Positions 1 to 64,000 of a DNA stretch of 64,000 nt are shown piece after piece. This DNA comes from Mariniflexile sp. TRM1-10. Lineage in GTDB: Bacteria > Bacteroidota > Bacteroidia > Flavobacteriales > Flavobacteriaceae. The notes under the pieces were generated by a model. It did no database searches and had not been told where the DNA came from. It saw only the letters and a list, made by a program, of their open reading frames with translations. The position numbers were made by a program, and so were the translations under genes. Within the stretch, counting starts at the first letter, position 1. Every line of letters begins with the position of its first letter. The DNA is taken from NCBI RefSeq assembly GCF_003425985.1, contig NZ_CP022985.1:3270001-3334000 (forward strand), read 5' to 3'.

Positions 1-327
1 ACAGGAGAACAATGGCAATCGTGGATACATATTACCGATTTGGGACAACTATTTTTATATGTGTTAAAGTATCGATTAGAAGGCGTTTATAATGGCGTAG
101 CACCAAGCCATGTAACAAACCAAGAATTCACTAAAACCATCGCCATGACATTAGAGAAACCATTCTTTTTACCTAACATCCCTAGGTTTTTTATGAAACT
201 GATTTTAGGCGATATGCACACATTGCTATTTGATAGCCAACGGGTAAGCTCTAAAAAAATAGAAGACAAAGGTTTTTATTTTGAATACCACCATTTGCAA
301 CCTGCTTTGGAGAATTTGTTGAAATAA
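1..327 (+). CDS. C-terminal end of a TIGR01777-type SDR epimerase (partial)
   Basis: The reading frame is open from base 1, so the gene begins before the window; about 108 residues are visible. The start of the visible part (QSWIHITDLGQLFLY) and the segment GVYNGVAPSHVTNQEF followed by a proline-rich stretch and SQRV resemble the end of the YfcH/SDR39U1 sugar-epimerase-like family, including its DUF1731 tail. The catalytic and NAD-binding parts are off-window. A Met at base 40 is internal, because the family resemblance continues upstream of it. The gene converges on the next one, with a gap of about 20 bases. Confidence 0.8.
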   Translation, partial: TGEQWQSWIHITDLGQLFLYVLKYRLEGVYNGVAPSHVTNQEFTKTIAMTLEKPFFLPNIPRFFMKLILGDMHTLLFDSQRVSSKKIEDKGFYFEYHHLQPALENLLK

Positions 328-346
328 AAACCAAGTTAGTAATTGT

Positions 347-1990
347 CTATTTAAGTTTAAAGGTTAAAAATTGTTTCTGTTTTTCATTTGAACCAAAAAT
401 AACCATTTGAGAATTATACGATGAGCTTCCATTTACAGGATAAAATATTATGTCATTATATTTATTTAAGTGAATAGCATCACATGATATTTTTCCATCG
501 CCATCAATTTTTACGGCATAAAGGTTTGAGTTTTTTTCTGTGATATTGCCAAAATTCCCGTGTTCAAAGTTTAAATTATTTTCAATAGGCTTAATGTTTT
601 TACGCTCATTAAAAAACATGTATGTTTTGTCATTATTAACAAAAGCAGAACAAGACACTAATTTATCGTTATTAGAATATCCTAGTTGATGTTTATTGAT
701 GTTTTTTGCCCAAATCAAGTCTCCAAATTCATTTAGGCGAATAGTAACAATATCGTTAAAATTATAAGAAACAGAACTTGTGGCTCCCATTCCTGCCATG
801 CTATAATGCATGCTAGATTCAATAAAAAATTCTTCAGCTACAATTATATATCCGCTATCTTTTAAAGGTTCTATGTTTTTTATTAAATACTGTCCTGTTC
901 CTTTATAGCCTTTAGTATCATATTTGTTTTCAATGAATTCTGAAGAGAGCTTCTGAAAATTAGATTTTATAATTTTCATTGATAATTTGTCTATTGAAAA
1001 AAATGCTGTACCTGTTATTTTGTATTTGTCCTCGTATTTACCTGTTATAATATCTTTCCCTATTATAATATCAATTAAATTCAAGTCATTTTTTTCCGAG
1101 AATAAACCAATACAATATACTTGGTCTTCATTTAATTTTAAATTAATGGTATTTACCAAATTATTTTCAAGATTTAAAAGTGTAGATTCTGTTTTGTCTT
1201 TTGTTACTTTAAAAACTTCAAAATGATAATTAATATTATCTTTTATTTCATTCTTTCGTTTATTATGGAACACTTTTCCTAAAATATAAACTTCACCATT
1301 ATTATCAATTTTTACATTTTCAATATCAAATAATTTATCTTTTTCAGTATGTGTAAATTCCTTTTCCCAAACGGTTTCAAGTTTACTGTTGAGCACATGA
1401 AGTTTGTGTTTTTCATCATCTTTTGAATCGGAGTCTATATGAAAAACAATGTATTCACCATTCGGTGAAAATTCCATATTACCTTGATAATTGTTGTCTA
1501 TTTTGTCGTTTAAAGCAGAATAAATAAATCCCGGAAATCGTTTTACATCAACTGAGAATATTTTTTTTCTTTCAAACTCATTCCTATTATCTAATGAAAT
1601 ATGCACAAAGCAATCAATAGTTTTTTCTCTTTTATTTTGAACGTATTCTAAAACGTGTAGTTTGTTTTGATTTATGGATATACCCGAGAGCACACCTTTT
1701 TTATCAGTTTCTATTTTATAATTGTTGTAAGAAAGTGAGTTTTGTAAACTGTCCCAATGCTGTATTATAAAACCTTTTGAATTGCTATGGTTATACTGCA
1801 TAGATACAAATTCATCATAGTATCTTATGGTATAAATACCACCTTCATTATCTTCAATGGACTTTATAAGTTTTGTTTTTACAAAAGGCTCAATGAAAAC
1901 TCTACTTTTTATAACGGAATAATCTTTATTCTGCCCATTGCATATTATGGTAATGGTTAGCGAAAAGATGAATAGTAAATTTTTTTTCAT
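347..1990 (-). CDS. Secreted protein of unknown function, 547 aa
   Basis: I do not recognise a named family. The N-terminus (MKKNLLFIFSLTITIICNGQ) is a clear signal peptide ending in a typical flavobacterial NGQ cleavage region. The rest has no membrane segment. It is rich in short beta-type stretches such as FSPNGEYIVFHIDSDS and IRLNEFGDLIWAKNI, which look like blades of a beta-propeller or WD40-like fold; this is inference. No T9SS sorting domain is visible at the C-terminus. It is a single gene, divergent from grpE across a 164-base gap, and may act in the periplasm or on the cell surface. Confidence 0.75.
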   Translation of the reverse strand: MKKNLLFIFSLTITIICNGQNKDYSVIKSRVFIEPFVKTKLIKSIEDNEGGIYTIRYYDEFVSMQYNHSNSKGFIIQHWDSLQNSLSYNNYKIETDKKGVLSGISINQNKLHVLEYVQNKREKTIDCFVHISLDNRNEFERKKIFSVDVKRFPGFIYSALNDKIDNNYQGNMEFSPNGEYIVFHIDSDSKDDEKHKLHVLNSKLETVWEKEFTHTEKDKLFDIENVKIDNNGEVYILGKVFHNKRKNEIKDNINYHFEVFKVTKDKTESTLLNLENNLVNTINLKLNEDQVYCIGLFSEKNDLNLIDIIIGKDIITGKYEDKYKITGTAFFSIDKLSMKIIKSNFQKLSSEFIENKYDTKGYKGTGQYLIKNIEPLKDSGYIIVAEEFFIESSMHYSMAGMGATSSVSYNFNDIVTIRLNEFGDLIWAKNINKHQLGYSNNDKLVSCSAFVNNDKTYMFFNERKNIKPIENNLNFEHGNFGNITEKNSNLYAVKIDGDGKISCDAIHLNKYNDIIFYPVNGSSSYNSQMVIFGSNEKQKQFLTFKLK

Positions 1991-2106
1991 TCAATTGTTT
2001 TTAGTACTAAACGAATTTAACAGAAACTTTTTACAAAGCAAAAGCGTATTGTTTTTTTTGCAAAAAATATTTTAATGACATTATGACATTTTTAGAATAA
2101 TGGCAG

Positions 2107-2114
2107 TACTTTTG
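2107..2114 (+). promoter_or_regulatory. Putative Bacteroidota -7 element for grpE-dnaJ
   Basis: TACTTTTG fits the TAnnTTTG -7 consensus and lies 40 bases before the grpE start. I see no TTG at the usual -33 distance, so the call rests on the -7 box alone. Confidence 0.45.
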
Positions 2115-2154
2115 CCAACCAATTTAGGTATTTATATAAAATTGAGATACAGCA

Positions 2155-2721
2155 ATGAGTAAAAAGGAAAAATCAAACGATATAGAAAAAGAGCAGCTTG
2201 ATGCTGTGCAAAGTGAAGCGGTTGACGTTGAAGAACAAGTTGTTGAAGAGCAAGTTGTTGAAGAACAAACGGTTGAAGAGAAACTTCAGAGCGAATTAAA
2301 GCAGGAGAAAGATAAATTTTTACGCTTATTTGCTGAGTTTGAAAATTATAAAAGACGTACCTCGAAAGAGCGTATCGAGTTATTTTTGACGGCCAGTGAA
2401 GATGTAATGAAAACCTTATTGCCAATTTTAGACGATTTTGAACGCGCATTAAGTCATATTGACGACGAAAAAGAAGCAGAAGCCTTACGCAAAGGTGTGT
2501 TATTAATCTATAATAAATTGGTAAGCACTTTAGAACAAAAAGGACTTAAAGTAATTGCTGTAGAAAAAGGCGAAGCATTTAATGCCGATAACCATGAGGC
2601 TATCACGCAAATACCAGCTCCAACGGCCGATTTAAAAGGAAAAATTATAGATGTTGTAGAAAAAGGCTATAAGCTGGGCGACAAGGTCATTCGTTTTCCT
2701 AAAGTAGTAATAGGACAATAA
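2155..2721 (+). CDS. grpE: Nucleotide exchange factor GrpE
   Basis: GrpE releases ADP from DnaK. At 188 residues the length is normal. An acidic low-complexity N-terminus holds a repeated EEQVVEEQVVEEQTVEE stretch (about residues 28-43). A long coiled-coil helix follows, then the core segments FLRLFAEFENYKRRT, LLPILDDFERAL and HEAITQIPAP and the C-terminal beta domain GYKLGDKVIRFPKVVIGQ. It lies 9 bases before dnaJ on the same strand, so the two are almost certainly co-transcribed. No heat-shock operator (CIRCE) is visible upstream. Confidence 0.97.
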   Translation: MSKKEKSNDIEKEQLDAVQSEAVDVEEQVVEEQVVEEQTVEEKLQSELKQEKDKFLRLFAEFENYKRRTSKERIELFLTASEDVMKTLLPILDDFERALSHIDDEKEAEALRKGVLLIYNKLVSTLEQKGLKVIAVEKGEAFNADNHEAITQIPAPTADLKGKIIDVVEKGYKLGDKVIRFPKVVIGQ

Positions 2722-2730
2722 AACTGAACC

Positions 2731-3849
2731 ATGGCTAAAAGAGATTATTACGATATATTAGGTATTAGTAAAGGTGCTAGTGCTGCCGAAATAAAGAAAG
2801 CTTACCGAAAAAAGGCAATTGAATATCACCCCGATAAAAATCCCGATAATAAAGAAGCTGAAGCTAAATTTAAAGAAGCAGCCGAAGCTTACGAGGTTTT
2901 AAGCGACGAAAATAAAAAAGCCCGTTACGACCAATATGGTCATCAAGCCTTTGAAAATGGCGGTGGATTTGGCGGTGGAGGCATGAATATGGACGACATA
3001 TTCAGCCAGTTTGGAGATATTTTTGGCGGTGGCGGTTTTGGAGGCGGCTTTTCTGGTTTTGGCGGTGGCGGTGGTCAACGTCGTGTTAAAGGAAGTAATT
3101 TGCGTATTCGTGTAAAGCTTACTTTAGAAGAAATTGCTAATGGTGTAGAGAAAAAAATAAAAGTAAAGCGTAAAGTTCAAGCACCAGGAACTACGTATAA
3201 AACCTGTTCTACCTGCCATGGTTCCGGACAAGTAACCCGTATTGCTAACACTATTTTAGGTAGAATGCAAACATCGGCACCATGTAATGTGTGTGGTGGT
3301 GCAGGCCAAATTATTGACAAAAAACCTGCCGATGCCGATGCGCAAGGCTTGAAAATTTCGGAAGAAACCGTATCTATCAAAATACCTGCGGGTGTGGTAG
3401 ATGGGATGCAACTTAAAGTGTCAGGAAAAGGTAACGAAGCGCCAGGGAATGGTATTTCGGGTGATATAATAGTGGTCATAGAAGAAGAACAACATGAAAA
3501 ACTACAACGTGAAGGTGATAATTTACATTACGATTTGTATGTAAGTTATCCAGATGCTGTTTTAGGAACTTCACAAGAGATCGATACCGTAACAGGAAAA
3601 GTGCGTATAAAAGTTGAAGCCGGTGTTCAATCTGGTAAAATTTTACGCTTACGCGGAAAAGGAATACCTAGCATTAATGGTTATGGTAAAGGTGATTTAT
3701 TAGTACATGTCAATGTTTGGACACCAAAAACTTTAAGCAAACAACAACGTGAGTTTTTTGAAGCTATGCAGAATGATGAACATTTTGCACCTAAACCAGA
3801 TAGCACCGATAAATCTTTTTTTGAAAAAGTAAAGGATATGTTTTCATAA
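2731..3849 (+). CDS. dnaJ: Chaperone DnaJ, with only two zinc-finger motifs
   Basis: DnaJ is the Hsp40 co-chaperone that stimulates DnaK ATPase. Visible parts: a J domain with the HPD tripeptide (EYHPDKNPD), a Gly/Phe-rich linker of about 45 residues, a cysteine region and two C-terminal substrate-binding domains. Classical type I DnaJ has four CXXCXGXG motifs. Here I can see only two, CSTCHGSG and CNVCGGAG, enough cysteines for a single zinc site; the segment that would hold motifs III and IV runs [13 protein letters not shown] with no cysteine. At 372 aa the overall length is normal. It follows grpE by 9 bases. Confidence 0.96.
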
Positions 3850-3852
3850 TAG

Positions 3853-3926
3853 GAACTCGTTTAAACTTTTTTTATTGATGTAAAATGACAATTTTTCAGC
3901 CAATTGTGAAAAGTTTAAATGAGTTC
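3853..3926. repeat. Interspersed palindromic element, copy A (74 bp)
   Basis: The left arm GAACTCGTTTAAACTTTT and right arm AAAAGTTTAAATGAGTTC (3909-3926) are complementary at 17 of 18 positions. The element starts 3 bases after the dnaJ stop. It is the shortest of at least six related elements in the window (others at 11314, 18588, 25091, 27423 and 51618) and contains almost no inner module. It could act as a transcript-end hairpin. Confidence 0.8.
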
Positions 3927-4024
3927 TATAAGTGATAAAAAAAAAATCAAGTAATCGATTATCTTTTTTAAAAGTTCTGGTATAGTTTTCATGATTTTTA
4001 GAAAAAAAAACATATATTTGGTTT

Positions 4025-4110
4025 ATCACTAATTTGTTTTAGTGATATTTTTCTTTTTCATAGCAATTTTTTTCCCATCCTTAATCTTTTTTAAGGGTGG
4101 GTTTTGTTTT
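4025..4110 (+). terminator. Two stem-loops, the second with a T tract
   Basis: A first hairpin is formed by ATCACTAA and TTAGTGAT (4025-4046). A second is formed by CCCATCCTTAA and TTAAGGGTGGG (4074-4101, with a G-T pair) followed by TTTTGTTTTT, a good intrinsic terminator for the grpE-dnaJ transcript. Confidence 0.6.
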
Positions 4111-4243
4111 TGTAAGTACTTGTTATTTGGAGCACAATCGAAGGGTTTATGTGTGTTTATTAATTTCAGTGTCAATCTAAATAATTCCCCGATGGTTCTG
4201 CCTCGGGATTTGCTTTGCCAGTTCGTTTTGCTCGTGCTCAATT

Positions 4244-4430
4244 GACCTCTCCTTTGGAGAGGCCAGAACTGCCTTTTTTTGGCAGTTCTGGGTGAAGTAA
4301 AATATAAAATTTCGGTTTTTTGGCTTCGAAGTCAAAATAAAACAGGAGAAACCTGTACTGAGCCTAGTCGAAGTATACCTCTATGGCTTTGTCTCGAGGA
4401 TAGTCCGTTTCAAGAAATTTTTTATTTCAA
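4244..4430 (+). repeat. Dispersed repeat R2, copy a
   Basis: About 185 bases related to 10168-10350. Shared landmarks in order are ACCTCTCC...GGAGAGG, a hairpin built on AACTGCC/GGCAGTT, GGGTGA, CAAAATAAAAC, ACCTGTACTG, CCTAGTCGAAGTATA, TATGGCT and TCGTTTCAGGAAAT-like ends. Both copies end just upstream of a plus-strand gene. Confidence 0.65.
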
Positions 4431-4516
4431 AAAAATCACAAATTATAGCTAAAGCATTAAGCTCATGCTTTAACATTTAATATCTTTACAAACTACAAGT
4501 CAATTTAAAATCACGA

Positions 4517-5446
4517 ATGAGTAACTTATTAGAAGTTAACCAGGTTTCTAAAAACTTTGGAGACTTTAAAGCCCTTAACAATGTATCTATTTCAGTACCG
4601 AAAGGCAGTATTTTTGGGTTGTTAGGACCCAATGGTGCAGGAAAAACAACTTTAATACGCATTATTAATCAAATTACCATGCCAGATTCTGGTGCAGTAC
4701 ATCTAGATGGGGAATTGCTTAACGCAACTCATATAAAAGATATTGGATACTTGCCAGAAGAACGAGGTTTGTATAAAACCATGAAGGTGGGAGAGCAAGC
4801 CCTTTATTTAGCGCAATTAAAAGGATTGAGTAAAGCCGAAGCAAAAGAACGCTTAAAATATTGGTTCGAGCGTTTGGAAATTGGTGATTGGTGGAACAAG
4901 AAAATACAGGAACTATCAAAAGGGATGGCGCAAAAAATACAGTTTGTTGTAACGGTATTACATCAGCCAAAACTATTGATCTTTGATGAACCTTTTTCGG
5001 GTTTTGACCCTATTAACGCAAATTTAATTAAAGACGAAATTTTACGTTTACGTGAAGACGGTGCAACAGTTATTTTTTCAACACATCGTATGGAATCGGT
5101 TGAGGAATTGTGCGACGATATTGCGCTCATTCACAAATCAAATAAAATACTCGACGGAAAATTAATTGATATTAAGCGACAGTATAAAATAAACACGTTT
5201 GAAGTAGGTGTAAAAGCGTTTGATAACGACGCTTTAAAAACCGAATTATCACAAAAATTTGATGTCTCTTTAGCCAATTTTAAAACCTTGGAAGATGATT
5301 TAAAACTCAACATCAAACTTAATACAGGAGATAAGCCAAATGATTTATTGAGCTTTTTAACATCAAAAGGAGACGTATCCCATTTTGTGGAATTGATACC
5401 AAGTGTAAACGATATTTTTATTCAAACCATAAAGAATAGTAAATAA
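4517..5446 (+). CDS. ABC transporter ATP-binding protein (NatA-like)
   Basis: Cytoplasmic ATPase of an ABC-2 type exporter. Visible motifs: Walker A GPNGAGKTT, a signature-like LSKGMAQKIQ, Walker B LLIFDEPFSGFDP and an H-loop STHRME. The C-terminal ~80 residues match the accessory DUF4162-type tail of NatA-like ATPases. At 309 aa it is typical. It is followed after 1 base by its permease, so partnership is secure; the substrate (Na+, a lipid or a drug) cannot be read from sequence. Confidence 0.92.
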   Translation: MSNLLEVNQVSKNFGDFKALNNVSISVPKGSIFGLLGPNGAGKTTLIRIINQITMPDSGAVHLDGELLNATHIKDIGYLPEERGLYKTMKVGEQALYLAQLKGLSKAEAKERLKYWFERLEIGDWWNKKIQELSKGMAQKIQFVVTVLHQPKLLIFDEPFSGFDPINANLIKDEILRLREDGATVIFSTHRMESVEELCDDIALIHKSNKILDGKLIDIKRQYKINTFEVGVKAFDNDALKTELSQKFDVSLANFKTLEDDLKLNIKLNTGDKPNDLLSFLTSKGDVSHFVELIPSVNDIFIQTIKNSK

Positions 5447-5447
5447 A

Positions 5448-6752
5448 ATGAACCATTTACCACTTATAATTAAGCGTGAATACTTAACGAAAGTTAAAAA
5501 CAAATCGTTTATAGTGATGACGGTTTTGAGTCCGCTTATAATTATAGCGCTTATATCGGTAGTTACTTATTTATCGCAGTTAAATAACGATAAAGTTCGT
5601 GTTATTACTGTTTTGGACGAATCGGGGTATGTTAAAAACATCTTTGAAAACACCGAACGAACAACCTATCATATTTTAGAAAACATGTCGCTTACAGATG
5701 CTAAAAAATTGGCTACAGAAACGGGATCGGTTGGTTTGTTGTATATAGATAAGCCAAACTCACTTGATGATGTTTCAAACCATATTAAGTTTTATTCAGA
5801 AGAATCACCACCACTTTCTTTAATTTCAGATTTAGAAAGCAAATTAGAGCATAAACTTACCGATATAAAGCTTCAAGAAAATGGTGTAGATGTAGCCATG
5901 ATCAATGCTTCCAAAGTACATGTAAACATTGGCCAAGAAAGTTTTGCTGGCGAAAAAACATCTAAAATAGACAGTGTGATGAAACTCGCTTTTGGTGGTG
6001 CGGCAGGATATTTATTATTTATGTTCATCATTATTTATGGTAACATGATTATGCGTAGTGTTATTGAAGAAAAAACCAGTAGAATCATTGAGGTTATTAT
6101 TTCATCGGTAAAACCAATACAACTCATGTTAGGGAAGATTATAGGTACTTCGTTAGCAGGGATTACCCAATTTATTATTTGGCTTGTTATTGGGGGGGTA
6201 TTGTTAAGTATTGTATCCTTTCTATTTGGCATAAATATACAAACACCACAGCAAGACATGGTGCAGCAAGCCATGGCAAACCCAGAATTGAATATGCAGA
6301 TTCAAGATGTCATTAATGCATTTTATAACCTTCCTTTAGCTAACTTAATAATAGCATTCATACTGTTTTTTATAGGTGGCTATTTGTTATATAGCTCGTT
6401 ATACGCCGCTATTGGTGCTGCGGTTGATAATGAAACCGATACCCAACAATTTATGATACCCGTAATTATGCCGTTAGTTTTAGCAGTTTATATAGGTATT
6501 TTTACGGTTGTAGAAGATCCTCATGGAACTGTTTCGGTTGTGTTTTCGTTTATACCATTCACATCGCCGGTAGTTATGCTTATGCGTATTCCGTTTGGAG
6601 TGCCTTTATGGCAACAGTTGGTTTCTCTTTTGATATTAATTGCTACCTTTATGTTTACAGTTTGGTTTGCTGCAAAAATTTACCGAGTTGGTATTTTGAT
6701 GTACGGTAAAAAGCCTACTTATAAAGAGTTGATAAAATGGATTAAATATTAA
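5448..6752 (+). CDS. ABC-2 type permease (NatB-like)
   Basis: Membrane partner of the preceding ATPase. One N-terminal membrane helix (about residues 20-45, IVMTVLSPLIIIALISVVTY) is followed by an extracytoplasmic domain of about 130 residues and then five or so hydrophobic segments in the C-terminal half (AGYLLFMFIIIYG, FIIWLVIGGVLLSIVSFLF, LIIAFILFFIGGYLLY and others). This is the NatB/ABC2_membrane_3 layout. The MscS gene begins 2 bases after its stop, pointing to one operon. Confidence 0.88.
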   Translation: MNHLPLIIKREYLTKVKNKSFIVMTVLSPLIIIALISVVTYLSQLNNDKVRVITVLDESGYVKNIFENTERTTYHILENMSLTDAKKLATETGSVGLLYIDKPNSLDDVSNHIKFYSEESPPLSLISDLESKLEHKLTDIKLQENGVDVAMINASKVHVNIGQESFAGEKTSKIDSVMKLAFGGAAGYLLFMFIIIYGNMIMRSVIEEKTSRIIEVIISSVKPIQLMLGKIIGTSLAGITQFIIWLVIGGVLLSIVSFLFGINIQTPQQDMVQQAMANPELNMQIQDVINAFYNLPLANLIIAFILFFIGGYLLYSSLYAAIGAAVDNETDTQQFMIPVIMPLVLAVYIGIFTVVEDPHGTVSVVFSFIPFTSPVVMLMRIPFGVPLWQQLVSLLILIATFMFTVWFAAKIYRVGILMYGKKPTYKELIKWIKY

Positions 6753-6754
6753 AA

Positions 6755-7693
6755 ATGACGCAGGAATTTAAAATGATAGCAGCAGCGGTTGCCAAGAGTT
6801 CTTTTTGGAATGACATAAAAGCATTCCTTAATAAGCATTTCGATTTTAGCGAAAGTATCAGCATTTCGGTAAAAGATATTTTAATAATTATAACCGTTAT
6901 TTTTATTACAACTTTTGTTTTAAGAATTGTTTTAAGAATAATTACACGAAAACTGCCAGAAGATGACAAAGGCAAGTTTAATGTGGTTTTTGGATATTTT
7001 AGATGGCTGATTTATTTGCTTATTTTACTTGTGACCTTGCATGGTGTAGGTGTAGATGTTACGGCAGTTTTTGCAGCATCTGCAGCGTTAATGATAGGTA
7101 TTGGTTTAGCATTACAAACGCTGTTTCAAGATATTATTTCTGGGGTATTTATTTTAATAGACCAAACAGTGCATGTAGGCGATATTATTGAATTAGAAGG
7201 GAAAATAGGGCGGGTTGAAGAGATAAAATTAAGAACGACAAGAGCCGTAACCATAGATAATAAGGTATTGATAATCCCTAACCATTTATATTTAGAAAAC
7301 AGTCTTTATAATTGGACACAAAATGGCTTTGATACTAGAGAATCTGTAGAAGTTGGAGTTGCTTATGGCAGCGATGTGCAATTGGTAAAGAAGCTGTTAA
7401 TTGAAGCAGCAGCTGTAAATAAAGACGTTTTGTATAAAGATGATATTGCTGTACGGTTTACTAATTTTGGTGATAGTTCTCTAGATTTTAAAGTTATTTT
7501 TACCATAAGTGATAGTTTTAATGCTAATGCTATAAGAAGTGACGTTAGGTTTGAAATAGATCGACTATTTAGAGAAAATAACATTAGTATTCCATTTCCT
7601 CAACGTGATATTCATATCATTCAAAAACCAGATCAAAGCGTGAGTCTGAGATTGGATCAATCGGAGTTTAATACCAATTTGAGCAAAGATTAA
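6755..7693 (+). CDS. Small-conductance mechanosensitive channel (MscS family)
   Basis: Inner-membrane pressure-release channel. After about 45 N-terminal residues come hydrophobic segments, then the pore-lining helix region (AVFAASAALMIGIGLALQ) followed by the conserved beta-domain segment VHVGDIIELEGKIGRVEEI and IPNHLYLENSLYNW. At 312 residues it is a compact MscS. It is tightly coupled to the upstream ABC permease (2 bases) and is followed after 78 bases by a response regulator. The grouping suggests a role in envelope stress, which is inference. Confidence 0.9.
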   Translation: MTQEFKMIAAAVAKSSFWNDIKAFLNKHFDFSESISISVKDILIIITVIFITTFVLRIVLRIITRKLPEDDKGKFNVVFGYFRWLIYLLILLVTLHGVGVDVTAVFAASAALMIGIGLALQTLFQDIISGVFILIDQTVHVGDIIELEGKIGRVEEIKLRTTRAVTIDNKVLIIPNHLYLENSLYNWTQNGFDTRESVEVGVAYGSDVQLVKKLLIEAAAVNKDVLYKDDIAVRFTNFGDSSLDFKVIFTISDSFNANAIRSDVRFEIDRLFRENNISIPFPQRDIHIIQKPDQSVSLRLDQSEFNTNLSKD

Positions 7694-7771
7694 AATAGTT
7701 ACAAAAATTAAAAATATACATACGTAGATATCTCTTATCTAATATTTACGTTTTAAAATTTAAAAAGAAGT

Positions 7772-8935
7772 ATGCCTAAAATATTAATTATAGAAGACGA
7801 AGCTGCCATAAGACGCGTGCTTGTTAAAATTCTTTCAGAAGAAAACGAATCGTACCAAGTTGAAGAAGCCGAAGATGGATTAGCAGGTTTAGAGAAAATT
7901 AAAAATGACGATTTCGATTTGATTCTTTGTGATATCAAAATGCCAAAAGTGGATGGTGTTGAGGTTTTAGAGGCTACAAAAAAAATAAAGCCAGAAATAC
8001 CTATTGTGATGATTTCCGGTCATGGCGATTTAGATACCGCTGTTAATACTATGCGGTTAGGCGCATTTGATTATATATCAAAACCACCTGATTTAAACAG
8101 GTTACTTAACACCGTTAGAAACGCGTTGGATAGAAAAGAACTGGTTGTTGAAAATAAATTGCTTAAAAAGAAGGTCAGTAAAAATTTTGAAATGATTGGA
8201 GAAAGTGCTGCGATCTCCCATATAAAAGACATCATTGAAAAAGTAGCCCAAACCGATGCACGTGTGCTTATTACGGGCCCTAATGGAACAGGGAAAGAGT
8301 TGGTAGCACATTGGTTGCATCAAAAAAGTGAACGTGCTAATGGACCAATGATTGAGGTGAACTGTGCTGCCATCCCAAGCGAACTCATTGAAAGCGAGTT
8401 GTTTGGTCATGTAAAAGGTGCTTTTACAAGTGCTGTAAAAGACAGGGCGGGAAAATTTGAAGCAGCCAACGGCGGTACTATTTTTTTAGACGAAATAGGC
8501 GATATGAGTTTGTCTGCCCAAGCCAAAGTATTGCGAGCGTTACAAGAAAGTCGTATACAACGCGTAGGTAGCGATAAAGATATAAAAGTGAATGTTCGTG
8601 TGGTTGCAGCCACCAATAAAGATTTAAAAAAAGAAATTTCCGAAGGCAGATTTCGTGAAGATTTATACCACCGACTAGCTGTTATTTTAATACAAGTACC
8701 GCCATTAAATGATAGGCGTGATGACATTCCATTGCTGGTGAATCACTTTGCAGAAAAAATTGCAGCAGAACAAGGTACGGCCAAAAAAGTATTTTCAGAT
8801 AAAGCTATAAAGTTACTTCAAGATTACGATTGGACAGGTAATATCCGAGAACTTCGTAATGTGGTAGAGCGTTTAATTATTTTAGGCGGCGCCGAAGTAA
8901 GTGAAACCGACGTGAAATTATTTGCATCAAAATAA
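7772..8935 (+). CDS. Sigma-54-type response regulator lacking the Fis-type DNA-binding domain
   Basis: NtrC-like layout: receiver domain 1-120 with phospho-acceptor Asp54 (LCDIKMP), then an AAA+ domain with Walker A GPNGTGKE and Walker B GGTIFLDEIGD. The loop that normally reads GAFTGA reads GAFTSA. The protein ends about 20 residues after NIRELRNVVERLII, so the usual C-terminal helix-turn-helix is absent (387 aa against about 450 or more). It may act on RNA polymerase-sigma54 without site-specific DNA binding, or through a partner. No histidine kinase gene lies beside it. Confidence 0.88.
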   Translation: MPKILIIEDEAAIRRVLVKILSEENESYQVEEAEDGLAGLEKIKNDDFDLILCDIKMPKVDGVEVLEATKKIKPEIPIVMISGHGDLDTAVNTMRLGAFDYISKPPDLNRLLNTVRNALDRKELVVENKLLKKKVSKNFEMIGESAAISHIKDIIEKVAQTDARVLITGPNGTGKELVAHWLHQKSERANGPMIEVNCAAIPSELIESELFGHVKGAFTSAVKDRAGKFEAANGGTIFLDEIGDMSLSAQAKVLRALQESRIQRVGSDKDIKVNVRVVAATNKDLKKEISEGRFREDLYHRLAVILIQVPPLNDRRDDIPLLVNHFAEKIAAEQGTAKKVFSDKAIKLLQDYDWTGNIRELRNVVERLIILGGAEVSETDVKLFASK

Positions 8936-9281
8936 TAAAGATAAAAAAACGAGGCTGTCTTCTAAAATGTCTAGTTCTATGTCATATTGCTTGTCGTTAT
9001 TGGTAATCAATATTGGTTTCGACAAGCTCAACCTGACAAATTATTAAATTTAAAGGACTTTTAGCCTCTTTTTATTGGTCACAGAAATAGTTAAAACTAT
9101 GCACTTTAGTGCATTTCCCTTTTAGGTTCTAGAAATTTTTACCGCAAATTCGCTGATTACCAAAAATGTTAAAAATTTGCGAATCTGCGGTAAAATTTCA
9201 CCGATTAATTTAGCAAACTAACCTTGCAGATTAGTCTGCAAACAAAACTATGGACTTCAAGTCCATAGGAGAGTGGTTTAT
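8936..9281. other. Non-coding stretch with four nested or consecutive stem-loops
   Basis: GAGGCT (8951-8956) and AGCCTC (9063-9068) flank a 100-base insert containing a TTCGACAAGCTCAACCTGAC-type flavobacterial repeat, resembling a terminator whose loop has been filled. A small hairpin ATGCAC/GTGCAT follows at 9099-9114. A long one, 9133-9153 with 9179-9198, has TACCGCAAATTCGC and GCGAATCTGCGGTA-like arms. Hairpins TTGCAGA/TCTGCAA (9224-9241) and CTATGGACT/AGTCCATAG (9248-9268) lie next to the end of the minus-strand gene. No gene is visible. Confidence 0.6.
9248..9268 (-). terminator. Hairpin terminator for the coiled-coil protein gene
   Basis: A perfect 9-base stem (CTATGGACT/AGTCCATAG) with a 3-base loop lies 13 bases beyond the stop of the minus-strand gene. 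The T tract after it is weak. Confidence 0.5.
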
Positions 9282-10046
9282 TTAGTTTATTTTGATAAGA
9301 TTTAGTTTTTCTAAGTAAGTCATATTTATATCTTTCGTAATATTTAAATAGTATGCTTTTATAGCTTCAACATTTTCAGAAAGTAAATCGGTATCATTTT
9401 TATCGTAAGAAGGTAATTCGGAAGTGCTACCATAAGTTTTCAAAACTTTATTACAGGTTGAAATATTTAGGTTGAGTGCTGCCTTATGCTCTTTTATGAG
9501 CATTTCTTTTTGCAATTGAAGTTCTTTGCTTTTTTGAGCATCCAGTTTTTTTAGTATTTCTTCCTCTTTTAATTTGAGTGCCAATCTTTGTTGCTCTAGT
9601 TTCTCTTTTTCTTGTTGCAAAGCGTCCAAATCGTTGCCAACTCTTTCAGTAGCAGTTGCAACGGATTCTGTATTTTTAGGAATCGTGCATTTGTTTAATT
9701 CAGTAATCGAATTTTGAGTAATTTCTTTAGCTTTTTTCACAAAGTAACGGCCATCTTCATAAGTAGGTGCTTTTTCAACTTTTTCAATAAGTTCCATAGC
9801 ATTGTAAGCCAATTCGAATGCTGCATCACATCCACATTCTTTTAAATTAATTTTAGCATCTCCAAAAGATTTTAAAGATTTGTCTGCATAATATTTTAAA
9901 TGTTGGATATTATTGGATTCGTAGGAATCTTTAACGTTAGAATAGGCATAAATAAGGTTGGAATCAGCATCGGTACACGCCGGATTTTGCCCCTGAAATT
10001 CAGAATAAACAATAAAAATCAGGAAAAATAAGTAAATTTTTTTCAT
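9282..10046 (-). CDS. Secreted coiled-coil protein of unknown function, 254 aa
   Basis: The N-terminal signal peptide is MKKIYLFFLIFIVYSEFQGQ. The mature part starts with a helical region containing a short cysteine cluster (LKECGCDAAFELAYNAMELIEK). A strongly charged coiled coil follows at about residues 140-190 (LQQEKEKLEQQRLALKLKEE), then a C-terminal helical tail with one more cysteine. No enzymatic motif is visible. It is monocistronic, with hairpins beyond its 3' end. It may be a periplasmic structural or scaffold protein; that is a guess from composition. Confidence 0.75.
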   Translation of the reverse strand: MKKIYLFFLIFIVYSEFQGQNPACTDADSNLIYAYSNVKDSYESNNIQHLKYYADKSLKSFGDAKINLKECGCDAAFELAYNAMELIEKVEKAPTYEDGRYFVKKAKEITQNSITELNKCTIPKNTESVATATERVGNDLDALQQEKEKLEQQRLALKLKEEEILKKLDAQKSKELQLQKEMLIKEHKAALNLNISTCNKVLKTYGSTSELPSYDKNDTDLLSENVEAIKAYYLNITKDINMTYLEKLNLIKIN

Positions 10047-10167
10047 GGTAATTTGGTTAAGTTAATAAGTAGGTGCGACGAAAATAACAAATTTTCCCGA
10101 ATAGATGTATTTCTTAAAGCATTTATTCTAAAGAATTCCTAGGGGCTTGCCCCGTGGTTCTCTCTTT
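10047..10167. other. Upstream region of the coiled-coil protein gene
   Basis: AT-rich, with a small GGGGCTTGCCCC palindrome at 10142-10153. I see no gene and no confident promoter. Confidence 0.4.
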
Positions 10168-10350
10168 TACCTCTCCTCGAGGAGAGGTAAAAACTGTCAG
10201 ACAGTTTCGGGTGAGGTGTCATAAATAAATTTTGGTTTTGGTGCCTTTAGGACAAAATAAAACGAGCAAAACCTGTACTGGGCCTAGTCGAAGTATATCC
10301 TTATGGCTCTGTCTCCTTTAGATTGTTCGTTTCAGGAAATTTGTTTATTT
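10168..10350 (+). repeat. Dispersed repeat R2, copy b
   Basis: Related to 4244-4430. Its inner hairpin is AAACTGTC/GACAGTTT where copy a has AACTGCC/GGCAGTT, so the stem is kept while the bases change. It ends 45 bases before the PPK2 start. Confidence 0.65.
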
Positions 10351-10394
10351 CTTTTAGTATATTTATAAAAATATTTAAAAACGCCATCGATTTT

Positions 10395-11261
10395 ATGAAA
10401 AATTTCTCACCCGAAGATTTCAAGGTAACCTCAAAAATATCTTTAAAAAATAGCCCAACAAAACGAGTAATTGATAAAGCAGAAGACCAATTAGAAGACC
10501 TAAGAAAAAAATTAGGGAAACTTCAGGACACGATGTATGCCCATGGTAAGTATGCCGTATTGGTGTGTTTACAAGGCATGGATACTTCGGGTAAAGATAG
10601 TTTAATACGTGAGGTGTTTAAAGAGTTTAATGTAAGGGGCGTGGTGGTGCATAGTTTTAAAGTGCCTACAGCATTAGAGCTAAACCATGATTATTTATGG
10701 AGGCATTATATAGCGCTTCCAGAACGAGGTAAGTTTGGTGTTTTTAATAGAACACACTACGAAAATGTGCTGGTAACTAGAGTGCACCCTGAATATATTT
10801 TAGGTGAAAACATTCCGACTGTTAATACGGTACAAGATATTGATGATGCTTTTTGGGATGCCCGTTTTGAACAAATAAATAATTTTGAAAAGCATGTAGC
10901 CAACAATGGTACGATTATTTTCAAGTTCTTTTTAAACCTTTCCAAAGAAGAACAAAAATACAGGTTGCTTCGTCGCTTAGATAAACAAGAGAAAAACTGG
11001 AAATTTTCTCCAGATGATTTAAAAGAACGCAAGCTGTGGGATAACTACCAAGCTTGTTATGAAGATGCCATTAACAGAACATCTAAACCGCATGCGCCTT
11101 GGTATACCATTCCAGCCGATGACAAAGATTCTGCACGTTACATGGTTGCAAAAATTATGTACGATACTTTAATAAAATATACCGATATACAAGAACCGGA
11201 ATTAGACGATAAAATAAAAGCAAAAATGTCTTTGTACAGGCAAGAGTTAGAAAGTGAGTGA
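10395..11261 (+). CDS. Polyphosphate kinase 2 family protein (PPK2)
   Basis: PPK2 enzymes move phosphate between polyphosphate and AMP or ADP in the cytoplasm. The Walker A-like GMDTSGKDS is at residues 61-69. Further family hallmarks are the segment FNRTHYENVLVTRVHP, the run KFFLNLSKEEQKYRLLRRLD and APWYTIPADDKDSARYM near the end. I chose the ATG at 10395 (288 aa). A longer in-frame start at 10323 would translate the repeat R2b, and its extra residues do not look like the family. Whether it prefers AMP or ADP cannot be read here. Confidence 0.92.
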   Translation: MKNFSPEDFKVTSKISLKNSPTKRVIDKAEDQLEDLRKKLGKLQDTMYAHGKYAVLVCLQGMDTSGKDSLIREVFKEFNVRGVVVHSFKVPTALELNHDYLWRHYIALPERGKFGVFNRTHYENVLVTRVHPEYILGENIPTVNTVQDIDDAFWDARFEQINNFEKHVANNGTIIFKFFLNLSKEEQKYRLLRRLDKQEKNWKFSPDDLKERKLWDNYQACYEDAINRTSKPHAPWYTIPADDKDSARYMVAKIMYDTLIKYTDIQEPELDDKIKAKMSLYRQELESE

Positions 11262-11313
11262 GTTTTACAGATTCGCTACATGTTTTTTATGATTTCATTT
11301 AGACATAATACTT

Positions 11314-11473
11314 GAACTCATTTAAAGTTTTTCAATTTGCTAAAAAATTGTTGATTTTAGCTCTGTTTTTGCCTTTTCTTCCTTCCGTAGCGCTGCTATG
11401 CAACTCAAAAAAGCCTTCAACAGAACTAAAACCCCCTAATTTTCGCTTAATTTCAAAAACTTTAAATGAGTTC
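11314..11473. repeat. Interspersed palindromic element, copy B (160 bp)
   Basis: Arms: GAACTCATTTAAAGTTTTT (11314-11332) and AAAAACTTTAAATGAGTTC (11455-11473), which are perfectly complementary. The interior holds the landmarks CTTCCTTCCGTAGCGCTG, TATGCAACTCAAAAAAGC and CTTCAAC, shared almost base for base with copy C. It lies between PPK2 and the M28 peptidase. Confidence 0.85.
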
Positions 11474-11513
11474 TTTTAATAAATATTATTTTTAGCCTTA
11501 AATTAAATAACGT

Positions 11514-12887
11514 ATGAAAAGAACTTTTACAGTACTATGCTGTTTTTTTATTTTAATAGGAAATGCCCAAACCGATGAGGCCGTTATAAAAAACATATAT
11601 AATACCTCTTTAACAAACGGGAAAAGTTACGATTGGTTAAAGCATTTATCCATTCAAATTGGGAGTCGTTTATCGGGTTCTTTAGGAGCCGAAAGAGCCG
11701 TGGCTTACACAAAAGAGGAACTTGAAAAATTAGGCTTAGATAAAGTTTGGTTACAACCCGTTATGGTACCAAGATGGGTTCGTGGCGCCAAGGAATATGC
11801 CTATATAGAAACAGCACTGGGAAAAACAAACACGGTAAATATTTGTGCCTTAGGTGGTTCGGTCGCTACGCCAACACTTGGGATAAAAGCAAATGTTGTT
11901 GAAGTTAAAAATTTCGAAGAATTAGAAGCACTTGGAAAAACCAACATAGAGGGCAAAGTCGTTTTTTATAATCGCCCGATGCAGGCTAATTTAATTAGTG
12001 CCTTCGATGCGTATGGAGGTTGTGTAAATCAGCGTTACCAAGGAGCGGTAGAAGCAGCAAAGTATGGCGCTATTGGCGTAATTGTAAGATCGATGAATTT
12101 ACGTTTAGACAATTTACCTCATACGGGAAGCATGACTTATGACAATTTACCTGTTGAAAAACGAATACCAGCTGCCGCAATAAGCACAAACGATGCCGAA
12201 ATATTAAGTACCATGCTGCAACTTGATAAAAACATCAAAATATATTTTAAACAAAATTGCAAGCAATTGGCAGACGTACAATCTTATAACGTTATTGGAG
12301 AAATAACAGGAAGCCAATTTCCAAACGAATATATAACAGTTGGAGGCCATTTAGATTCCTGGGATTTAGGCGATGGTTCGCACGACGATGGAGCAGGAGT
12401 CGTGCAGTCTATGGATGTGTTGCGGTTGTTGAAGGAAAATGGTATTAAGCCAAAACGCAGTATTCGTGTCGTACTATTTATGAATGAGGAAAATGGACTT
12501 CGTGGTGCTAATAAATATGCCGAAGAAGCCAAACAAAAAGGTGAAAACCATGTATTTGCCTTAGAAAGTGATGCAGGAGGGTTTACACCACGGGGGTTTA
12601 GTTTTGATTGTAGCGATGCCAATTTTAATCAAGTATTAAGTTGGCAACACTTATTCAAGCCCTATTTAATACATTATTTTGAAAAAGGCGGAAGTGGCGC
12701 CGATGTGGGGCCTCTTAAAACGGAAAAAAATGTGTTGGCAGGTTTACGGCCCGATTCGCAACGCTATTTCGATCACCATCATGCTAGTAACGATACCTTT
12801 GATGCCGTTAATAAACGCGAATTGGAATTAGGTGCAGCCACCATGGCATCGTTAGTGTATTTGTTTGATAAATATGGCTTGAAATAA
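11514..12887 (+). CDS. Secreted M28-family zinc peptidase with PA domain
   Basis: Probable aminopeptidase or carboxypeptidase-Q-like enzyme, exported by a signal peptide (MKRTFTVLCCFFILIGNAQ). A PA-like insert is likely at about residues 125-250. The two-zinc site of M28 enzymes is complete: His279 (GGHLDSWD), Asp291 (HDDGAG), Glu325/326 (MNEENGLRG), Asp353 (ESDAGG) and a His at 421-423 (DHHHASNDT). At 457 residues it is normal length, with no T9SS tail, so periplasmic or outer-membrane-associated location is likely. The DinB-like gene follows on the same strand after a 114-base gap. Confidence 0.93.
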   Translation: MKRTFTVLCCFFILIGNAQTDEAVIKNIYNTSLTNGKSYDWLKHLSIQIGSRLSGSLGAERAVAYTKEELEKLGLDKVWLQPVMVPRWVRGAKEYAYIETALGKTNTVNICALGGSVATPTLGIKANVVEVKNFEELEALGKTNIEGKVVFYNRPMQANLISAFDAYGGCVNQRYQGAVEAAKYGAIGVIVRSMNLRLDNLPHTGSMTYDNLPVEKRIPAAAISTNDAEILSTMLQLDKNIKIYFKQNCKQLADVQSYNVIGEITGSQFPNEYITVGGHLDSWDLGDGSHDDGAGVVQSMDVLRLLKENGIKPKRSIRVVLFMNEENGLRGANKYAEEAKQKGENHVFALESDAGGFTPRGFSFDCSDANFNQVLSWQHLFKPYLIHYFEKGGSGADVGPLKTEKNVLAGLRPDSQRYFDHHHASNDTFDAVNKRELELGAATMASLVYLFDKYGLK

Positions 12888-12990
12888 TTAACAATTAGCA
12901 ATTAACAATTAACAATTAACAATGAGCAATTAGTAATGAACAATGAACAATCCAAAACTTGAACCCAGGACCCAAAACCTAGGATTCAGC
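12888..12990. repeat. Degenerate tandem repeat of about 7 bases
   Basis: Several copies of TTAACAA-like and TGAACAA-like units (12889-12950) are followed by C/A-rich text with ACCCAGGACCC. This is low-complexity spacer of a kind seen at 49690-49810 as well. Confidence 0.6.
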
Positions 12991-13001
12991 ACCCATTAAC
13001 A

Positions 13002-13559
13002 ATGAAACAATTTATATTCATATTTATTTTAGTAAGTCCAGTGATTATGATGGCCCAAACAAATGGGGAATTACCATATTACGAAATTCCCGAATACCAT
13101 GAAGCATCATACACAGCAAATTCAGTAGCTGCTAGAATGATAGATGGTTTAGGCTTTAGATATTATTGGGCTACTGAAAGTTTAAGAGATGAAGACTTAA
13201 ATTTTAAACCAAGTGAAACGGGACGGGCAACTATAGAAACCATCGCGCATATTTACGGGTTATCTAAATTTATTAGAAATAGTGTTTTAAGTGATAATAA
13301 AGACACTAATAAGTCAGAACTCGCTTTTGAGGTTATGCGTAAACAAACATTGTTAAACTTAAAAGTGGTGTCTGAGGTGTTGTATAATACAGATGTGCCT
13401 TTTCAACTAGAAAATACCGAAGTGCCATTTTGGAATATTATTAGCGGACCCATTTCAGATGCGTTGTGGCATTGTGGGCAAGTGGTGCTATTGCGCCGTT
13501 CTTCGGGAAACCCGTTTAATTCTAAAGTCAATTTGTTTAGTGGTAGCGTTGATGAATGA
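13002..13559 (+). CDS. Secreted DinB-like protein
   Basis: A signal peptide (MKQFIFIFILVSPVIMMAQ) precedes a DinB/YfiT-like four-helix fold. The family's histidine positions are partly visible (ETIAHIYGLS and ALWHCGQVVLLRRSSGNPF). Most DinB-fold proteins are cytoplasmic metal-dependent transferases; an exported form with unknown substrate is common in this phylum. The final 70 bases of the gene and its downstream flank are duplicated at 17308-17377. Confidence 0.8.
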   Translation: MKQFIFIFILVSPVIMMAQTNGELPYYEIPEYHEASYTANSVAARMIDGLGFRYYWATESLRDEDLNFKPSETGRATIETIAHIYGLSKFIRNSVLSDNKDTNKSELAFEVMRKQTLLNLKVVSEVLYNTDVPFQLENTEVPFWNIISGPISDALWHCGQVVLLRRSSGNPFNSKVNLFSGSVDE

Positions 13560-14067
13560 CTTTTATAAAAACTTTCCCTCACATCTTTATATCGTTGCAT
13601 GATCTACTTTAGCGCTTCTAATAGTCGTCAGTTCTTCGACATTTTTGCAACTAATTATAAAGTAACTGATTTAATAAAATTGCTTTGGAAGTATAGGGGC
13701 TTTGAACACGCTTTGTTTGATGCTAAAGATAAATGATTGGTTTTTTCATTGAGATGGGATTGAACTAAAATGATAAAAGTTGTATTTTTTTCTTAAATTT
13801 ACTAAAATATTTTTAATGCTTTTGAGTTGAATAGAGAGGTCTTTATAAACGAAAAAGTAATATTACAAACTGAATTAATTTAATTGTTTTTATTATTCAG
13901 TAAATCAGTGACCCTAAATAAAATAACTATATAACAACTTATTATTAGCGTTGCATTTTGTAACTGCAAATTTCTAAGCGTATTCCCATTTAAATAGTAT
14001 ACTTAAATACAAAGAATATTTAATAATCAAAAGTTAATTGAAATAATATGTAAAAAAGATAATTAAA
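13560..14067. other. Non-coding stretch between DinB gene and paralogue array
   Basis: Mostly AT-rich. A 45-codon open frame at 13599-13736 (begins MIYFSASNSRQFFDIF, ends EHALFDAKDK) could be a gene fragment; I do not recognise it and do not call it a gene. No palindromic element or promoter is clear apart from AT runs before 14068. Confidence 0.4.
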
Positions 14068-15096
14068 ATGAAATACAAAATCCTACTACTGTTTTTTATC
14101 CCGTATTTATCCTTTGCCCAAGTTGGGATAAACACCACCGATCCCAAAACTACATTAGATGTCAATGGAGCCGTTACACATAGAGAGACAAGCTTTACCG
14201 TGACTTCTAATGCGGTTAACATTAATACAGAAACTTCATTGGCCAATATTACAGGCACTGCTACCGGTACTGTTGCGGTTACGGCATATACTCCTACTAT
14301 CAATGGCCACATGTTAACCATTTCTAATAATACCACAGGCGGTTTTGGTGCAACATTTGCAGGAACCACTATTCCCAATGCCCAGGCCTTAGCTTTTGTC
14401 TATACTAATGGCGCATGGAAAACTACAATAACTAATCTCTACAACAGTGATGGTACCCTGACGGGCTATCGTACTGTAGCCTTAGGGGCTAATAATCTTA
14501 TCTTTACAGGTACGGGGAGAACTGAATTCAATGCTGAGGGGGGGGTAGGATTTACTGGAGATACCAGAAGGGGGTTAGCGAAAATATATGATATTGGCTC
14601 AGGTAATGTGTTTGGTATGGAACAGGTTACATGGGACCAGGGCGGTGGCCCTTCATTTACGCCAGCACTGCGGTTGTTTACATCAAATTTTTCGGGAGCA
14701 TATCTCGCTTTTGGTAAATATACCTCTGCAACCAATTATTTTGAATTTGCAAGATTCACTCCTACAGGTGATTTTGGCATTGGTAATGCATTTCCAACTT
14801 CTACCTTTCATGTAACCGGCAGTATTTCCAATAGCATTACTATTATTTCCAGTGATTTAACATTAGATGCAAGCCATAAAACCGTAATCATTCCAACTTG
14901 GGGGTCTGCATTTACCGTTACGTTGCCGGCTGCTGACACAAGATACGGGAGAATTTATACCATTGTCAATAATACAGGTGGTGCAAAAACCATAGGTAGT
15001 TATATTGATTTAGCCGGGACTACTGTGACGACTATCGGTACAGCAAGCAGTGTTGAAGTACAAAGTGATGGTACTGACTGGTATCAGATACGATAA
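14068..15096 (+). CDS. Secreted fibre-like protein, paralogue 1 of 3
   Basis: 342 aa with signal peptide (MKYKILLLFFIPYLSFAQ), then VGINTTDPKTTLDVNGAV, a motif at the mature N-terminus of many Bacteroidota secreted fibre or tail-fibre-like proteins. The remainder is Thr/Ser/Gly/Asn-rich and repetitive, suggesting beta-solenoid or trimeric fibre structure (inference). The C-terminus ends VEVQSDGTDWYQIR, without a T9SS domain. It is followed after 17 bases by a close paralogue. Function is unknown; surface adhesion is a reasonable guess. Confidence 0.8.
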   Translation: MKYKILLLFFIPYLSFAQVGINTTDPKTTLDVNGAVTHRETSFTVTSNAVNINTETSLANITGTATGTVAVTAYTPTINGHMLTISNNTTGGFGATFAGTTIPNAQALAFVYTNGAWKTTITNLYNSDGTLTGYRTVALGANNLIFTGTGRTEFNAEGGVGFTGDTRRGLAKIYDIGSGNVFGMEQVTWDQGGGPSFTPALRLFTSNFSGAYLAFGKYTSATNYFEFARFTPTGDFGIGNAFPTSTFHVTGSISNSITIISSDLTLDASHKTVIIPTWGSAFTVTLPAADTRYGRIYTIVNNTGGAKTIGSYIDLAGTTVTTIGTASSVEVQSDGTDWYQIR

Positions 15097-15113
15097 CTTA
15101 AAAAACAACTAAA

Positions 15114-16148
15114 ATGAAAAGTAAAATCCTACTTCTGTTTTTTATCCCTTATTTATCCTTTACCCAAACAGGGATAAATACTACCGACCCCAGAACTACA
15201 TTAGATGTCAATGGAGCAGTTACATATAGAGAGACAAGCTTTACTGTGGCTTCTAATGCGGTCAATATTAATACACAAACCTCTCTTGCCAATATTACCG
15301 GCACCGCTACAGGTACTGTTGCTGTAACGGCATATACTCCAACTATAAATGGCCATATGTTAACCATTTCCAATAATACCTCAGGTGGTTTTGGAGCAAC
15401 GTTTTCAGGCACAACCATTCCCAATGCTGAAGCCATTGCGTTTGTCTATACCAATGGCGCATGGAAAACGACCATGGGGTCATCGACCGTATCAACATCC
15501 AACATGTATAATAGTGACGGTGCCCTGACAAGCAGTCGCACGGTATCCCAAGGAGCTAATAGTCTTGTTTTTACAGGCACAGGAAGGGCTGAATTCCAAA
15601 ACAGGATGGGATTTGTCAAAGATACGCGAAAGGGGGTTGCGGCAATTTATAATGAAAGCACAGGCGATGTGTATGGTATCGAGCAGGTTTCAGGTTCCCA
15701 AAGTGGTTCAACTCCAGCACTTCGTTTGTTTACAGCAAATGCGGTATCGGCACATCTCGCTTTTGGCAAATATACGACCGAAACAGCTTATACTGAATAT
15801 GCAAGGTTCACCAATACGGGCAATTTTGGTATTGGTATTACTGTGCCAACCTCTACGTTGCATGTAAATGGCAGTATTGCTAATAGCATTACCGTTATCT
15901 CTAGTGACCTGACATTAGACCAGACCCATAAAACAGTAATCATTCCACTTGGATCTACATTTACTGTTACATTACCTGCAGCATCAGGAATATCAGGAAG
16001 GGTTTATACCATCGTCAATAATACAGGTGGTTCGAAATCACTGACAGTAAATTATATTGATTTAACAGGAAACGCTGTAAACACAATCAATGCAGCAAGC
16101 AGTATCGAAGTGCAGAGTGATGGTACTAATTGGTATCAGATACAATAG
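15114..16148 (+). CDS. Secreted fibre-like protein, paralogue 2 of 3
   Basis: 344 aa, with the same order of parts as its neighbours: signal peptide (ends SFTQ), GINTTDPRTTLDVNGAV, a near-identical block to about residue 120, a more divergent middle (about 125-225) and a conserved tail ending VQSDGTNWYQIQ. DNA identity with paralogue 1 is high at both ends. Its stop is 21 bases before the start chosen for paralogue 3, so the three probably form one transcript. Confidence 0.8.
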   Translation: MKSKILLLFFIPYLSFTQTGINTTDPRTTLDVNGAVTYRETSFTVASNAVNINTQTSLANITGTATGTVAVTAYTPTINGHMLTISNNTSGGFGATFSGTTIPNAEAIAFVYTNGAWKTTMGSSTVSTSNMYNSDGALTSSRTVSQGANSLVFTGTGRAEFQNRMGFVKDTRKGVAAIYNESTGDVYGIEQVSGSQSGSTPALRLFTANAVSAHLAFGKYTTETAYTEYARFTNTGNFGIGITVPTSTLHVNGSIANSITVISSDLTLDQTHKTVIIPLGSTFTVTLPAASGISGRVYTIVNNTGGSKSLTVNYIDLTGNAVNTINAASSIEVQSDGTNWYQIQ

Positions 16149-16169
16149 TTGACTATAAAGACAATTAAA

Positions 16170-17204
16170 ATGAAAAATAAATTTCTACTACTGTTTTTTA
16201 TACCGTATGTGTCCTTTACTCAAGTTGGAATAGGCACCACCGATCCTAGAACCATGTTAGATGTCAATGGAGCCGTTACCTATAGGGAGGCAAGCTTTAC
16301 TGTAGCTTCTAATGCTGCTAACATTAATACAGAAACCTCTATTGCCAATATTACGGGGACTGCTACTGGCACTGTTGCTGTAACGGCTTATGTTCCGACT
16401 ATCAATGGTCATATATTAACCATTTCCAATAATACTTCAGGTGGTTTTGGAGCAACGTTTTCAGGGACAACTATTCTCAATGGTCAGGCAGTCACTTTTG
16501 TTTATACTAATGGTGCATGGAAAACGACATTAGGATCATCAGTAACAGCAACCAATATTTACAACAGTAATGGGACACTGACAAACAATCGCACGATAGA
16601 TCAAGGCGCTAATAATCTTATTTTTACGGGTTCTGCAAGGGCTGTATTCCAAAATAGGCTTGGATTTGCCAAAGATACACAATGGGGAATGGCAGCAGTA
16701 TATTTTTCTGCTTCAGGTGATTCCTATGGTCTGGAGAAGGTTTCAGCTGCCCAAACTGGGACAACTGATGCGTTGCGTTTGCTTACATCCAATTTTACAG
16801 GGTCTCCACCACATCTCGCCTTTGGTAAATATACGAATTCAACTGCTTTTACTACCTTTGCGAGGTTTATCAACTCTGGGGAATTTGGCATCGCAATTAT
16901 ACCTACCTCTACCTTTCATGTAAAAGGCAGTGTAGCTAATAGCATCACCGTTATTTCTACCGATCTATTATTAAATGAGAGTCATAAAACAGTTATCATT
17001 CCACTTGGGTCATCATTTACAGTTACATTACCTGTAGCGTCAGGAATGACGGGCAGAATTTATACCATCATCAACAATTCTGCCGCTTCAAAATCCCTAA
17101 CAGAAAATTATATTAATTTAGCCGGGAGTTCTATAAATACGATCAATGCAGCAAGCGGTATAGAAGTACAGAGTGATGGCACTAATTGGTATCAGATACG
17201 ATAG
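16170..17204 (+). CDS. Secreted fibre-like protein, paralogue 3 of 3
   Basis: 344 aa from the ATG at 16170. A TTG seven codons earlier (16149) is also in frame, but the ATG gives a signal peptide (MKNKFLLLFFIPYVSFTQ) aligned with the other two paralogues. Mature start is VGIGTTDPRTMLDVNGAV and the tail is VQSDGTNWYQIR. It has diverged most in the region of residues 125-225. Downstream lies the copied DinB gene end. Confidence 0.8.
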   Translation: MKNKFLLLFFIPYVSFTQVGIGTTDPRTMLDVNGAVTYREASFTVASNAANINTETSIANITGTATGTVAVTAYVPTINGHILTISNNTSGGFGATFSGTTILNGQAVTFVYTNGAWKTTLGSSVTATNIYNSNGTLTNNRTIDQGANNLIFTGSARAVFQNRLGFAKDTQWGMAAVYFSASGDSYGLEKVSAAQTGTTDALRLLTSNFTGSPPHLAFGKYTNSTAFTTFARFINSGEFGIAIIPTSTFHVKGSVANSITVISTDLLLNESHKTVIIPLGSSFTVTLPVASGMTGRIYTIINNSAASKSLTENYINLAGSSINTINAASGIEVQSDGTNWYQIR

Positions 17205-17307
17205 ACCGACTCGATGTCATTAATTATATATACCAAGTTTTAGCGAAGATGATCTTTAGATTGACAAATAAGGATCGGCACAGTATCATCCAGATGATTA
17301 TCAATCA

Positions 17308-17377
17308 GTTCTTCAGGAAACCTGTTTCGTTCTAAAGTTAATTTGTTGGTGGTAGCGTTGATGAATGTTTTTATAAA
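17308..17377 (+). pseudogene. Scar copy of the DinB gene 3' end
   Basis: About 70 bases nearly the same as 13498-13567 (GTTCTTC.GGAAACC, TCTAAAGT.AATTTGTT, GGTAGCGTTGATGAATG, TTTTATAAA). One base is missing in the middle and the TGA stop has become TGT, so it cannot encode the protein end. The previous 40 bases (SIIQMIINQ in one frame) may be a further decayed piece. It abuts the stop codon of the minus-strand acyltransferase gene. Confidence 0.75.
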
Positions 17378-18582
17378 TAACTTAGCCACCACTTATCTTT
17401 ATTAGTAGCTTTATAAACCATGTATTTCTTACTTGGAAAATAAAGAAGTATAATGACTCCAGCCCATACCATATAAACGACCATTAAGGAATATCCATAA
17501 TTTATAAGATTGGCATTTTGAAATGCTTCAGCAGTAAGAATCATGTCTTGCCAATTTCCACCAAAAATTAAAATCCCTATAATTGCTAATACGTGAATGA
17601 CAAAAATATGTAGGAAATAATAAAACAATGGCACGCGTCCAAATACTAAAAAGAAGTCTGTGAATTTATTTTTTACCGTTTCTATACCGTATAAAAATAA
17701 TAATGCAGGTCCTAAAGTAATGAGTAAATATGAGAGTGATGGTGGGTATTTGCTAACATTAAAGAATGATAATATGGTTTTAGTGGAGGTGTCCTGTATA
17801 GTCCACGGCACCAAATCGCCATATACATTACTACCTCTAACGATAAAGAACAGAGCTATTGCGGCGAATCCCAAGATAAGTAGCCATTTTTTTCTAATGG
17901 ATGCATTGAAGTTTTTTGCATAAAAATGCCCAAAACTATAGCCCAAAATTATGACTCCAACCCAAGGCAATATAGGGTAGTAGATCCCTATAAGTCTGTT
18001 GGAATCGGTGGTAATTTGGCTTCCTTGGTGCAAAATGTACCATAGAATAGCTCCAATGCTTTCACCTTTAAGTAAAATAGTGTCTAATAAATTGTGGCCA
18101 AGTATTATGATAAAACCAATAGCTATTAAAATTTGTTTAGGAAGAAAGATTAAGAAGGATAAGATGACCATGCTCAACCCAATAGCCCAAATAACTTGAA
18201 GTACCACAAAGCCATAGTTAATATCGAACCACCAGATAAGATTATTAACGGCTATTTCTAAAAACACAAGCCAAATGCCACGGGTAAACAAAAATTTAAA
18301 GAGTTCTGGTTTCGTTTTTTTGCTCCCGTATAAAAATGCCGAAGTGCCTGCTAAAAACACAAAAACCGGTGCACAATAATGCGTAATAAACCTGGTGAAA
18401 AACAAGAAAGGTGTGGTGGTTTCTAAGTTTGTAGGATTGGAAAAAAACGAACCGTAATGAAAATAATCCCTAACATGGTCTAATGCCATAATAACCATTA
18501 CAACACCTCTTAAAATATCTATGGACTCTATACGGTTGGTTTTTAATGGCATAATATTTTGCTTGTTATTTTGCAGCGTCAT
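17371..18582 (-). CDS. DUF1624-type membrane acyltransferase
   Basis: 403-residue multi-pass membrane protein. The N-terminal segment RIESIDILRGVVMVIMALDH is the hallmark of the heparan-alpha-glucosaminide N-acetyltransferase-like family (DUF1624 and related acyltransferase 3 fold). About ten hydrophobic segments follow. The likely role is transfer of an acyl group onto a glycan; the substrate is unknown. Two starts are possible: 18582, used here, or an ATG at 18552 that begins MPLKTNRIESIDILRG and fits the family N-terminus equally well. Palindromic element F lies 5 bases upstream of the first start. Confidence 0.85.
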   Translation of the reverse strand: MTLQNNKQNIMPLKTNRIESIDILRGVVMVIMALDHVRDYFHYGSFFSNPTNLETTTPFLFFTRFITHYCAPVFVFLAGTSAFLYGSKKTKPELFKFLFTRGIWLVFLEIAVNNLIWWFDINYGFVVLQVIWAIGLSMVILSFLIFLPKQILIAIGFIIILGHNLLDTILLKGESIGAILWYILHQGSQITTDSNRLIGIYYPILPWVGVIILGYSFGHFYAKNFNASIRKKWLLILGFAAIALFFIVRGSNVYGDLVPWTIQDTSTKTILSFFNVSKYPPSLSYLLITLGPALLFLYGIETVKNKFTDFFLVFGRVPLFYYFLHIFVIHVLAIIGILIFGGNWQDMILTAEAFQNANLINYGYSLMVVYMVWAGVIILLYFPSKKYMVYKATNKDKWWLSYL

Positions 18583-18587
18583 TAAAA

Positions 18588-18791
18588 GACTATTTAAGTT
18601 TTATCCTTTGGCTCTTTTATGCGCCTTTTTCCACCATACATCAGCTATTTTTCGGTACATAGCTATGTACCTCTCCCTCGCGGCAGCCTGGCTCCTTCGC
18701 TAAAAAGGTCTCCCAGACCTTTTTTATACGCTCGGCCCTGTCTGACAAAAAATGTCCTATAAAATATTCCAAAAACAAAATTTAAACAGTC
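18588..18791. repeat. Interspersed palindromic element, copy F (204 bp)
   Basis: Arms: GACTATTTAAGTTTT (18588-18602) and AAAATTTAAACAGTC (18777-18791). Inside are TACATAGCTATGTA and, on the minus strand at 18686-18734, the module starting GAGCGTATAAA, with hairpin AAGGTCT/AGACCTT and ending TTTTTAGCGAAGGAGCCAGG. It sits at the 5' end of the acyltransferase gene. Confidence 0.75.
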
Positions 18792-18900
18792 TCAAAGTTG
18801 TTTGGCGTCTATATATTGCTGAATGGTTCTTATTTTTCATCTTTTAAAGTCCATAAATGAGTTTTTGGGTGTTATATACGGTTTTCCTGTTTTTTTAACT

Positions 18901-18965
18901 GTCAGATGGAACACTCTTTATTATCATCTTGTATGTGAATGGGATTTTCATAAATGTCTCATAAA
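18901..18965. repeat. Dispersed repeat R3, copy a
   Basis: GTCAGATGGAACAC, ATCATC, GTATGT, ATG..ATT.TCAT and a TCAT end occur in the same order at 46554-46619. The region around it (18792-19082) is otherwise AT-rich and without a gene. Confidence 0.55.
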
Positions 18966-19084
18966 GTTTTTTTTATGGTTTAATTTTGGAATAAAGACGT
19001 AGGGGAATATCTTATAATATTAAATAAATTATTGAATATTAGCAAATTAATTTGAATGATATTGATGTCATGGATTTAGGGCAA

Positions 19085-19117
19085 AAAAAAATGCTTAACA
19101 CTTGTTAAACATTTTTC
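19085..19117 (-). terminator. Intrinsic terminator of lysA
   Basis: AAAATGCTTAACA (19088-19100) and TGTTAAACATTTT (19103-19115) pair with one mismatch. On the minus strand the stem is followed by a run of eight T or more. It lies about 30 bases past the lysA stop. Confidence 0.75.
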
Positions 19118-19142
19118 ACAAAAAGGTTATAGTTGGTAAAGT

Positions 19143-20378
19143 TTATTTAACCAATTGTTTTTCCTTTTTACTAGCAAAGTCTATTTCTATTTGATTGTTT
19201 AAAATATCTTCAAACGTTTCTCTTTTTCTTATTAAATGTGCTTTGTTGTTGTACCATAAAACTTCGGCAGGTCTAAATCTAGAGTTGTAGTTACTTGCCA
19301 TAGAGAAGCAGTAAGCACCGGCATTTTTAAAGCATAATATGTCCCCTTCATTAATCTCTGCAATGCGGCGGTTGTTGCCAAAAGTATCTGTTTCACAAAT
19401 GTAGCCTACAACGGTATAAAAACGCTCACGTCCCTTTGGGTTTGAAATGTTTACAATATCATGGTGTGACCCATAAAACATAGGACGTATTAAATGGTTA
19501 AAACCAGAATCAACTTGTGCAAAAACGGTCGAGGTTGTTTGTTTAATAGCGTTTACTTTAGTTAAAAAGCTTCCGGATTCGCTCACTAAAAATTTACCAG
19601 GTTCAAAAGCCAGTGTTAAATCTTTACCATATTCTTTACAGAAAGCATTGAATTTACTAGATAATTTTTCGCCTAGTTCTTCAATGTTGGTTTCGATATC
19701 ACCTTGTTTGTATGGTACTTTAAACCCAGAACCAAAATCAATAAAATCTAAATTTTTAAATTGTTTTGCGGTTTCAAATAATATTTCACTAGCATATAAA
19801 AACACTTCAATATCTAAAATATCACTACCAGTATGCATATGAATGCCATTAATGGTCATTTTGGTATTTTCAACAATACGCAATATGTGAGGTATTTGAT
19901 GAATCGAGATACCAAATTTAGAATCGATATGTCCCACAGAAATATTAGCATTTCCTCCAGCCATAACGTGCGGATTTATACGAATGCAAACAGGTGTTTT
20001 TGGATGCTTCGTGCCAAATTGCTCTAATATGGAAAGGTTGTCAATATTAATTTTAACGCCAAGTTTTGCAGCCTCTTCAATTTCAGTTAGTGATACACCA
20101 TTGGGCGTAAAAATTATTTGTTCTGGTAAAAAACCAGCAGCTAAACCCAATTGAACTTCTTGTATGGAAACGGTGTCTATTCCAGAGCCTAATGAGTTAA
20201 AAAGTTTGAGTATAGATATATTAGATAATGCTTTAACGGCATAATTTATTTTAAGATGTTTAACATTTTTAAAAGCATTAGTTAGTCTTTTATATTGACT
20301 TTCAATCTTTTCGGCATCATAAACGTAAACCGGACTCCCAAAATCTTGTGCAATTTTCAGCAATTGATTTTCTAACAT
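19143..20378 (-). CDS. lysA: Diaminopimelate decarboxylase
   Basis: PLP enzyme of fold type III that makes L-lysine from meso-diaminopimelate. Visible are the PLP lysine region (NYAVKALSN), HMHTGSD, the glycine-rich phosphate loop DFGSGFKVPY, EPGKFLVSESG and the catalytic cysteine segment CETDTFG. At 411 aa, with a start at MLENQLLKIAQDFGSP, it has family-normal length. It is monocistronic with a terminator. dapD of the same pathway lies at 47.7 kb in this window. Confidence 0.95.
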   Translation of the reverse strand: MLENQLLKIAQDFGSPVYVYDAEKIESQYKRLTNAFKNVKHLKINYAVKALSNISILKLFNSLGSGIDTVSIQEVQLGLAAGFLPEQIIFTPNGVSLTEIEEAAKLGVKINIDNLSILEQFGTKHPKTPVCIRINPHVMAGGNANISVGHIDSKFGISIHQIPHILRIVENTKMTINGIHMHTGSDILDIEVFLYASEILFETAKQFKNLDFIDFGSGFKVPYKQGDIETNIEELGEKLSSKFNAFCKEYGKDLTLAFEPGKFLVSESGSFLTKVNAIKQTTSTVFAQVDSGFNHLIRPMFYGSHHDIVNISNPKGRERFYTVVGYICETDTFGNNRRIAEINEGDILCFKNAGAYCFSMASNYNSRFRPAEVLWYNNKAHLIRKRETFEDILNNQIEIDFASKKEKQLVK

Positions 20379-20542
20379 AATTTAAAATTTTCGTCAAAGA
20401 TATTTCTTTACGATAAATAAAAAAGAAATAAATAAAAAATTATACAAATTAAACAAAATGTTAATTATATAACAACTTTAAAAAAATAATTTAAATTGGG
20501 TGTTTTACCAATTAAATATTAGGGTAAGTTATCATGATTATT

Positions 20543-20550
20543 TACATTTG
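20543..20550 (+). promoter_or_regulatory. Putative -7 element for sucC
   Basis: TACATTTG fits TAnnTTTG, 26 bases before the sucC start. No TTG is found at the standard -33 spacing. Confidence 0.5.
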
Positions 20551-20575
20551 CGCTTCTTAAACTATTTAGCAAATT

Positions 20576-21766
20576 ATGAATTTACACGAATATCAAGGTA
20601 AAGAAATATTAAGCAGCTTTGGAGTACGTATTCAACGTGGTATTGTTGCTCAAAACGCACAAGAGGCAGTAGTCGCTGCAAAACAATTAACAGCAGAAAC
20701 AGGTACAAGTTGGTATGTTATAAAAGCACAAGTCCATGCAGGTGGACGTGGTAAAGGTGGCGGTGTTAAACTTGCTAAAAACCTGAAGGAAGTAGAAGAA
20801 ATTGCAGGAAAAATAATTGGGATGAACCTAATTACACCTCAAACGTCTGCTGCTGGAAAAAAAGTACACCAAGTTTTAGTTGCAGAGGATGTTTATTATC
20901 CTGGTGAAAGTGAAACAAGCGAATTTTATATGTCGGTACTTTTAAATAGAGGTACAGGACGTAATATGATTATGTATTCTACCGAAGGTGGTATGGATAT
21001 TGAAACAGTGGCAGAAAAGACACCTCATTTGATTTTTACGGAAGAAATAGATCCAACCGTTGGCATCTTGCCATTTCAAGCAAGACGTATCGCTTTTAAT
21101 TTGGGATTATCTGGTAACGCTTTTAAAGAAATGACAAAGTTTGTTACCAATCTTTATACAGCTTATGTAAAATCTGATTCTTCTTTATTTGAAATTAATC
21201 CGGTTTTAAAAACAAGTGATAATAAAATATTAGCTGTTGATGCTAAAGTAACGATTGATGATAATTCGCTTTTCAGACATAAAAATTATGTTGATTTACG
21301 TGATGTACGTGAAGAAAGTGCCATTGAAGTTGAAGCTGGAGAACTAGGTTTGAATTATGTTGATTTGGATGGTAATGTTGGATGTATGGTTAACGGTGCT
21401 GGTTTAGCAATGGCAACTATGGATTTAATCAAGCATTCAGGTGGTGAGCCAGCAAACTTTTTAGATGTTGGTGGTACAGCAGATGCTGCGCGTGTAGAAG
21501 CTGCTTTTAAAATCATTTTAAAAGACCCAGCTGTAAAAGCTATTTTAATTAATATTTTTGGTGGTATTGTACGTTGTGACCGTGTGGCACAAGGTGTTAT
21601 CGATGCTTATAAAAACATGGGAACTATTAATGTACCAATTATTGTACGTTTACAAGGAACCAATGCGGATATAGCTAAAGAATTATTAGACAATTCTGGT
21701 TTAGCAGTTTTAAGTGCTACCGAATTTCAAGAAGCTGCAGATAAAGTACAACAAGTATTAGCTTAA
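20576..21766 (+). CDS. sucC: Succinate-CoA ligase (ADP-forming) subunit beta
   Basis: The TCA-cycle enzyme that makes ATP from succinyl-CoA, with SucD as partner (not in this window). N-terminal ATP-grasp domain (MNLHEYQGKEILSSFGV, KAQVHAGGRGKGGGVKL), metal-binding FEINPV, and a C-terminal ligase domain with NIFGGIVRCD. At 396 aa it is of normal length. It is not followed by sucD, which is usual in Bacteroidota. Confidence 0.96.
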   Translation: MNLHEYQGKEILSSFGVRIQRGIVAQNAQEAVVAAKQLTAETGTSWYVIKAQVHAGGRGKGGGVKLAKNLKEVEEIAGKIIGMNLITPQTSAAGKKVHQVLVAEDVYYPGESETSEFYMSVLLNRGTGRNMIMYSTEGGMDIETVAEKTPHLIFTEEIDPTVGILPFQARRIAFNLGLSGNAFKEMTKFVTNLYTAYVKSDSSLFEINPVLKTSDNKILAVDAKVTIDDNSLFRHKNYVDLRDVREESAIEVEAGELGLNYVDLDGNVGCMVNGAGLAMATMDLIKHSGGEPANFLDVGGTADAARVEAAFKIILKDPAVKAILINIFGGIVRCDRVAQGVIDAYKNMGTINVPIIVRLQGTNADIAKELLDNSGLAVLSATEFQEAADKVQQVLA

Positions 21767-21785
21767 TTCCTGCGAAGGCAGGAAT
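21766..21785. repeat. Short flavobacterial palindrome at the sucC stop
   Basis: ATTCCTGC/GCAGGAAT with loop GAAG. The first base is the last A of the sucC TAA stop. A similar small palindrome is widespread in Flavobacteriaceae genomes. Confidence 0.6.
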
Positions 21786-21799
21786 CTAAATATAAAACA

Positions 21800-21832
21800 A
21801 AAAGAGCAACATTAATCGTTGCTCTTTTTGTT
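21800..21832 (+). terminator. Intrinsic terminator of sucC
   Basis: AAAAGAGCAAC and GTTGCTCTTTT form an 11-base perfect stem with a 7-base loop followed by TGTTTT. It is strong and symmetrical, so it may also stop minus-strand transcripts. Confidence 0.9.
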
Positions 21833-21860
21833 TTAGAATGTAGTAGGCTTTTCTTTATAA

Positions 21861-21944
21861 TTACCAAGTGGTATTTGCTTATTCAAAGTAACCGCTTCCG
21901 AAGGTAGTACAATAAGCAAAGTACCTAAAAACTAATGGTGTGTC
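21861..21944 (+). pseudogene. Scar copy of the NHL-protein gene 3' end
   Basis: 84 bases about 90 percent the same as 23411-23494. In frame it reads LPSGICLFKVTASEGSTISK and then VPKN and a stop, against LPNGLYLFKVTATEGSTISK then VVKN in the intact gene downstream. Only the end of a T9SS type A sorting domain is left; nothing upstream of it is recognisable. Confidence 0.85.
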
Positions 21945-22194
21945 ATGCCTTAATAATTAAGTCTGGATAATATTTTAGACTAAATTGTTTCTTTTTAGCT
22001 TTCAAAAAAAAGTACTTATTGCCTACAAATTGCAGAAACGCTAACTAATTCTTATTCCAAGTGGTATAGAAAAGGGATGTAGATCAATAGCAAAATATGG
22101 ATCCTCAATTCATTTTTTCTGAGAAAAACAAGCTTGTCCGAATGGGCTACTAAAATAATCATATCTTTATAGCTGAATTCCAAATCAATTCGTC
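21945..22194. other. Spacer before the NHL-repeat gene
   Basis: AT-rich, no gene visible. TATCTTTAT about 25 bases before the start resembles the -7 box used in this phylum. Confidence 0.4.
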
Positions 22195-23484
22195 ATGAAA
22201 AAACTATTACTTTTTTCAACTGTACTTCTTTGTTACACATGTTCTTTTGGGCAAATAACAGTAAGCACCTTAGCAGGTTCAGGAACTGCTGGTAATGACG
22301 ATGGTACAGGAACTGCGGCTAGTTTTTATCAACCACGAGGAGTTGCTGTTGATGCCTCTGGAAATGTATATGTAGCAGATTATGTAAATCATAAAATCCG
22401 TAAAATTACGGCAGCAGGGGTAGTAAGCACCTTTGCAGGTTCAGGAACTGCTGGTAGTGACGATGGTACAGGAACTGTGGCGAGTTTTAGTGGGCCATTT
22501 GGAGTTGCCATTGATGCCTCTGGCAATATATATGTTGCAGATGCTCCAAACCATAAAATCCGTAAAATTACGGCAGCAGGAGTAGTAAGCACTCTGGCAG
22601 GTTCAGGAAGCATTGGCAGTACAGATGGCATAGGAACTGCGGCTAGTTTTTATCAACCACGAGGAGTTGCTGTTGACGCCTTCGGCAATGTATATGTTGC
22701 AGATGCTCAAAACCATAAAATCCGTAAGATTACATCAGCAGGGGTAGTAAGCACTTTTGCAGGTTCAGGAACTGTTGGTAGTGACGATGGTACAGGAATT
22801 GCGGCTAGTTTTAGTTGGCCATCCGGAGTTGCCGTTGATACCTCTGGCAATATATATGTTGCAGATATGGATAACAATAAAATCCGAAAGATTACATCGG
22901 AAGGGGTGGTAAGTACCTTTACAGGTTCAGGAGCTTATGATAGTACAGATGATACAGGAACTGCGGCTAGTTTTAGAAATCCCTTTGGAGTTGCCCTTGA
23001 CGCCTCCGGCAATGTATATGTAGCAGATGCTCAAAACAATAAAATCCGTAAGATTACGTCAGCAGGGGCAGTAAGCACCTTTGCAGGTTCAGTAAATGAA
23101 GGGAGTGCAGATGGTACTATTTCTGCTCGTTTTTTCTTACCAGTTGGAGTTGCCGTTGATGCTTTTGGTAACGTGTATGTTGCAGATTGGGGCAACCATA
23201 AAATACGTAAAATAGTAGATGCTTCTTTATCCAATGCAGATTTTGATATTGCTTCAAACATTGTAATATATCCAAACCCTACCACTAATTTTGTAACTAT
23301 TAAGGTAAGCGATTTATTAGATGCAAAATTACAAGTAATAGACATAACAGGCAGAGTGTTACTCAAACAAATCCTTGATAACGCTACAAATAGTGTTGAT
23401 ATATCTCAATTACCAAATGGTCTTTACTTATTCAAAGTAACCGCTACCGAAGGTAGTACAATAAGCAAAGTAGTTAAAAACTAA
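22195..23484 (+). CDS. Secreted NHL-repeat beta-propeller protein with T9SS type A sorting domain
   Basis: A signal peptide (MKKLLLFSTVLLCYTCSFGQ) is followed by six NHL repeats of about 54-56 residues (residues 23-345). Each has GVAVDASGNVYVAD, N.KIRKIT and VSTFAGSG. A six-bladed propeller is expected. The C-terminal ~80 residues are a type A sorting domain (IYPNPTTNFVTIKV, LPNGLYLFKVT, KVVKN) for export by the type IX system and anchoring at the cell surface. The DNA of the repeats is also highly alike, so repeat number may change by recombination. Substrate is unknown. Confidence 0.9.
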   Translation: MKKLLLFSTVLLCYTCSFGQITVSTLAGSGTAGNDDGTGTAASFYQPRGVAVDASGNVYVADYVNHKIRKITAAGVVSTFAGSGTAGSDDGTGTVASFSGPFGVAIDASGNIYVADAPNHKIRKITAAGVVSTLAGSGSIGSTDGIGTAASFYQPRGVAVDAFGNVYVADAQNHKIRKITSAGVVSTFAGSGTVGSDDGTGIAASFSWPSGVAVDTSGNIYVADMDNNKIRKITSEGVVSTFTGSGAYDSTDDTGTAASFRNPFGVALDASGNVYVADAQNNKIRKITSAGAVSTFAGSVNEGSADGTISARFFLPVGVAVDAFGNVYVADWGNHKIRKIVDASLSNADFDIASNIVIYPNPTTNFVTIKVSDLLDAKLQVIDITGRVLLKQILDNATNSVDISQLPNGLYLFKVTATEGSTISKVVKN

Positions 23485-23569
23485 TGGTGTCATACCCATA
23501 AATTAAACCGCCCTTGTAGGCATTTTTTTTAATGTTAAATCGCATTCAGAATTGCGTCTAAATACAATT

Positions 23570-23935
23570 TTTGAATGAGCCACAGCTGTTGAAGTCCATG
23601 AAGTACAGTTTTTAAAACATAAAACAACAAATGCCTGATTGTGTATTTCTTGGAGACAGTGGTAATTTGTCAGAAGCCATTCAGTTAGATTTTTTTAAAC
23701 AGTAAATATTAACATAAGACCCGAGCCTGAAAGGCAGACAGGAGAAGCAAACACCTAAAAGAGCAAATCAAAAAGAGGATAAGCCGCAACCTCATATCTT
23801 TAGAAAATCAAGAAAAAGAATTGAAGCTTTATTTTCACAATGATGCAACTAATTCAGAATTAGAAATGATTATGCTAAAACTTTTAAGGTTATAAAACAA
23901 AATCTGAGCGATAGTAAACTGGCAAAGCAAGTTTA
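23570..23935 (+). pseudogene. Decayed IS982-family transposase
   Basis: Not open in any frame, but pieces in two frames line up with the C-terminal half of IS982-type DDE transposases. First ATAVEVHEVQFLKHK, then after a frameshift PDCVFLGDSGNLSEAIQLDF (about 23633-23693), then TPKRANQKEDKPQPHIFRKS, RKRIEALFSQ, and after two in-frame stops FRIRNDYAKTFKVIK. At least one frameshift and four stops are present. I cannot identify terminal inverted repeats. The call rests on remembered family sequence. Confidence 0.65.
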
Positions 23936-23995
23936 GCAAAAATCACAACTCAAACTGATAAAATTATTACCAACCGTTTTATCAAAAAGTCTTTT

Positions 23996-24307
23996 TTATA
24001 AACTTTTTTGTGACGTTTTCACGGAAGCTTCGCCTTTTTCAGTTCCAGACTTGGTGCTTGGAGCTTTTTCTTTATTGGCCTCTTTCTTAGGCATCGGCCC
24101 TCGTAAATGAATAACCAAACCATTTAAAAAGTTTCGCAAAATCTGGTCACCACATTCCATATATTTTGGGTGGTCTTCACTCCTAAAAAAAGCACCAAGT
24201 TCACTTTTGGAAATTCTAAAGTCCACAAGCTCCAAAATCTTTACAATATCATCGTCCCGAAGCTTCAAGGCAACGCGTAGTTTTTTTAATATATCATTAT
24301 TTGTCAT
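23996..24307 (-). CDS. DUF1456 family protein (YehS-like)
   Basis: Small cytoplasmic protein of unknown function. The family repeat core is visible in MTNNDILKKLRVALKLRDDD, KSELGAFFRSEDHPKYMECG and LRNFLNGLVIHLRG. The C-terminal ~35 residues are charged and low in complexity. I chose the ATG at 24307, because the family begins with MTNNDIL; an upstream in-frame ATG at 24328 would add seven residues. At 103 aa this protein is shorter than two-repeat members. It lies just beyond the IS982 ruin. Confidence 0.85.
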   Translation of the reverse strand: MTNNDILKKLRVALKLRDDDIVKILELVDFRISKSELGAFFRSEDHPKYMECGDQILRNFLNGLVIHLRGPMPKKEANKEKAPSTKSGTEKGEASVKTSQKSL

Positions 24308-24328
24308 ATCCATAATTTTTACACTCAA

Positions 24329-24679
24329 ATATAGGTTACCGTTTATCGATAATGTATTTAAGAGGATGCTTTTCTAGCGTTTTTGTAATTTTTTGTAAAG
24401 ATACCCTAAATATTTATTTTGTTTAGCTTAATTTAAAATTATTTAATTACGGTTAACTGTATGTAAATCAGTTAATTAACATGTTGATTTTTAATTTAAT
24501 AATAAAAAATTTTTATTAAAAAAGCATCAAATTTTCAGCTTGAATATTTTTTTTATTGATGAAGTAAATAAAATTCACGACCAAATACTCTAGTGTTTTC
24601 GATAAGTTACATAATATCTACGATTATTAAATTATTGTTGTGCGTATCTTTATAATGTAATTAATTAATCCCTTGAGAC
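24329..24679. other. Divergent AT-rich spacer
   Basis: It separates DUF1456 (minus) from the TerB-like gene (plus) and must hold both promoters. TATCTTTA at 24645-24652 is a near match to the -7 box for the plus-strand gene. Nothing else is recognised. Confidence 0.4.
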
Positions 24680-25090
24680 ATGATTAATAGAGTAGAAAAA
24701 CTGAGTCTTCTGTCAGAAATGATAGCTTTTGCTAAATATGATAAAGACATAAAACATATAGAGTATAACTTTTTGCTTGGTGTTGCTAAACAACTTGAAA
24801 TTTCGAGAGAAGATTTCGATTATTTGATTGAGCATCCCATTAATTATATTCATTTAAAATCGCATAGTGAGCGTATTGTTCAATTTCACCGATTGGTGTT
24901 ATTAATGAACATTGATGGTAATAGTAGTGATAACAATTCTAAAAATGTGATCAAGTTATATAACTTTGGTTTACGTATGGGTTTAAGTCATGAGTCTATT
25001 ACCAAGGTATTATATTTAATGGAAAGTTTTCCTAATAAAATTGTACCACCAGACGTGTTGATAGATATTTTTAAAACACAATATAATTAA
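24680..25090 (+). CDS. TerB-like helical protein
   Basis: 136 aa, all-helical, no signal peptide. The segments LLSEMIAFAKYDKDIKHIEYNFLLGVAKQLEIS and HSERIVQFHRLVLLMNIDGN have the spacing of acidic-residue helices in the TerB/DjlA-like fold, so a TerB-like domain is likely but not certain. It is convergent with uvrB, separated by palindromic element C, which starts at the base after this gene's stop. A link with DNA repair is not supported by sequence. Confidence 0.6.
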   Translation: MINRVEKLSLLSEMIAFAKYDKDIKHIEYNFLLGVAKQLEISREDFDYLIEHPINYIHLKSHSERIVQFHRLVLLMNIDGNSSDNNSKNVIKLYNFGLRMGLSHESITKVLYLMESFPNKIVPPDVLIDIFKTQYN

Positions 25091-25251
25091 GAACTCGTTT
25101 AAAATTTTCATAATTGGCTAAAAAATTGTCCTTTTACACTCGCTTTTTGTCTTTTCTTCCTTCCATAGCTCTGCTATGCAACTCAAAAAAGCCTTCAACC
25201 GAGCATAAAATGACTAATTTTCGCTTCAATCAAAAAAGTTTAAACGAGTTC
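25091..25251. repeat. Interspersed palindromic element, copy C (161 bp)
   Basis: It begins directly after a TAA stop. Arms GAACTCGTTTAAAATTTT and AAAAAAGTTTAAACGAGTTC (ending 25251). Its interior matches copy B: CTTTTCTTCCTTCCATAGC, TCTGCTATGCAACTC, AAAAAAGCCTTCAAC and CTAATTTTCGCTT. It is placed between two convergent genes, a terminator-like position. Confidence 0.85.
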
Positions 25252-25325
25252 TAAGTGTTCTTAGCTAAGTTTTAATTTGCGTGTTTTATTTTTAACCTAC
25301 TTATGGTTATAGAAAAGCTAAGAGA

Positions 25326-27329
25326 TTAAGCTTTTAGCTTTTCTATTTTTGTTTGGTATTCTTTAATCTGATCACGCAGTTTTGCAGCGGCAATAAAGTC
25401 CAGGGCTTTTGCAGCTTCTTCCATAAGTTTGCGTTTATCACGAATTTTCTTTTCTAATTCGGGTTTGGTTAAATAGGCGCTTTCGGGTTCGGCTGCTTTT
25501 AAGGCTTCCAATTCATAACTGTACGTACTAATTGAATTTTTTGTTAATGCATTATCTAAACTCTTATTTAATGCTTTTGGGCTGAGGTTGTGTTTTGTAT
25601 TATAAGCTATTTGTTTTTCACGTCTGTAATTGGTTTCATCAATTGTTTTTTGCATGCTGTTGGTAATTTTATCGGCATACATAATGGCTTTGCCGTTCAG
25701 GTTCCTAGCGGCTCTACCAACGGTTTGGGTAAGTGAACGTGCCGAACGTAAAAAACCTTCTTTATCGGCATCTAAAATAGCAACCAAAGAGACTTCGGGC
25801 AGATCCAATCCTTCACGCAATAAGTTGACACCCACCAATACATCAAACAACCCTTTACGTAAATCCTGCATGATTTCTACACGCTCCAAAGTATCTACAT
25901 CACTATGGATGTAGCGACAACGAATTTGAATTCTATCAAGGTATTTAGTCAATTCTTCCGCCATGCGTTTGGTAAGTGTGGTAACCAATGTGCGTTCGTC
26001 TTTTTCAACTCGCTGCTGGATTTCTTCAATTAAATCATCAATCTGGTTCAAGCTTGGGCGTATTTCAATAATAGGATCCAATAACCCTGTTGGCCGAATC
26101 ACTTGCTCCACATAAATACCATCCGATTTCTTTAACTCGTAATCGGCCGGGGTCGCACTCACATAAATGACCTGATTTTGAATAGCTTCAAACTCTTCAA
26201 ATTTTAAAGGTCTGTTGTCCATAGCAGCAGGCAATCTAAAGCCATATTCTACCAAGTTTTCTTTTCTACTTCGATCACCACCATACATGGCGTGCACTTG
26301 CGAAATGGTTACATGGCTTTCATCAACCACCATTAAATAATCGTCTGGAAAATAATCGAGTAAACAGAAGGGGCGTGTACCGGGCAAACGGCCATCTAAA
26401 TAGCGCGAATAGTTTTCAATACCCGAACAGTAGCCCAATTCACGAATCATTTCTAAATCGAATTCGGTGCGTTCTTTAAGACGTTTAGCTTCTAAATGTT
26501 TGCCAATTTCTACAAAATAGTCATGTTGTTTTACCAAATCGTCTTGAATTTCCTTTATGGCGCCCTGTAAAACATCGGGTGAGGTAACGAACATGTTTGC
26601 CGGATAAATAGTTAGCAAATCATATTTTTCAATGACTTGATTCGTTTGGATGTTGAACGATTCCATGTCTTCAATTTCATCACCAAAAAAGTGAATTCTA
26701 AAGGCATCATCGGCATAACTTGGGAAAATATCTACGGTATCGCCTTTTATTCTAAAGTTTCCATGATTGAATTCCCCTTCGGTACGCGAATACAAACTTT
26801 GTACTAATTGATGCAGTAATTTAGTTCTGGAAATTACTTGGTCTCTTTCTAAAGTGATGACGTTTTTTTGAAATTCGATAGGGTTTCCAATACCGTAAAT
26901 ACATGACACCGAAGCCACCACCAATACATCCCGACGGCCAGAAAGTAGCGAAGAAGTAGCACTTAAACGCATTTTTTCTATTTCTTCGTTTATAGACAAA
27001 TCCTTTTCAATGAAAACACCGGAAACAGGAATGTAAGCTTCTGGTTGGTAATAATCGTAATACGATACGAAATATTCCACCGCATTGTTTGGAAAAAACT
27101 GTTTGAACTCGGAGTATAATTGAGCTGCCAACGTTTTGTTGTGTGCTAAAACTAAGGTAGGTTTTTGCACTTCTTGAATAACATTCGCTACCGTAAAGGT
27201 TTTTCCTGAACCTGTAACCCCAAGTAGGGTTTGGTATTTTTCGTTGGAACGAATGCCTGAAACCAATTGTTTTATGGCTTCTGGTTGATCGCCTGTAGGC
27301 TTAAATCCCGATTCAATTTTAAATTTCAT
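25326..27329 (-). CDS. uvrB: Excinuclease ABC subunit B
   Basis: Damage-verifying helicase of nucleotide excision repair, working with UvrA and UvrC. Walker A is GVTGSGKTF; the DNA-clamping beta-hairpin begins YYDYYQPEAYIP; the DEAD-like box is MVVDESHVT. Helicase motifs VGVNLLREGLDLPEV and QTVGRAARN are present, as is a C-terminal UVR domain (KLMEEAAKALDFIAAAKLRD). At 667 aa it is full length. Confidence 0.97.
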   Translation of the reverse strand: MKFKIESGFKPTGDQPEAIKQLVSGIRSNEKYQTLLGVTGSGKTFTVANVIQEVQKPTLVLAHNKTLAAQLYSEFKQFFPNNAVEYFVSYYDYYQPEAYIPVSGVFIEKDLSINEEIEKMRLSATSSLLSGRRDVLVVASVSCIYGIGNPIEFQKNVITLERDQVISRTKLLHQLVQSLYSRTEGEFNHGNFRIKGDTVDIFPSYADDAFRIHFFGDEIEDMESFNIQTNQVIEKYDLLTIYPANMFVTSPDVLQGAIKEIQDDLVKQHDYFVEIGKHLEAKRLKERTEFDLEMIRELGYCSGIENYSRYLDGRLPGTRPFCLLDYFPDDYLMVVDESHVTISQVHAMYGGDRSRKENLVEYGFRLPAAMDNRPLKFEEFEAIQNQVIYVSATPADYELKKSDGIYVEQVIRPTGLLDPIIEIRPSLNQIDDLIEEIQQRVEKDERTLVTTLTKRMAEELTKYLDRIQIRCRYIHSDVDTLERVEIMQDLRKGLFDVLVGVNLLREGLDLPEVSLVAILDADKEGFLRSARSLTQTVGRAARNLNGKAIMYADKITNSMQKTIDETNYRREKQIAYNTKHNLSPKALNKSLDNALTKNSISTYSYELEALKAAEPESAYLTKPELEKKIRDKRKLMEEAAKALDFIAAAKLRDQIKEYQTKIEKLKA

Positions 27330-27422
27330 TTGTAATTTTTATTGACATTTATTTATCAGATATCATTCGCAATAGTGGTAGATATGAATAATATCAAATT
27401 TTTTCTATGCTGATTTCATTCT

Positions 27423-27638
27423 GAAGTAATTTAAACTTTTTCTTTTACCTGCAAAATTCACATTTTGCTCCCTAATTTTGACTTTTTATATTCCGTAGCG
27501 ATGCTATGCAACATAAAAAAGGCTTCATTATGAAACAGGGTCGAGCGTAAAAAATAACCCAGTGGGTTATTTTAGTGAACGAGCCAGCTGTCGTAGGGTT
27601 AAATTTTTTGCTTACAAACAAAAAGTTTAAATAACTTC
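27423..27638. repeat. Interspersed palindromic element, copy D (216 bp)
   Basis: Arms GAAGTAATTTAAACTTTTT and AAAAAGTTTAAATAACTTC (ending 27638). The end bases differ from copies A-C but still pair with each other. Inside are TATTCCGTAGCGATGCTATG and, at 27542-27588, the module CGAGCGTAAA + hairpin AATAACCC/GGGTTATT + TTAGTGAACGAGCCAGC. The remaining bases of this intergenic region (27330-27665) show nothing else. Confidence 0.8.
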
Positions 27639-27665
27639 TCTGTAAAATTAATGAAAATAAATGTG

Positions 27666-30600
27666 TTAGCGCTTTAATGTAAAGTGTCCTTTTACTTCGA
27701 AAGGATCCCCATCCTGAATAACTTTAGCAACAAACCAATAATCATCTGAAGGCATATTTTCGCCATTATACGTGCCATCCCATCCATGAGATGTTTGTGG
27801 CAAGGTTTTCAATAATTTACCATATCTGTTGTAAATATAAACAATGGTTCCTGGTAGTTGCTCGATGCCTATAATATGCCAAGTGTCGAAAGTACCATCG
27901 TTATTTGGTGTGAAAAATTTAGGAATATCTATGACTACAACTTCGGTGGTTACGTCTTCGCAACCGTTTAAATCCCTGATGGTTACTAAATGAACGCCAA
28001 ACGTAACGTTTTCAAATACATTAGATGTTTGGGGCTCGCCATCATCTAAAATAAAAACATAATCACCAACACCACTAACATCCACGGTAATACTATTTGG
28101 GTCTGCAAAATCTACCGTCGTGGTAAAGTTTATTCTGGCATCTTCCGATTCTATAACTGAAAAGAATTTAGTATAGGGACAATCCTCTGAAACCACATGT
28201 GGAGTCGTCACAGTTACCCAATAATTGCCTATTTGCGAAACATCATTTAATATAATTTGAGGTGTTGTTTCTCCGGTTGACCATTCGTAAGTGTCATCTG
28301 GGTTTCCTGTATAAGCATCAATAACCAATGGTAAGTTGTTGATACACATAGGAACAATATCGTTTATAGGTATTACAGGAAGTGGGTTTACTATGGTTGT
28401 AAATTGTGTGATATCGTAGCAGCCTGTGATGTCGTTTTCTATTCTTGCGTAAATAACTTCCCCATTAAAAGCAGCATGTAAGTTCCCTAATGCGCTAGCG
28501 CCTGTTTCGGCATTTGCTAAATCATTGTAATAGGTAATAGTATGTGCGCTTGCATCTTGTGTCCCTAATATGTCATTTGCAGTTACCGATAAATTGAATT
28601 CAAAAAAGCCATCAAAATCATCATCACAAGAAATTAAACTAGGTGTTGTATTGGCAACGGGGTTTGGGTTTATTTGTAGAACAAAATCTTGTACAATAAA
28701 ACAGCCTGTTGTATTATTAGAAACTCTTGCATAAATGGTATGATTGCTTGCTGTGTAATTGTAGGTATTTGGTAAAGGATCTGTGTTAGTATCAGCATCG
28801 TTTGGAGTGTTATGATAGGAGATTGTAACACCATTTGTATCGTTTACAATCATGCTGTTAACTAATGCTAAATCATAAGTATCACTATCATTATCACATA
28901 TTTCAATAGTACCAATAGTATTGGTTGGAGGTGGTGTGTTTACAATAAGATCTAAAGGAATAACACTATAACAGCGTGTTAAGGTGTTGGCAATTTTTAT
29001 ATAAACGGTTTTTGAACTTGAATTATAACTTGAAGGATTTGGAATTTCATTTGAATTGTCCAAGCCATCATTAGGGTTGATGTCGCTGAAATTTTCAAAG
29101 TAGTTTATGATGAGATTGCTTTGTACGCGGTCGTTTATTTCAAAATCGGCAGTTTCTAAATCAAAGGTTGTCATGCCATCATAATCCGCGTCGCATTCAA
29201 TTAAAGGAGCCGATACATTGGTAACATCGGGTGGCGCAATAATATTGATGCCTAATTCTTCAACAACAAAACATAACGAGTCGCTACTTTCGATTCTAAC
29301 AAAAAGTGTTTGTGGGTTTGTAGCGTTGGTGTATTGTGCTGGTAAAGGATTGGTGTTGCTTTCAGCTTGTTGATATGTTAAATGGAACGAAATATTTAAA
29401 TTATCGGTAGAGCCTTCGGCAATCTCATTTCGTTTTTCATCTAAATTGAAAATATCTTTACCATCGTTACTGGCATCGTCACAAACGCCATAATCCTCAA
29501 AAAGGGTGTTATAAACTGGGTTTGGAGATACTTGTAATATAAATGATGCCGTGCCAAAACAGCTAGCATCGGTTATATTTTCGACTCTAACATAAATGGT
29601 TTGCGGACTTTCAATATTTTGATAAGAGGTGTTTTTGTCAATCGGAATAGTTAAAGCAGCATCTTCAAAATAAAACACGTCTTTACCTGTTTGCCCGTTT
29701 AGTATTTCGGTATCTTTTTCAGATAATAAAAAATTTGCAATACTATCGCCATCATCTTCACAGACTTTATAATTGCTTATTTCAGGAAAATCGGGTAGTG
29801 TGTTCACTATAACTTCAAAAGATTCAATAGCGTAACAGCCTACTGGAGAAAGGGCGTCTTCAATTCTTATATAAAGTGTTTGTGTATTGGAATTGTATGC
29901 CGCTAACTGAGCATCTGGAATGGGGTTTGTACCCGAATTGGCATCCTCTAAAGATCTATGAACACTAATGTTCAAATCTGTTCTATCGGTTACTGCTTCG
30001 TCAATTTTATCGTTAAGATTGATTATTGCAAACCCATCAGGATTTCCATCATAATCATCACAGATAGGAGGAATGTCGTCTGGTTTACTTGTTGCCGGAG
30101 CTACCAATACTTCAATGTCAAAGGAGTTTACAGTATGACATCCCGTATCTATGTTTTCAATACGTGCATATAGTGTTTCTACGGGTTGTGTATTGGTGTA
30201 AAATGGTGGAAGCATATTGATATTGTCTTCGGCATCTTGTGACGTTGGGAAATAAGTAACGGTAAAATTGGTATTGTCATTTCTAATGATATCATCTAAA
30301 GAATGCAAATCGATATCTACAATACCATCATCGTCGGTATCACAATAAGGTAATGGACTTGCGGAGTTAAATAATAATATGGGGTTGACTAAAAGTGTAA
30401 TCTCAGTCATATCAGAGCAACCTGTGTCGGTATTTTCTATTCTTATGTATAATACTTTTGGACTTATTGCACTGAATAAGTCGCCTTTAGGAATGGCGTT
30501 GGTATTGGAGTCTCTATCTGCTTCAGTATGATAAAAAGTAACCTCGATAGGAAAGGGTAAATCATTTGCAATGTAAGATTCAACAGTATATAGATTAAAG

Positions 30601-32597
30601 TCCATAGTATCTGTATCAATATCATTGTTATCGCACAATGCATAATCACCCGTATCTGTTGCTGTTAATAGTAAATTGGTGTGAATTTCTAATGGCACGA
30701 TAGACGCACATCCGGTATTGTCATCTTCAACCCTAACATATATGGTCTGTTCTTCAAAGTTTGTGTTTTGGTAATTGTTAGGGTCTGTAATTGGATTGGT
30801 GCCCGTTTGGGCATCATCATCACTTTCATGAAAAGTTGTTGTAACATTGGGTAAACCAGCTTCAATATCGCTAATAATTTGTGTTAAATCGAAATTGGCA
30901 AAGCCATCATGGTCTGCATCACAAGCATCAAGGTATCTGGTATCTCTATCTACTATAGGGCTTACGGTAATATTAACTGTTAATGATGTAGTATTTACAC
31001 AGCCAGTTTGGGTGTTAATTATGCGTGGATATACTGTGTAACTATAAGGGGTAGTAGTGTTGATATATGGTGTTCCTAATGGGTTAGCTCCCGTATCGGC
31101 GTCGGCAGGCGTGTCGTGATAGGTTACGGCTAAATTACTTTGGCCATTTGTTATTTCATCATCCTTTTCGTTTAAGTACACGACAGCGTGGCCATCAGGA
31201 TCATCGTCGCTATCGCAAACTTCCAGTGGTGTGGGGTTTGTTATAATTGGTGCTTGATTAACAACCAAATCAAACGTTGTATATGAAAAACAATTGCTGT
31301 CTAAATCATCAATCCTTACATAAATGGGTTGAGGAGAAGTTGTATTGGATATAGGTGCAATAATTTCATTGGCATTACTTCTAGCTTCGGCTTCGGAGTA
31401 GTGGTAACTAAATGTGTAATTTGAAAAAGGGGTGTTGTCACGGATATTATCACTAAGTTCTGTATTTTTTGTTGAAAGGTCAAACGTTTCAATACCATCG
31501 CCACTGACATCATCGCATAAATGATAATCGGTAATCGGGGGTATAGGTTCTTCGGTGTTAAGTACAACAACAATTTCATCTTCTTCAATACAATCATTGC
31601 CGTTTAATGATACTGTTGCTTCTACTCTATAAGTGCCATTTTCAATAACATCTAAAGTTGGATTAACAGCACCTACAATTAAGTTATTATCTAGATACCA
31701 TGCGTACGATGCGTTTGGGTTTTGTATATCAGCATTTAAGGTCGCTAAACTGCCACAGGTTGTAATATCGTCGCCTAAATCCAATATGCTAAAACTATCA
31801 CCTTCTATAAAAACGGCTGAATCGGATTGAAAATCATTTTGATCGGCAATAATTAATTTAATGTGGTATTGTACGTAAGGTGTAATGGTTGCAGATGCGG
31901 TTAATACGGTAGTTCTACCATTGTAATTGGTATCGCCTAAATCGTAACCATCAAAATATTGTGCGTTTTGGGCTGGACAAATAGGCCCGTTACTTCCGTA
32001 AATTTCGTCGTGAATGGTATTTGTACTTACAGGTGTTGAGGTTCCAGGTATTACCGCTATATTTTGATAGGGATCTGTGCTACCTGTTTCTTTAATAAGA
32101 AATACAAAGCCATCGGAAAATTGACAAGGATTAATACCAAAATATTCTTCGGAAGCTAATAAATAATTAAATTGAAGCTGATTGGAAATAGAAACGATAT
32201 CAAATTCTATGGAGGTTGCATTTAAGGTGTTGGATATACCTAAAGCAGTTTCTAAATCGGTGTCTGTTCCCCAGCTTGAAGATCCTTCGCTTAGTGTGGT
32301 GGTTATTTCATTGTTACCACCAGAGGTGGCATTTCCAGTAGAAAGCATGATACCGTTTTGAAACGGAAAGTTAGAGCTACCTCTTTCAAAATACGCATAA
32401 CTTGAAAGACCACCTGAACTTCCGTTTACCGATGATGTTATGTTCGTAATGTCAACACAACTATTTCTAACCAAATTGTCTTCTATAAGTTGTTGTAAAC
32501 CAACCGTTCCATCAACTGTTATTTGTTGGGAAAGCAAGACATTACAGCTACAAATTAGTAGAAGTAAGGTAAGGTAGTTATATAGGTTTCTTTTCAC
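27666..32597 (-). CDS. Large secreted repeat protein, choice-of-anchor L domain and T9SS type B sorting domain
   Basis: 1643 residues. A signal peptide is followed by a choice-of-anchor L-like domain (about 25-270; GIMLSTGNATSGGNNEI, YLLASEEYFG). Then come about eleven repeats of some 95 residues, each opening with a CD..D.DG motif then FDL (such as ACDADHDGFANFDL and ECDADYDGMTTFDL) and ending near TIYVRIE. The C-terminus is a type B gliding-type sorting domain (FFTPNNDGTFDTWHI, IYNRYGKLL, GHFTLKR). The Asp-rich motifs may bind calcium (inference). It is probably a cell-surface adhesin and is followed upstream by a smaller relative. Confidence 0.9.
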   Translation of the reverse strand: MKRNLYNYLTLLLLICSCNVLLSQQITVDGTVGLQQLIEDNLVRNSCVDITNITSSVNGSSGGLSSYAYFERGSSNFPFQNGIMLSTGNATSGGNNEITTTLSEGSSSWGTDTDLETALGISNTLNATSIEFDIVSISNQLQFNYLLASEEYFGINPCQFSDGFVFLIKETGSTDPYQNIAVIPGTSTPVSTNTIHDEIYGSNGPICPAQNAQYFDGYDLGDTNYNGRTTVLTASATITPYVQYHIKLIIADQNDFQSDSAVFIEGDSFSILDLGDDITTCGSLATLNADIQNPNASYAWYLDNNLIVGAVNPTLDVIENGTYRVEATVSLNGNDCIEEDEIVVVLNTEEPIPPITDYHLCDDVSGDGIETFDLSTKNTELSDNIRDNTPFSNYTFSYHYSEAEARSNANEIIAPISNTTSPQPIYVRIDDLDSNCFSYTTFDLVVNQAPIITNPTPLEVCDSDDDPDGHAVVYLNEKDDEITNGQSNLAVTYHDTPADADTGANPLGTPYINTTTPYSYTVYPRIINTQTGCVNTTSLTVNITVSPIVDRDTRYLDACDADHDGFANFDLTQIISDIEAGLPNVTTTFHESDDDAQTGTNPITDPNNYQNTNFEEQTIYVRVEDDNTGCASIVPLEIHTNLLLTATDTGDYALCDNNDIDTDTMDFNLYTVESYIANDLPFPIEVTFYHTEADRDSNTNAIPKGDLFSAISPKVLYIRIENTDTGCSDMTEITLLVNPILLFNSASPLPYCDTDDDGIVDIDLHSLDDIIRNDNTNFTVTYFPTSQDAEDNINMLPPFYTNTQPVETLYARIENIDTGCHTVNSFDIEVLVAPATSKPDDIPPICDDYDGNPDGFAIINLNDKIDEAVTDRTDLNISVHRSLEDANSGTNPIPDAQLAAYNSNTQTLYIRIEDALSPVGCYAIESFEVIVNTLPDFPEISNYKVCEDDGDSIANFLLSEKDTEILNGQTGKDVFYFEDAALTIPIDKNTSYQNIESPQTIYVRVENITDASCFGTASFILQVSPNPVYNTLFEDYGVCDDASNDGKDIFNLDEKRNEIAEGSTDNLNISFHLTYQQAESNTNPLPAQYTNATNPQTLFVRIESSDSLCFVVEELGINIIAPPDVTNVSAPLIECDADYDGMTTFDLETADFEINDRVQSNLIINYFENFSDINPNDGLDNSNEIPNPSSYNSSSKTVYIKIANTLTRCYSVIPLDLIVNTPPPTNTIGTIEICDNDSDTYDLALVNSMIVNDTNGVTISYHNTPNDADTNTDPLPNTYNYTASNHTIYARVSNNTTGCFIVQDFVLQINPNPVANTTPSLISCDDDFDGFFEFNLSVTANDILGTQDASAHTITYYNDLANAETGASALGNLHAAFNGEVIYARIENDITGCYDITQFTTIVNPLPVIPINDIVPMCINNLPLVIDAYTGNPDDTYEWSTGETTPQIILNDVSQIGNYWVTVTTPHVVSEDCPYTKFFSVIESEDARINFTTTVDFADPNSITVDVSGVGDYVFILDDGEPQTSNVFENVTFGVHLVTIRDLNGCEDVTTEVVVIDIPKFFTPNNDGTFDTWHIIGIEQLPGTIVYIYNRYGKLLKTLPQTSHGWDGTYNGENMPSDDYWFVAKVIQDGDPFEVKGHFTLKR

Positions 32598-32724
32598 TTT
32601 GCTTTATTTGGGTAATAAACTTGCTAGTGTTAAGTTTATATCTTGCGAAAAGTAGATAAATTTTAGATGAAACGCAAGAAAAATAGGGTGAAATGCACTT
32701 TTTAGTTGTTTTTAGGTGAAAAGT

Positions 32725-35463
32725 TTATCGTTTTAAGGTAAAATGACTCTTAAATATCCTGCCATCTTGAAGTTTTACGGAAAACCAATAATCGTCTACA
32801 GGTAATTCGTTTCCATTGAATAAACCATTCCAACCGGCGCCTAAAGGATTTATTTCTTTAATTAATTTTCCAAATCTATCAAAAATAAGGATTTTAGTAT
32901 GGGGTTGAAACATACTAGAAACCCCATAAACTTGCCACGTGTCGTTATAGCCATCACCATTTGGAGTGAATACTTTAGGAAAACCTATTACCGACACGTT
33001 GTCCTCACTAAAACCGCAATTGTTTTTCACGTCTTTTACGTAAACAGTATAAAAGCCAGGATGTATATTTTCAAATAAATTGGTGTCTTGGTATGGAGCT
33101 ATTAGTTCTTTGTTTTCGTTGAATAGGGCGTATTGGTAAGTGCCTTCACCAGAAACAAGAACAGTAATGGTATTGTTTCGGGTGACATCTTTAACTTCAA
33201 TGTCATCAATAGTTGCAATGTTTGAAGGTTTAACAGTGATTTTTCGGTCCTTACTGCAACCATTGGCATTTGTTACAGTTACTGTGTAGATTCCAGGGGT
33301 GTTAATGTCAATTTCAGGGGTGTTTTCTCCAGTCGACCACTTGTATGTGTAATTGCTGGGAATATCGTTAATAATACCGGCTTCTAAGGTAATAGGCTGT
33401 GGGGCATAGTTTAAGCAGTACCATTTTTCTTCATCGGCTTCAATAGTTGGTAGCTTGTTTACAATCAAATTTACTTCGCTAATGCCATAACAGTTATTGT
33501 TATTTTCTACACGGGCAAAAATAGTTTGTAAATAAGGATGCTTATTATTTTTAAAAACACTATTTAAGTTATTTTGTTCTAACAAAGCATCATCATATGT
33601 TTCAAAATAAGTAATGGGAAAAGTAAAATTGTTTACTGTTTGTATTTCGCTTGTAATAGTATCCAAGTTAAAGGTGTTAATGCCATCTTCTGAACCTAAT
33701 TCATCACATAATGGTTTGGGTGTGAAGGTGTTTATTTGTGTTATGCTAACATTTAAAGTTAGCTCGGAGAAGTCGAAGCAACCCGTGTTGGTATTGATCA
33801 CTTTTACATAAACTGGAAGTGGATTGTTTGCATCAAATCCATAAGCATTTGGGGCTGGTATTTCATCCATTCTAGCGGCATCAAAATAAAAGCTAGTGGA
33901 AAGCTCTGTGTCATTACCAGTTAAATAGGCTGAAGCTTCATTTAAATTGATTCTTGTAATACCACCCATAATACCATCTTCGTCACATTGTGTTAATGTG
34001 TAATTGTATGCTACCGGATTTGGACGGAATGTTATGTTTGCTATACCTTCAAGTGTTTTATCACATTCACCAGTGTTAGGATCTATAAAAACTTCGTACA
34101 AACCGGTTTCCATAACCTTTAATTCGAAGGTGTTGTCAGGTAATGTTACGCCATTTTTTTTCCAAATATAAGTGGCTCCAGATATTTCCGGCGATTTTAA
34201 GGTGTAACTATCGCCCTCACATAAAAACAGTTCAGTAGATTTTGAATCGTTCCCAATAATATCGATTTTCTCGGAAAAAAATGATGTTATAAATGGTGGT
34301 AAGCCTTGTCGGGCATCATTACTTAATTTAAGACTGTTGTGTACATAATTACAAGCTGCACCAATATTGTTTGGTTCGTTAATAACGGATAAATACGGTA
34401 AGCCTATATTATAAGAGGTGTTCATAGCTCGGTAAATTTTTCCATTAGGACCTAATTGTAGGCCACCTCTATAGGTTTGCCTGTGGTCAATAACAAACTC
34501 GCTATTACTAATATTTGTGGCTGTCAGGTCGTATTGAAGCAATGCGCCGTATTGTGCAGCAGGGTTAAAGCCCTCCTCTTCATTTGTTTGATAGTATGTT
34601 GAGATGTATAATAATTCATTGCTTTGGGAAAATTCTACACCATAAGAAACCTGTGGTTTTTGTCCGTTAAGAGAAAAGCTGATGTTTATAGGCTTCTCAT
34701 TACTTATCACCCCTGTTTCTTTATCAAAATCGTATAAGAATAGTCCAGATGTAGCATTTGAGCTTACTAGTTTTGTACCATCGGGAGATAATTTTAAATA
34801 GCCCCTCGCATCTATAACGTTTGTTGCTTTAGAGGTAATAGGAGTGGGATTTATTCCAGTACTACTCACTTCATAAGCAAAAAAGGTGTTATAGAAATTA
34901 GCTGGATTTGTGCTATTTGGAGCAAGCGTAATAACCCAAATAGATTGGCTAACACAGTCTTTTACAACGGCGGTTACTTTTTCGGAACTAACAGGGAGTA
35001 GGTTGCTGTTTTTTGTAGTGACATTTCCTAAACCACCATTTAACGTCATGTCAACTATAGAATAATTAAAGCCAAAATTAGGGTCGTTTTCACCAACAGA
35101 TGTATCAACAGTGAAAATGTAATATATATTAGGATCGTTTGGTTTTGGAACTACAATAGCAGACTGGGTACTTGAAGGGTCTCCAAATAGACCAAACCCA
35201 TTGGCCATGGCATCATGGTTTTTGTTCCAAACAGTCACGCCATCGGTATAAAATAATAAATTACCATTGGCATCAGAAATAGTTGTACAACCTTCAGTAG
35301 TACTTAATTTTCCATTTGTCAATTCTGTAACGGTACCATTATTGTTAAAACGAATACCTGCATTATCTCCAAAATACCAATTAGCTGCCTCTTTTTGCGA
35401 AAAGCAAACAATGGTACTAAATAAAGCGAATGTTAATAATGTTTTTTTATTTATTGATAGCAT
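32725..35463 (-). CDS. Secreted protein with T9SS type B sorting domain
   Basis: 912 residues from the ATG at 35463, which gives a good signal peptide (MLSINKKTLLTFALFSTIVCFSQ). An upstream in-frame ATG at 35535 would overlap the ABC permease gene by 58 bases. The N-terminal half (NWYFGDNAGIRFNNNGTVT onward) looks like a beta-propeller, with SPDGTKLVSSNATSGLFLYD. Two CD..G..DGI-type repeats resemble those of the 1643-residue neighbour. The C-terminus is a type B sorting domain (KVFTPNGDGYNDTWQV, IFDRFGKLI, SHFTLKR). It is probably cell-surface or released. Confidence 0.88.
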   Translation of the reverse strand: MLSINKKTLLTFALFSTIVCFSQKEAANWYFGDNAGIRFNNNGTVTELTNGKLSTTEGCTTISDANGNLLFYTDGVTVWNKNHDAMANGFGLFGDPSSTQSAIVVPKPNDPNIYYIFTVDTSVGENDPNFGFNYSIVDMTLNGGLGNVTTKNSNLLPVSSEKVTAVVKDCVSQSIWVITLAPNSTNPANFYNTFFAYEVSSTGINPTPITSKATNVIDARGYLKLSPDGTKLVSSNATSGLFLYDFDKETGVISNEKPINISFSLNGQKPQVSYGVEFSQSNELLYISTYYQTNEEEGFNPAAQYGALLQYDLTATNISNSEFVIDHRQTYRGGLQLGPNGKIYRAMNTSYNIGLPYLSVINEPNNIGAACNYVHNSLKLSNDARQGLPPFITSFFSEKIDIIGNDSKSTELFLCEGDSYTLKSPEISGATYIWKKNGVTLPDNTFELKVMETGLYEVFIDPNTGECDKTLEGIANITFRPNPVAYNYTLTQCDEDGIMGGITRINLNEASAYLTGNDTELSTSFYFDAARMDEIPAPNAYGFDANNPLPVYVKVINTNTGCFDFSELTLNVSITQINTFTPKPLCDELGSEDGINTFNLDTITSEIQTVNNFTFPITYFETYDDALLEQNNLNSVFKNNKHPYLQTIFARVENNNNCYGISEVNLIVNKLPTIEADEEKWYCLNYAPQPITLEAGIINDIPSNYTYKWSTGENTPEIDINTPGIYTVTVTNANGCSKDRKITVKPSNIATIDDIEVKDVTRNNTITVLVSGEGTYQYALFNENKELIAPYQDTNLFENIHPGFYTVYVKDVKNNCGFSEDNVSVIGFPKVFTPNGDGYNDTWQVYGVSSMFQPHTKILIFDRFGKLIKEINPLGAGWNGLFNGNELPVDDYWFSVKLQDGRIFKSHFTLKR

Positions 35464-35477
35464 AGCTACCAAAGATA

Positions 35478-36302
35478 TTATAAATCCCGATTTTTTAATA
35501 ATCTGTACGACAAAAAGATAAATAAGGCTGTCCAACCCAGTACAATGGCAATTTCGTACCCATGCACCGCATAGTCGTAGGTTAAATTTGCTTTATCTGG
35601 GAATTTAGTCATGACAATGCGCTGGAAAGGTTGGTCGATGAGTTTATACATGGATTTTAATGGAAAGAAATTTTGGATTTTTTCAGCTAAATCTGTATTT
35701 AATTTCCATGCCATGAGCCCGAATAGCAACCATTCTAAAATAAAGAGAATAAATAAAAATGCCAGAGCAAAAGCAGAGCGTTTTACGAGCATACCAAAGA
35801 ATAAACACAAACTAAAAAAGCCCATGAGTTTTACAAAGTAGGCCACTAAAAAATTGGTTTCCCTTATAATTATAGAAAATTCATTATAACTAGAATAGTA
35901 CAAACCAATACAAATTGAAATTAAAAAAATCAATACTGTTGAAACCAATGAAAAGAATACAATGGTATAAAATTTAGAGAGTATAAATTCCTTCTTGCTT
36001 AACCCGTCAATGAGGTTTTGTTTTAAGGTTTTATTGCTGTATTCATTACCAATCATGCTTACGACTACAATGGCAAAAAAGAATTTGAATTGCGAAGCAA
36101 AAAAGGTTGTTAAATGCCAAATTATAGGAAAGTTGAAAATACCTAATTCTCCTAATTCTAATGTGAAAAATCCAAAAACGTTAATTTTTAAAGAAGAAAG
36201 AAGTATAACGAAAAACGGTAAAATGAATGAAATGAATATGAGTATTTTGCTTGTTCTATTAAGCAATAATTTTTGTAGTTCTAAATTTAGAAGTCGTAAC
36301 AT
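35478..36302 (-). CDS. ABC-2 type transporter permease
   Basis: 274 residues with about six hydrophobic segments (ILIFISFILPFFVILLSSL, FFSLVSTVLIFLISICIGLYY, AFALAFLFILFILEWLLFGL, IVLGWTALFIFLSYRLL). This is the size and pattern of ABC2_membrane_4 permeases. It lies 19 bases after the ATPase gene. Bacitracin- or lantibiotic-type export is possible, but the substrate is not visible. Confidence 0.85.
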   Translation of the reverse strand: MLRLLNLELQKLLLNRTSKILIFISFILPFFVILLSSLKINVFGFFTLELGELGIFNFPIIWHLTTFFASQFKFFFAIVVVSMIGNEYSNKTLKQNLIDGLSKKEFILSKFYTIVFFSLVSTVLIFLISICIGLYYSSYNEFSIIIRETNFLVAYFVKLMGFFSLCLFFGMLVKRSAFALAFLFILFILEWLLFGLMAWKLNTDLAEKIQNFFPLKSMYKLIDQPFQRIVMTKFPDKANLTYDYAVHGYEIAIVLGWTALFIFLSYRLLKNRDL

Positions 36303-36321
36303 GTGGTTGGTTTTACTAGCG

Positions 36322-37218
36322 TTAGTGCTTATCGGTTAATTGCAAAAATTGTTCTTCTAAACTTTCTTTGCGTTGGACTAAATGGGTGAGAATAACGCCT
36401 TTTTCAATCAGGAACTTGTTGAGGTCGTCCGATTTCATAGGTTCGTTTAAAAACGCAGTCACTAAAGAATCTGTTACTTTAATTTTTCCGAAAGCAGGAT
36501 TATTTTCTATTAATTTGATTAACTCATCTTGCTTATTACTTTTAAGTTCGAAAAAACCATGACTGGAAATCATTTCATCAACTCTACCGGAATATAATTT
36601 TTCGCCTTTGCGAAGCACCACCACATGCGAGCATACTTTTTCTACTTCGTCCAGTAAATGTGAAGCTAATAAAATAGTGGTGCCTTTTGAAGCTATTTGC
36701 TTAATTATTTCTCGTATTTGGTGGATGCCTTGGGGATCCAAACCATTGGTTGGTTCATCTAAAATTAAAATTTCGGGATCGTTAAGTAGGGCAGAGGCTA
36801 TGGCTAAACGTTGTTTCATACCTAACGAATAGGTACTGAATTTGCTGTTTTTTCGTTCTAAAAGACCAACAACCTCCAGTTTTTCGTCAACTTTATCATA
36901 ATCCACACCTTTAATTTTGCAAACTAATTTTAGGTTTTGGGTAGCTGTCATGTATGGGTAAAAGTTGGGCCGCTCTATAATGGCACCTACTTTTTTTAAA
37001 GCATTGTGGGTAGTCGTGTTGCCATCAAACCACTTAAAGTCACCACTGGTTTTATTTACCACGTTCAAAACAATGCCTAAAGTAGTCGATTTTCCGCTGC
37101 CGTTAGGTCCCAAAATACCGTATACATTGCCTTTGTTTATAGTAAACGAAAGCTCTTTTACAGCTGTTAAATACCCGAATTTTTTTGTGAGATTGTTAAT
37201 GGTTAGTATTGGTTCCAA
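36322..37218 (-). CDS. ABC transporter ATP-binding protein
   Basis: 298-residue ATPase with Walker A GPNGSGKST, signature-like YSLGMKQRLAIA, Walker B ILILDEPTNGLDP and H-loop ASHLLDE. The C-terminal ~80 residues (SHGFFELKSNKQDELIKL onward) form the usual accessory domain. It is first in a two-gene operon with the permease at 35478-36302. The pair is unrelated in sequence detail to the NatA/B-like pair at 4.5 kb. Confidence 0.92.
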   Translation of the reverse strand: MEPILTINNLTKKFGYLTAVKELSFTINKGNVYGILGPNGSGKSTTLGIVLNVVNKTSGDFKWFDGNTTTHNALKKVGAIIERPNFYPYMTATQNLKLVCKIKGVDYDKVDEKLEVVGLLERKNSKFSTYSLGMKQRLAIASALLNDPEILILDEPTNGLDPQGIHQIREIIKQIASKGTTILLASHLLDEVEKVCSHVVVLRKGEKLYSGRVDEMISSHGFFELKSNKQDELIKLIENNPAFGKIKVTDSLVTAFLNEPMKSDDLNKFLIEKGVILTHLVQRKESLEEQFLQLTDKH

Positions 37219-37382
37219 GATTCATTTTTTTTATTCAGAAGAAAATTCTGTTTGGTTAGTTTTAGAAGTATGACGATAGTTTGTTTATTTTGTTACATGT
37301 TTAAAAAAAATCCGAAGATTAAATGGTATTATAGCCTGTCCTTTTGATAGCCATCGGGAGTGGTAACAACCTAAAAAAATGT

Positions 37383-37390
37383 TACTTTTG
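37383..37390 (+). promoter_or_regulatory. Putative -7 element
   Basis: TACTTTTG lies 17 bases before the start of the 355-residue protein gene. No properly spaced -33 TTG is present. Confidence 0.4.
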
Positions 37391-37406
37391 AATAACTTTA
37401 TATATT

Positions 37407-38474
37407 ATGGACGATTTAATAATATCAAAAAAGAAGCCTTCTTACCCTATAATGCCTGAGTTGCACGGGTATCTTTCTGAATATAATAGAAACATAAAAT
37501 TGCCCATTTTTTATGATGATTTGCTGCGTTTTCAAGGGTCGATTGTGGTTTATGATAAAGAAGATAACGATACGCTTTGGATTCGGGTTTATTACAATGA
37601 GTTTGAAAGACAGGAAATTGAATTGTCGTTAAAGAAGGTGTACACCATTTTGCATTCTGATGGTAATGAAAACACCTTGCCGTTTTTAAGCGTAGATGCG
37701 ATTGATTATTGCACGTTTGGAAACTCGAAGCCTTTTAGAATTAAAATTCGAAATATTCTAAACGATAACTATACCTATTTTTATATTAAAACCGCCGATG
37801 CTTCTAGAATTTATGGCTTGGAGTTGGAGCATATGCTATCACCCTACAATTTAAATTTTTTGGTTTATAAAAATACGTTGATAGAAGAGCATATTGCTGG
37901 AATTCCTGGTGATGAGTTTATTAAGAATTTTTTGCCTAAATGCGAGAAATATGAAAAATCGCAAATAGCTAAAGAGTTTGTTAAGTTTAATGAACGCTGT
38001 ATGATTAGGCTTTTGGGCGATATGCGTTCGTATAATTATGTGATTGTGCCAACCCACGATTTTGATCATGTTGTTTATAAAATTAGAGCGATAGATTTTG
38101 ATCAACAGTCTTACGAAGGAAAATTTAATATTTACAGACCACAGTTTTTTAAAGAAAATTTAAAAATGGTGGAATTGGTGTCTGAAACATTTCAAAAATT
38201 ATCGATAGACCAGTATAAAATAGAAGAACGTTCTATACTTGTAAAACGGTTAAAAAGTTTTCATGGACGTATTGATAAACTGTTGGATTGTATGGCTGAA
38301 GATATCATTTCCAAAGAAGAAAATATAGATTTATTAAAAAATAAGATTTATGATTATACTTTAGATAAAGCTTTTTTGAAGTGTAAATCTATGGGTCAAA
38401 TATTGAAAAAGTCTTTGGAGTATTTAACCCATAATTATGAAAATGTAAACCCTGAAAACTTGAAGTCCAGATGA
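37407..38474 (+). CDS. Conserved cytoplasmic protein of unknown function, 355 aa
   Basis: I do not recognise a characterised family. No signal peptide or membrane segment is seen. The N-terminal third is beta-rich (GSIVVYDKEDNDTLWIRVYYN). A middle region holds HDFDHVVYKIRAIDFDQQSYEG, and the C-terminal ~110 residues are helical and charged. The HDFDH...DFDQQ acidic/histidine cluster is reminiscent of a kinase-like catalytic loop and metal-binding Asp; this is a loose impression only. It is alone between divergent ABC genes and the pRiA4b-like gene. Confidence 0.6.
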   Translation: MDDLIISKKKPSYPIMPELHGYLSEYNRNIKLPIFYDDLLRFQGSIVVYDKEDNDTLWIRVYYNEFERQEIELSLKKVYTILHSDGNENTLPFLSVDAIDYCTFGNSKPFRIKIRNILNDNYTYFYIKTADASRIYGLELEHMLSPYNLNFLVYKNTLIEEHIAGIPGDEFIKNFLPKCEKYEKSQIAKEFVKFNERCMIRLLGDMRSYNYVIVPTHDFDHVVYKIRAIDFDQQSYEGKFNIYRPQFFKENLKMVELVSETFQKLSIDQYKIEERSILVKRLKSFHGRIDKLLDCMAEDIISKEENIDLLKNKIYDYTLDKAFLKCKSMGQILKKSLEYLTHNYENVNPENLKSR

Positions 38475-38494
38475 CTTATTTTAAATAATAAGGA

Positions 38495-39010
38495 TTAATT
38501 CCAATTTTCGTCAAAGTCTAAACCTTCGTAGTCTTCTATGTCCAAATCGTCTTCAAATTCATCGAAATCGTCAAAATCGTCATCGGCATCAAATATTTTT
38601 TCTGGAGCTTCATCGGGTATTTGCCCATGTACAAACATTAAGTTTGGATAATCTACGGTTTTTGCTTCTTCAACAATTTCTGCTAATTCAACAAAAAATG
38701 TCCACATACTTAAAAAGTCGTACACATAAATAAGTCTGGGTTGAAGTTCGTGAACGACGTCGTTAATAATAGTTTCGTTCATTAAACGTGCCGAAGCATC
38801 GTCACTTAAATCAAATAATGAAATCTCTTCACCTTGATTCCATTGGCTATCACTTAAATAAAAGGATGCCATTTCGGTACCATCAAATCCAAACGATTGA
38901 GTAATAATATTATGTAAATCTTCAAGGGTATCGGTTTCTCGAATTTCTAAATCGCGAAACACATCATCATCAATGTCGTTATCAAGTATAACTCTAAATC
39001 TATAAATCAT
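38495..39010 (-). CDS. pRiA4b ORF-3-like protein
   Basis: 171 residues. The N-terminal part (YRFRVILDNDIDDDVFRDLEI, TLEDLHNIITQSFGFDGTE, ASFYLSD) is the plasmid pRiA4b ORF-3-like domain, also seen in passengers of some IS elements. The C-terminal 40 residues are almost purely Asp/Glu/Phe (DADDDFDDFDEFEDDLDIED). Function is unknown. It lies directly downstream of the heme A synthase gene (37-base gap) on the same strand. Confidence 0.85.
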   Translation of the reverse strand: MIYRFRVILDNDIDDDVFRDLEIRETDTLEDLHNIITQSFGFDGTEMASFYLSDSQWNQGEEISLFDLSDDASARLMNETIINDVVHELQPRLIYVYDFLSMWTFFVELAEIVEEAKTVDYPNLMFVHGQIPDEAPEKIFDADDDFDDFDEFEDDLDIEDYEGLDFDENWN

Positions 39011-39047
39011 GGTAATAAAATATTTTGCAAATGTATGCTTTTTTATA

Positions 39048-40064
39048 TTATTTGCTAAATCTGTGCAGTGTAAAAGTCATGATGCTTAATAAAAAAAACG
39101 CACCTATTTGATGTGCCACACCTAACCAAACAGGTACTTGTAAAATGATAGTAAATACGCCTAACAAAAATTGGATACCAACCATAATTAATAGTGTATG
39201 TATGCCTTTCGTTTGCATTATAGTAAGCGTTAATTTTTTTGACTTTAGCCAAATTACGACGATGAACAAAACCACAATATAGGCAAGCATTCTATGTACA
39301 AACTGCACACCACTTTTGCCTTCAATAAAGTTTTTGTACAGCGGGGTTTGTTCGATATAAACCGTTTCGTGCATAAATTTACCTTCGGTCATCATGGGCC
39401 AATGGTTATGTATAAAACCAGCATCTAACCCCGCAACAAAGGCACCATAAATTATTTGAAGTAATAAAACGGCAAGTCCCCAACGAATTAGGTTTCTAAA
39501 TTTTATATTGATATCTTTTTTGTTTGGAAATATCAAGTCTAAGGCCACCCAAAATGTGTAGGCAAAGGTTACAAACGCCGTTGTTAAATGGGCTGCTAAC
39601 CTATAATGACTAACATCTGGCATGTCTACCAAGCCACTTTTAACCATGTACCAACCCATAAAACCTTGAAAAGCACCAAGACCTAGCAGTATGATGGCCT
39701 TTTTAATGGTTGGTTTTGTAAGTTGTTTTGTAATTAGAAAATATAAAAATGGCAACAGAAATACGAGTCCAATCATTCTGCCAATAAAACGATGTAACCA
39801 TTCCCAAAAATAAATATCCTTAAAGTCTTGCAGATTAAAATGATTATTGAGTTTTTGGTATTCAGGATATTGCTTATACAAATCGAACGCTTCATGCCAT
39901 TCCGCCTCATTCATGGGGGGGAGTGTGCCAGAAATTAGTTTATAATTTGAAATAGATAAACCAGAATGGGTGAGTCTAGTTATACCACCAACAATTACCA
40001 TAATAAAAATAAGTAAACATCCTGTTAATAACCAATAGATGACTTTTTTGTTGTCTTTTTTCAT
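39048..40064 (-). CDS. ctaA: Heme A synthase (COX15/CtaA type)
   Basis: Inner-membrane enzyme that oxidises heme O to heme A for terminal oxidase. It has eight hydrophobic segments and the family histidine segments GGITRLTHSGLSI, EWLHRFIGRMIG, HYRLAAHLTTAF, FVHRMLAYIVV and GVAHQIGAFF. At 338 aa it is of the two-repeat alpha-proteobacterial/eukaryotic-like length. A (AGTT)12 tract lies 57-104 bases upstream of its start. Confidence 0.93.
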   Translation of the reverse strand: MKKDNKKVIYWLLTGCLLIFIMVIVGGITRLTHSGLSISNYKLISGTLPPMNEAEWHEAFDLYKQYPEYQKLNNHFNLQDFKDIYFWEWLHRFIGRMIGLVFLLPFLYFLITKQLTKPTIKKAIILLGLGAFQGFMGWYMVKSGLVDMPDVSHYRLAAHLTTAFVTFAYTFWVALDLIFPNKKDINIKFRNLIRWGLAVLLLQIIYGAFVAGLDAGFIHNHWPMMTEGKFMHETVYIEQTPLYKNFIEGKSGVQFVHRMLAYIVVLFIVVIWLKSKKLTLTIMQTKGIHTLLIMVGIQFLLGVFTIILQVPVWLGVAHQIGAFFLLSIMTFTLHRFSK

Positions 40065-40069
40065 TTTTT

Positions 40070-40210
<141 letters not shown>

Positions 40211-40216
40211 AAGTTT

Positions 40217-40575
40217 TCATACGTTGATTTTTTTAATAAAACTGGTAAACATTCGTTCAATTTCTCTTGTGTTTTCATATAGTTTGTTGAAATTTTCTTC
40301 TTTCAAAAACTTTAAATTATGAGCTATTTCAATTTGCGTTTGTAATTCGAACAGAGAACTTAAAGCAATATTCAAAAATCTTAAATAATCTTTTGTCCCT
40401 TCTCTTCCGTAACCTTCGGCTATATTACTTGGTATAGATGTAGCCGATCTTTTTATTTGTGATGTTAAAGCATATAACTCGTCTGAAGGGAATATTTTGA
40501 CTTCTTTGTAAATATCCGTTACCAAAGACATAGTTGCCAAATAAGTAATTTTCTATATGTATGCTCGTTTTTCAT
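40217..40575 (-). pseudogene. Four-helix-bundle (23S rRNA IVS-type) protein gene, frameshifted
   Basis: The family normally runs about 118-120 residues and starts like KNxxYRKLLxWQKAMxLVxxIY. Here the start (ATG at 40575; MKNEHTYRKLLIWQ) and the body (MSLVTDIYKEVKIFPSDELY, RRSA-like QIKRSATSIPSNIAEGYGRE) are in different frames. Two bases separate the CAA of WQ from the ATG of MSLV where six would be expected, so about four bases are missing near 40533. A 107-codon frame opening on TTG at 40540 could still make a truncated protein lacking helix 1. The repeats at 40070 and 40592 flank it. Confidence 0.75.
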
Positions 40576-40591
40576 GGGTTTTTATTTTTGG

Positions 40592-40684
40592 TTTCAGAGC
40601 TTCAAAGTTTCAGAGTTTCAAAGTTTTTTAGTTAGTTACTTCTCGCTTTGTCACTTTGCTACTTTGCATCTTTGCTACTTTGTA
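40592..40684. repeat. Right flank repeat of the four-helix-bundle gene
   Basis: TTTCAGAGCTTCAAAGTTTC, TAGTTAGTTA, TCGCTTTGTCACTTTGCTAC and TTTGCATC match the left copy at 40070-40210 in the same orientation. The last bases run into the 3' end of the CCA-adding enzyme gene. Confidence 0.75.
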
Positions 40685-42093
40685 ACTTCCAAACCCAATC
40701 GTTCACCTTCTTTCAGCATTAATTTATAGGCTGCTTCATAATCGTTTGGAATATCGCCTTCAAGTATAGCTTCTTTAATGGTTTCTTTAATGATGCCAAT
40801 TTCTTTTGAAGGTTTTAAATTGAAGGTTTCCATGATTTCTTCTCCCGAAATAGGTGGTTGGAAATTTCTAACATGATCTCGCTCTTCAACTTCAATAATT
40901 TTTTCGCGAACAATTTTAAAGTTGTTGTGATATTTATTGAACTTTTTAGGGTTTTTTGTGGTAATATCGGCTTCACAAAGCGTCATTAAATCGTCTACAA
41001 AATCGCCAGCATCAAAAACCAATCTACGAACAGCAGAGTCAGTAACTTCATCATTTGCCAATACAATAGGGCGTGAACTCATTAACACCATTTTCTGAAC
41101 AAATTTCATTTTTTCATTCAAAGGCATTTTTAAACGTTTGAATAAACGATATACCATTTTAGAGCCTTCAAATTCGTGTCCATGAAACGTCCAGCCTACT
41201 TTTTTACTGAATTTTTTGGTTGGTGCTTTTCCAATATCGTGTAATAAGGCCGCCCAACGCAACCAAAGGTCATCGGTGTTTTTAGCAATATTATCAACCA
41301 CTTCTAGGGTGTGATAAAAATTGTCTTTATGGCGTTGGCCTTCAACTTCATCAATTCCTTTTAGAGCAATGAGTTCGGGTAAAATAAATTGTAATATTCC
41401 TGTTTGTTCTAAAAGTAAAAAGCCAATGGAAGGGGTTTCACTTTCAAGAATTTTATTCAGTTCTACGACAATACGTTCGTTGGTTATAATTTTAATCCTT
41501 TCAGAATTTCTAGTAATCGCATCTAAAGAACTTTGCTCTATGGTAAAATTTAATTGTGTTGCAAACCGAATAGCACGCATCATACGCAGCGGGTCGTCGC
41601 TATAGGTGATGTCTGGATTTAAAGGGGTTCGAATGATTTTGTTTTCTAAATCTTGAATACCATTAAAAGGGTCGAGTAAATTACCGAAATGGGTTTCGCT
41701 TAAATCTAAAGCCAAGGCATTTATAGTAAAATCACGACGGCTTTGGTCGTCTTGAAGTGTGCCGTTTTCAACCGCTGGGTTTCTGCTATTTTCGGTATAG
41801 GATTCTTTACGGGCGCCAACAAATTCAACTTCAATGTCATCATATAAAAGCATGGCGGTTCCATAGGTTTTAAAGATCTGTACTTTTGGTTTGTTCGGTA
41901 GGTTTTTAGCAACTTGTTTTGCTAATTTAATACCATCTCCAATGGCAACGATATCAATATCTTTTGCGGAGCCACGTTTTAAAATAAAATCGCGTACAAA
42001 ACCACCAATGACATAGCTGTCTAGATGTAGTTCTTTGGCAGATTTGGAAATTATTTCAAAAATAGGATGATGTAAGGCTTCTTTGTAATTCAT
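40675..42093 (-). CDS. cca: CCA-adding enzyme / tRNA nucleotidyltransferase with HD domain
   Basis: It adds or repairs the 3' CCA of tRNAs. Class II nucleotidyltransferase core: [14 protein letters not shown], metal-binding DIDIV, a [12 protein letters not shown] segment and [15 protein letters not shown]. An HD domain follows ([10 protein letters not shown]). I start it at the ATG 42093 (472 aa), because the longer frame from 42150 adds residues unlike the family. The one tRNA gene in this window lacks an encoded CCA, in keeping with need for this enzyme. Confidence 0.93.
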
Positions 42094-42103
42094 ATTTTTT
42101 TTC

Positions 42104-42119
42104 GCCACTAATACACGAA
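42104..42119. repeat. Inverted repeat, left arm, flanking GxxExxY pseudogene
   Basis: GCCACTAATACACGAA, matched in inverted orientation by TTAGTGTATTAGTGGC at 42545-42560 (15 of 16 positions complementary). Together they bracket the broken GxxExxY gene. Confidence 0.7.
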
Positions 42120-42178
42120 TTTTTTTAATCAATTTTGGAAATATCACCAATAGCTATCTGAGATAGCTCGCAAATCTT

Positions 42179-42539
42179 TTACAAAATTACTCTTCTGTGC
42201 TGTAAATAGTCTTTATGAAAATTTGCTAAAATGGCTAATTTGTTATCACTTATTTTTAAATAATTTAGACATTGAGAAATGTGCTTATCATGGATACCAT
42301 CAGAATATTTTATCTCTAGGATGATTTTATCGTTTACGATGAAATTAGCATAAAATTTGTGAGATAGTATAGTGTCTTTATACTTTACACAATATTCTTT
42401 TTCTCTCTCGAAAGTTAAATTCATATTCAATTGCATCTTTATAAACAATTTCTGAAAAGCCGCTTCCTAAATTATTATACACTTCAAATAAAACGCCAAC
42501 AATATCATAACTCTCAGATTTATATAATAGGTCAGACAT
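42179..42539 (-). pseudogene. GxxExxY family gene, frameshifted
   Basis: From ATG 42539 the frame reads MSDLLYKSESYDIVGVLF, then NNLGSGFSEIVYKDAIEYEF with the family signature G-S-G-F-S-E-I-V-Y. It then runs out in a wrong frame ending RKKNIV and stop. The rest of the family (TFEREKEYCVKYKDTIL, LEIKYSDGIHDKHISQCLNY, HRRVIL) is found in another frame, downstream of about 42412-42425. A deletion of a few codons plus a frame change is likely. The intact protein would be about 120-125 residues. The family's function is unknown. Confidence 0.75.
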
Positions 42540-42544
42540 AAATA

Positions 42545-42560
42545 TTAGTGTATTAGTGGC
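42545..42560. repeat. Inverted repeat, right arm, flanking GxxExxY pseudogene
   Basis: TTAGTGTATTAGTGGC, the inverted partner of 42104-42119. It lies 5 bases upstream of the pseudogene ATG and 7 bases beyond the end of tsaC. Confidence 0.7.
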
Positions 42561-42567
42561 TATATTT

Positions 42568-43128
42568 TTATTCCCGTATAATTTTCACAACCCCATTATT
42601 GCTTAACTTAATAATTGACGATGGTTTTGCGCATATTTTTTCGTGGTGCAAATTTACAATATAGTCTACACCTTTTAAAACCTCTTGTTGTATTTCTTTA
42701 AATGAATTTGGAGTAGGGTAGCCACTAATATTTGCCGATGTTGAAACAATAGCACCATTTAACCTCCTTGAAAGTTGAAAGCAAAATTCATCATCTGGAA
42801 TTCTTATAGCAATGGTGCCGTCTTCTGCTATTAAATTGGGTGCTAAATTTTGAGCGTCATCATAAATAATAGTGGTTGGTTTATCGGTAACATCAATAAT
42901 ATTTAAGGCCACTTCAGGCACTTTCTTTACATATTTTTTAAGCATCCTGTCATCAGCAACCAAACATATTAAAGCTTTACTGTCTTCGCGTTGTTTTAGG
43001 GCATATACTTTTTTTACAGCCTCGGGATTTGTAGCATCGCAACCAATGCCCCAAACGGTATCGGTTGGATATAGAATTAAACCACCAGATTTTAAAGTTT
43101 GTAATGCTTTATTTATTTCTTCATTCAT
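42568..43128 (-). CDS. tsaC: L-threonylcarbamoyladenylate synthase (Sua5/YciO/YrdC family)
   Basis: It makes threonylcarbamoyl-AMP for the t6A37 modification of ANN-decoding tRNAs. The family motifs are LKSGGLILYPTDTVWGIG, YALKQREDSKAL, GTIAIRIPDDEF and GAIVSTSANISGYPTP. With the ATG at 43128 it has 186 residues, the short TsaC-type without the Sua5 C-terminal domain. An ATG 30 bases upstream is in frame but adds a segment unlike the family. A YciO-like paralogue role cannot be excluded. Confidence 0.88.
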   Translation of the reverse strand: MNEEINKALQTLKSGGLILYPTDTVWGIGCDATNPEAVKKVYALKQREDSKALICLVADDRMLKKYVKKVPEVALNIIDVTDKPTTIIYDDAQNLAPNLIAEDGTIAIRIPDDEFCFQLSRRLNGAIVSTSANISGYPTPNSFKEIQQEVLKGVDYIVNLHHEKICAKPSSIIKLSNNGVVKIIRE

Positions 43129-43242
43129 ATTATGAACCTTATATTTGCAACGCTGCAAATTTACAACAGAAAATTAATATGATTTGTTTTAAATTGAAGT
43201 AGATTACACAACATCATTTTTTTGAGTATTTATTTTGTTTGA

Positions 43243-43998
43243 ATGAAGGAAATTAAAGTTTTTAATACAGGTTTAAATAACGATTTTAAAGAAACGTTAA
43301 CCAAGGTAATTCATAATTTTGATACGTATGAAGGAGGTGTTGGTAAGCGAAACATTATTAAAATAATTCCTGTTGAAGGTGTAAGTTTAAACATTAAAGC
43401 TTTTAAAACTCCGAATGCGGTAAACAAAATAGTTTACAATTTTTTTAGGAAAAGTAAAGCACAACGCTCGTTTGAGTATGCAAATAAACTTTTGGAGTTA
43501 GGTGTGGGCACGCCAAAACCTATGGCGTATTTTGAGTATAAATCGGTTTTCAGTTTCAATAAAAGCTTTTATATAAGTGAGCAATTGGATTGCGATATGA
43601 CTTACCGAGAACTTACCAAAGATTTTAACATACCCGATTATGATATTATACTAAGGGCTTTTACTCGATTTACCTATGGTTTACATGAAAAAGGGATTCG
43701 TTTTTTAGATCATTCGCCAGGAAATACATTAATTAAAAAGAACGAAAATGGTTATGATTTCTATTTAGTTGATTTGAACAGAATGCAGTTTGGACCTATG
43801 GATTTTGAAACCAGAATTAAAAACTTTGCACGTTTAACCATTCATAAATCAATGGTGGAGGTGATGAGCGATGAATATGCTAAATGTTCGGGGGAAGATT
43901 TTAATACTATTTTCAATTTAATGTGGCAAGAAACAGAAGCTTTTCAAGAGAAGTTCCATAGAAAAAAAAGACTAAAAAAGAAGCTTCTGAAAAAATAG
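43243..43998 (+). CDS. Lipopolysaccharide-kinase-like protein (InaA/KdkA type)
   Basis: 251 residues, no signal peptide. Kinase-fold signs include LNIKAFKTPN (possible ATP-contacting lysine), LLELGVGTPKPMAYFEY, the catalytic-loop-like HEKGIRFLDHSPGNTLI (Asp and Asn present) and the metal-binding-like YLVDLNRMQFG. This matches the eukaryotic-like lipopolysaccharide kinases that phosphorylate Kdo or core sugar. The C-terminus is very basic (RKKRLKKKLLKK), suggesting membrane-surface contact. It is convergent, 1 base from the end of the GT2 gene, at the edge of a surface-glycan cluster. Confidence 0.82.
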   Translation: MKEIKVFNTGLNNDFKETLTKVIHNFDTYEGGVGKRNIIKIIPVEGVSLNIKAFKTPNAVNKIVYNFFRKSKAQRSFEYANKLLELGVGTPKPMAYFEYKSVFSFNKSFYISEQLDCDMTYRELTKDFNIPDYDIILRAFTRFTYGLHEKGIRFLDHSPGNTLIKKNENGYDFYLVDLNRMQFGPMDFETRIKNFARLTIHKSMVEVMSDEYAKCSGEDFNTIFNLMWQETEAFQEKFHRKKRLKKKLLKK

Positions 43999-43999
43999 A

Positions 44000-44758
44000 T
44001 TAGGACTTAGTTTTCCAAAGCCTATAAAGTTTTACGTATTTTAAAAACGTTACATTGTAGGTTTGAACACAAATAACCAATCCGTTTAAACCATCTAAAA
44101 AACCCAATCTTAAAAAATAAGCTTTAAAAAATGCCCAAGCTGGTCTGTAAATAATTTTCCAGATAGACGATTTTTTACCTAATTTATAATAAGCTTCGGC
44201 AGCAATGGTTGAAAAGCGCTCTACTTTTAAGTTGTGGTCTGAATAATCGCGATAAACCCAATGCAACAAGTCTCCTTTTAATTTGCCTGCTTTAAGCCCT
44301 TTTTTTAATTTATAGGAATCGTGCGGATTAATACCTTCCCATTCGCCACTCCCTTTTTTAAATAAGCGTAGTTTTTTGTCGGGATACCAATCGGAATGCT
44401 TTATCCATTGCCCACAATAATTATTCAGGCGGTTGCAATAATAACCATCAAATTGCCAGTTGGATTTAGTTTTTAATATGCTGTTTTTTAAAGGTTTAGA
44501 AAGGGCTTCATCACCATCAAGTGATAAAATATAGTTATTATTTGCCAAAGAAACGGCATAGTTTTTTTGTTCAATATACCCTTCAAATGGATGTTGAATA
44601 AATGTAACATGGAATGATTTGCAAATTTCGGGCGTTTTATCGGTAGAAAATGAATCGACTACAATAATTTCGTCAGCAATATCAGTTAATGAACTTAAAC
44701 ATTTTTCTAGATGCTCTTCTTCATTGTATGTTATAATTACTGCTGAAAGTTTAATCAT
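44000..44758 (-). CDS. Family 2 glycosyltransferase (LPS core type)
   Basis: 252 residues with GT-A start SAVIITYNEEEHLEKCLSSL and nucleotide-binding EIIVVDSFSTDKTPEI; the DxD region is YILSLDGDEAL. The later segments WYPDKKLRLFKKG and GEWEGINPHDSY resemble WaaE/KdtX-like beta-glucosyltransferases. It is last in a minus-strand set with the TagF-like, cytidylyltransferase-like and Stealth genes. The sugar donor is unknown. Confidence 0.88.
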   Translation of the reverse strand: MIKLSAVIITYNEEEHLEKCLSSLTDIADEIIVVDSFSTDKTPEICKSFHVTFIQHPFEGYIEQKNYAVSLANNNYILSLDGDEALSKPLKNSILKTKSNWQFDGYYCNRLNNYCGQWIKHSDWYPDKKLRLFKKGSGEWEGINPHDSYKLKKGLKAGKLKGDLLHWVYRDYSDHNLKVERFSTIAAEAYYKLGKKSSIWKIIYRPAWAFFKAYFLRLGFLDGLNGLVICVQTYNVTFLKYVKLYRLWKTKS

Positions 44759-44807
44759 TTATTAGGGGGTTTGTAGGTGTAAAAGTATATTAAATATTTT
44801 TAGAAGT

Positions 44808-45848
44808 TTAAGATTTACCAAAAATAGAATGAATTTTTAAGCGTCTAAAAAATGAAATATTCCTTTTTTCTGGTACACCATTGACTTTGATGTATGTTCT
44901 TACTGTTTCCACCATGCGTTCGGCGGATTTACCATCATTATATGGGTGAAATTGGCTGTTTATGTATGCTCTAGATTGCGAAAAGGGATCGTTTTCTAAA
45001 TTTATTTTCACTAATGTTTCCAATGCGTTATAATCATTAGAATTTTCCCAATTTATATTTTCAGAAATACTTTTAAATGTTATAACAGGTTTATCAAGCA
45101 AAATAAATTCATAAATGACCGATGACGTATCACTTACCAGTAAATCGGCTACCAATAAAAATTTGATAATGTTCTTTTCTTCTTGAAAAATAATATTTTG
45201 GGTGGTTTCGGCTAAGGCTTTATAAACATCAAGCCATTCTTTAGCCATTAACGGATGAAATTTTAGCAAAATAATATACTCAGGATGTTTATTGGCGAGT
45301 TGCTTAATTTGGTTAACTAAATGTGGTCCAGATGTTAATTTTGGCGAAAAAGTAGGAGCATATAAGATTACTTTTTCGGCATGGTATGTTTTTAAAAGTT
45401 CTGTTTTGTAATTGGCATACTTATTTTTGTCTTTTCCGTAAATGTCTAGTTTTGGCCAACCTGTTTCAATAACATCAAAGTTTTTGTGTTCTTTTTTAAG
45501 TTCATTAAACTTATCTGTAAAATAAGGCCCTTGTGTTAGGTACAAATCAAAATAATGCCTAATTCTAAAATGCCCTTTTTTTTCGCCTGCTAAACCATGA
45601 AATATTTGTGTTTTTAAGCCTCTTAGATAGTGTGGGACTTCGTTACCTGGTACAAAAATAACGTCACTTTTGTAAGTCCTTAAATCAGCAATTTTTGTAG
45701 TATGTTTATCAGATTTAAAAGGAAAGTCATTATAAATATGTTCTTTTATAAACCATATAAAGTCGTCATTATTAACTTCAAGAACTTCTTTTATGGGTTC
45801 TAAAATACCGAATGCATAATTATTTTGACAAAAAAGAATAACTTTCAT
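44808..45848 (-). CDS. CDP-glycerol glycerophosphotransferase-like protein
   Basis: 346 residues, GT-B fold. The C-terminal half has the TagB/TagF-family features VILYAPTFSP, LLKFHPLMAKEW and VADLLVSDTSSVIYEFILLD. Such enzymes transfer glycerol- or ribitol-phosphate from the CDP donor in teichoic-acid-like polymers, and are also found in Gram-negative capsule and LPS clusters. Its ATG overlaps the stop of the upstream nucleotidyltransferase gene by one base, so the two are translationally coupled. Confidence 0.82.
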   Translation of the reverse strand: MKVILFCQNNYAFGILEPIKEVLEVNNDDFIWFIKEHIYNDFPFKSDKHTTKIADLRTYKSDVIFVPGNEVPHYLRGLKTQIFHGLAGEKKGHFRIRHYFDLYLTQGPYFTDKFNELKKEHKNFDVIETGWPKLDIYGKDKNKYANYKTELLKTYHAEKVILYAPTFSPKLTSGPHLVNQIKQLANKHPEYIILLKFHPLMAKEWLDVYKALAETTQNIIFQEEKNIIKFLLVADLLVSDTSSVIYEFILLDKPVITFKSISENINWENSNDYNALETLVKINLENDPFSQSRAYINSQFHPYNDGKSAERMVETVRTYIKVNGVPEKRNISFFRRLKIHSIFGKS

Positions 45849-46528
45849 TACAGTAAATTATTCACATTTTCTAAATCTTCAATAAAATCAATTTCCATGC
45901 AATTAAATGCAGAAATATCAACAGCCTTAATTTTGATATGGTCTTTTTCAATGGCTAATTCAAGACCTCTTTCAAAGTAATCATTATCATCACATTCTTC
46001 TAGGCGGTCAATAAATTTTAAAATATCAGTTGATGAAATAAAATTGATGCCTACAGCTTCACCCAAACCATTTTTTACAGTTTTAGAAAGCTCGTTAACA
46101 AAACCATCTTTAAGGGTGTATTTAACTTCTTCATCAGCAACTTTACTTGTGTTTACAGCAACAAACGATTGGTTTTGCTTAATATATGGATTAAGTATGT
46201 CAAGTAGCTTTTCGTCAAAAACAACATCGCCATTAAACCAAAGCACCGATTTGTCTCGGTGTTTTTTTAAAGCTTGTAGCAAACTTTTAGAGGTGTTTGT
46301 TCTATCAAAAAATGGATTGTAAACATAGGTTAGCTCTGGAAAACGTTCCATTATTAAGTCTTTTTTAAAACCCACAACAACATTAATGTCATCAATATTA
46401 TACTTTGAAGCAATGTTTTCGGTTTGCATTTGCATAATGCTTTTTCCATTTTTTAAAGAGGTCAATGGTTTTGGAAGAGGATTGCCTAAACGTGACCCTA
46501 TACCTGCTGCTAGAATTATTATTTTCAT
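45848..46528 (-). CDS. Nucleotidyltransferase, LicC/cytidylyltransferase-like
   Basis: 226 residues from the ATG at 46528, which starts MKIIILAAGIGSRLGNPLPK, the nucleotide-binding signature of sugar-phosphate and phosphocholine nucleotidyltransferases. An in-frame upstream start at 46567 would put repeat R3b in the protein and is unlikely. WFNGDVVF carries the metal-binding Asp. The end CMEIDFIEDLE resembles LicC. It likely makes the CDP-activated donor used by the overlapping TagF-like gene; that pairing is inference. Confidence 0.82.
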   Translation of the reverse strand: MKIIILAAGIGSRLGNPLPKPLTSLKNGKSIMQMQTENIASKYNIDDINVVVGFKKDLIMERFPELTYVYNPFFDRTNTSKSLLQALKKHRDKSVLWFNGDVVFDEKLLDILNPYIKQNQSFVAVNTSKVADEEVKYTLKDGFVNELSKTVKNGLGEAVGINFISSTDILKFIDRLEECDDNDYFERGLELAIEKDHIKIKAVDISAFNCMEIDFIEDLENVNNLL

Positions 46529-46553
46529 CTGTTTATTTTTATTGTTTAGTTTG

Positions 46554-46619
46554 GTCAGATGGAACACCCCTGAATAATCATCCCGTGTATGTTAATGCCA
46601 TTCTCATGGGGGTTTCATG
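46554..46619. repeat. Dispersed repeat R3, copy b
   Basis: GTCAGATGGAACACC, AATCATCC, GTGTATGTTAATG, CATTCTCAT and TTTCATGA match 18901-18965 in order and orientation. It fills nearly all of the gap between the Stealth and nucleotidyltransferase genes. Confidence 0.55.
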
Positions 46620-46622
46620 ATA

Positions 46623-47606
46623 TTATTTCAATCTTTCGCTAATCCAATTAAAAATATTTTTTAATGTTTTATCATTAGCCATATCCAAGCTTTGGAAGGT
46701 TATAAAAAGTTTGTTTTTATTCCGTTTAAACAAATATAATTTTAAGTTGGTTAACCAAACCTTTTTGTAGGACCTGAAATAAGTGAGTTGTGAATTATTT
46801 CTATAGTGATAAGTGTTTTTTTTAATCTCTAAATGTTCAGAAAGTGAAGATATGATAAATTGATTTTCATTTCTAAATCGATATTTAACATTATCCTTGA
46901 GGATATCGTTTTTCGCGAAAAAATCTTCTAAGGTAGATTTTCTAACACAAACAGGGGTGTGAAAACGCCTTACATATTTATTTGTTTGTGCTAATTTAGC
47001 ACTGTTCTGCTGAAGCTTTTTAAATCCAGTACCACTTTTATTTACAGGTTTCCCCAAATAGGAGAGCACACTGTGATACAGGTTTCTTAATGTTCTATCT
47101 TCATTAAACTTTTTCCATTTTCCTCTAATTATTGGCTGACCTGCAATGAAAAAGTCATCTACAGACGTTTCACGCATTATAAAGGTGTCGTCATTAAAAA
47201 TAATAAAGTGCTCCGATAAACCAGGTATTCTAAAAAGCATTGAACCTATAGAACAAGAGTTGAAACAAGGCAAATACGCTTCATATCCGCGGAAAATAAC
47301 TTTATGGTCAATTAATTTTAAATTAACATTTTTGCTTTCGGCTAACGTTTTAAGATTGTTAAAAGATTCAGGAGTTTGGTTATCTGTAACTAAATAAATA
47401 TTTTTTATAAATGGAGCAAATTTTATAATAGATCTTATGGCGATATCAATTTCACCTATAGAATTATAACGTTTAAGATGTTCTTTTGACGAGAAGTTTA
47501 TTTTGGCGTTAGAATATGCCGCTATTTTTTCTTGCCAGTTTTTATCATTACCATCTACCCATGTTATTACAGCATCAACTTGGATATTAGGCTTAAGTTC
47601 TATCAT
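46623..47606 (-). CDS. Stealth-type sugar-phosphate transferase
   Basis: 327 residues. CR1 is IQVDAVITWVDGND (residues 8-21); CR2 contains RYNSIGEIDIAIRSIIKFAP, KNIYLVTDNQTPE and FIIFNDDTFIMRE; CR3/CR4-like parts follow (RRFHTPVCVRKST, FRNENQFIISS). Stealth proteins make phosphodiester links between hexoses in capsules and resemble the eukaryotic GNPTAB enzyme. It is first in the minus-strand glycan set and so probably adds sugar-1-phosphate to the same polymer. Confidence 0.9.
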   Translation of the reverse strand: MIELKPNIQVDAVITWVDGNDKNWQEKIAAYSNAKINFSSKEHLKRYNSIGEIDIAIRSIIKFAPFIKNIYLVTDNQTPESFNNLKTLAESKNVNLKLIDHKVIFRGYEAYLPCFNSCSIGSMLFRIPGLSEHFIIFNDDTFIMRETSVDDFFIAGQPIIRGKWKKFNEDRTLRNLYHSVLSYLGKPVNKSGTGFKKLQQNSAKLAQTNKYVRRFHTPVCVRKSTLEDFFAKNDILKDNVKYRFRNENQFIISSLSEHLEIKKNTYHYRNNSQLTYFRSYKKVWLTNLKLYLFKRNKNKLFITFQSLDMANDKTLKNIFNWISERLK

Positions 47607-47667
47607 AAAATTTGCTCTAAGTTATATTTAGTTTTCTTTAAAAATATAAAAATTGTAATTGTTTATA

Positions 47668-48483
47668 TTAAACCGCTACATCGTTTTCACGAAGCGCATT
47701 GTTTAGAGATGTTTTCTTATCGGTACTTTCTTTACGTTTTCCTATAATTAAAGCACAAGGCACTTGGTATTCGCCCGCAGCAAATTTTTTGGTATAACTT
47801 CCAGGAATTACTACCGAACGTGCTGGCACGCGACCTTTCATTTCAATAGGTATGTCGCCTGTAACGTCAATTATTTTGGTACTCATGGTTAATACCACGT
47901 TAGCACCTAAAACAGCTTCAGTTTCAACATGTACACCTTCAACAACGATACATCTAGAACCAACAAATACATTATCTTCAATAATTACCGGAGCTGCTTG
48001 TAAGGGTTCTAAAACACCACCAATACCAACACCGCCTGATAAGTGTACATTTTTACCAATTTGAGCACAACTTCCAACTGTAGCCCATGTATCTACCATA
48101 GTACCTTCATCTACATAAGCACCAATATTAACGTAACTTGGCATTAAAATAGTACCCGCAGAAATGTAAGCACCATGTCTTGCAATAGCATGAGGCACTA
48201 CACGAATACCTTTTTCGGCATAGCCTTTCTTTAACGGAATTTTATCATGGAATTCTAATGGACCACATTCAATGGTTTCCATTTTCTGGATAGGAAAATA
48301 TAAAACAACGGCTTTTTTAACCCATTCGTTCACTTGCCATCCGCCTTCAATAGGTTCGGCAACTCTTAATTCACCTTTATCTAATAAGTCGATTACCTGT
48401 CTAATGGCAGACATCGTTTTGTCTTCTTTTAAAAGGTCTCTATGATCCCAAGCTTGTTCAATGGTTTGTCTTAATTCGGTCAT
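47668..48483 (-). CDS. dapD: 2,3,4,5-tetrahydropyridine-2,6-dicarboxylate N-succinyltransferase
   Basis: Succinylase-route enzyme of diaminopimelate and lysine synthesis. A left-handed beta-helix of hexapeptide repeats is visible (PSYVNIGAYVDEGTMVDTWA, GKNVHLSGGVGIGGV, VFVGSRCIVVEGV), with the C-terminal ARSVVIPGSYTKKF. I start at ATG 48483 (271 aa, MTELRQTIEQAW), as the ATG seven codons earlier adds nothing family-like. Confidence 0.95.
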   Translation of the reverse strand: MTELRQTIEQAWDHRDLLKEDKTMSAIRQVIDLLDKGELRVAEPIEGGWQVNEWVKKAVVLYFPIQKMETIECGPLEFHDKIPLKKGYAEKGIRVVPHAIARHGAYISAGTILMPSYVNIGAYVDEGTMVDTWATVGSCAQIGKNVHLSGGVGIGGVLEPLQAAPVIIEDNVFVGSRCIVVEGVHVETEAVLGANVVLTMSTKIIDVTGDIPIEMKGRVPARSVVIPGSYTKKFAAGEYQVPCALIIGKRKESTDKKTSLNNALRENDVAV

Positions 48484-48812
48484 TTGTATTTTAATTTTTG
48501 GCAAATATAGTAGTATCTACTAAAAAACAGGAACGAAACATCCATTAATATGGATTTTGAAAGTTATTAAAAGGTGTCGTTAATCGACAATTTTCCAAAA
48601 ATTGCTAGCTCATTTTTCCTTTCAAAGAAAAAAATAATCCGATGAAATGCATTTTTGGGGTATTTGGTCTTACAAAACAAGCGTTTTATCTATTTGTCGA
48701 TAAAAAATTGTCGCTCCACTACTAATCGAAAATACAGATGCATATAACTAATTTATTATGTACAAGCTTTCATGTGCCTATATATTTGTCTCATCAAACA
48801 ACAACAAACAAC

Positions 48813-49124
48813 ATGAAAACAAACGTTTACATATTATTAATTTTCTTATTAGCTTTTTCTTTTGGAAATGCACAAAGCACTACCGAAGTTGTAAAAGTTG
48901 AAACTAATAATACTGTTTCTGTTTCTGAAAATGACAAACAAGTTACTGTTGAAAACACAGTTAGCACTGTTAATGTAAACGAAGCTATTTTAATCGATGC
49001 TTCTGAAGTAAAAGAATCTATCGCTCGTAGCAGTAGTGATATTAGACTTTATTTTAACCGTTTAAGAAATATAGATAACTTAAATTTGTTATTTCCTAAA
49101 ATCAATAAAGAAGTAAAAGCTTAA
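48813..49124 (+). CDS. Small secreted protein of unknown function
   Basis: 103 residues from the ATG at 48813, which gives a signal peptide (MKTNVYILLIFLLAFSFGNAQ). The upstream in-frame ATG at 48738 would bury that peptide behind 25 residues. The mature protein is small, Val/Thr/Glu-rich (VVKVETNNTVSVSENDKQ), with a helical tail (SSDIRLYFNRLRNIDNLNLLF). No motif is recognised. A hairpin terminator follows. Confidence 0.7.
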   Translation: MKTNVYILLIFLLAFSFGNAQSTTEVVKVETNNTVSVSENDKQVTVENTVSTVNVNEAILIDASEVKESIARSSSDIRLYFNRLRNIDNLNLLFPKINKEVKA

Positions 49125-49169
49125 ACCAAACAAGAGTTCATATTCAAATATTTAATAAGGTTAAATTAT

Positions 49170-49202
49170 AAAAAGGCTTTCTTTAAAAAGAGGGCCTTTT
49201 TG
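49170..49202 (+). terminator. Intrinsic terminator
   Basis: AAAAGGCTTTCTT and AAGAGGGCCTTTT form an imperfect stem followed by TTGCTTT, about 45 bases after the small secreted protein gene. Confidence 0.75.
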
Positions 49203-49254
49203 CTTTCATACCAATTATTACGGTAAATTCAAATAGTAAATGGTATTATTGCTT

Positions 49255-49262
49255 TATTTTTG
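49255..49262 (+). promoter_or_regulatory. Putative -7 element for ruvX
   Basis: TATTTTTG fits TAnnTTTG, 16 bases before the ruvX start; the -33 box is not seen. Confidence 0.4.
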
Positions 49263-49277
49263 CCTTAAAGAAATGAT

Positions 49278-49688
49278 ATGGCTCGCATTTTAGCAATCGA
49301 TTATGGTATGAAACGCACTGGTTTAGCAGTAACCGATGCGTTACAAATTATAGCTTCTGGGCTTACCACAGTTAACACCAACGAACTGCTTTCTTTTTTA
49401 AAGGATTATATAAGTAAAGAGCCTGTTGAATTATTTATAGTTGGTGAACCTAAACAAATGGATAATACGGCATCTGAAAGCGAAACGTTAATTGCCCCAT
49501 TTTTGAAGAAATTAGAACAGCAATTTCCCAATATACCCATACAACGTATTGATGAACGCTTTACATCTAAAATGGCGTTTCAAACGATGATTGATAGCGG
49601 CTTGAAAAAAAATCAACGAAAAAATAAAGCGTTGGTTGACGAAATCAGTGCCACACTTATTCTGCAAAGCTATTTGTATTCTAAGTAA
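49278..49688 (+). CDS. ruvX: RuvX/YqgF Holliday-junction resolvase-like nuclease
   Basis: 136 residues, RNase H-like fold: ARILAIDYGMKRTGLAVTD with the first catalytic Asp, VGEPKQMDNTASE, and the late IDERFTSKMA and KALVDEISATLIL. The family acts in pre-16S rRNA processing and possibly in recombination. The gene pair ruvX-def is common in Flavobacteriaceae. It is followed by about 210 bases of T/C-rich low-complexity spacer before def. Confidence 0.93.
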   Translation: MARILAIDYGMKRTGLAVTDALQIIASGLTTVNTNELLSFLKDYISKEPVELFIVGEPKQMDNTASESETLIAPFLKKLEQQFPNIPIQRIDERFTSKMAFQTMIDSGLKKNQRKNKALVDEISATLILQSYLYSK

Positions 49689-49869
49689 TTAGGATTTTAG
49701 ACATGTTGGATTGTTACTACTACTTCTCTTGGTTCAAAGTACACAATTCATAATTCATGATCCTATTTTCTATTCTCTATTTTCTCTTGGTTCTTGATTC
49801 TTTTCTCTATTTCCTGTTTTTCAAAAGAATTTATTACTTATTAATACAACCAATAAATTATAAGTATTG

Positions 49870-49877
49870 TATTTTTG
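49870..49877 (+). promoter_or_regulatory. Putative -7 element for def
   Basis: TATTTTTG lies 24 bases before the chosen def start. A transcript starting about six bases later would exclude the alternative start at 49875. Confidence 0.45.
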
Positions 49878-49901
49878 CAGATAATAACAGAAATTATAAC
49901 C

Positions 49902-50492
49902 ATGATTTTACCCATTGTAGCCTATGGCGACCCTGTTTTGAAAAAGGTAGGAGTTGATATAAATAAAGAATATCCAAATCTGGATATTCTACTAGAGAAC
50001 ATGTTCGAAACCATGTACAATGCTAATGGCGTTGGTTTAGCGGCACCTCAAATAGGATTGGCCATTCGATTGTTTATTGTGGATACCACGCCCTTTTCAG
50101 ATGATGAAGAATTGACCGAAGAAGAACAAAAAGCACTAGACGGATTTAAACGCGTCTTTATTAATGCCAAAATTATAAAAGAAGAAGGTGATGAGTGGGC
50201 ATTCAATGAAGGCTGTTTAAGCATTCCAGACGTTCGAGAAGATGTTTTTAGAAAACCAAAAGTAACTATTGAATATCTTGATGAAAACTTTAAACCGCGT
50301 ACCGAAGTTTTTGATGGATTAATTGCTAGGGTTATTCAACACGAATATGACCACATTGAAGGCGTGCTGTTTACAGATAAACTATCAAGTTTAAAAAAAC
50401 GTTTAATAAAAGGAAGACTTGTCAACATATCTAAAGGAAAGATAGATGTAGAATATCGCATGCGTTTTCCAGACCAAAAAAAGAAACGATAA
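49902..50492 (+). CDS. def: Peptide deformylase
   Basis: Removes the N-formyl group of nascent proteins. All three metal motifs are present: GVGLAAPQIG, EGCLSIP and QHEYDHIEG. I use the ATG at 49902 (196 aa, MILPIVAYGDPVLKKVG), which is the family start, over the ATG nine codons upstream. An acidic insert (DDEELTEEEQKALDGF) at about residues 67-82 is common in Bacteroidota deformylases. It is followed 54 bases later by the DUF5606 gene. Confidence 0.95.
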   Translation: MILPIVAYGDPVLKKVGVDINKEYPNLDILLENMFETMYNANGVGLAAPQIGLAIRLFIVDTTPFSDDEELTEEEQKALDGFKRVFINAKIIKEEGDEWAFNEGCLSIPDVREDVFRKPKVTIEYLDENFKPRTEVFDGLIARVIQHEYDHIEGVLFTDKLSSLKKRLIKGRLVNISKGKIDVEYRMRFPDQKKKR

Positions 50493-50546
50493 TATTTGCA
50501 AGACATCAATAAACAGTTGATATTTGCTTTTTTCAAAAAATAATTT

Positions 50547-50981
50547 ATGAGTTTAGAAAAAGTTTTAGCTATAGCAGGGAAGCCCGGATTGTACAAATTA
50601 ATTGCACAAACTCGTGGTGGTTTTGTAGCAGAGTCTTTAATTGATAAAAAACGTTTGTCGGTTAATGTGCAGCAAAATGTAAGCGTTTTAAGTGAAATAG
50701 CAATTTATACTTTAAGTGAAGAAGTGCCTTTAAAGGAAGTGTTTAAAAACATTAAGAAAAAGGAAGATGGCGGACAAACTTCGGTTAAAGCTAAAGATAG
50801 TAAAGATGTGCTAGAAGAATACTTTTTTGAAGTGTTGCCAGATTACGATGAAGACCGCGTATATGTTAGCGATATTAAAAAGGTAATCCAATGGTATAAC
50901 TTATTACAGGAACACAATATGTTGGATTTAGAAGAAGATTCTAAAGCTAAAAAAGAAACAGTTAAAGACGAAGAAGAATAA
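50547..50981 (+). CDS. DUF5606 family protein
   Basis: 144 residues, cytoplasmic. The N-terminal half (EKVLAIAGKPGLYKLIAQTR, AESLIDKKRLSV, YTLSEEVPL) is a conserved small beta domain found beside def in this phylum. The middle is lysine-rich and the end carries LPDYDEDRVYVSDIKKVIQW followed by a charged tail. Function is unknown. Its position downstream of def on the same strand suggests a link with translation, which is inference only. Confidence 0.85.
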   Translation: MSLEKVLAIAGKPGLYKLIAQTRGGFVAESLIDKKRLSVNVQQNVSVLSEIAIYTLSEEVPLKEVFKNIKKKEDGGQTSVKAKDSKDVLEEYFFEVLPDYDEDRVYVSDIKKVIQWYNLLQEHNMLDLEEDSKAKKETVKDEEE

Positions 50982-51057
50982 AAAAACTTTCTTTGTTTTT
51001 TGTTAGATATCAGGCATAGTTTCGACATAGGAATTATGCCTTTTTTAATTGATAATT

Positions 51058-51618
51058 ATGAATATTCCCAAACCAAAAATTAAGCACATTGTTTTTTTAC
51101 TTGTTATAGCGGTTTTAATAATACCCCAAACAAGAAAACCCATTCAAGTTTTGTTACATAAAGCGATCTCATTTATTAGACCAGTAAGTGTAAATGAAGA
51201 AAAACTAACTAAAATCCCGAATTATAATTGGAAATTAATAGATAAAGACAAAGCAATTTTTAATTTTGAAGACACCAAAGGAAAGGTTGTTTTGATTAAT
51301 TTTTGGGCAACTTGGTGTCCGCCATGTATTGCCGAAATGCCAAGTATGCAAGCGCTTTATAATGATTATAGTGATAAGATAGTGTTCCTTTTTGTTACTA
51401 ACGACTGGTTTAGTAAGGTTGATCCGTTTTTAGAAAAAAACAATTATACCTTTAAAGTGTATAGGCCCGCAGAAGCATATCCTGATTTTTTCAATATTCC
51501 AACCATTCCAAGAACATTTTTAATAGACAAGGAAGGGAATGTTGTAATTGATGAAAATGGGGCTGTCAACTGGAACAGTAGTAAAATAAGAACCACGATT
51601 GATGATTTATTAAAATAG
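51058..51618 (+). CDS. TlpA/ResA-like thioredoxin-fold protein
   Basis: 186 residues from the ATG at 51058; a TTG three codons earlier is also possible. An N-terminal membrane anchor (HIVFLLVIAVLIIP, about residues 11-24) precedes a periplasmic thioredoxin domain with active-site WCPPC in FWATWCPPCIAEMP and the cis-Pro region NIPTIPRTFLID. It is likely a disulfide reductase for exported or cytochrome c-type proteins. Its TAG stop shares a base with palindromic element E. Confidence 0.9.
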   Translation: MNIPKPKIKHIVFLLVIAVLIIPQTRKPIQVLLHKAISFIRPVSVNEEKLTKIPNYNWKLIDKDKAIFNFEDTKGKVVLINFWATWCPPCIAEMPSMQALYNDYSDKIVFLFVTNDWFSKVDPFLEKNNYTFKVYRPAEAYPDFFNIPTIPRTFLIDKEGNVVIDENGAVNWNSSKIRTTIDDLLK

Positions 51619-52018
51619 AAGTGATTTAAACTTTTTCGATTGAAGCAGGACGGAGCGTGAAAAAATAACCCAGTAGGTTATTTTAGCGAACGGGCCAGCC
51701 AGCGCAATGGCAATTTTGTCCAATCGAAGCCTTTTTAGAATTAGGGTCGAGCGTAAAGAAAAGGTTTAGTAAATCTTTTTAGCGAAGGAGCCAGCTTGTC
51801 GCGTTGGAAAAGCTACGGAAAGAAAAAAGACAGGACAGAACGTTAAGAAACCGTAAGGTTCACGAACACGTATTTTTCAAATAATTAAGTGTCGTGAGTA
51901 AACAGTCCTGTGGTCTGTTTTAGTGAAATCGAAGATTCGGCATAGCCAATGGGCCGGGAGGCGCCTAGAGCAAAAAAGGGCGATTTTTTAGCCAATTGGA
52001 AAAAGTTTAAACCACTTC
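51618..52018. repeat. Interspersed palindromic element, copy E (401 bp)
   Basis: Longest member. Arms GAAGTGATTTAAACTTTTT and AAAAAGTTTAAACCACTTC (ending 52018). It holds two clear inner modules (51652-51699 with hairpin AATAACC/GGTTATT; 51748-51795 with hairpin AAAGGTTT/AAATCTTT). Both begin GAGCGT and end TTTTAGCGAA.G.GCCAGC. Two weaker modules lie at about 51838 and 51897. The reverse of the CTTTTCTTCCTTCCGTAGC landmark also occurs. It lies between convergent genes, and its first base is the G of the upstream TAG stop. Confidence 0.85.
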
Positions 52019-52027
52019 ATAATCGCA

Positions 52028-52708
52028 CTATTTATTTTCAATAGATTTTACCACAAAGAGATTTAAAAGGATAAGTGTAAAAGCATATACTGTATCTTCA
52101 ATAGGAATGGTAAATAATCGCATATTCAAATTTTCGTAATGATTATACCAAACCACCTCATTTTCAATAAAACTTCCTGTTAAAATTCCATTCACAATAA
52201 AAAAGGGGATAAGCATTACCAAAAAAGTTACTAAGTAAGATTGTAGGAGCTCTGGCTTTTTGATAACGACAATAAGCATTAAAATTGTAGCTAAAGAAAA
52301 GTTAGCAAATGTGTACCATTTGTTATAATTATAGATTGAAATGATGAGAAAACCAAGCATCAATACATAGCTTATTAATTTAGTAATACCGCTTGATAGT
52401 TCTAAATTAGGAAAGTAATGTAATAATGCATAGTGTGTAAAAACACAAGCATAAGGAATACATATAAAAAACAGCCATTCTTCAATAGGTAAGTTAACTA
52501 ATTTTATGCCTAAAAAATAATTTGGATTAAATCCCCAAATGCCATGTTGGGTAAAAAAAACATCCCAAGGAATAAAAATGAGCATACTAATTAGAATACC
52601 AATTCCTAAAGACTTCCAATGATTGTAGAACTTTAATTTAGGGTGAAAACTATAAATAAAGGGAACAGATAAAGAACCTAAATTTAAAAGAAGATACAAA
52701 TAAGTCAT
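52028..52708 (-). CDS. Lycopene cyclase (fused CrtYc-CrtYd type)
   Basis: Closes the ends of lycopene to beta-ionone rings. 226 residues with six or seven membrane helices in two similar halves. Family motifs are visible twice: PWDVFFTQHGIWGFN, then LPIEEWLFF, and IPIEDTVYAF near the end. The length matches Bacteroidota single-chain cyclases of the heterodimeric CrtYcYd family, and not the FAD-type CrtY. It is the last gene in the crt operon, 3 bases after crtZ. Confidence 0.9.
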   Translation of the reverse strand: MTYLYLLLNLGSLSVPFIYSFHPKLKFYNHWKSLGIGILISMLIFIPWDVFFTQHGIWGFNPNYFLGIKLVNLPIEEWLFFICIPYACVFTHYALLHYFPNLELSSGITKLISYVLMLGFLIISIYNYNKWYTFANFSLATILMLIVVIKKPELLQSYLVTFLVMLIPFFIVNGILTGSFIENEVVWYNHYENLNMRLFTIPIEDTVYAFTLILLNLFVVKSIENK

Positions 52709-52711
52709 TCA

Positions 52712-53161
52712 CTACTTTTTAAAGTATTTAAAAGGGACAAACAACATCCCAAAACATTCACCTTCTTCTTTGTTAATATGCTTGTGGTGCATTTTGTGTG
52801 CACGTCTTACGCCTTTGGCATACCAATTATTGGCATTTCTAAATAGTTTAAACCGTTGGTGTATAAAAATATCGTGTACCAAAAAGTACGATAAACCATA
52901 GGCAAAAATACCAACACCAATAGGTAAACCAGCCCAAAAAATATGATACTTCCATAATAAAAAGCAACCAATACTTATGACGGCATAAAAAACAAAAAAA
53001 GCATCGTTGCGCTCAAACCAACTATCGTGGTCTTTTTTATGGTGATCTTTATGCAAACTCCATAAAAAACCATGCATCACATATTTATGGGTAAACCACG
53101 CCATAAATTCCATAAAGCAATAAGTTGCTAAAAAAATAAGGATCCAAAGTACTGTTTGCAT
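52712..53161 (-). CDS. crtZ: Beta-carotene hydroxylase
   Basis: 149-residue di-iron membrane hydroxylase that converts beta-carotene to zeaxanthin. The histidine boxes are HKYVMHG, HKDHHKKDH, HDIFIHQRF and HKMHHKH. Three or four hydrophobic segments are present. It lies 9 bases after crtB and 3 bases before the cyclase. Confidence 0.93.
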   Translation of the reverse strand: MQTVLWILIFLATYCFMEFMAWFTHKYVMHGFLWSLHKDHHKKDHDSWFERNDAFFVFYAVISIGCFLLWKYHIFWAGLPIGVGIFAYGLSYFLVHDIFIHQRFKLFRNANNWYAKGVRRAHKMHHKHINKEEGECFGMLFVPFKYFKK

Positions 53162-53170
53162 GTTATAAAT

Positions 53171-54010
53171 TTACATTAAATTTAATTGATACTTTACATA
53201 GCTTCTCATTAAGAGCTCTACTTTTTTTGGATTAGAAACGCGTATTCTAGCATTTCTAATTTGTAGAGCGGGGGTTTTTTTTAGTTTTTTTAATAATTGC
53301 TTGTAGTATCTATAAGCCATAAAAACGCCAAATTTAGCTTCTATGGGTAGCTTTTTAATGCCACTCAATCCTTTTTCAAAATCGCTTACAATATCATTAA
53401 TGATGTGTTGTTTTGAGGTTTCATCTAAATTATTTAAGTCCACATTTGGAAAATAACTTCTATTTAATCCGTCAAAATCTGCTTTTAAATCCCTTAAAAA
53501 ATTTACTTTTTGAAATGCAGAACCCAATGCCATGGCAGTATCTTTTAGGTCGTTGTATTTATCGTTATCGCCTTTTACAAATACTCTTAAGCACATAAGC
53601 CCAACCACATCGGCAGAACCATAAATATAATTTTTATATTCTTCGTTTGTTAAGTATGCGGTTTTGTGTAAATCTAAACGCATACTATGCATAAAGGCAT
53701 CGACTAGTTTTTTGTCAATGTTATATTTATGAAATGTGTATTGAAATGAATTTAAAATTGGATTTAAACTAATTTTATCTTTTAAAGCAAGTTCTAAATC
53801 TTCAGAAAATCTATTGAATAAGACTTCTTTGTTGTAATCGTGGAATGAATCAACAATTTCATCGGCAAGTCTTACAAAGCCATAAATGTTATAAATATCA
53901 TTTTTTATAGATTTATATAACATGTTGGTAGCTAACGAAAACGATGTGCTATACGTTTTTGTTATATTTTTGCTGCAACTATGCGAAACGGTGTCGAAAA
54001 GTGATTTCAT
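53171..54010 (-). CDS. crtB: Phytoene synthase
   Basis: Joins two geranylgeranyl diphosphates to phytoene. 279 residues, with the two Asp-rich motifs DEIVDSF (N-terminal third) and DLKADFDGLNRSYFP, and the family segment GSAFQKVNFLRDLK. It follows crtI by 89 bases. The GGPP synthase gene (crtE) is not in this window. Confidence 0.94.
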   Translation of the reverse strand: MKSLFDTVSHSCSKNITKTYSTSFSLATNMLYKSIKNDIYNIYGFVRLADEIVDSFHDYNKEVLFNRFSEDLELALKDKISLNPILNSFQYTFHKYNIDKKLVDAFMHSMRLDLHKTAYLTNEEYKNYIYGSADVVGLMCLRVFVKGDNDKYNDLKDTAMALGSAFQKVNFLRDLKADFDGLNRSYFPNVDLNNLDETSKQHIINDIVSDFEKGLSGIKKLPIEAKFGVFMAYRYYKQLLKKLKKTPALQIRNARIRVSNPKKVELLMRSYVKYQLNLM

Positions 54011-54099
54011 CTGTTTGTTTTTATTGTTTTTTAAAGGTCATATGGTATCGTTTTATTCCTATTTGGTGTTTGTTTATAGACACTTGTAGTTAAGCGATT

Positions 54100-55566
54100 T
54101 TATGGTTGATGGTGTTTTATAACTAAATCTGCTACTAGTTTTCCTGAAATCAAGGATGGTGGAACACCTGGACCGGGAACGGTTAATTGACCCGTAAAAA
54201 ATAAATTTTTCACTTTTTCACTTTTCAATTTGGGTCTTAAAAATGCTGTTTGTGTAAGCGTATTAGCCATCCCATAGGCATTTCCTTTGTATGAATTGTA
54301 ATCTTTTATAAAATCGTTAATGCAAAAGCTTTCCTTAAATATTACTTGATTTTTTAAACTTTGAGACGTTAAATTTTCAAAGCGGTCTATAATTTTGTTG
54401 AAATAGATTTCACGTAGCTCTGGAGTGTCTTCCAAACCTGGTGCAAGCGGAATTAAAAAAATACCAGCCTCTTTTCCTTTTGGAGCTACACTATCATCTG
54501 TTTTACTTGGGAAACTGGCATAAAACAATGGGTTTTCTGGCCATTTTGGATTATCATAAATAGCTTCTGCATGGCTATCAAAATCAACATCAAAAAATAA
54601 AGTATGATGATTTACATTGATTAGTTTTTTATGGAAACCCACATAAAAAAGTAAGGAGGAAGGCGCAAAGGTTTTTTTGCTCCAATACATTTCGGAGTAT
54701 TGTCTGTACGGTTTCTCCAATAAAGTTTCTGTGTGGTGATAATCGGCACCGCTTACTATAATATCACTTTTATATGTTGTTCCGTTAGAAATAATTCCAA
54801 CTGCTTTACCATTATTTATGATGATTTTATCGACAGGACTTTCTGTTTTTATGGTAACGCCAAGTTCCTTTGCCAATGTTTCAATCGCTAAAATGACTTG
54901 ATACATGCCTTTTTTAGGATGAAATGTGCCAAGACCAAAATCGGCGTAATTCATAAAGCTATAAAATGAAGGGGTGTCACTTGGTTTGGCACCTAAAAAT
55001 AGCACGGGAAATTCAAGGATTTTTACTAATCTATCATTTTTAAATGCTTTTCTAACATCCTTTTTTATAGTACTAAAAAACTGATTTAATTTTTTAATGG
55101 TTGCTGGGGTTACTAATTCTAAAGGTGAAACGCCCGGGTTGTAAACTAAGTCTTTAATGGCAATGTCATAATTGCTTTTAGCTTTTTCAATAAATGTATT
55201 TAGTTTTCTGGCGCTGCCTTTTTCTTCGTTTTCAAAAGCTATTTTTATTTTATCAAGAGTATCTTCAATGGTAATAAAATCATCCTTCCCAAAATAGACG
55301 CTATAAGCAGGATTTAATTTTTCCAATGAATAATAATCTGAAGGTTTTTTGTTGAAGTCTGAAAAAAAGCGTTCAAAAACATCAGGCATCCAATACCATG
55401 TCGGACCAATATCAAAAACAAATCCCTCTTTTTTTAGTTGTCTTGCCCGACCACCAATCGTGCTGTTTTTTTCAAACATGGTAACATGATAGCCCGCTTT
55501 AGCTAAGTAGCAAGAAGCAGCTAAAGATGAAAACCCCGAACCTATTATAAAAATTGTTTTCTTCAT
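54100..55566 (-). CDS. crtI: Phytoene desaturase (CrtI type)
   Basis: FAD-dependent desaturase-isomerase that turns phytoene into lycopene. The N-terminal dinucleotide fold is MKKTIFIIGSGFSSLAASCY; DIGPTWYWMPDVFE and the C-terminal FFTGQLTVPGPGVPPSLISG are classical. From the ATG at 55566 it has 488 aa; the longer frame from 55599 adds 11 residues before the FAD fold and runs through the inverted repeat at 55568-55599, so I reject it. Confidence 0.94.
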   Translation of the reverse strand: MKKTIFIIGSGFSSLAASCYLAKAGYHVTMFEKNSTIGGRARQLKKEGFVFDIGPTWYWMPDVFERFFSDFNKKPSDYYSLEKLNPAYSVYFGKDDFITIEDTLDKIKIAFENEEKGSARKLNTFIEKAKSNYDIAIKDLVYNPGVSPLELVTPATIKKLNQFFSTIKKDVRKAFKNDRLVKILEFPVLFLGAKPSDTPSFYSFMNYADFGLGTFHPKKGMYQVILAIETLAKELGVTIKTESPVDKIIINNGKAVGIISNGTTYKSDIIVSGADYHHTETLLEKPYRQYSEMYWSKKTFAPSSLLFYVGFHKKLINVNHHTLFFDVDFDSHAEAIYDNPKWPENPLFYASFPSKTDDSVAPKGKEAGIFLIPLAPGLEDTPELREIYFNKIIDRFENLTSQSLKNQVIFKESFCINDFIKDYNSYKGNAYGMANTLTQTAFLRPKLKSEKVKNLFFTGQLTVPGPGVPPSLISGKLVADLVIKHHQP

Positions 55567-55567
55567 T

Positions 55568-55599
55568 TTGTTTAACAAATGTAATAAAAAGTTAAACAA
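55568..55599. promoter_or_regulatory. Inverted repeat TTGTTTAAC/GTTAAACAA before crtI, possible operator
   Basis: TTGTTTAAC (55568-55576) and GTTAAACAA (55591-55599) are perfect 9-base inverted copies separated by 14 bases, in the 45-base gap between the regulator and crtI. Half of it (GTTAAACAA) recurs at 56527-56535 before the regulator gene. Binding by the regulator is inference. Confidence 0.5.
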
Positions 55600-55611
55600 A
55601 AAAATGAATGT

Positions 55612-56511
55612 TTATAAATCTTTAACTAAATTTTCGATGGATTTATGGATTGTAATATTTTTTGGAAGTTCGTTATTGCTATAATTATTTAGTTTTTGAC
55701 CCAGTAACAGCAACTTTGTGCTATTGTTGTTTAGAAGTAAATTGCTAAAATCTTTTAGATAAGCAGTAATATTTTCTTCTTCAGGATACACCGTAAAGTA
55801 AGATACGAAGCAGATGTCGTTGAAAAAATTAAAGAGCTCTTTTAAGCTTTCCATAGGAACACTTTCTCCTAAAAAAATGGTATGGTAGCCTTTACTTCTT
55901 AATTGATAATTAATAAATAATAAACCGATGTCATGTACTTCGTGTTGTGGTAAGAACAATACAAAGGTTTTTGTGTTTGGTTGAGGGTTTAAACTTTGTA
56001 GTTTTTCAATATTTAAAAGGATTTTTTGTTTTATAAGTACCGATATAAAATGTTCTTGAGCAGGCGTAATGGTGCTTGTTTGCCATAATAAGCCTATGTC
56101 ATTTAGTAGGGGAAGAAATGTATTGTAGAATATATTTGAAAATGAATTGGTTGCAAGCAGGCTGCTATATGTATTGTAAAAAAGCACTTGATCAAAATTA
56201 ATCATGGCGATTTTAAAAGCATTAATAGCATAATCTTCTGCTTTTCCTTTTAAAGCCAATTCTTTAACTTTGGTAGCGATTTCTTCTTCTTTTAGCTCAG
56301 CAATTCTTGAAATTTTTAAACCATTGTTGTTTAAATATGACACGTTAAGCAACTTTTTAAAACTTTCAAGGCTGTAGTTTCTAATGTTGGTGTCCGACCT
56401 GTTTGGAGTAAGTAAGTTATAGCGTTTTTCCCAAATCCGTATAGTATGTGCCTTGATACCAGTAAGATTTTCAAGATCTTTAATGCTGAAGTTAATCTTG
56501 ATATTGTTCAT
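55612..56511 (-). CDS. MerR-family B12-binding light-type regulator (CarH/LitR-like)
   Basis: 299 residues. MerR helix-turn-helix at 1-70 (FSIKDLENLTGIKAHTIRIW); a helical bundle at about 85-170 with Trp143 and Glu153-His154 in exactly the Wx9EH spacing that marks the adenosylcobalamin light sensors CarH/LitR; and a Rossmann cobalamin domain with the His193 segment EVHDIGL (ExHxxG). The family represses crt genes in the dark through AdoCbl-stabilised tetramers and releases them in light. It heads the crt gene set on the same strand, 45 bases before crtI, so it likely regulates itself and the operon. Confidence 0.88.
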   Translation of the reverse strand: MNNIKINFSIKDLENLTGIKAHTIRIWEKRYNLLTPNRSDTNIRNYSLESFKKLLNVSYLNNNGLKISRIAELKEEEIATKVKELALKGKAEDYAINAFKIAMINFDQVLFYNTYSSLLATNSFSNIFYNTFLPLLNDIGLLWQTSTITPAQEHFISVLIKQKILLNIEKLQSLNPQPNTKTFVLFLPQHEVHDIGLLFINYQLRSKGYHTIFLGESVPMESLKELFNFFNDICFVSYFTVYPEEENITAYLKDFSNLLLNNNSTKLLLLGQKLNNYSNNELPKNITIHKSIENLVKDL

Positions 56512-56526
56512 TGATAACTATTTAAA

Positions 56527-56563
56527 GTTAAACAAAAATATATGGAACATTTGATTAAATCAA
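56527..56563 (-). promoter_or_regulatory. Promoter and possible operator of the carotenoid gene set
   Basis: On the minus strand a -7 box TATTTTTG (56533-56540) has a TTG -33 box (56561-56563) exactly 20 bases upstream, both matching the Bacteroidota consensus. TTGTTTAAC overlaps the end of the -7 box (56527-56535), the same word that forms the inverted repeat before crtI. Overlap with the likely start site fits a repressor. Confidence 0.6.
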
Positions 56564-56600
56564 CAAAAAGAGAAGGTTTTAATATTTTAATGAAGAAAAG

Positions 56601-56685
56601 TGCGCACGAGAAGACTCGAACTTCCACATTCTAAGCGAATACCAGCCCCTCAAGCTGGCGCGTCTACCAATTCCGCCACGTGCGC
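56601..56685 (-). tRNA. tRNA-Leu (anticodon GAG)
   Basis: 85 bases on the minus strand. Acceptor stem GCGCACG/CGTGCGC, D arm with TTGGTAGACGCGC, anticodon stem CCAGC/GGCTGG-type around the loop TTGAGGG (anticodon GAG), a long variable arm as expected for Leu, and the T arm GTTCGAGTC. Discriminator A. The bases after it are not CCA, so the end is added by the CCA enzyme. Confidence 0.95.
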
Positions 56686-56835
56686 AAAATGAACTTTAAT
56701 ATGATTTGAAATATTTCAAATTAACTTTTGACGGTGCAAATATAGTGATTTGGGTCTTACCTTAAATTAGTTTTTTTTGGAATATTAGCTATTGCTTCTA
56801 AAAGACAGTTTTACTGCTAAATGGAATTGTTTAAA

Positions 56836-56876
56836 AATAAAAAACCACACCTTATTGTAAAATGTAGTTTTTTATA
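56836..56876 (-). terminator. Intrinsic terminator of the SDR gene
   Basis: AAAAACCACA (56840-56849) and TGTAGTTTTT (56863-56872) pair with one G-U. Flanking A and T runs suit both directions. Relatives of this hairpin stand at 63287-63320 and, decayed, at 62512-62550. Confidence 0.7.
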
Positions 56877-56903
56877 TGTTATCTTTTAATGATTTTAAAA
56901 TGA

Positions 56904-57674
56904 TTAATTTCTACCTGCCATTACGCCACCATCTACGTTATAAACAGCACCTGTTACCCAAGATGCTTTCTCTGAAAGTAAAAAAGTGATTACGTTGGCT
57001 ACATCATCAGCGTTTCCAACCCTACCGATTGGGTGAAAATTATTAAAAGTGTCTAGTGTTTCAGCAACTTTTTCTGGTTCAATAAAACCTTCGTAAATAG
57101 TTGTTCTTACAACTGCTGGCGAAACTGCATTTACACGAATGTTGTATTGAGAAAGTTCCATTGCCAAATGCTGTGTCAAGGAATGTAAACCCGCCTTTGC
57201 CATTGAATAGGCTGTTGATGGCGTTGCAGCAACCGACTGACTTGCCCACATGGAACCAATATTAACAACAGAACCCTGTTTGTGTTCTATCATATTTTTT
57301 ACGACTTGTTGTGTAATAAAAAAAGTTGCTTTGTTAAGGTCAAGGTATTTGTCATAGTCTTTGGAAGTGTGTTCTAAAAAGGATTTCGGAACAAAAACAC
57401 CAACGGCATTCACAAGTAAATCTGTTTGTCCAAGCGATTTTACAAAGTCAATAGCTTTGTTTACCTCTTCCCACTTTGTGAGGTCCGCTTTAAAAGTTTT
57501 AACTTCTCCGAAAGTGGAAAGTTCTTTTTTAGCTTGTTCAATTTTGATGTCTTGATGACCAATAATGGCTACCCACTTTGTACCTTGTTGTAATAATTGT
57601 TTTGCAGTTTCTTTTCCAATTCCACTGCTTCCTCCCACAATTAGGGCTGTTTTGTTGTTAAATTGATTTTCCAT
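56904..57674 (-). CDS. Short-chain dehydrogenase/reductase
   Basis: 256 residues, classical SDR. The cofactor site is [19 protein letters not shown], then NAVGV (NNAG-like), catalytic Ser in NIGSMWASQ, and YSMAK (Tyr and Lys) in [12 protein letters not shown]. The C-terminus [16 protein letters not shown] is standard. The substrate cannot be told. It lies downstream of the SigZ gene on the same strand (62-base gap), so it may be in the same transcript. Confidence 0.93.
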
Positions 57675-57736
57675 TTTGAGTATTTTTAGAAATTTGCTCT
57701 CTAAGACTCAAAAATTGAAAAAAGATGCAAAAAAAA

Positions 57737-58315
57737 TCACGAAATATTTTTAAGTTGCTTTTTCTCCGCTTGAAGTTCTTTGCATTGTGGCTTAATATCA
57801 AAGCTTATCATTTCACCTTTTTCGTCAAATGCTACGTTGCAACATTCTAAAAAACGTTCTTTGAGTTTTACTCTGCCTCTTTGAATTCGTGATTTTGTAT
57901 TTGGTAATGTTAAGTTTAGTTTTTCGGAAATCGTTTTTTGTTCAATGCCTTCAAGGTCATACATATAAAGCGGAATAGCGTATTTGTCTGGCAGTAAATT
58001 CAAAAGCGCTTTGATATATTCTGAAGCTTCACCAAGTAGAGATTGTTCATTTTGTTCATGTTGAGGGTCCATGTCAAAAGGAATGGTTTTATTAACTTTT
58101 TTGTAGTAGTCAATAATTGTGTTTTGCGTTATTTTATAAAGCCAAGATTTTAAATGCAGAACCGTTTTTCCTTTTGAGCAAAATTGGTAACTTTTCAATA
58201 AAACGTCTTGAAGAATATCATTTGCATCATCATTGTCGGCTACTCTTTTTTTTATGTAACCAAGTAATGATGCTTTGTATTCTTCCCAAATTTCAAATAT
58301 GTTACAGTCGTTCAT
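57737..58315 (-). CDS. RNA polymerase sigma factor, SigZ/ECF type
   Basis: 192 residues. Region 2 includes DNDDANDILQDVLLKSYQ and LKSWLYKITQNTIIDYYKK; region 4 includes LLNLLPDKYAIPLYMYDLEG and KLNLTLPNTKSRIQRGRVKLKE. The C-terminal extension has a Cys-containing tail (ECCNVAFDEKGEMISFDIKPQC) that is typical of the SigZ group. No anti-sigma gene is adjacent. The SDR gene downstream could be a target. Confidence 0.9.
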   Translation of the reverse strand: MNDCNIFEIWEEYKASLLGYIKKRVADNDDANDILQDVLLKSYQFCSKGKTVLHLKSWLYKITQNTIIDYYKKVNKTIPFDMDPQHEQNEQSLLGEASEYIKALLNLLPDKYAIPLYMYDLEGIEQKTISEKLNLTLPNTKSRIQRGRVKLKERFLECCNVAFDEKGEMISFDIKPQCKELQAEKKQLKNIS

Positions 58316-58466
58316 TTTGTTGTGTCTTGCGAGGTTTAAAGTGGTTTGGCAGAGTTGCAGCCAACTAGTTTATAGGTCTGATTTTATCTATCCTACATGT
58401 CTAATTTAAACAGATAGCTCGGATAAATACCTCCTTTTTTATGACAACAAAAATAGGGATAAATAA

Positions 58467-58650
58467 TTATAAATCATCAAGCGGACTTTTTACCTGTTGT
58501 AAACTTATCATGTTTACATGGGTATATATTTCAATAGTTTTACTACTACTGTGTCCAAGTAATTCTTGAATGTAACGCAAATCGGTACCTTTTTCTAACA
58601 TATGGGTGGCATAACCAGTAAAAAGTAACGTTTTTTTTGTAAAGCTTGGT
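58467..58650 (-). pseudogene. Ruin of a tyrosine recombinase (integrase) C-terminus
   Basis: The frame ending at the stop 58467 reads [39 protein letters not shown] and KSPLDDL, the C-terminal catalytic end of a XerD-like or integron-like integrase with the nucleophile Tyr kept. Upstream, KKNVTF is in another frame, and the HTLRH-like segment with the catalytic Arg is deleted. An unrelated 69-codon frame (58546-58755) runs across it out of register. Confidence 0.8.
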
Positions 58651-58751
58651 TTTAAACATTAACAGATCCCTTTGTTTGGACAAACCCCTATCTAACAAAA
58701 AGACACCCGAACCGTTGTCGAACAAAACCTGCTGGCTTTTATCATCTGACG

Positions 58752-59492
58752 TCAATCATGTACTATTCCCATTCTTAATAAAAGTGGAAATCTAACTTCT
58801 CTTCTTAGCTCAAAACCCCAATTTTTTTCAATATCAGAACGTAATTGATCAGTTGGATTAAATCCATTTTTTTTAATAAAATGTTTCACTGCCGACCAAG
58901 TATTTATGTAACCTATTACATGTTCGGCTGTCCAGTAAATCCTATTAGTAAATTCTGGTGTTTTTATTTCATCAAAGGGAAATGGAATAGTTTGATAATG
59001 TTCGTCAATATAATTTCGCTCTTTGTCCCAATAAGCCCCTATAGTATTGTTATAAAATTCCGTAATGACAGCATCTATTTTTTCTGATATTTGTAACCTT
59101 CCATACCCAATGACGCAAATCAGGGCATTGTGTTTTGCGGTTCGCCTCACCTCTTTATAAAATTTTTGAAAGTCAAACCAATGAATAGCTTGGGCTATTG
59201 TAATTAAGTCAAATTGCTTTGCTTCAAAATTCGTATTTTCTGCTGGTTGAATGGAATAGACGATGTTATCTGCTTGAATGGCATGGCTTATTTGTGTCTG
59301 GCTAATGTCTGTTGCATGTACTATGTTGAATGTTTTTGCCAATTCAAAGGCTACTTGCCCGTTTCCCGTTCCACAATCCCAAGCTTTGTTTTTGCATCGT
59401 AAAATGCTGTTTAAATAGCTATAAAAATCTGAAGGATATTGAGGCCTATATTTTTTATAGCTATCGGAATGAAGGGAAAAATTATCTTTCAT
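58752..59492 (-). CDS. Class I SAM-dependent methyltransferase
   Basis: 246 residues. SAM-binding motif I is AWDCGTGNGQVAFELAK; motif II/III regions are VHATDISQTQISHA and FDLITIAQAIHWFD, of the Methyltransf_11 group. The C-terminal half is less conserved (IDEHYQTIPFPFDEI). The substrate is unknown. It is the first of a run of small minus-strand genes with no shared function, and its 3' end adjoins the integrase ruin. Confidence 0.9.
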   Translation of the reverse strand: MKDNFSLHSDSYKKYRPQYPSDFYSYLNSILRCKNKAWDCGTGNGQVAFELAKTFNIVHATDISQTQISHAIQADNIVYSIQPAENTNFEAKQFDLITIAQAIHWFDFQKFYKEVRRTAKHNALICVIGYGRLQISEKIDAVITEFYNNTIGAYWDKERNYIDEHYQTIPFPFDEIKTPEFTNRIYWTAEHVIGYINTWSAVKHFIKKNGFNPTDQLRSDIEKNWGFELRREVRFPLLLRMGIVHD

Positions 59493-59590
59493 ATGTCTGT
59501 TTCTTCATAATTTAGGTTATTAATTTTAATAACTTTATAATGATAGACTATTGGCTCGTGGTTCGCCACTTGTTCAGACTTTCCTTAATC

Positions 59591-59621
59591 TCCTTTAATA
59601 TTGCTACGAAGTCACAGACTT
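59591..59621. repeat. Dispersed spacer module R4, partial copy
   Basis: TCCTTTAATATTGCTACGAA then GTCACAGACTT, also at 62567-62595 and 63340-63362. It lies between the methyltransferase and the next gene. Confidence 0.6.
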
Positions 59622-59644
59622 ATCATAGCTATTAGGTAACCTAT

Positions 59645-60331
59645 TTATTTGTCAATTTCTATTTTTAGTTCCTCCATTTTCTTTTCAGTCATAGTAGCTG
59701 TTTTTGACATTCCATTTATTAATTCAAATGTCAATGTCAAAGCTATTTTTGAATCTAAAGCCATTTTGGTTTCATGAAGAATATGTGTTAATGCATTTAT
59801 TGCAATTTGTAAAGATTTCTTATTGCTCTCTAAATTAATATTTTTTTCAAAATACTTCCTTGATTCATATCCAGCTTGAAGAGGTAAAAGGAAGGGCTTA
59901 TTGTCAATAGGTATAGTTAGATTTATATTTCCCCATTCTAATTCACCGACATTTTGAGCATAACTTTCAAAAATCGAAATTAATGTTGGGAAATTTTTAA
60001 TGTCAAATTTTGGGACTATTTTATTTCTTATTGTCCCAAAAACAGATTCCGAAGGTAAGTCATTCCAATTTTCTACAATGTTAGGACCTACAAGTAGTTC
60101 ATTTATTTTATCTGAAAAAACTGCTGCACCTGGTTCAAATTCATGTTCATGAATCGAGAATTCATTAGCTACTTCTATACAGCGTTCAGCAGCTATAGTT
60201 GAAATTAAGCAAATTGCATCCTCAACTCTAACTCCATTTTTTGTTTGAATACTGTCATAAACAAAATTCACTAATTTTTTTGTCAGCTTTTCGTCTGTTG
60301 GTTTTGAGCTAAAAAAATCAAATATTCCCAT
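59645..60331 (-). CDS. Cytoplasmic protein of unknown function, 228 aa
   Basis: No signal peptide or membrane segment. Starts MGIFDFFSSKPTDEKLTKKL, a form seen in many small cytoplasmic proteins of unknown role. The middle includes ICLISTIAAERCIEVANEF and the end is helical (MALDSKIALTLTFELING). I recognise no family. Its spacer upstream holds a strong palindrome (60351-60396), and it sits in the cassette-like run. Confidence 0.6.
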   Translation of the reverse strand: MGIFDFFSSKPTDEKLTKKLVNFVYDSIQTKNGVRVEDAICLISTIAAERCIEVANEFSIHEHEFEPGAAVFSDKINELLVGPNIVENWNDLPSESVFGTIRNKIVPKFDIKNFPTLISIFESYAQNVGELEWGNINLTIPIDNKPFLLPLQAGYESRKYFEKNINLESNKKSLQIAINALTHILHETKMALDSKIALTLTFELINGMSKTATMTEKKMEELKIEIDK

Positions 60332-60350
60332 AGTTTGTTTCTAATGTTTT

Positions 60351-60396
60351 ATAACAGCCATATAGCTGGCCGTACCGGCCATACGATCTTAGTTAT
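60351..60396. repeat. Palindromic spacer (ATAAC...GTTAT)
   Basis: Outer arms ATAAC (60351-60355) and GTTAT (60392-60396); the centre is TGGCCG-TAC-CGGCCA (60367-60381). It lies 20 bases upstream of the 228-residue protein start on the minus strand. Confidence 0.65.
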
Positions 60397-60412
60397 TGGC
60401 AGTCGTTTTTTA

Positions 60413-61075
60413 TCACCATTTTCCGTAGAAAGATGAAATGTCAAAATAATAAGAAACTTCTTGTCCGTCTGCATTTTTGAATCTTAATTCGTCATATGGT
60501 TTTCCTTTATGTTCAAGTAGAGATTGTCCCAAAAGTTCACAGTCGTGACAATTTTTTCTAGCATACTCGTATTCCTCTGCAATGCTTTTTACTTTTATTG
60601 CATTTTCAATTGATAAACCATCTTTAGCAGAATCCTTTGATTTTGTGTCTGAAACTCGGGTGTCTATAAAAGTATAATTCTTATCCTCAAACTCAACTTC
60701 AGTATTTATCATTTCAAATTTAGCTTGGTCTTTATTAAGTAAAACATACTTATAAGTGTCTGTTTCATCAGAGTTTTCATGATACTCAAAAAATAATTTT
60801 CCTTTAACCCACCAATTTCCTTTTTCTATTAACTCCTCTGTTTCGCCTTCATAAGTGGTTTTAAAATTTAAAATAAAAGTACCATCATCACTTCTTGTCA
60901 TCTGCCAATCTTTTTTTAAACCTTGTACTTGTTTATCGGTTTCAGAGCCTTCCCAAATTCCGACAAGATTTTTGTCAATTTGTTTTCCATTAGATAAAGT
61001 TTTTAAGGATGAGCAAGAACTCAAAGTTAAAGTCACAACTGTAATAACTGTAAATAGATTTTTAATTTTATTCAT
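60413..61075 (-). CDS. Lipoprotein of unknown function, 220 aa
   Basis: Signal peptide with lipobox TLSSC (MNKIKNLFTVITVVTLTLSSCS). The mature part begins NGKQIDKNLVGIWEGSETD, a lipocalin-like start (GIWEG), followed by beta-rich text (GNWWVKGKLFFEYHENSDE). The C-terminal ~80 residues hold a CHDC motif (ARKNCHDCELLGQSLLEHKG). Possibly a lipocalin-like lipoprotein; not certain. Confidence 0.65.
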   Translation of the reverse strand: MNKIKNLFTVITVVTLTLSSCSSLKTLSNGKQIDKNLVGIWEGSETDKQVQGLKKDWQMTRSDDGTFILNFKTTYEGETEELIEKGNWWVKGKLFFEYHENSDETDTYKYVLLNKDQAKFEMINTEVEFEDKNYTFIDTRVSDTKSKDSAKDGLSIENAIKVKSIAEEYEYARKNCHDCELLGQSLLEHKGKPYDELRFKNADGQEVSYYFDISSFYGKW

Positions 61076-61110
61076 TTCTTTTAATTAAAAATTACGGCCA
61101 ATGTGTTTGG

Positions 61111-61216
61111 CTATGGTTTCGTTGCTTGAAAATCCTCAAGGATTTTCCGCCGTAAACCAAATGTAGTAAAAATACATGGAATTTTATGCTGAAAATTCCG
61201 AAGGAAGGAACCATAG
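61111..61216. repeat. Long imperfect palindrome between two cassette-like genes
   Basis: Outer arms CTATGGTT (61111-61118) and AACCATAG (61209-61216). Inside are GAAAATCC.TCAA.GGATTTTC and GGAATTTT.ATGCTG.AAAATTCC. It occupies most of the 213-base gap upstream of the 220-residue lipoprotein gene. Confidence 0.75.
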
Positions 61217-61288
61217 TCTTTATTAAATCGATTCAGTCAAAAGGACGTTCATGTTCGATCGTACTAAACATGCGAATACTTAGTTATT

Positions 61289-61591
61289 CTACACCGTTTT
61301 TTCCGTTCTATTATTCCGAATTAACTTTATCAATTTTATGATTCCATATACGATTAAATGGAAAACAGGAAAGATAAATCCGTAAAACAAGACGACTAAC
61401 GAGCCACCACCACTAAAATTCTCTTTGTCACTGAAAACATAACTCATTAGTCCAGCATAAAGGGAATAAAAGATTAAATGATACCAAAACTCCTTCTTTT
61501 TTGATGTAAAGAATAAACCATATAAAATTAGGGTAAAAGTAATTCCATAAATGAAATATAACATCGAAAATTCACTATCTGTTGGAATCAT
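61289..61591 (-). CDS. Small membrane protein of unknown function
   Basis: 100 residues with three hydrophobic segments (YFIYGITFTLILYGLFF, LIFYSLYAGLMSYVF, LVVLFYGFIFPVFHLIVYGII) and a basic C-terminus. No motif recognised. It lies 87 bases after the SGNH hydrolase gene. Confidence 0.55.
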   Translation of the reverse strand: MIPTDSEFSMLYFIYGITFTLILYGLFFTSKKKEFWYHLIFYSLYAGLMSYVFSDKENFSGGGSLVVLFYGFIFPVFHLIVYGIIKLIKLIRNNRTEKTV

Positions 61592-61678
61592 TTAGTTGCG
61601 TTTTTCAAGTTCCGTTTCTAATTCAATTCTGTTTTTTTTAATCATTCATCTCGTATCCTTCCCCTAATTATAATTCTT

Positions 61679-62434
61679 TTACAATCCTTCAATTATTGGT
61701 TTCTCAAAGTTAACCCATGTCTCATACCCCTTATCATTTAAATGAACGCCATCTTTGGTCAGTTCCTTTATTAATTCACCATTTGTATCTACAAACTGAT
61801 CATAGAAATCAATAACCTCATAATAACCTTTTACCTCATTTTTTCTAATCATTTTATTTACCAAAAGAATATCTTCTTTCAGATACTCTCTTCGAGTGGG
61901 TAAAAGTGTACGCACATAAACCTTCGTAACTGGTGATTTACGATGAATTATTTTTGCTATTTTCAATATATTTTTTCCTATATATTCGGGCGATGGAACA
62001 ACTTTATCATAATTTAGATCAGGATTACCTTCTTCGTGATGAAGGCTAAACAAGTCATTAATTCCAATTAGGATAAATACAGCTTTTGGTTTAAAATAGG
62101 TGATTTCATTTAAACGTTTTAATACACCATCAGTAACATCTCCGGCAATTCCCCGGTTACGAATAGGCGCTTTTCCGAATTTCCCACTCCAATCGAGCCC
62201 GCCTTCTGTAATACTGTTACCAATAAATACAATTTCCCCAAACTCCAGAGGTTCCTTTTTAAACGCTTGAATACGTTTTGGGTAATAGTTTTGTGTCCAG
62301 TTGTTGTGATAACGGGATACGACTTTTTTTGTTGGAAATAATCTTGTTAGTTCTTTAGTTGAAAGTTGGGATGATTGTCCAAAAGTGTTGATACTTAATA
62401 CCATCAAAAATAGGACTGAAAATAATTTTGTCAT
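61679..62434 (-). CDS. Secreted SGNH/GDSL-like hydrolase
   Basis: 251 residues with signal peptide (MTKLFSVLFLMVLSINTFGQ). All four SGNH blocks are visible: catalytic Ser in IVFIGNSITEGG, Gly in NRGIAGDVTDGV, Asn in LIGINDLF and Asp/His in KDGVHLNDKGYE. Likely an esterase or acetylhydrolase acting on polysaccharide or lipid in the periplasm or outside. It is part of the cassette-like run. Confidence 0.92.
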   Translation of the reverse strand: MTKLFSVLFLMVLSINTFGQSSQLSTKELTRLFPTKKVVSRYHNNWTQNYYPKRIQAFKKEPLEFGEIVFIGNSITEGGLDWSGKFGKAPIRNRGIAGDVTDGVLKRLNEITYFKPKAVFILIGINDLFSLHHEEGNPDLNYDKVVPSPEYIGKNILKIAKIIHRKSPVTKVYVRTLLPTRREYLKEDILLVNKMIRKNEVKGYYEVIDFYDQFVDTNGELIKELTKDGVHLNDKGYETWVNFEKPIIEGL

Positions 62435-62469
62435 AATTCAAATTTAGTGATTTCTATGTAACCATGTCT

Positions 62470-62513
62470 AAATAAAACGATATGCTAAGCGAAGTTTAAA
62501 ACGTCGTTTATTT
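62470..62513. repeat. Palindromic spacer upstream of the SGNH hydrolase
   Basis: AAATAAAACGA (62470-62480) and TCGTTTATTT (62504-62513) form an inverted repeat 36-79 bases before the gene start on the minus strand. Confidence 0.5.
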
Positions 62514-62598
62514 AAAAACATTACGACTTATTGTAAAATGTAGTTTCTTATGTATACTTACTTTTCCTTTGATATTGCTGCGAAGTCACAGACTTCGA
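62514..62598. repeat. Dispersed spacer module R4, copy 1
   Basis: ACTTATTGTAAAATGTAG, TTTCTTATGTATACTTAC, TTTTCCTTTGATATTGCT, then GAAGTCACAGACTTC. It is close to 63281-63365, and part of it matches 56831-56880 and 59591-59621. Confidence 0.7.
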
Positions 62599-62647
62599 AG
62601 ATCCAGAACCAAGTAATTATTTTTGCATTGTGTTGGTAAATCGTTTT

Positions 62648-63184
62648 TTATTTTTCTTTTATTTCAATTGTTATTTCTTCTTCCTCAAAATCGTCTAAAT
62701 TTATAGTCGGAATGTTTTTTTCTTCTTCAGTTCTTAAGTCGGGACAATTTTTTAACTCAGCCCTTTTTTTAAATTCCGATATAGTTTTCTTTTTCCAAGA
62801 ATCTAAATTTGTAGAATCAATTTTATCAAAGTCAAATTCCGCTTTATTCAGTTCCATTTTGTCCCAAGTATAAGAGCTTTTTAAAACAATTCTATCTTTG
62901 GTTTTAGATAAGACAATCAATGTGTCATTGTTTATCATAAGTCGATTAACAGAAGAGTCAAAGTCCGAAAGAATAATTCCGTTGTCTATTTGTTTAACTT
63001 TATGAATCCAAATAATGTCAGATTTACTTGAAAGCATAATTGTGTATTGGTCAGTTATTTTATATTCATAATAACTTCCATCTTTGTTGCATTTATACCA
63101 AGTTCCAACTATTTCTTTTTGACAAGATGTCTGAAAAATTAAAAGGAAAAAAGCAAATATAATTTTCAGGTATTTCATTTTCAA
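62648..63184 (-). CDS. Lipoprotein of unknown function, 178 aa
   Basis: Signal peptide with lipobox FQTSC (MKMKYLKIIFAFFLLIFQTSC). The mature start KEIVGTWYKCNKDGSYYEYK is lipocalin-like; the body is beta-rich and the tail acidic (NLDDFEEEEITIEI). No named family. Its spacer upstream holds the TAACTACAAT palindrome. Confidence 0.65.
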   Translation of the reverse strand: MKMKYLKIIFAFFLLIFQTSCQKEIVGTWYKCNKDGSYYEYKITDQYTIMLSSKSDIIWIHKVKQIDNGIILSDFDSSVNRLMINNDTLIVLSKTKDRIVLKSSYTWDKMELNKAEFDFDKIDSTNLDSWKKKTISEFKKRAELKNCPDLRTEEEKNIPTINLDDFEEEEITIEIKEK

Positions 63185-63189
63185 ATGTT

Positions 63190-63243
63190 TGCCAACAATC
63201 GTTTAACCACAATAAATAGCCGCACCATTGTAGTTATACTGTT
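63190..63243. repeat. Palindromic spacer R5, copy 1
   Basis: GCCAACAATCG, TTTAACCACAATAAATAG, then CATTGTAGTTATAC. GTTTAACCACAAT and ATTGTAGTTATAC are complementary but for two positions. Immediately upstream (minus strand) of the 178-residue lipoprotein start. Second copy at 63922-63973. Confidence 0.7.
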
Positions 63244-63280
63244 TATGTATGCAATATATTACTTTTTAGTAAGGTATTTA

Positions 63281-63365
63281 AAAATAAAAAACCACATCTT
63301 AGTGTAAAATGTAGTTTCTTATATATGCTTACTTTTTCTTTTATATGCTACGAAGTCACAGATTT
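63281..63365. repeat. Dispersed spacer module R4, copy 2
   Basis: AAAATAAAAAACCACATC and GTGTAAAATGTAG form the terminator-like hairpin. They are followed by TTTCTTATATATGCTTAC and CTACGAAGTCACAGATTTC as in copy 1. Confidence 0.7.
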
Positions 63366-63400
63366 CTCAGAGTCTGGCGTGTGTAGTCTGTGTCTTTGAA

Positions 63401-63859
63401 CTATTTTTCCGCAATTTCTTTGAGCTTATCCAAAGCCTTTGGAAAAGTCTTGTTGAAAAAATCAATATAGTCTTCCATTGAATCTACATCTACTGTTACG
63501 GTTGTCACTCCGTTGTTTTCTTCAAAAGAGTAATTTTCCAATCCGCCTGCCCATTTTTCAACTTCAGCACCTTCGGTAATTTCATTTTCACCGTCTAAAA
63601 TTCCGTAATGGCGAATGGAAACAAACCGGAATGGCATGTTGTCCGCAATTTCAGATACCATTCCACCCCGTTTACCATTTTTATCCGTTCCGATAAAGTA
63701 GATTTTTGCCCCCTTTTCCCAGCTTCCTTCATAAGTTGAGGTTGGATTAAATTCGGATGTCCATTGCTCGTATGTTTTAATATTGTTAATGCCAAGCATA
63801 GTATTGTAAACCTTCTCAGCAGATGCGTTAATGTCTTTCTTGAATTGTAGTTTTTTCAT
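63401..63859 (-). CDS. SRPBCC (AHSA1/START-like) domain protein
   Basis: 152 residues. The START-like start FKKDINASAEKVYNTMLGIN, then WTSEFNPTSTYEGSWEKGAKI, GGMVSEIADNMPFRF, SIRHYGILDGENEITEGAEV, and VTVDVDSMEDYIDFFNKTFP with a long C-terminal helix are typical of small AHSA1-type lipid- or ligand-binding proteins. Ligand unknown. It lies between two R5-type palindromic spacers. Confidence 0.88.
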   Translation of the reverse strand: MKKLQFKKDINASAEKVYNTMLGINNIKTYEQWTSEFNPTSTYEGSWEKGAKIYFIGTDKNGKRGGMVSEIADNMPFRFVSIRHYGILDGENEITEGAEVEKWAGGLENYSFEENNGVTTVTVDVDSMEDYIDFFNKTFPKALDKLKEIAEK

Positions 63860-63921
63860 GATCTATGTATTGGTTAAAATTTTTGGTTCTGTGGTATGTT
63901 GATTAATTGTCTTTTTACAAT

Positions 63922-63973
63922 GCACGCCAACAACCACATAACCACAATAAATAGTAATTCAATTGTAGTTATA
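63922..63973. repeat. Palindromic spacer R5, copy 2
   Basis: GCCAACAACCACA, TAACCACAATAAATAG and CAATTGTAGTTATAT match copy 1 at 63190 apart from loop and flanking bases. It lies upstream of the SRPBCC gene and probably continues toward the next cassette-like gene beyond the window. Confidence 0.7.
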
Positions 63974-64000
63974 TCATATATATACGAATATAATAAAAAA

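Follow-up and report, generated by a model that had tools for sequence, protein, structure and literature searches.

The window, that is, the whole stretch of 64,000 nucleotides analysed here (positions 3,270,001 to 3,334,000 of contig NZ_CP022985.1 of Mariniflexile sp. TRM1-10), contains several copies of a repeat unit of approximately 69 nt, referred to below as the module, in which a fixed frame surrounds a stem whose two arms vary in concert, together with larger hairpin elements, or carriers, with and without modules (Table 1). The modules of the window are not free-standing, all being enclosed by such larger hairpins.

The four modules named in the original prediction are present where it had placed them, and the pattern GAGCGTRAA..TTAGYGAA..GNGCCAGC gave 23 exact matches genome-wide against 0 for the reversed-pattern control. 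The fixed frame described there is real, although covariance-model matches extend it to about 69 nt instead of about 48. The two weaker modules proposed at about 51838 and 51897 turned out, by eye, to be the two halves of a single lineage C module split by an insert of ~50 nt; insert-free counterparts of it exist at other loci (L030, L010, L036), and the model gives only a partial match here (R1, 51893-51927, E 0.0037). The hairpins had been called perfect or near-perfect, and two of them show deviations: the lineage A stem at 51652 (AATAACCC, loop AGT, AGGTTATT), inside the 401-bp carrier, carries a loop-adjacent C-A mismatch, and the lineage B stem at 51748 (AAAGGTTT/AAATCTTT) contains a G.T pair, which places it midway between two other types of copy, AAAGGTTT/AAACCTTT and AAAGATTT/AAATCTTT.

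Table 1. Modules and carrier elements in the window (positions of the window; TIR, terminal inverted repeat).
Feature	Position	Strand	Basis or remark
Module, lineage A forward	51647..51715	+	Covariance model R1, 84.7 bits
Module, lineage B, tip of carrier hairpin	51743..51812	+	R1, 77.7 bits
Module, lineage C (AACAGTCC type), interrupted	51832..51969	+	Sequence; ends approximate, by eye
Module, lineage A, reversed relative to carrier core strand	27537..27604	+	R1, 71.9 bits
Module, lineage D, stem AAAGGTCT/AGACCTTT	18670..18739	-	R1, 75.5 bits
Carrier hairpin, 401 bp, modules A, B, C	51618..52018	.	TIR GAAGTGATTTAAACTTTTTC / GAAAAAGTTTAAACCACTTC; flanked by the 3-bp direct repeat ATA
Carrier hairpin, 216 bp, one module	27423..27638	.	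TIR GAAGTAATTTAAAC / GTTTAAATAACTTC; 3-bp direct repeat TCT
Carrier hairpin, another family, module D	18586..18793	-	TIR GAGACTGTTTAAA / CTTAAATAGTCTT; ends approximate
Carrier family, short 74-bp form without module	3853..3926	.	No exact 3-bp repeat
Carrier family, 160-bp form without module	11314..11473	.	No exact 3-bp repeat
Carrier family, 161-bp form without module	25091..25251	.	3-bp direct repeat TAA

Fold, covariation and distribution of the module

The module folds as an imperfect hairpin, AGGRC-N-GARCG..(stem)-AGT-(stem)..TTTTAGYGAA-N'-GRGCCAG, followed by a 3' tail containing GCGC, and its 5' end reads AGGRCNGARCG in most rows of our alignments A1 and A3. From the foot upwards, the lower helix GGRCN/N'GRGCC is followed by G-A mismatches in tandem (GA/GAA), then by a short helix of G-C or A-T pairs, an internal loop rich in A, and finally an apical helix of 7 or 8 pairs that most often ends in an AGT loop. 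The borders, originally regarded as constants flanking the hairpin, do belong to a constant frame, but they are not unpaired, since they pair with each other as the module's own lower helix, whose border pair N6-N46 covaries (GC 18, CG 11, AT 5, and 1 mismatch). The G-A tandem is suggestive of a kink-turn, a reading that was dropped because rows L279 and L281 of alignment A3 have Watson-Crick pairs there. Frame and tail might also pair as a GCG/CGC pseudoknot, though its columns hardly vary.

The evidence that the two sides of the stem change together comes from two sets of modules. In the first, 35 modules for which sequence alone guided the alignment, 97.5% of the stem cells are paired, compared with 37.6-48.2% in slid controls, and both sides have changed in 100 cells against a shuffled mean of 31.4, with none of 500 shuffles as high. 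Among 55 modules from other genomes fitted to the covariance model, 98.5% of the stem cells are paired, and there are 116 both-side changes against 23.0 in shuffles, again with 0/500 as high. Two of the five covariation measures were weak on the sequence-only alignment of the 35 modules, namely further pair types (23 vs. 22.7 shuffled, 271/500 shuffles as high) and pairs changed on both sides (8 vs. 6.3, 18/500). Inside the module, leaving out the foot pair of the stem, G.T exceeds A.C modestly (27:10 and 8:3). The constant frame around a variable stem, as first proposed, is thus borne out, and such covariation is what a structure-recognised site would show, which supports in part the suggestion of a recombination or RNA-recognition site.

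The covariance model matched in 25 of 395 sampled genomes of the class Bacteroidia, the host included, belonging to 14 families, a lower bound given the threshold of E<=1e-4 and strict filters; in the host's own family the strict pattern occurred in 10 of 397 genomes, the host included, with 0 for the reversed control. Nothing was found by the strict-pattern scan of viral contigs, nor in the plasmids searched with one module, and 80 titled loci (1.36 Mb) held no genuine module, the direct pattern finding Kordia ends there. We found no description of the module in the papers searched; the supplementary list of subclass 2.6 atypical structures in PMC6006769 may include it.

Nesting in carriers, introns and tRNA-end units

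In the host genome, there are 87 model matches at E<=0.01, of which 86 were judged, by eye and from junction motifs, to lie inside larger hairpins. L335 and L338, two of the 86, stand between other inverted repeats (14/16 and 21/24 bases), and the remaining copy (L341), the weakest model match, has no convincing inverted repeat around it. Because of this nesting, the module rarely moves on its own in the host, and its copy number is mostly accounted for by copying of the carriers, through which most host copies seem to have been multiplied. The lineages were sorted by junction motifs, with three tip copies and L341 left as "other", L335 assigned to lineage A reversed, and L338 to lineage B. 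Each stem type marks one lineage at a fixed site in the larger hairpins: class D carriers hold 25 modules, at sites B and C the modules run in the sense of the core strand in the elements listed, and lineage A is found in both orientations and in three carrier settings, 16 of the 87 copies being reversed, antisense to the core strand, if one counts two misfits in that class (L335, L340).

Consequently, the hairpin is not exchangeable in the free manner first supposed: we rejected free exchange between lineages within the host genome as a rule, given that stem and site go together in every lineage, and two cases of exchange stand. One is L340, a chimeric module with halves from two lineages, and the other is a pair of intron copies in genome G751, which differ over ~228 nt only by two compensated stem pairs and an indel in an A run. 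The original prediction had also named two outcomes that would speak against it, namely other copies with random interiors lacking stems, and borders that are just part of one recently copied repeat. The latter applies in the host, where most copies seem to have been copied with their carriers, and the former does not, because the same frame with other stems is found in 14 families.

The carriers show two features of MITEs. Their terminal inverted repeat pattern has 128 matches against 0 for the control, with paired ends, and the main family has a target duplication of fixed length: of 63 candidates whose ends match at >=12/15 bases, 39 show the exact 3-bp duplication (shuffled mean 6.7, maximum 16 in 2000). 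Module-free carriers occur in the window and also in Kordia jejudonensis. As movers of the carriers, the PF01609 transposases of the host genome (3 matches) were rejected, since their inverted repeats differ from the carrier ends. No clean empty orthologous site was found for the 401-bp carrier in M. gromovii or Mariniflexile sp. AS56, which differ in the downstream gene.

Beyond the carriers, modules are present inside units with tRNA-Phe and tRNA-Glu 3' ends (by eye) and, above all, in group II introns. A module occupies the domain II position in four introns of three genomes (L166, L266, L259/L295, L283/L297; 65.8-88.1 bits), and a second one lies in domain I (52.7 bits), all 5/5 insertions being sense to the intron. 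In one genome, a module-free sister intron provides the counterpart of two sites, namely CTTACCGAG, GGAGCTCTCAATAGT and TACGAGC for the filled site in domain II, and CTGAAG, GAAGCAAG and ACTGC for that in domain I, with up to 15 and 8 nt replaced, respectively, and no target duplication of the module at either site. The module-free domain II form looks ancestral because other introns carry a similar GGGAG-TCT stretch at that site. The two sites have probably gained the module rather than lost it. The module is, then, not a constant part of group II introns: although it shares the domain II position in four of them, one genome has a module-free sister alongside, and a DIII-motif sample mostly lacks it (2/18 loci carry it).

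What moves the module

Our preferred explanation, to which we would give an even chance, is that the module is a non-autonomous, REP-like mobile element of Bacteroidia, recognised as a single-stranded fold by a putative enzyme. Its active form would be one strand folded into the imperfect hairpin, of which the protein would read the fold and the fixed loops. Since it would ignore the sequence of the apical stem, this stem could drift by compensated changes and also take over the sequence of a neighbouring copy by conversion. The insertion of a new copy would replace up to ~8-15 target bases, and survivors would be those in hairpin-tolerant places: within group II introns (domains I and II), in units made of tRNA 3' ends, and at the tip or in the arms of MITE-type hairpins; in the host genome, nearly all copies would then have been multiplied by carriers, the main family of which inserts with 3-bp target duplications. 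The fold, its covariation and distribution, the nesting, the 3-bp duplications of the main carrier family and the module-free counterparts of two intron sites are observed, and what we infer is the recognition of a single strand, the dedicated enzyme acting in trans, and the preference for, or tolerance of, loops. Insertion events were not seen happening, and no mobilising enzyme was found among the PF01609 and Y1_Tnp loci checked.

Possible, though rather unlikely in our judgement, is that the module is instead a functional structured RNA motif, a binding or processing site in transcribed hairpins, intron RNA and 3' regions, whose structure is kept for use in cis or for the protection or processing of transcripts, its dispersal being a by-product of the carriers. 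The sense orientation of all five intron insertions and of the site B and C modules agrees with it, as do the G.T intermediate at 51748 and the absence of an ORF of at least 100 aa across the module in 87 of 89 host model rows (two of which are duplicates); such ORFs span the module in 2/89 host rows and in 8/55 other rows, some perhaps as chance frames. It is also favoured by the excess of G.T over A.C on one carrier strand, which in 25 elements of 158-163 bp is 119:48, with the core strand more stable in 24/25, or 109:44 and 23/23, in elements related to each other, without two members of other families and arbitrary orientation (L036, L136), one of which is the exception; in D carriers, of which the script caught 15 of 25, it is 90:18, with the core strand more stable in 15/15. 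Nevertheless, G.T is milder than A.C in single-stranded DNA too, so this bias does not single out RNA, and a purely RNA-level reading is weakened by the 16/87 antisense lineage A copies. Furthermore, the module is as patchy as a selfish element among the class genomes, and no Rfam 15 family covers it, either in the window, in its 501 bases 51550-52050, where a permissive threshold was also applied, or in 34 module loci outside the host genome and 1 host locus, group-II-D1D4-1 overlapping at most ~23 nt of the module 3' end in intron copies.

According to PMC6006769, the TnpA-REP (RAYT) proteins of Bacteroidetes subclass 2.6 are flanked by atypical secondary structures, and modules might be REPs moved by them, a proposal that we find doubtful. 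The module is indeed a multicopy, imperfect hairpin with a variable stem and no target duplication, and Y1_Tnp proteins, whose frequency was counted in module-bearing genomes only, are present in 21/21 of those searched outside the host family (21 of 22 such genomes) and in 5/10 of those within it, the host included. Yet 54 partly overlapping loci, scanned to ~1.5 kb from their Y1_Tnp matches, yielded no confident module (best 18 bits, E 0.087), 30 of the matches outside the host family having come with a locus and few of these being of the weaker 180-210 aa kind. A looser pattern gave nothing convincing on 24 of the 54 loci, for five of which the flanks were read. The same is true of the proteins resembling subclass 2.6 by motif in L208, L364 and L365, near which there is no confident module, and in the module-bearing genome G625 such a gene is flanked by a different palindrome, of type CCGCAGGATTTGCAATCCTGCGG. 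The unpaired GTAG/GTGG (GT[AG]G) foot is likewise absent from the module 5' end in the rows of A1 and A3.

That only the MITE-like carriers move, with the module as an old internal part copied along, accords with the 86/87 nested host copies and with the carriers' terminal repeats and 3-bp duplications, but it is highly improbable, given the module-free carriers, the lineage A copies in both orientations, the tRNA-end units, the 13 other families, and the same module with other stems in introns with module-free counterparts, which already contradict it unless these insertions are unrelated, their model scores being 52.7-88.1 bits.

A bolder reading, which we regard as unlikely, is that these are class-wide mobile folds that enter the loops of folded RNAs by loop replacement, perhaps when a reverse transcriptase or a replication complex switches from one folded template to another. 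If true, this would be a hairpin moving into hairpins, with its recognition frame kept and its stem exchanged, and the folded RNAs entered would be group II introns, transcribed hairpin elements and tRNA-end units. REP-like elements are common, and their enzyme and logic are obscure in many groups; here, an element whose stem drifts inside a strongly conserved frame, spread over at least 14 families, together with intron pairs with and without the module at two positions, makes it possible to ask which protein reads the fold, and whether it does so in RNA or in single-stranded DNA. The intron cases also bear on how group II introns tolerate foreign hairpins, and annotators gain a covariance model for a sequence outside every Rfam family.

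Comparison with known systems

As described in PMC3733652 and PMC6006769, GTAG and CGTC REPs resemble the module in being short, multicopy and palindromic (87 matches in one genome, a hairpin with covariation), with a variable stem, mostly outside ORFs, and some of them are likewise inserted in other palindromes. The module differs from them in its ~69-nt frame with a tandem G-A loop and tail, in its lack of a GTAG or CGTC tag, in not lying beside the RAYT genes tested, and in its presence in group II introns. CGTC REPs, which according to PMC3733652 have no dedicated transposase, carry a CGTC tag, a stem beginning with AT, and a CCA tail, a description that alignment A1 does not match.

The carriers, for their part, share terminal inverted repeats, 3-bp duplications and a modular make-up with MITEs and modular intergenic repeats such as BOX of pneumococcus or the Correia elements. 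The module itself, unlike them, has no terminal inverted repeats and no target duplication, is shared by unrelated carriers, and has been conserved from family to family while its stem underwent compensated changes. Finally, integron attC and similar single-strand recombination sites are recognised by their fold while their stem sequence is free, and the proposed mode of the module would, by analogy, share with attC this idea of a fold that is read and a stem that is left free.

Fold and frame of the module

The four modules that the original prediction placed in the window are all present in the sequence, and a frame-pattern scan of the whole host genome (a single contig, 4.86 Mb) gave 23 matches, with 0 for the reversed-pattern control. 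From an alignment of 35 modules, drawn from this and other genomes, we obtained a consensus of ~69 nt, AGGRC-N-GARCGTNAARAAA-stem-AGT-stem-TTTTAGYGAA-N'-GRGCCAG-NYKGCGCRNYGGC. In this alignment, 97.5% of the cells are paired, falling to 37.6–48.2% in the control where partners were slid by 1–3 columns, and both-side changes occupy 100 cells vs. a shuffled mean of 31.4, reached by 0/500 shuffles; two of the five measures were weak in these 35 modules, namely further pair types (23 vs. 22.7 shuffled) and both-side-changed pairs (8 vs. 6.3; 18/500 shuffles). In a second set of 55 modules of other genomes, fitted to the covariance model, 98.5% of the cells are paired, and both-side changes (116 cells vs. 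23.0 shuffled), pairs with a both-side change (13 vs. 6.7), and further pair types (29 vs. 20.8) were each reached by 0/500 shuffles.

It had been proposed that constant borders surround a variable stem; the stem is indeed free and the frame conserved over families, but the borders are themselves paired. Position N partners N' as G-C, C-G, or A-T, and another inner frame pair switches from G-C to A-T, and therefore the “constant borders” and the stem belong to a single hairpin, of which the borders form the lower part. The G.T excess within the module was 44:10 and 41:3 with the stem foot pair, the source of much of it, and 27:10 and 8:3 without.

Carriers in the host genome

The covariance model matched the host genome 87 times, with the modules placed within larger hairpin elements, or carriers. 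The main carrier family ends in, for example, GAACTCGTTTAAAC or GAAGTGGTTTAAAC, with 128 end matches counted (control 0), the places being known for ~100. A script found 76 candidate carriers in the examined stretches, with length clusters at ~48–49, 158–163, 212–220, and 272–273 bp; others reach up to 401 bp or, where the ends match poorly, beyond that. Exact 3-bp duplications were found for 39 of the 63 candidates whose ends match at ≥12/15 bases, to which this test was limited (shuffled mean 6.7, maximum 16 in 2000). Kordia jejudonensis has a 160-bp element that lacks a module and is bordered on both sides by an AAT repeat.

The 160-bp core is a single long hairpin with three module sites in the main family. 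Across the host genome, every site keeps its own main stem; lineage A, the stem type of site A, was seen in either orientation and in three settings among the carriers. The core strand has the more stable fold in 24/25 elements of 158–163 bp (119 G.T vs. 48 A.C mismatches), or in 23/23 (109:44) without L036 and L136, two loci of other families whose orientation is arbitrary. In parallel, in the 15 of 25 GAGACTG carriers caught by a script, the module-sense strand is more stable in 15/15 (90 G.T vs. 18 A.C).

Host-genome modules sorted by script according to carrier family or site
Family or site	Copies	Remark
GAGACTG family	25/87	
Site A, reversed	16/87	
Site A, forward	13/87	
Third family	11/87	
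Tip	11/87	
3' arm	7/87	
Other	4/87	By eye, three of the four are tip copies

At loci L335 and L338, the module lies between other inverted repeats, and at L340 (minus strand, G000:C1:4447941-4448016) it is chimeric, joining an inverted lineage C (3' arm) half to a lineage A half near the loop. Carrier ends tend to co-vary, as GAACTC/GAGTTC, GAAGTGG/CCACTTC, and GAACTCATTTAAAG/CTTTAAATGAGTTC (e.g., window 3853-3926, 11314-11473, and 27423-27638), with locus L160, having one end of each kind, as an exception. Such paired change of both ends, unusual for a plain DNA transposon, could come from correction by hairpin templating or from selection on the fold. The terminal base of the carrier inverted repeat, a G, also completes the TAG stop codon of ORF 51049-51618 (window 51615-51618); the related loci L054 and L055 have TAA at the matching site.

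The window holds other repeats as well: a two-copy repeat unrelated to the module (4307-4395 and 10227-10315, 80% alike, containing CTGAGCCTAGTCGAAGTA or close); a 162-bp-period repeat in five registers at 22260-23207, within ORF 22195-23484, four being 63–85% alike to the reference copy; three consecutive ORFs of ~1.05 kb each at 14068-17204, which have long direct repeats in common and look paralogous; and neighbouring runs of 8-base units at 40060-40215 and 40577-40696, TTCAAAGC/TTCAGAGC and then AGTTAGTT. One window protein has its best-matching named relatives in Mariniflexile gromovii, at 78% identity, and in Mariniflexile sp. AS56, at 76%.

Introns, tRNA ends, and distribution

The module is found at the domain II position of four group II introns, from three genomes, and runs in the sense direction of the intron. 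In one of these genomes (G751), a sister intron has, in the module's place, up to 15 nt between CTTACCGAG and TACGAGC (12 nt if the shared AGT is assigned to the flank), and other module-free introns recovered alongside it have a similar GGGAG-TCT stretch there. Domain I of one G751 copy holds a further module; the sister intron has GAAGCAAG there. The two module-bearing copies are alike over ~228 nt save for an indel in an A run and substitutions at four bases, those of the two apical stem pairs (CC/GG vs. TT/AA); since the adjoining domain I module has a TT/AA stem, conversion from this neighbour would be a simple explanation. Most sampled introns of this kind lack the module, which is present in 2/18 loci.

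By eye, at L261, L274, and L281, the module sits in units, single or in tandem, that are bounded by 3'-end pieces (inverted or direct) of a neighbouring intact tRNA-Phe or tRNA-Glu. At L181 and L184 (~1501), two diverged copies of a gene start flank it, a pattern that duplication of the gene 5' end around the module would give; in L181, the gene is argB-like by eye.

Model matches were found in 25/395 genomes of the class sample (own counted; 14 families), a lower bound because twelve candidates per genome were scored under strict filters, and the strict pattern matched 10/397 genomes of the host's family (own counted). No match was found to the strict pattern in viral contigs, to a single module as query in plasmids, or to the module in 80 loci with record titles (1.36 Mb in total).

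A proposed REP-like mobile fold

We give an even chance to the module being a non-autonomous, REP-like mobile fold. A frame conserved over families around a free stem points to a factor that would read the fold; replacement without duplication, together with the varied carriers, suggests that the module at times moves by itself, and in the host genome it seems then to have multiplied via MITE-like carriers. The strand bias suggests that the active form is single-stranded, whether RNA or DNA.

Rfam has no family covering the module, and our literature searches gave no description of it, although supplementary material of published work may mention it. Counting module genomes only, proteins with Y1_Tnp, the transposase domain of RAYTs, occur in 21/21 of those searched outside the host's family (of 22) and in 5/10 within it, and a model scan of 54 partly overlapping Y1_Tnp loci gave no confident module. 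In module genome G625 (flanks of L364), a TnpA-REP-like gene is bracketed by several palindromes of type CCGCAGGATTTGCAATCCTGCGG, unlike the module. Compared with REPs, the module lacks the GTAG and CGTC tags and, within the loci tested, the association with a RAYT gene, but it is alike in kind, and among known movers the RAYT enzymes come closest.
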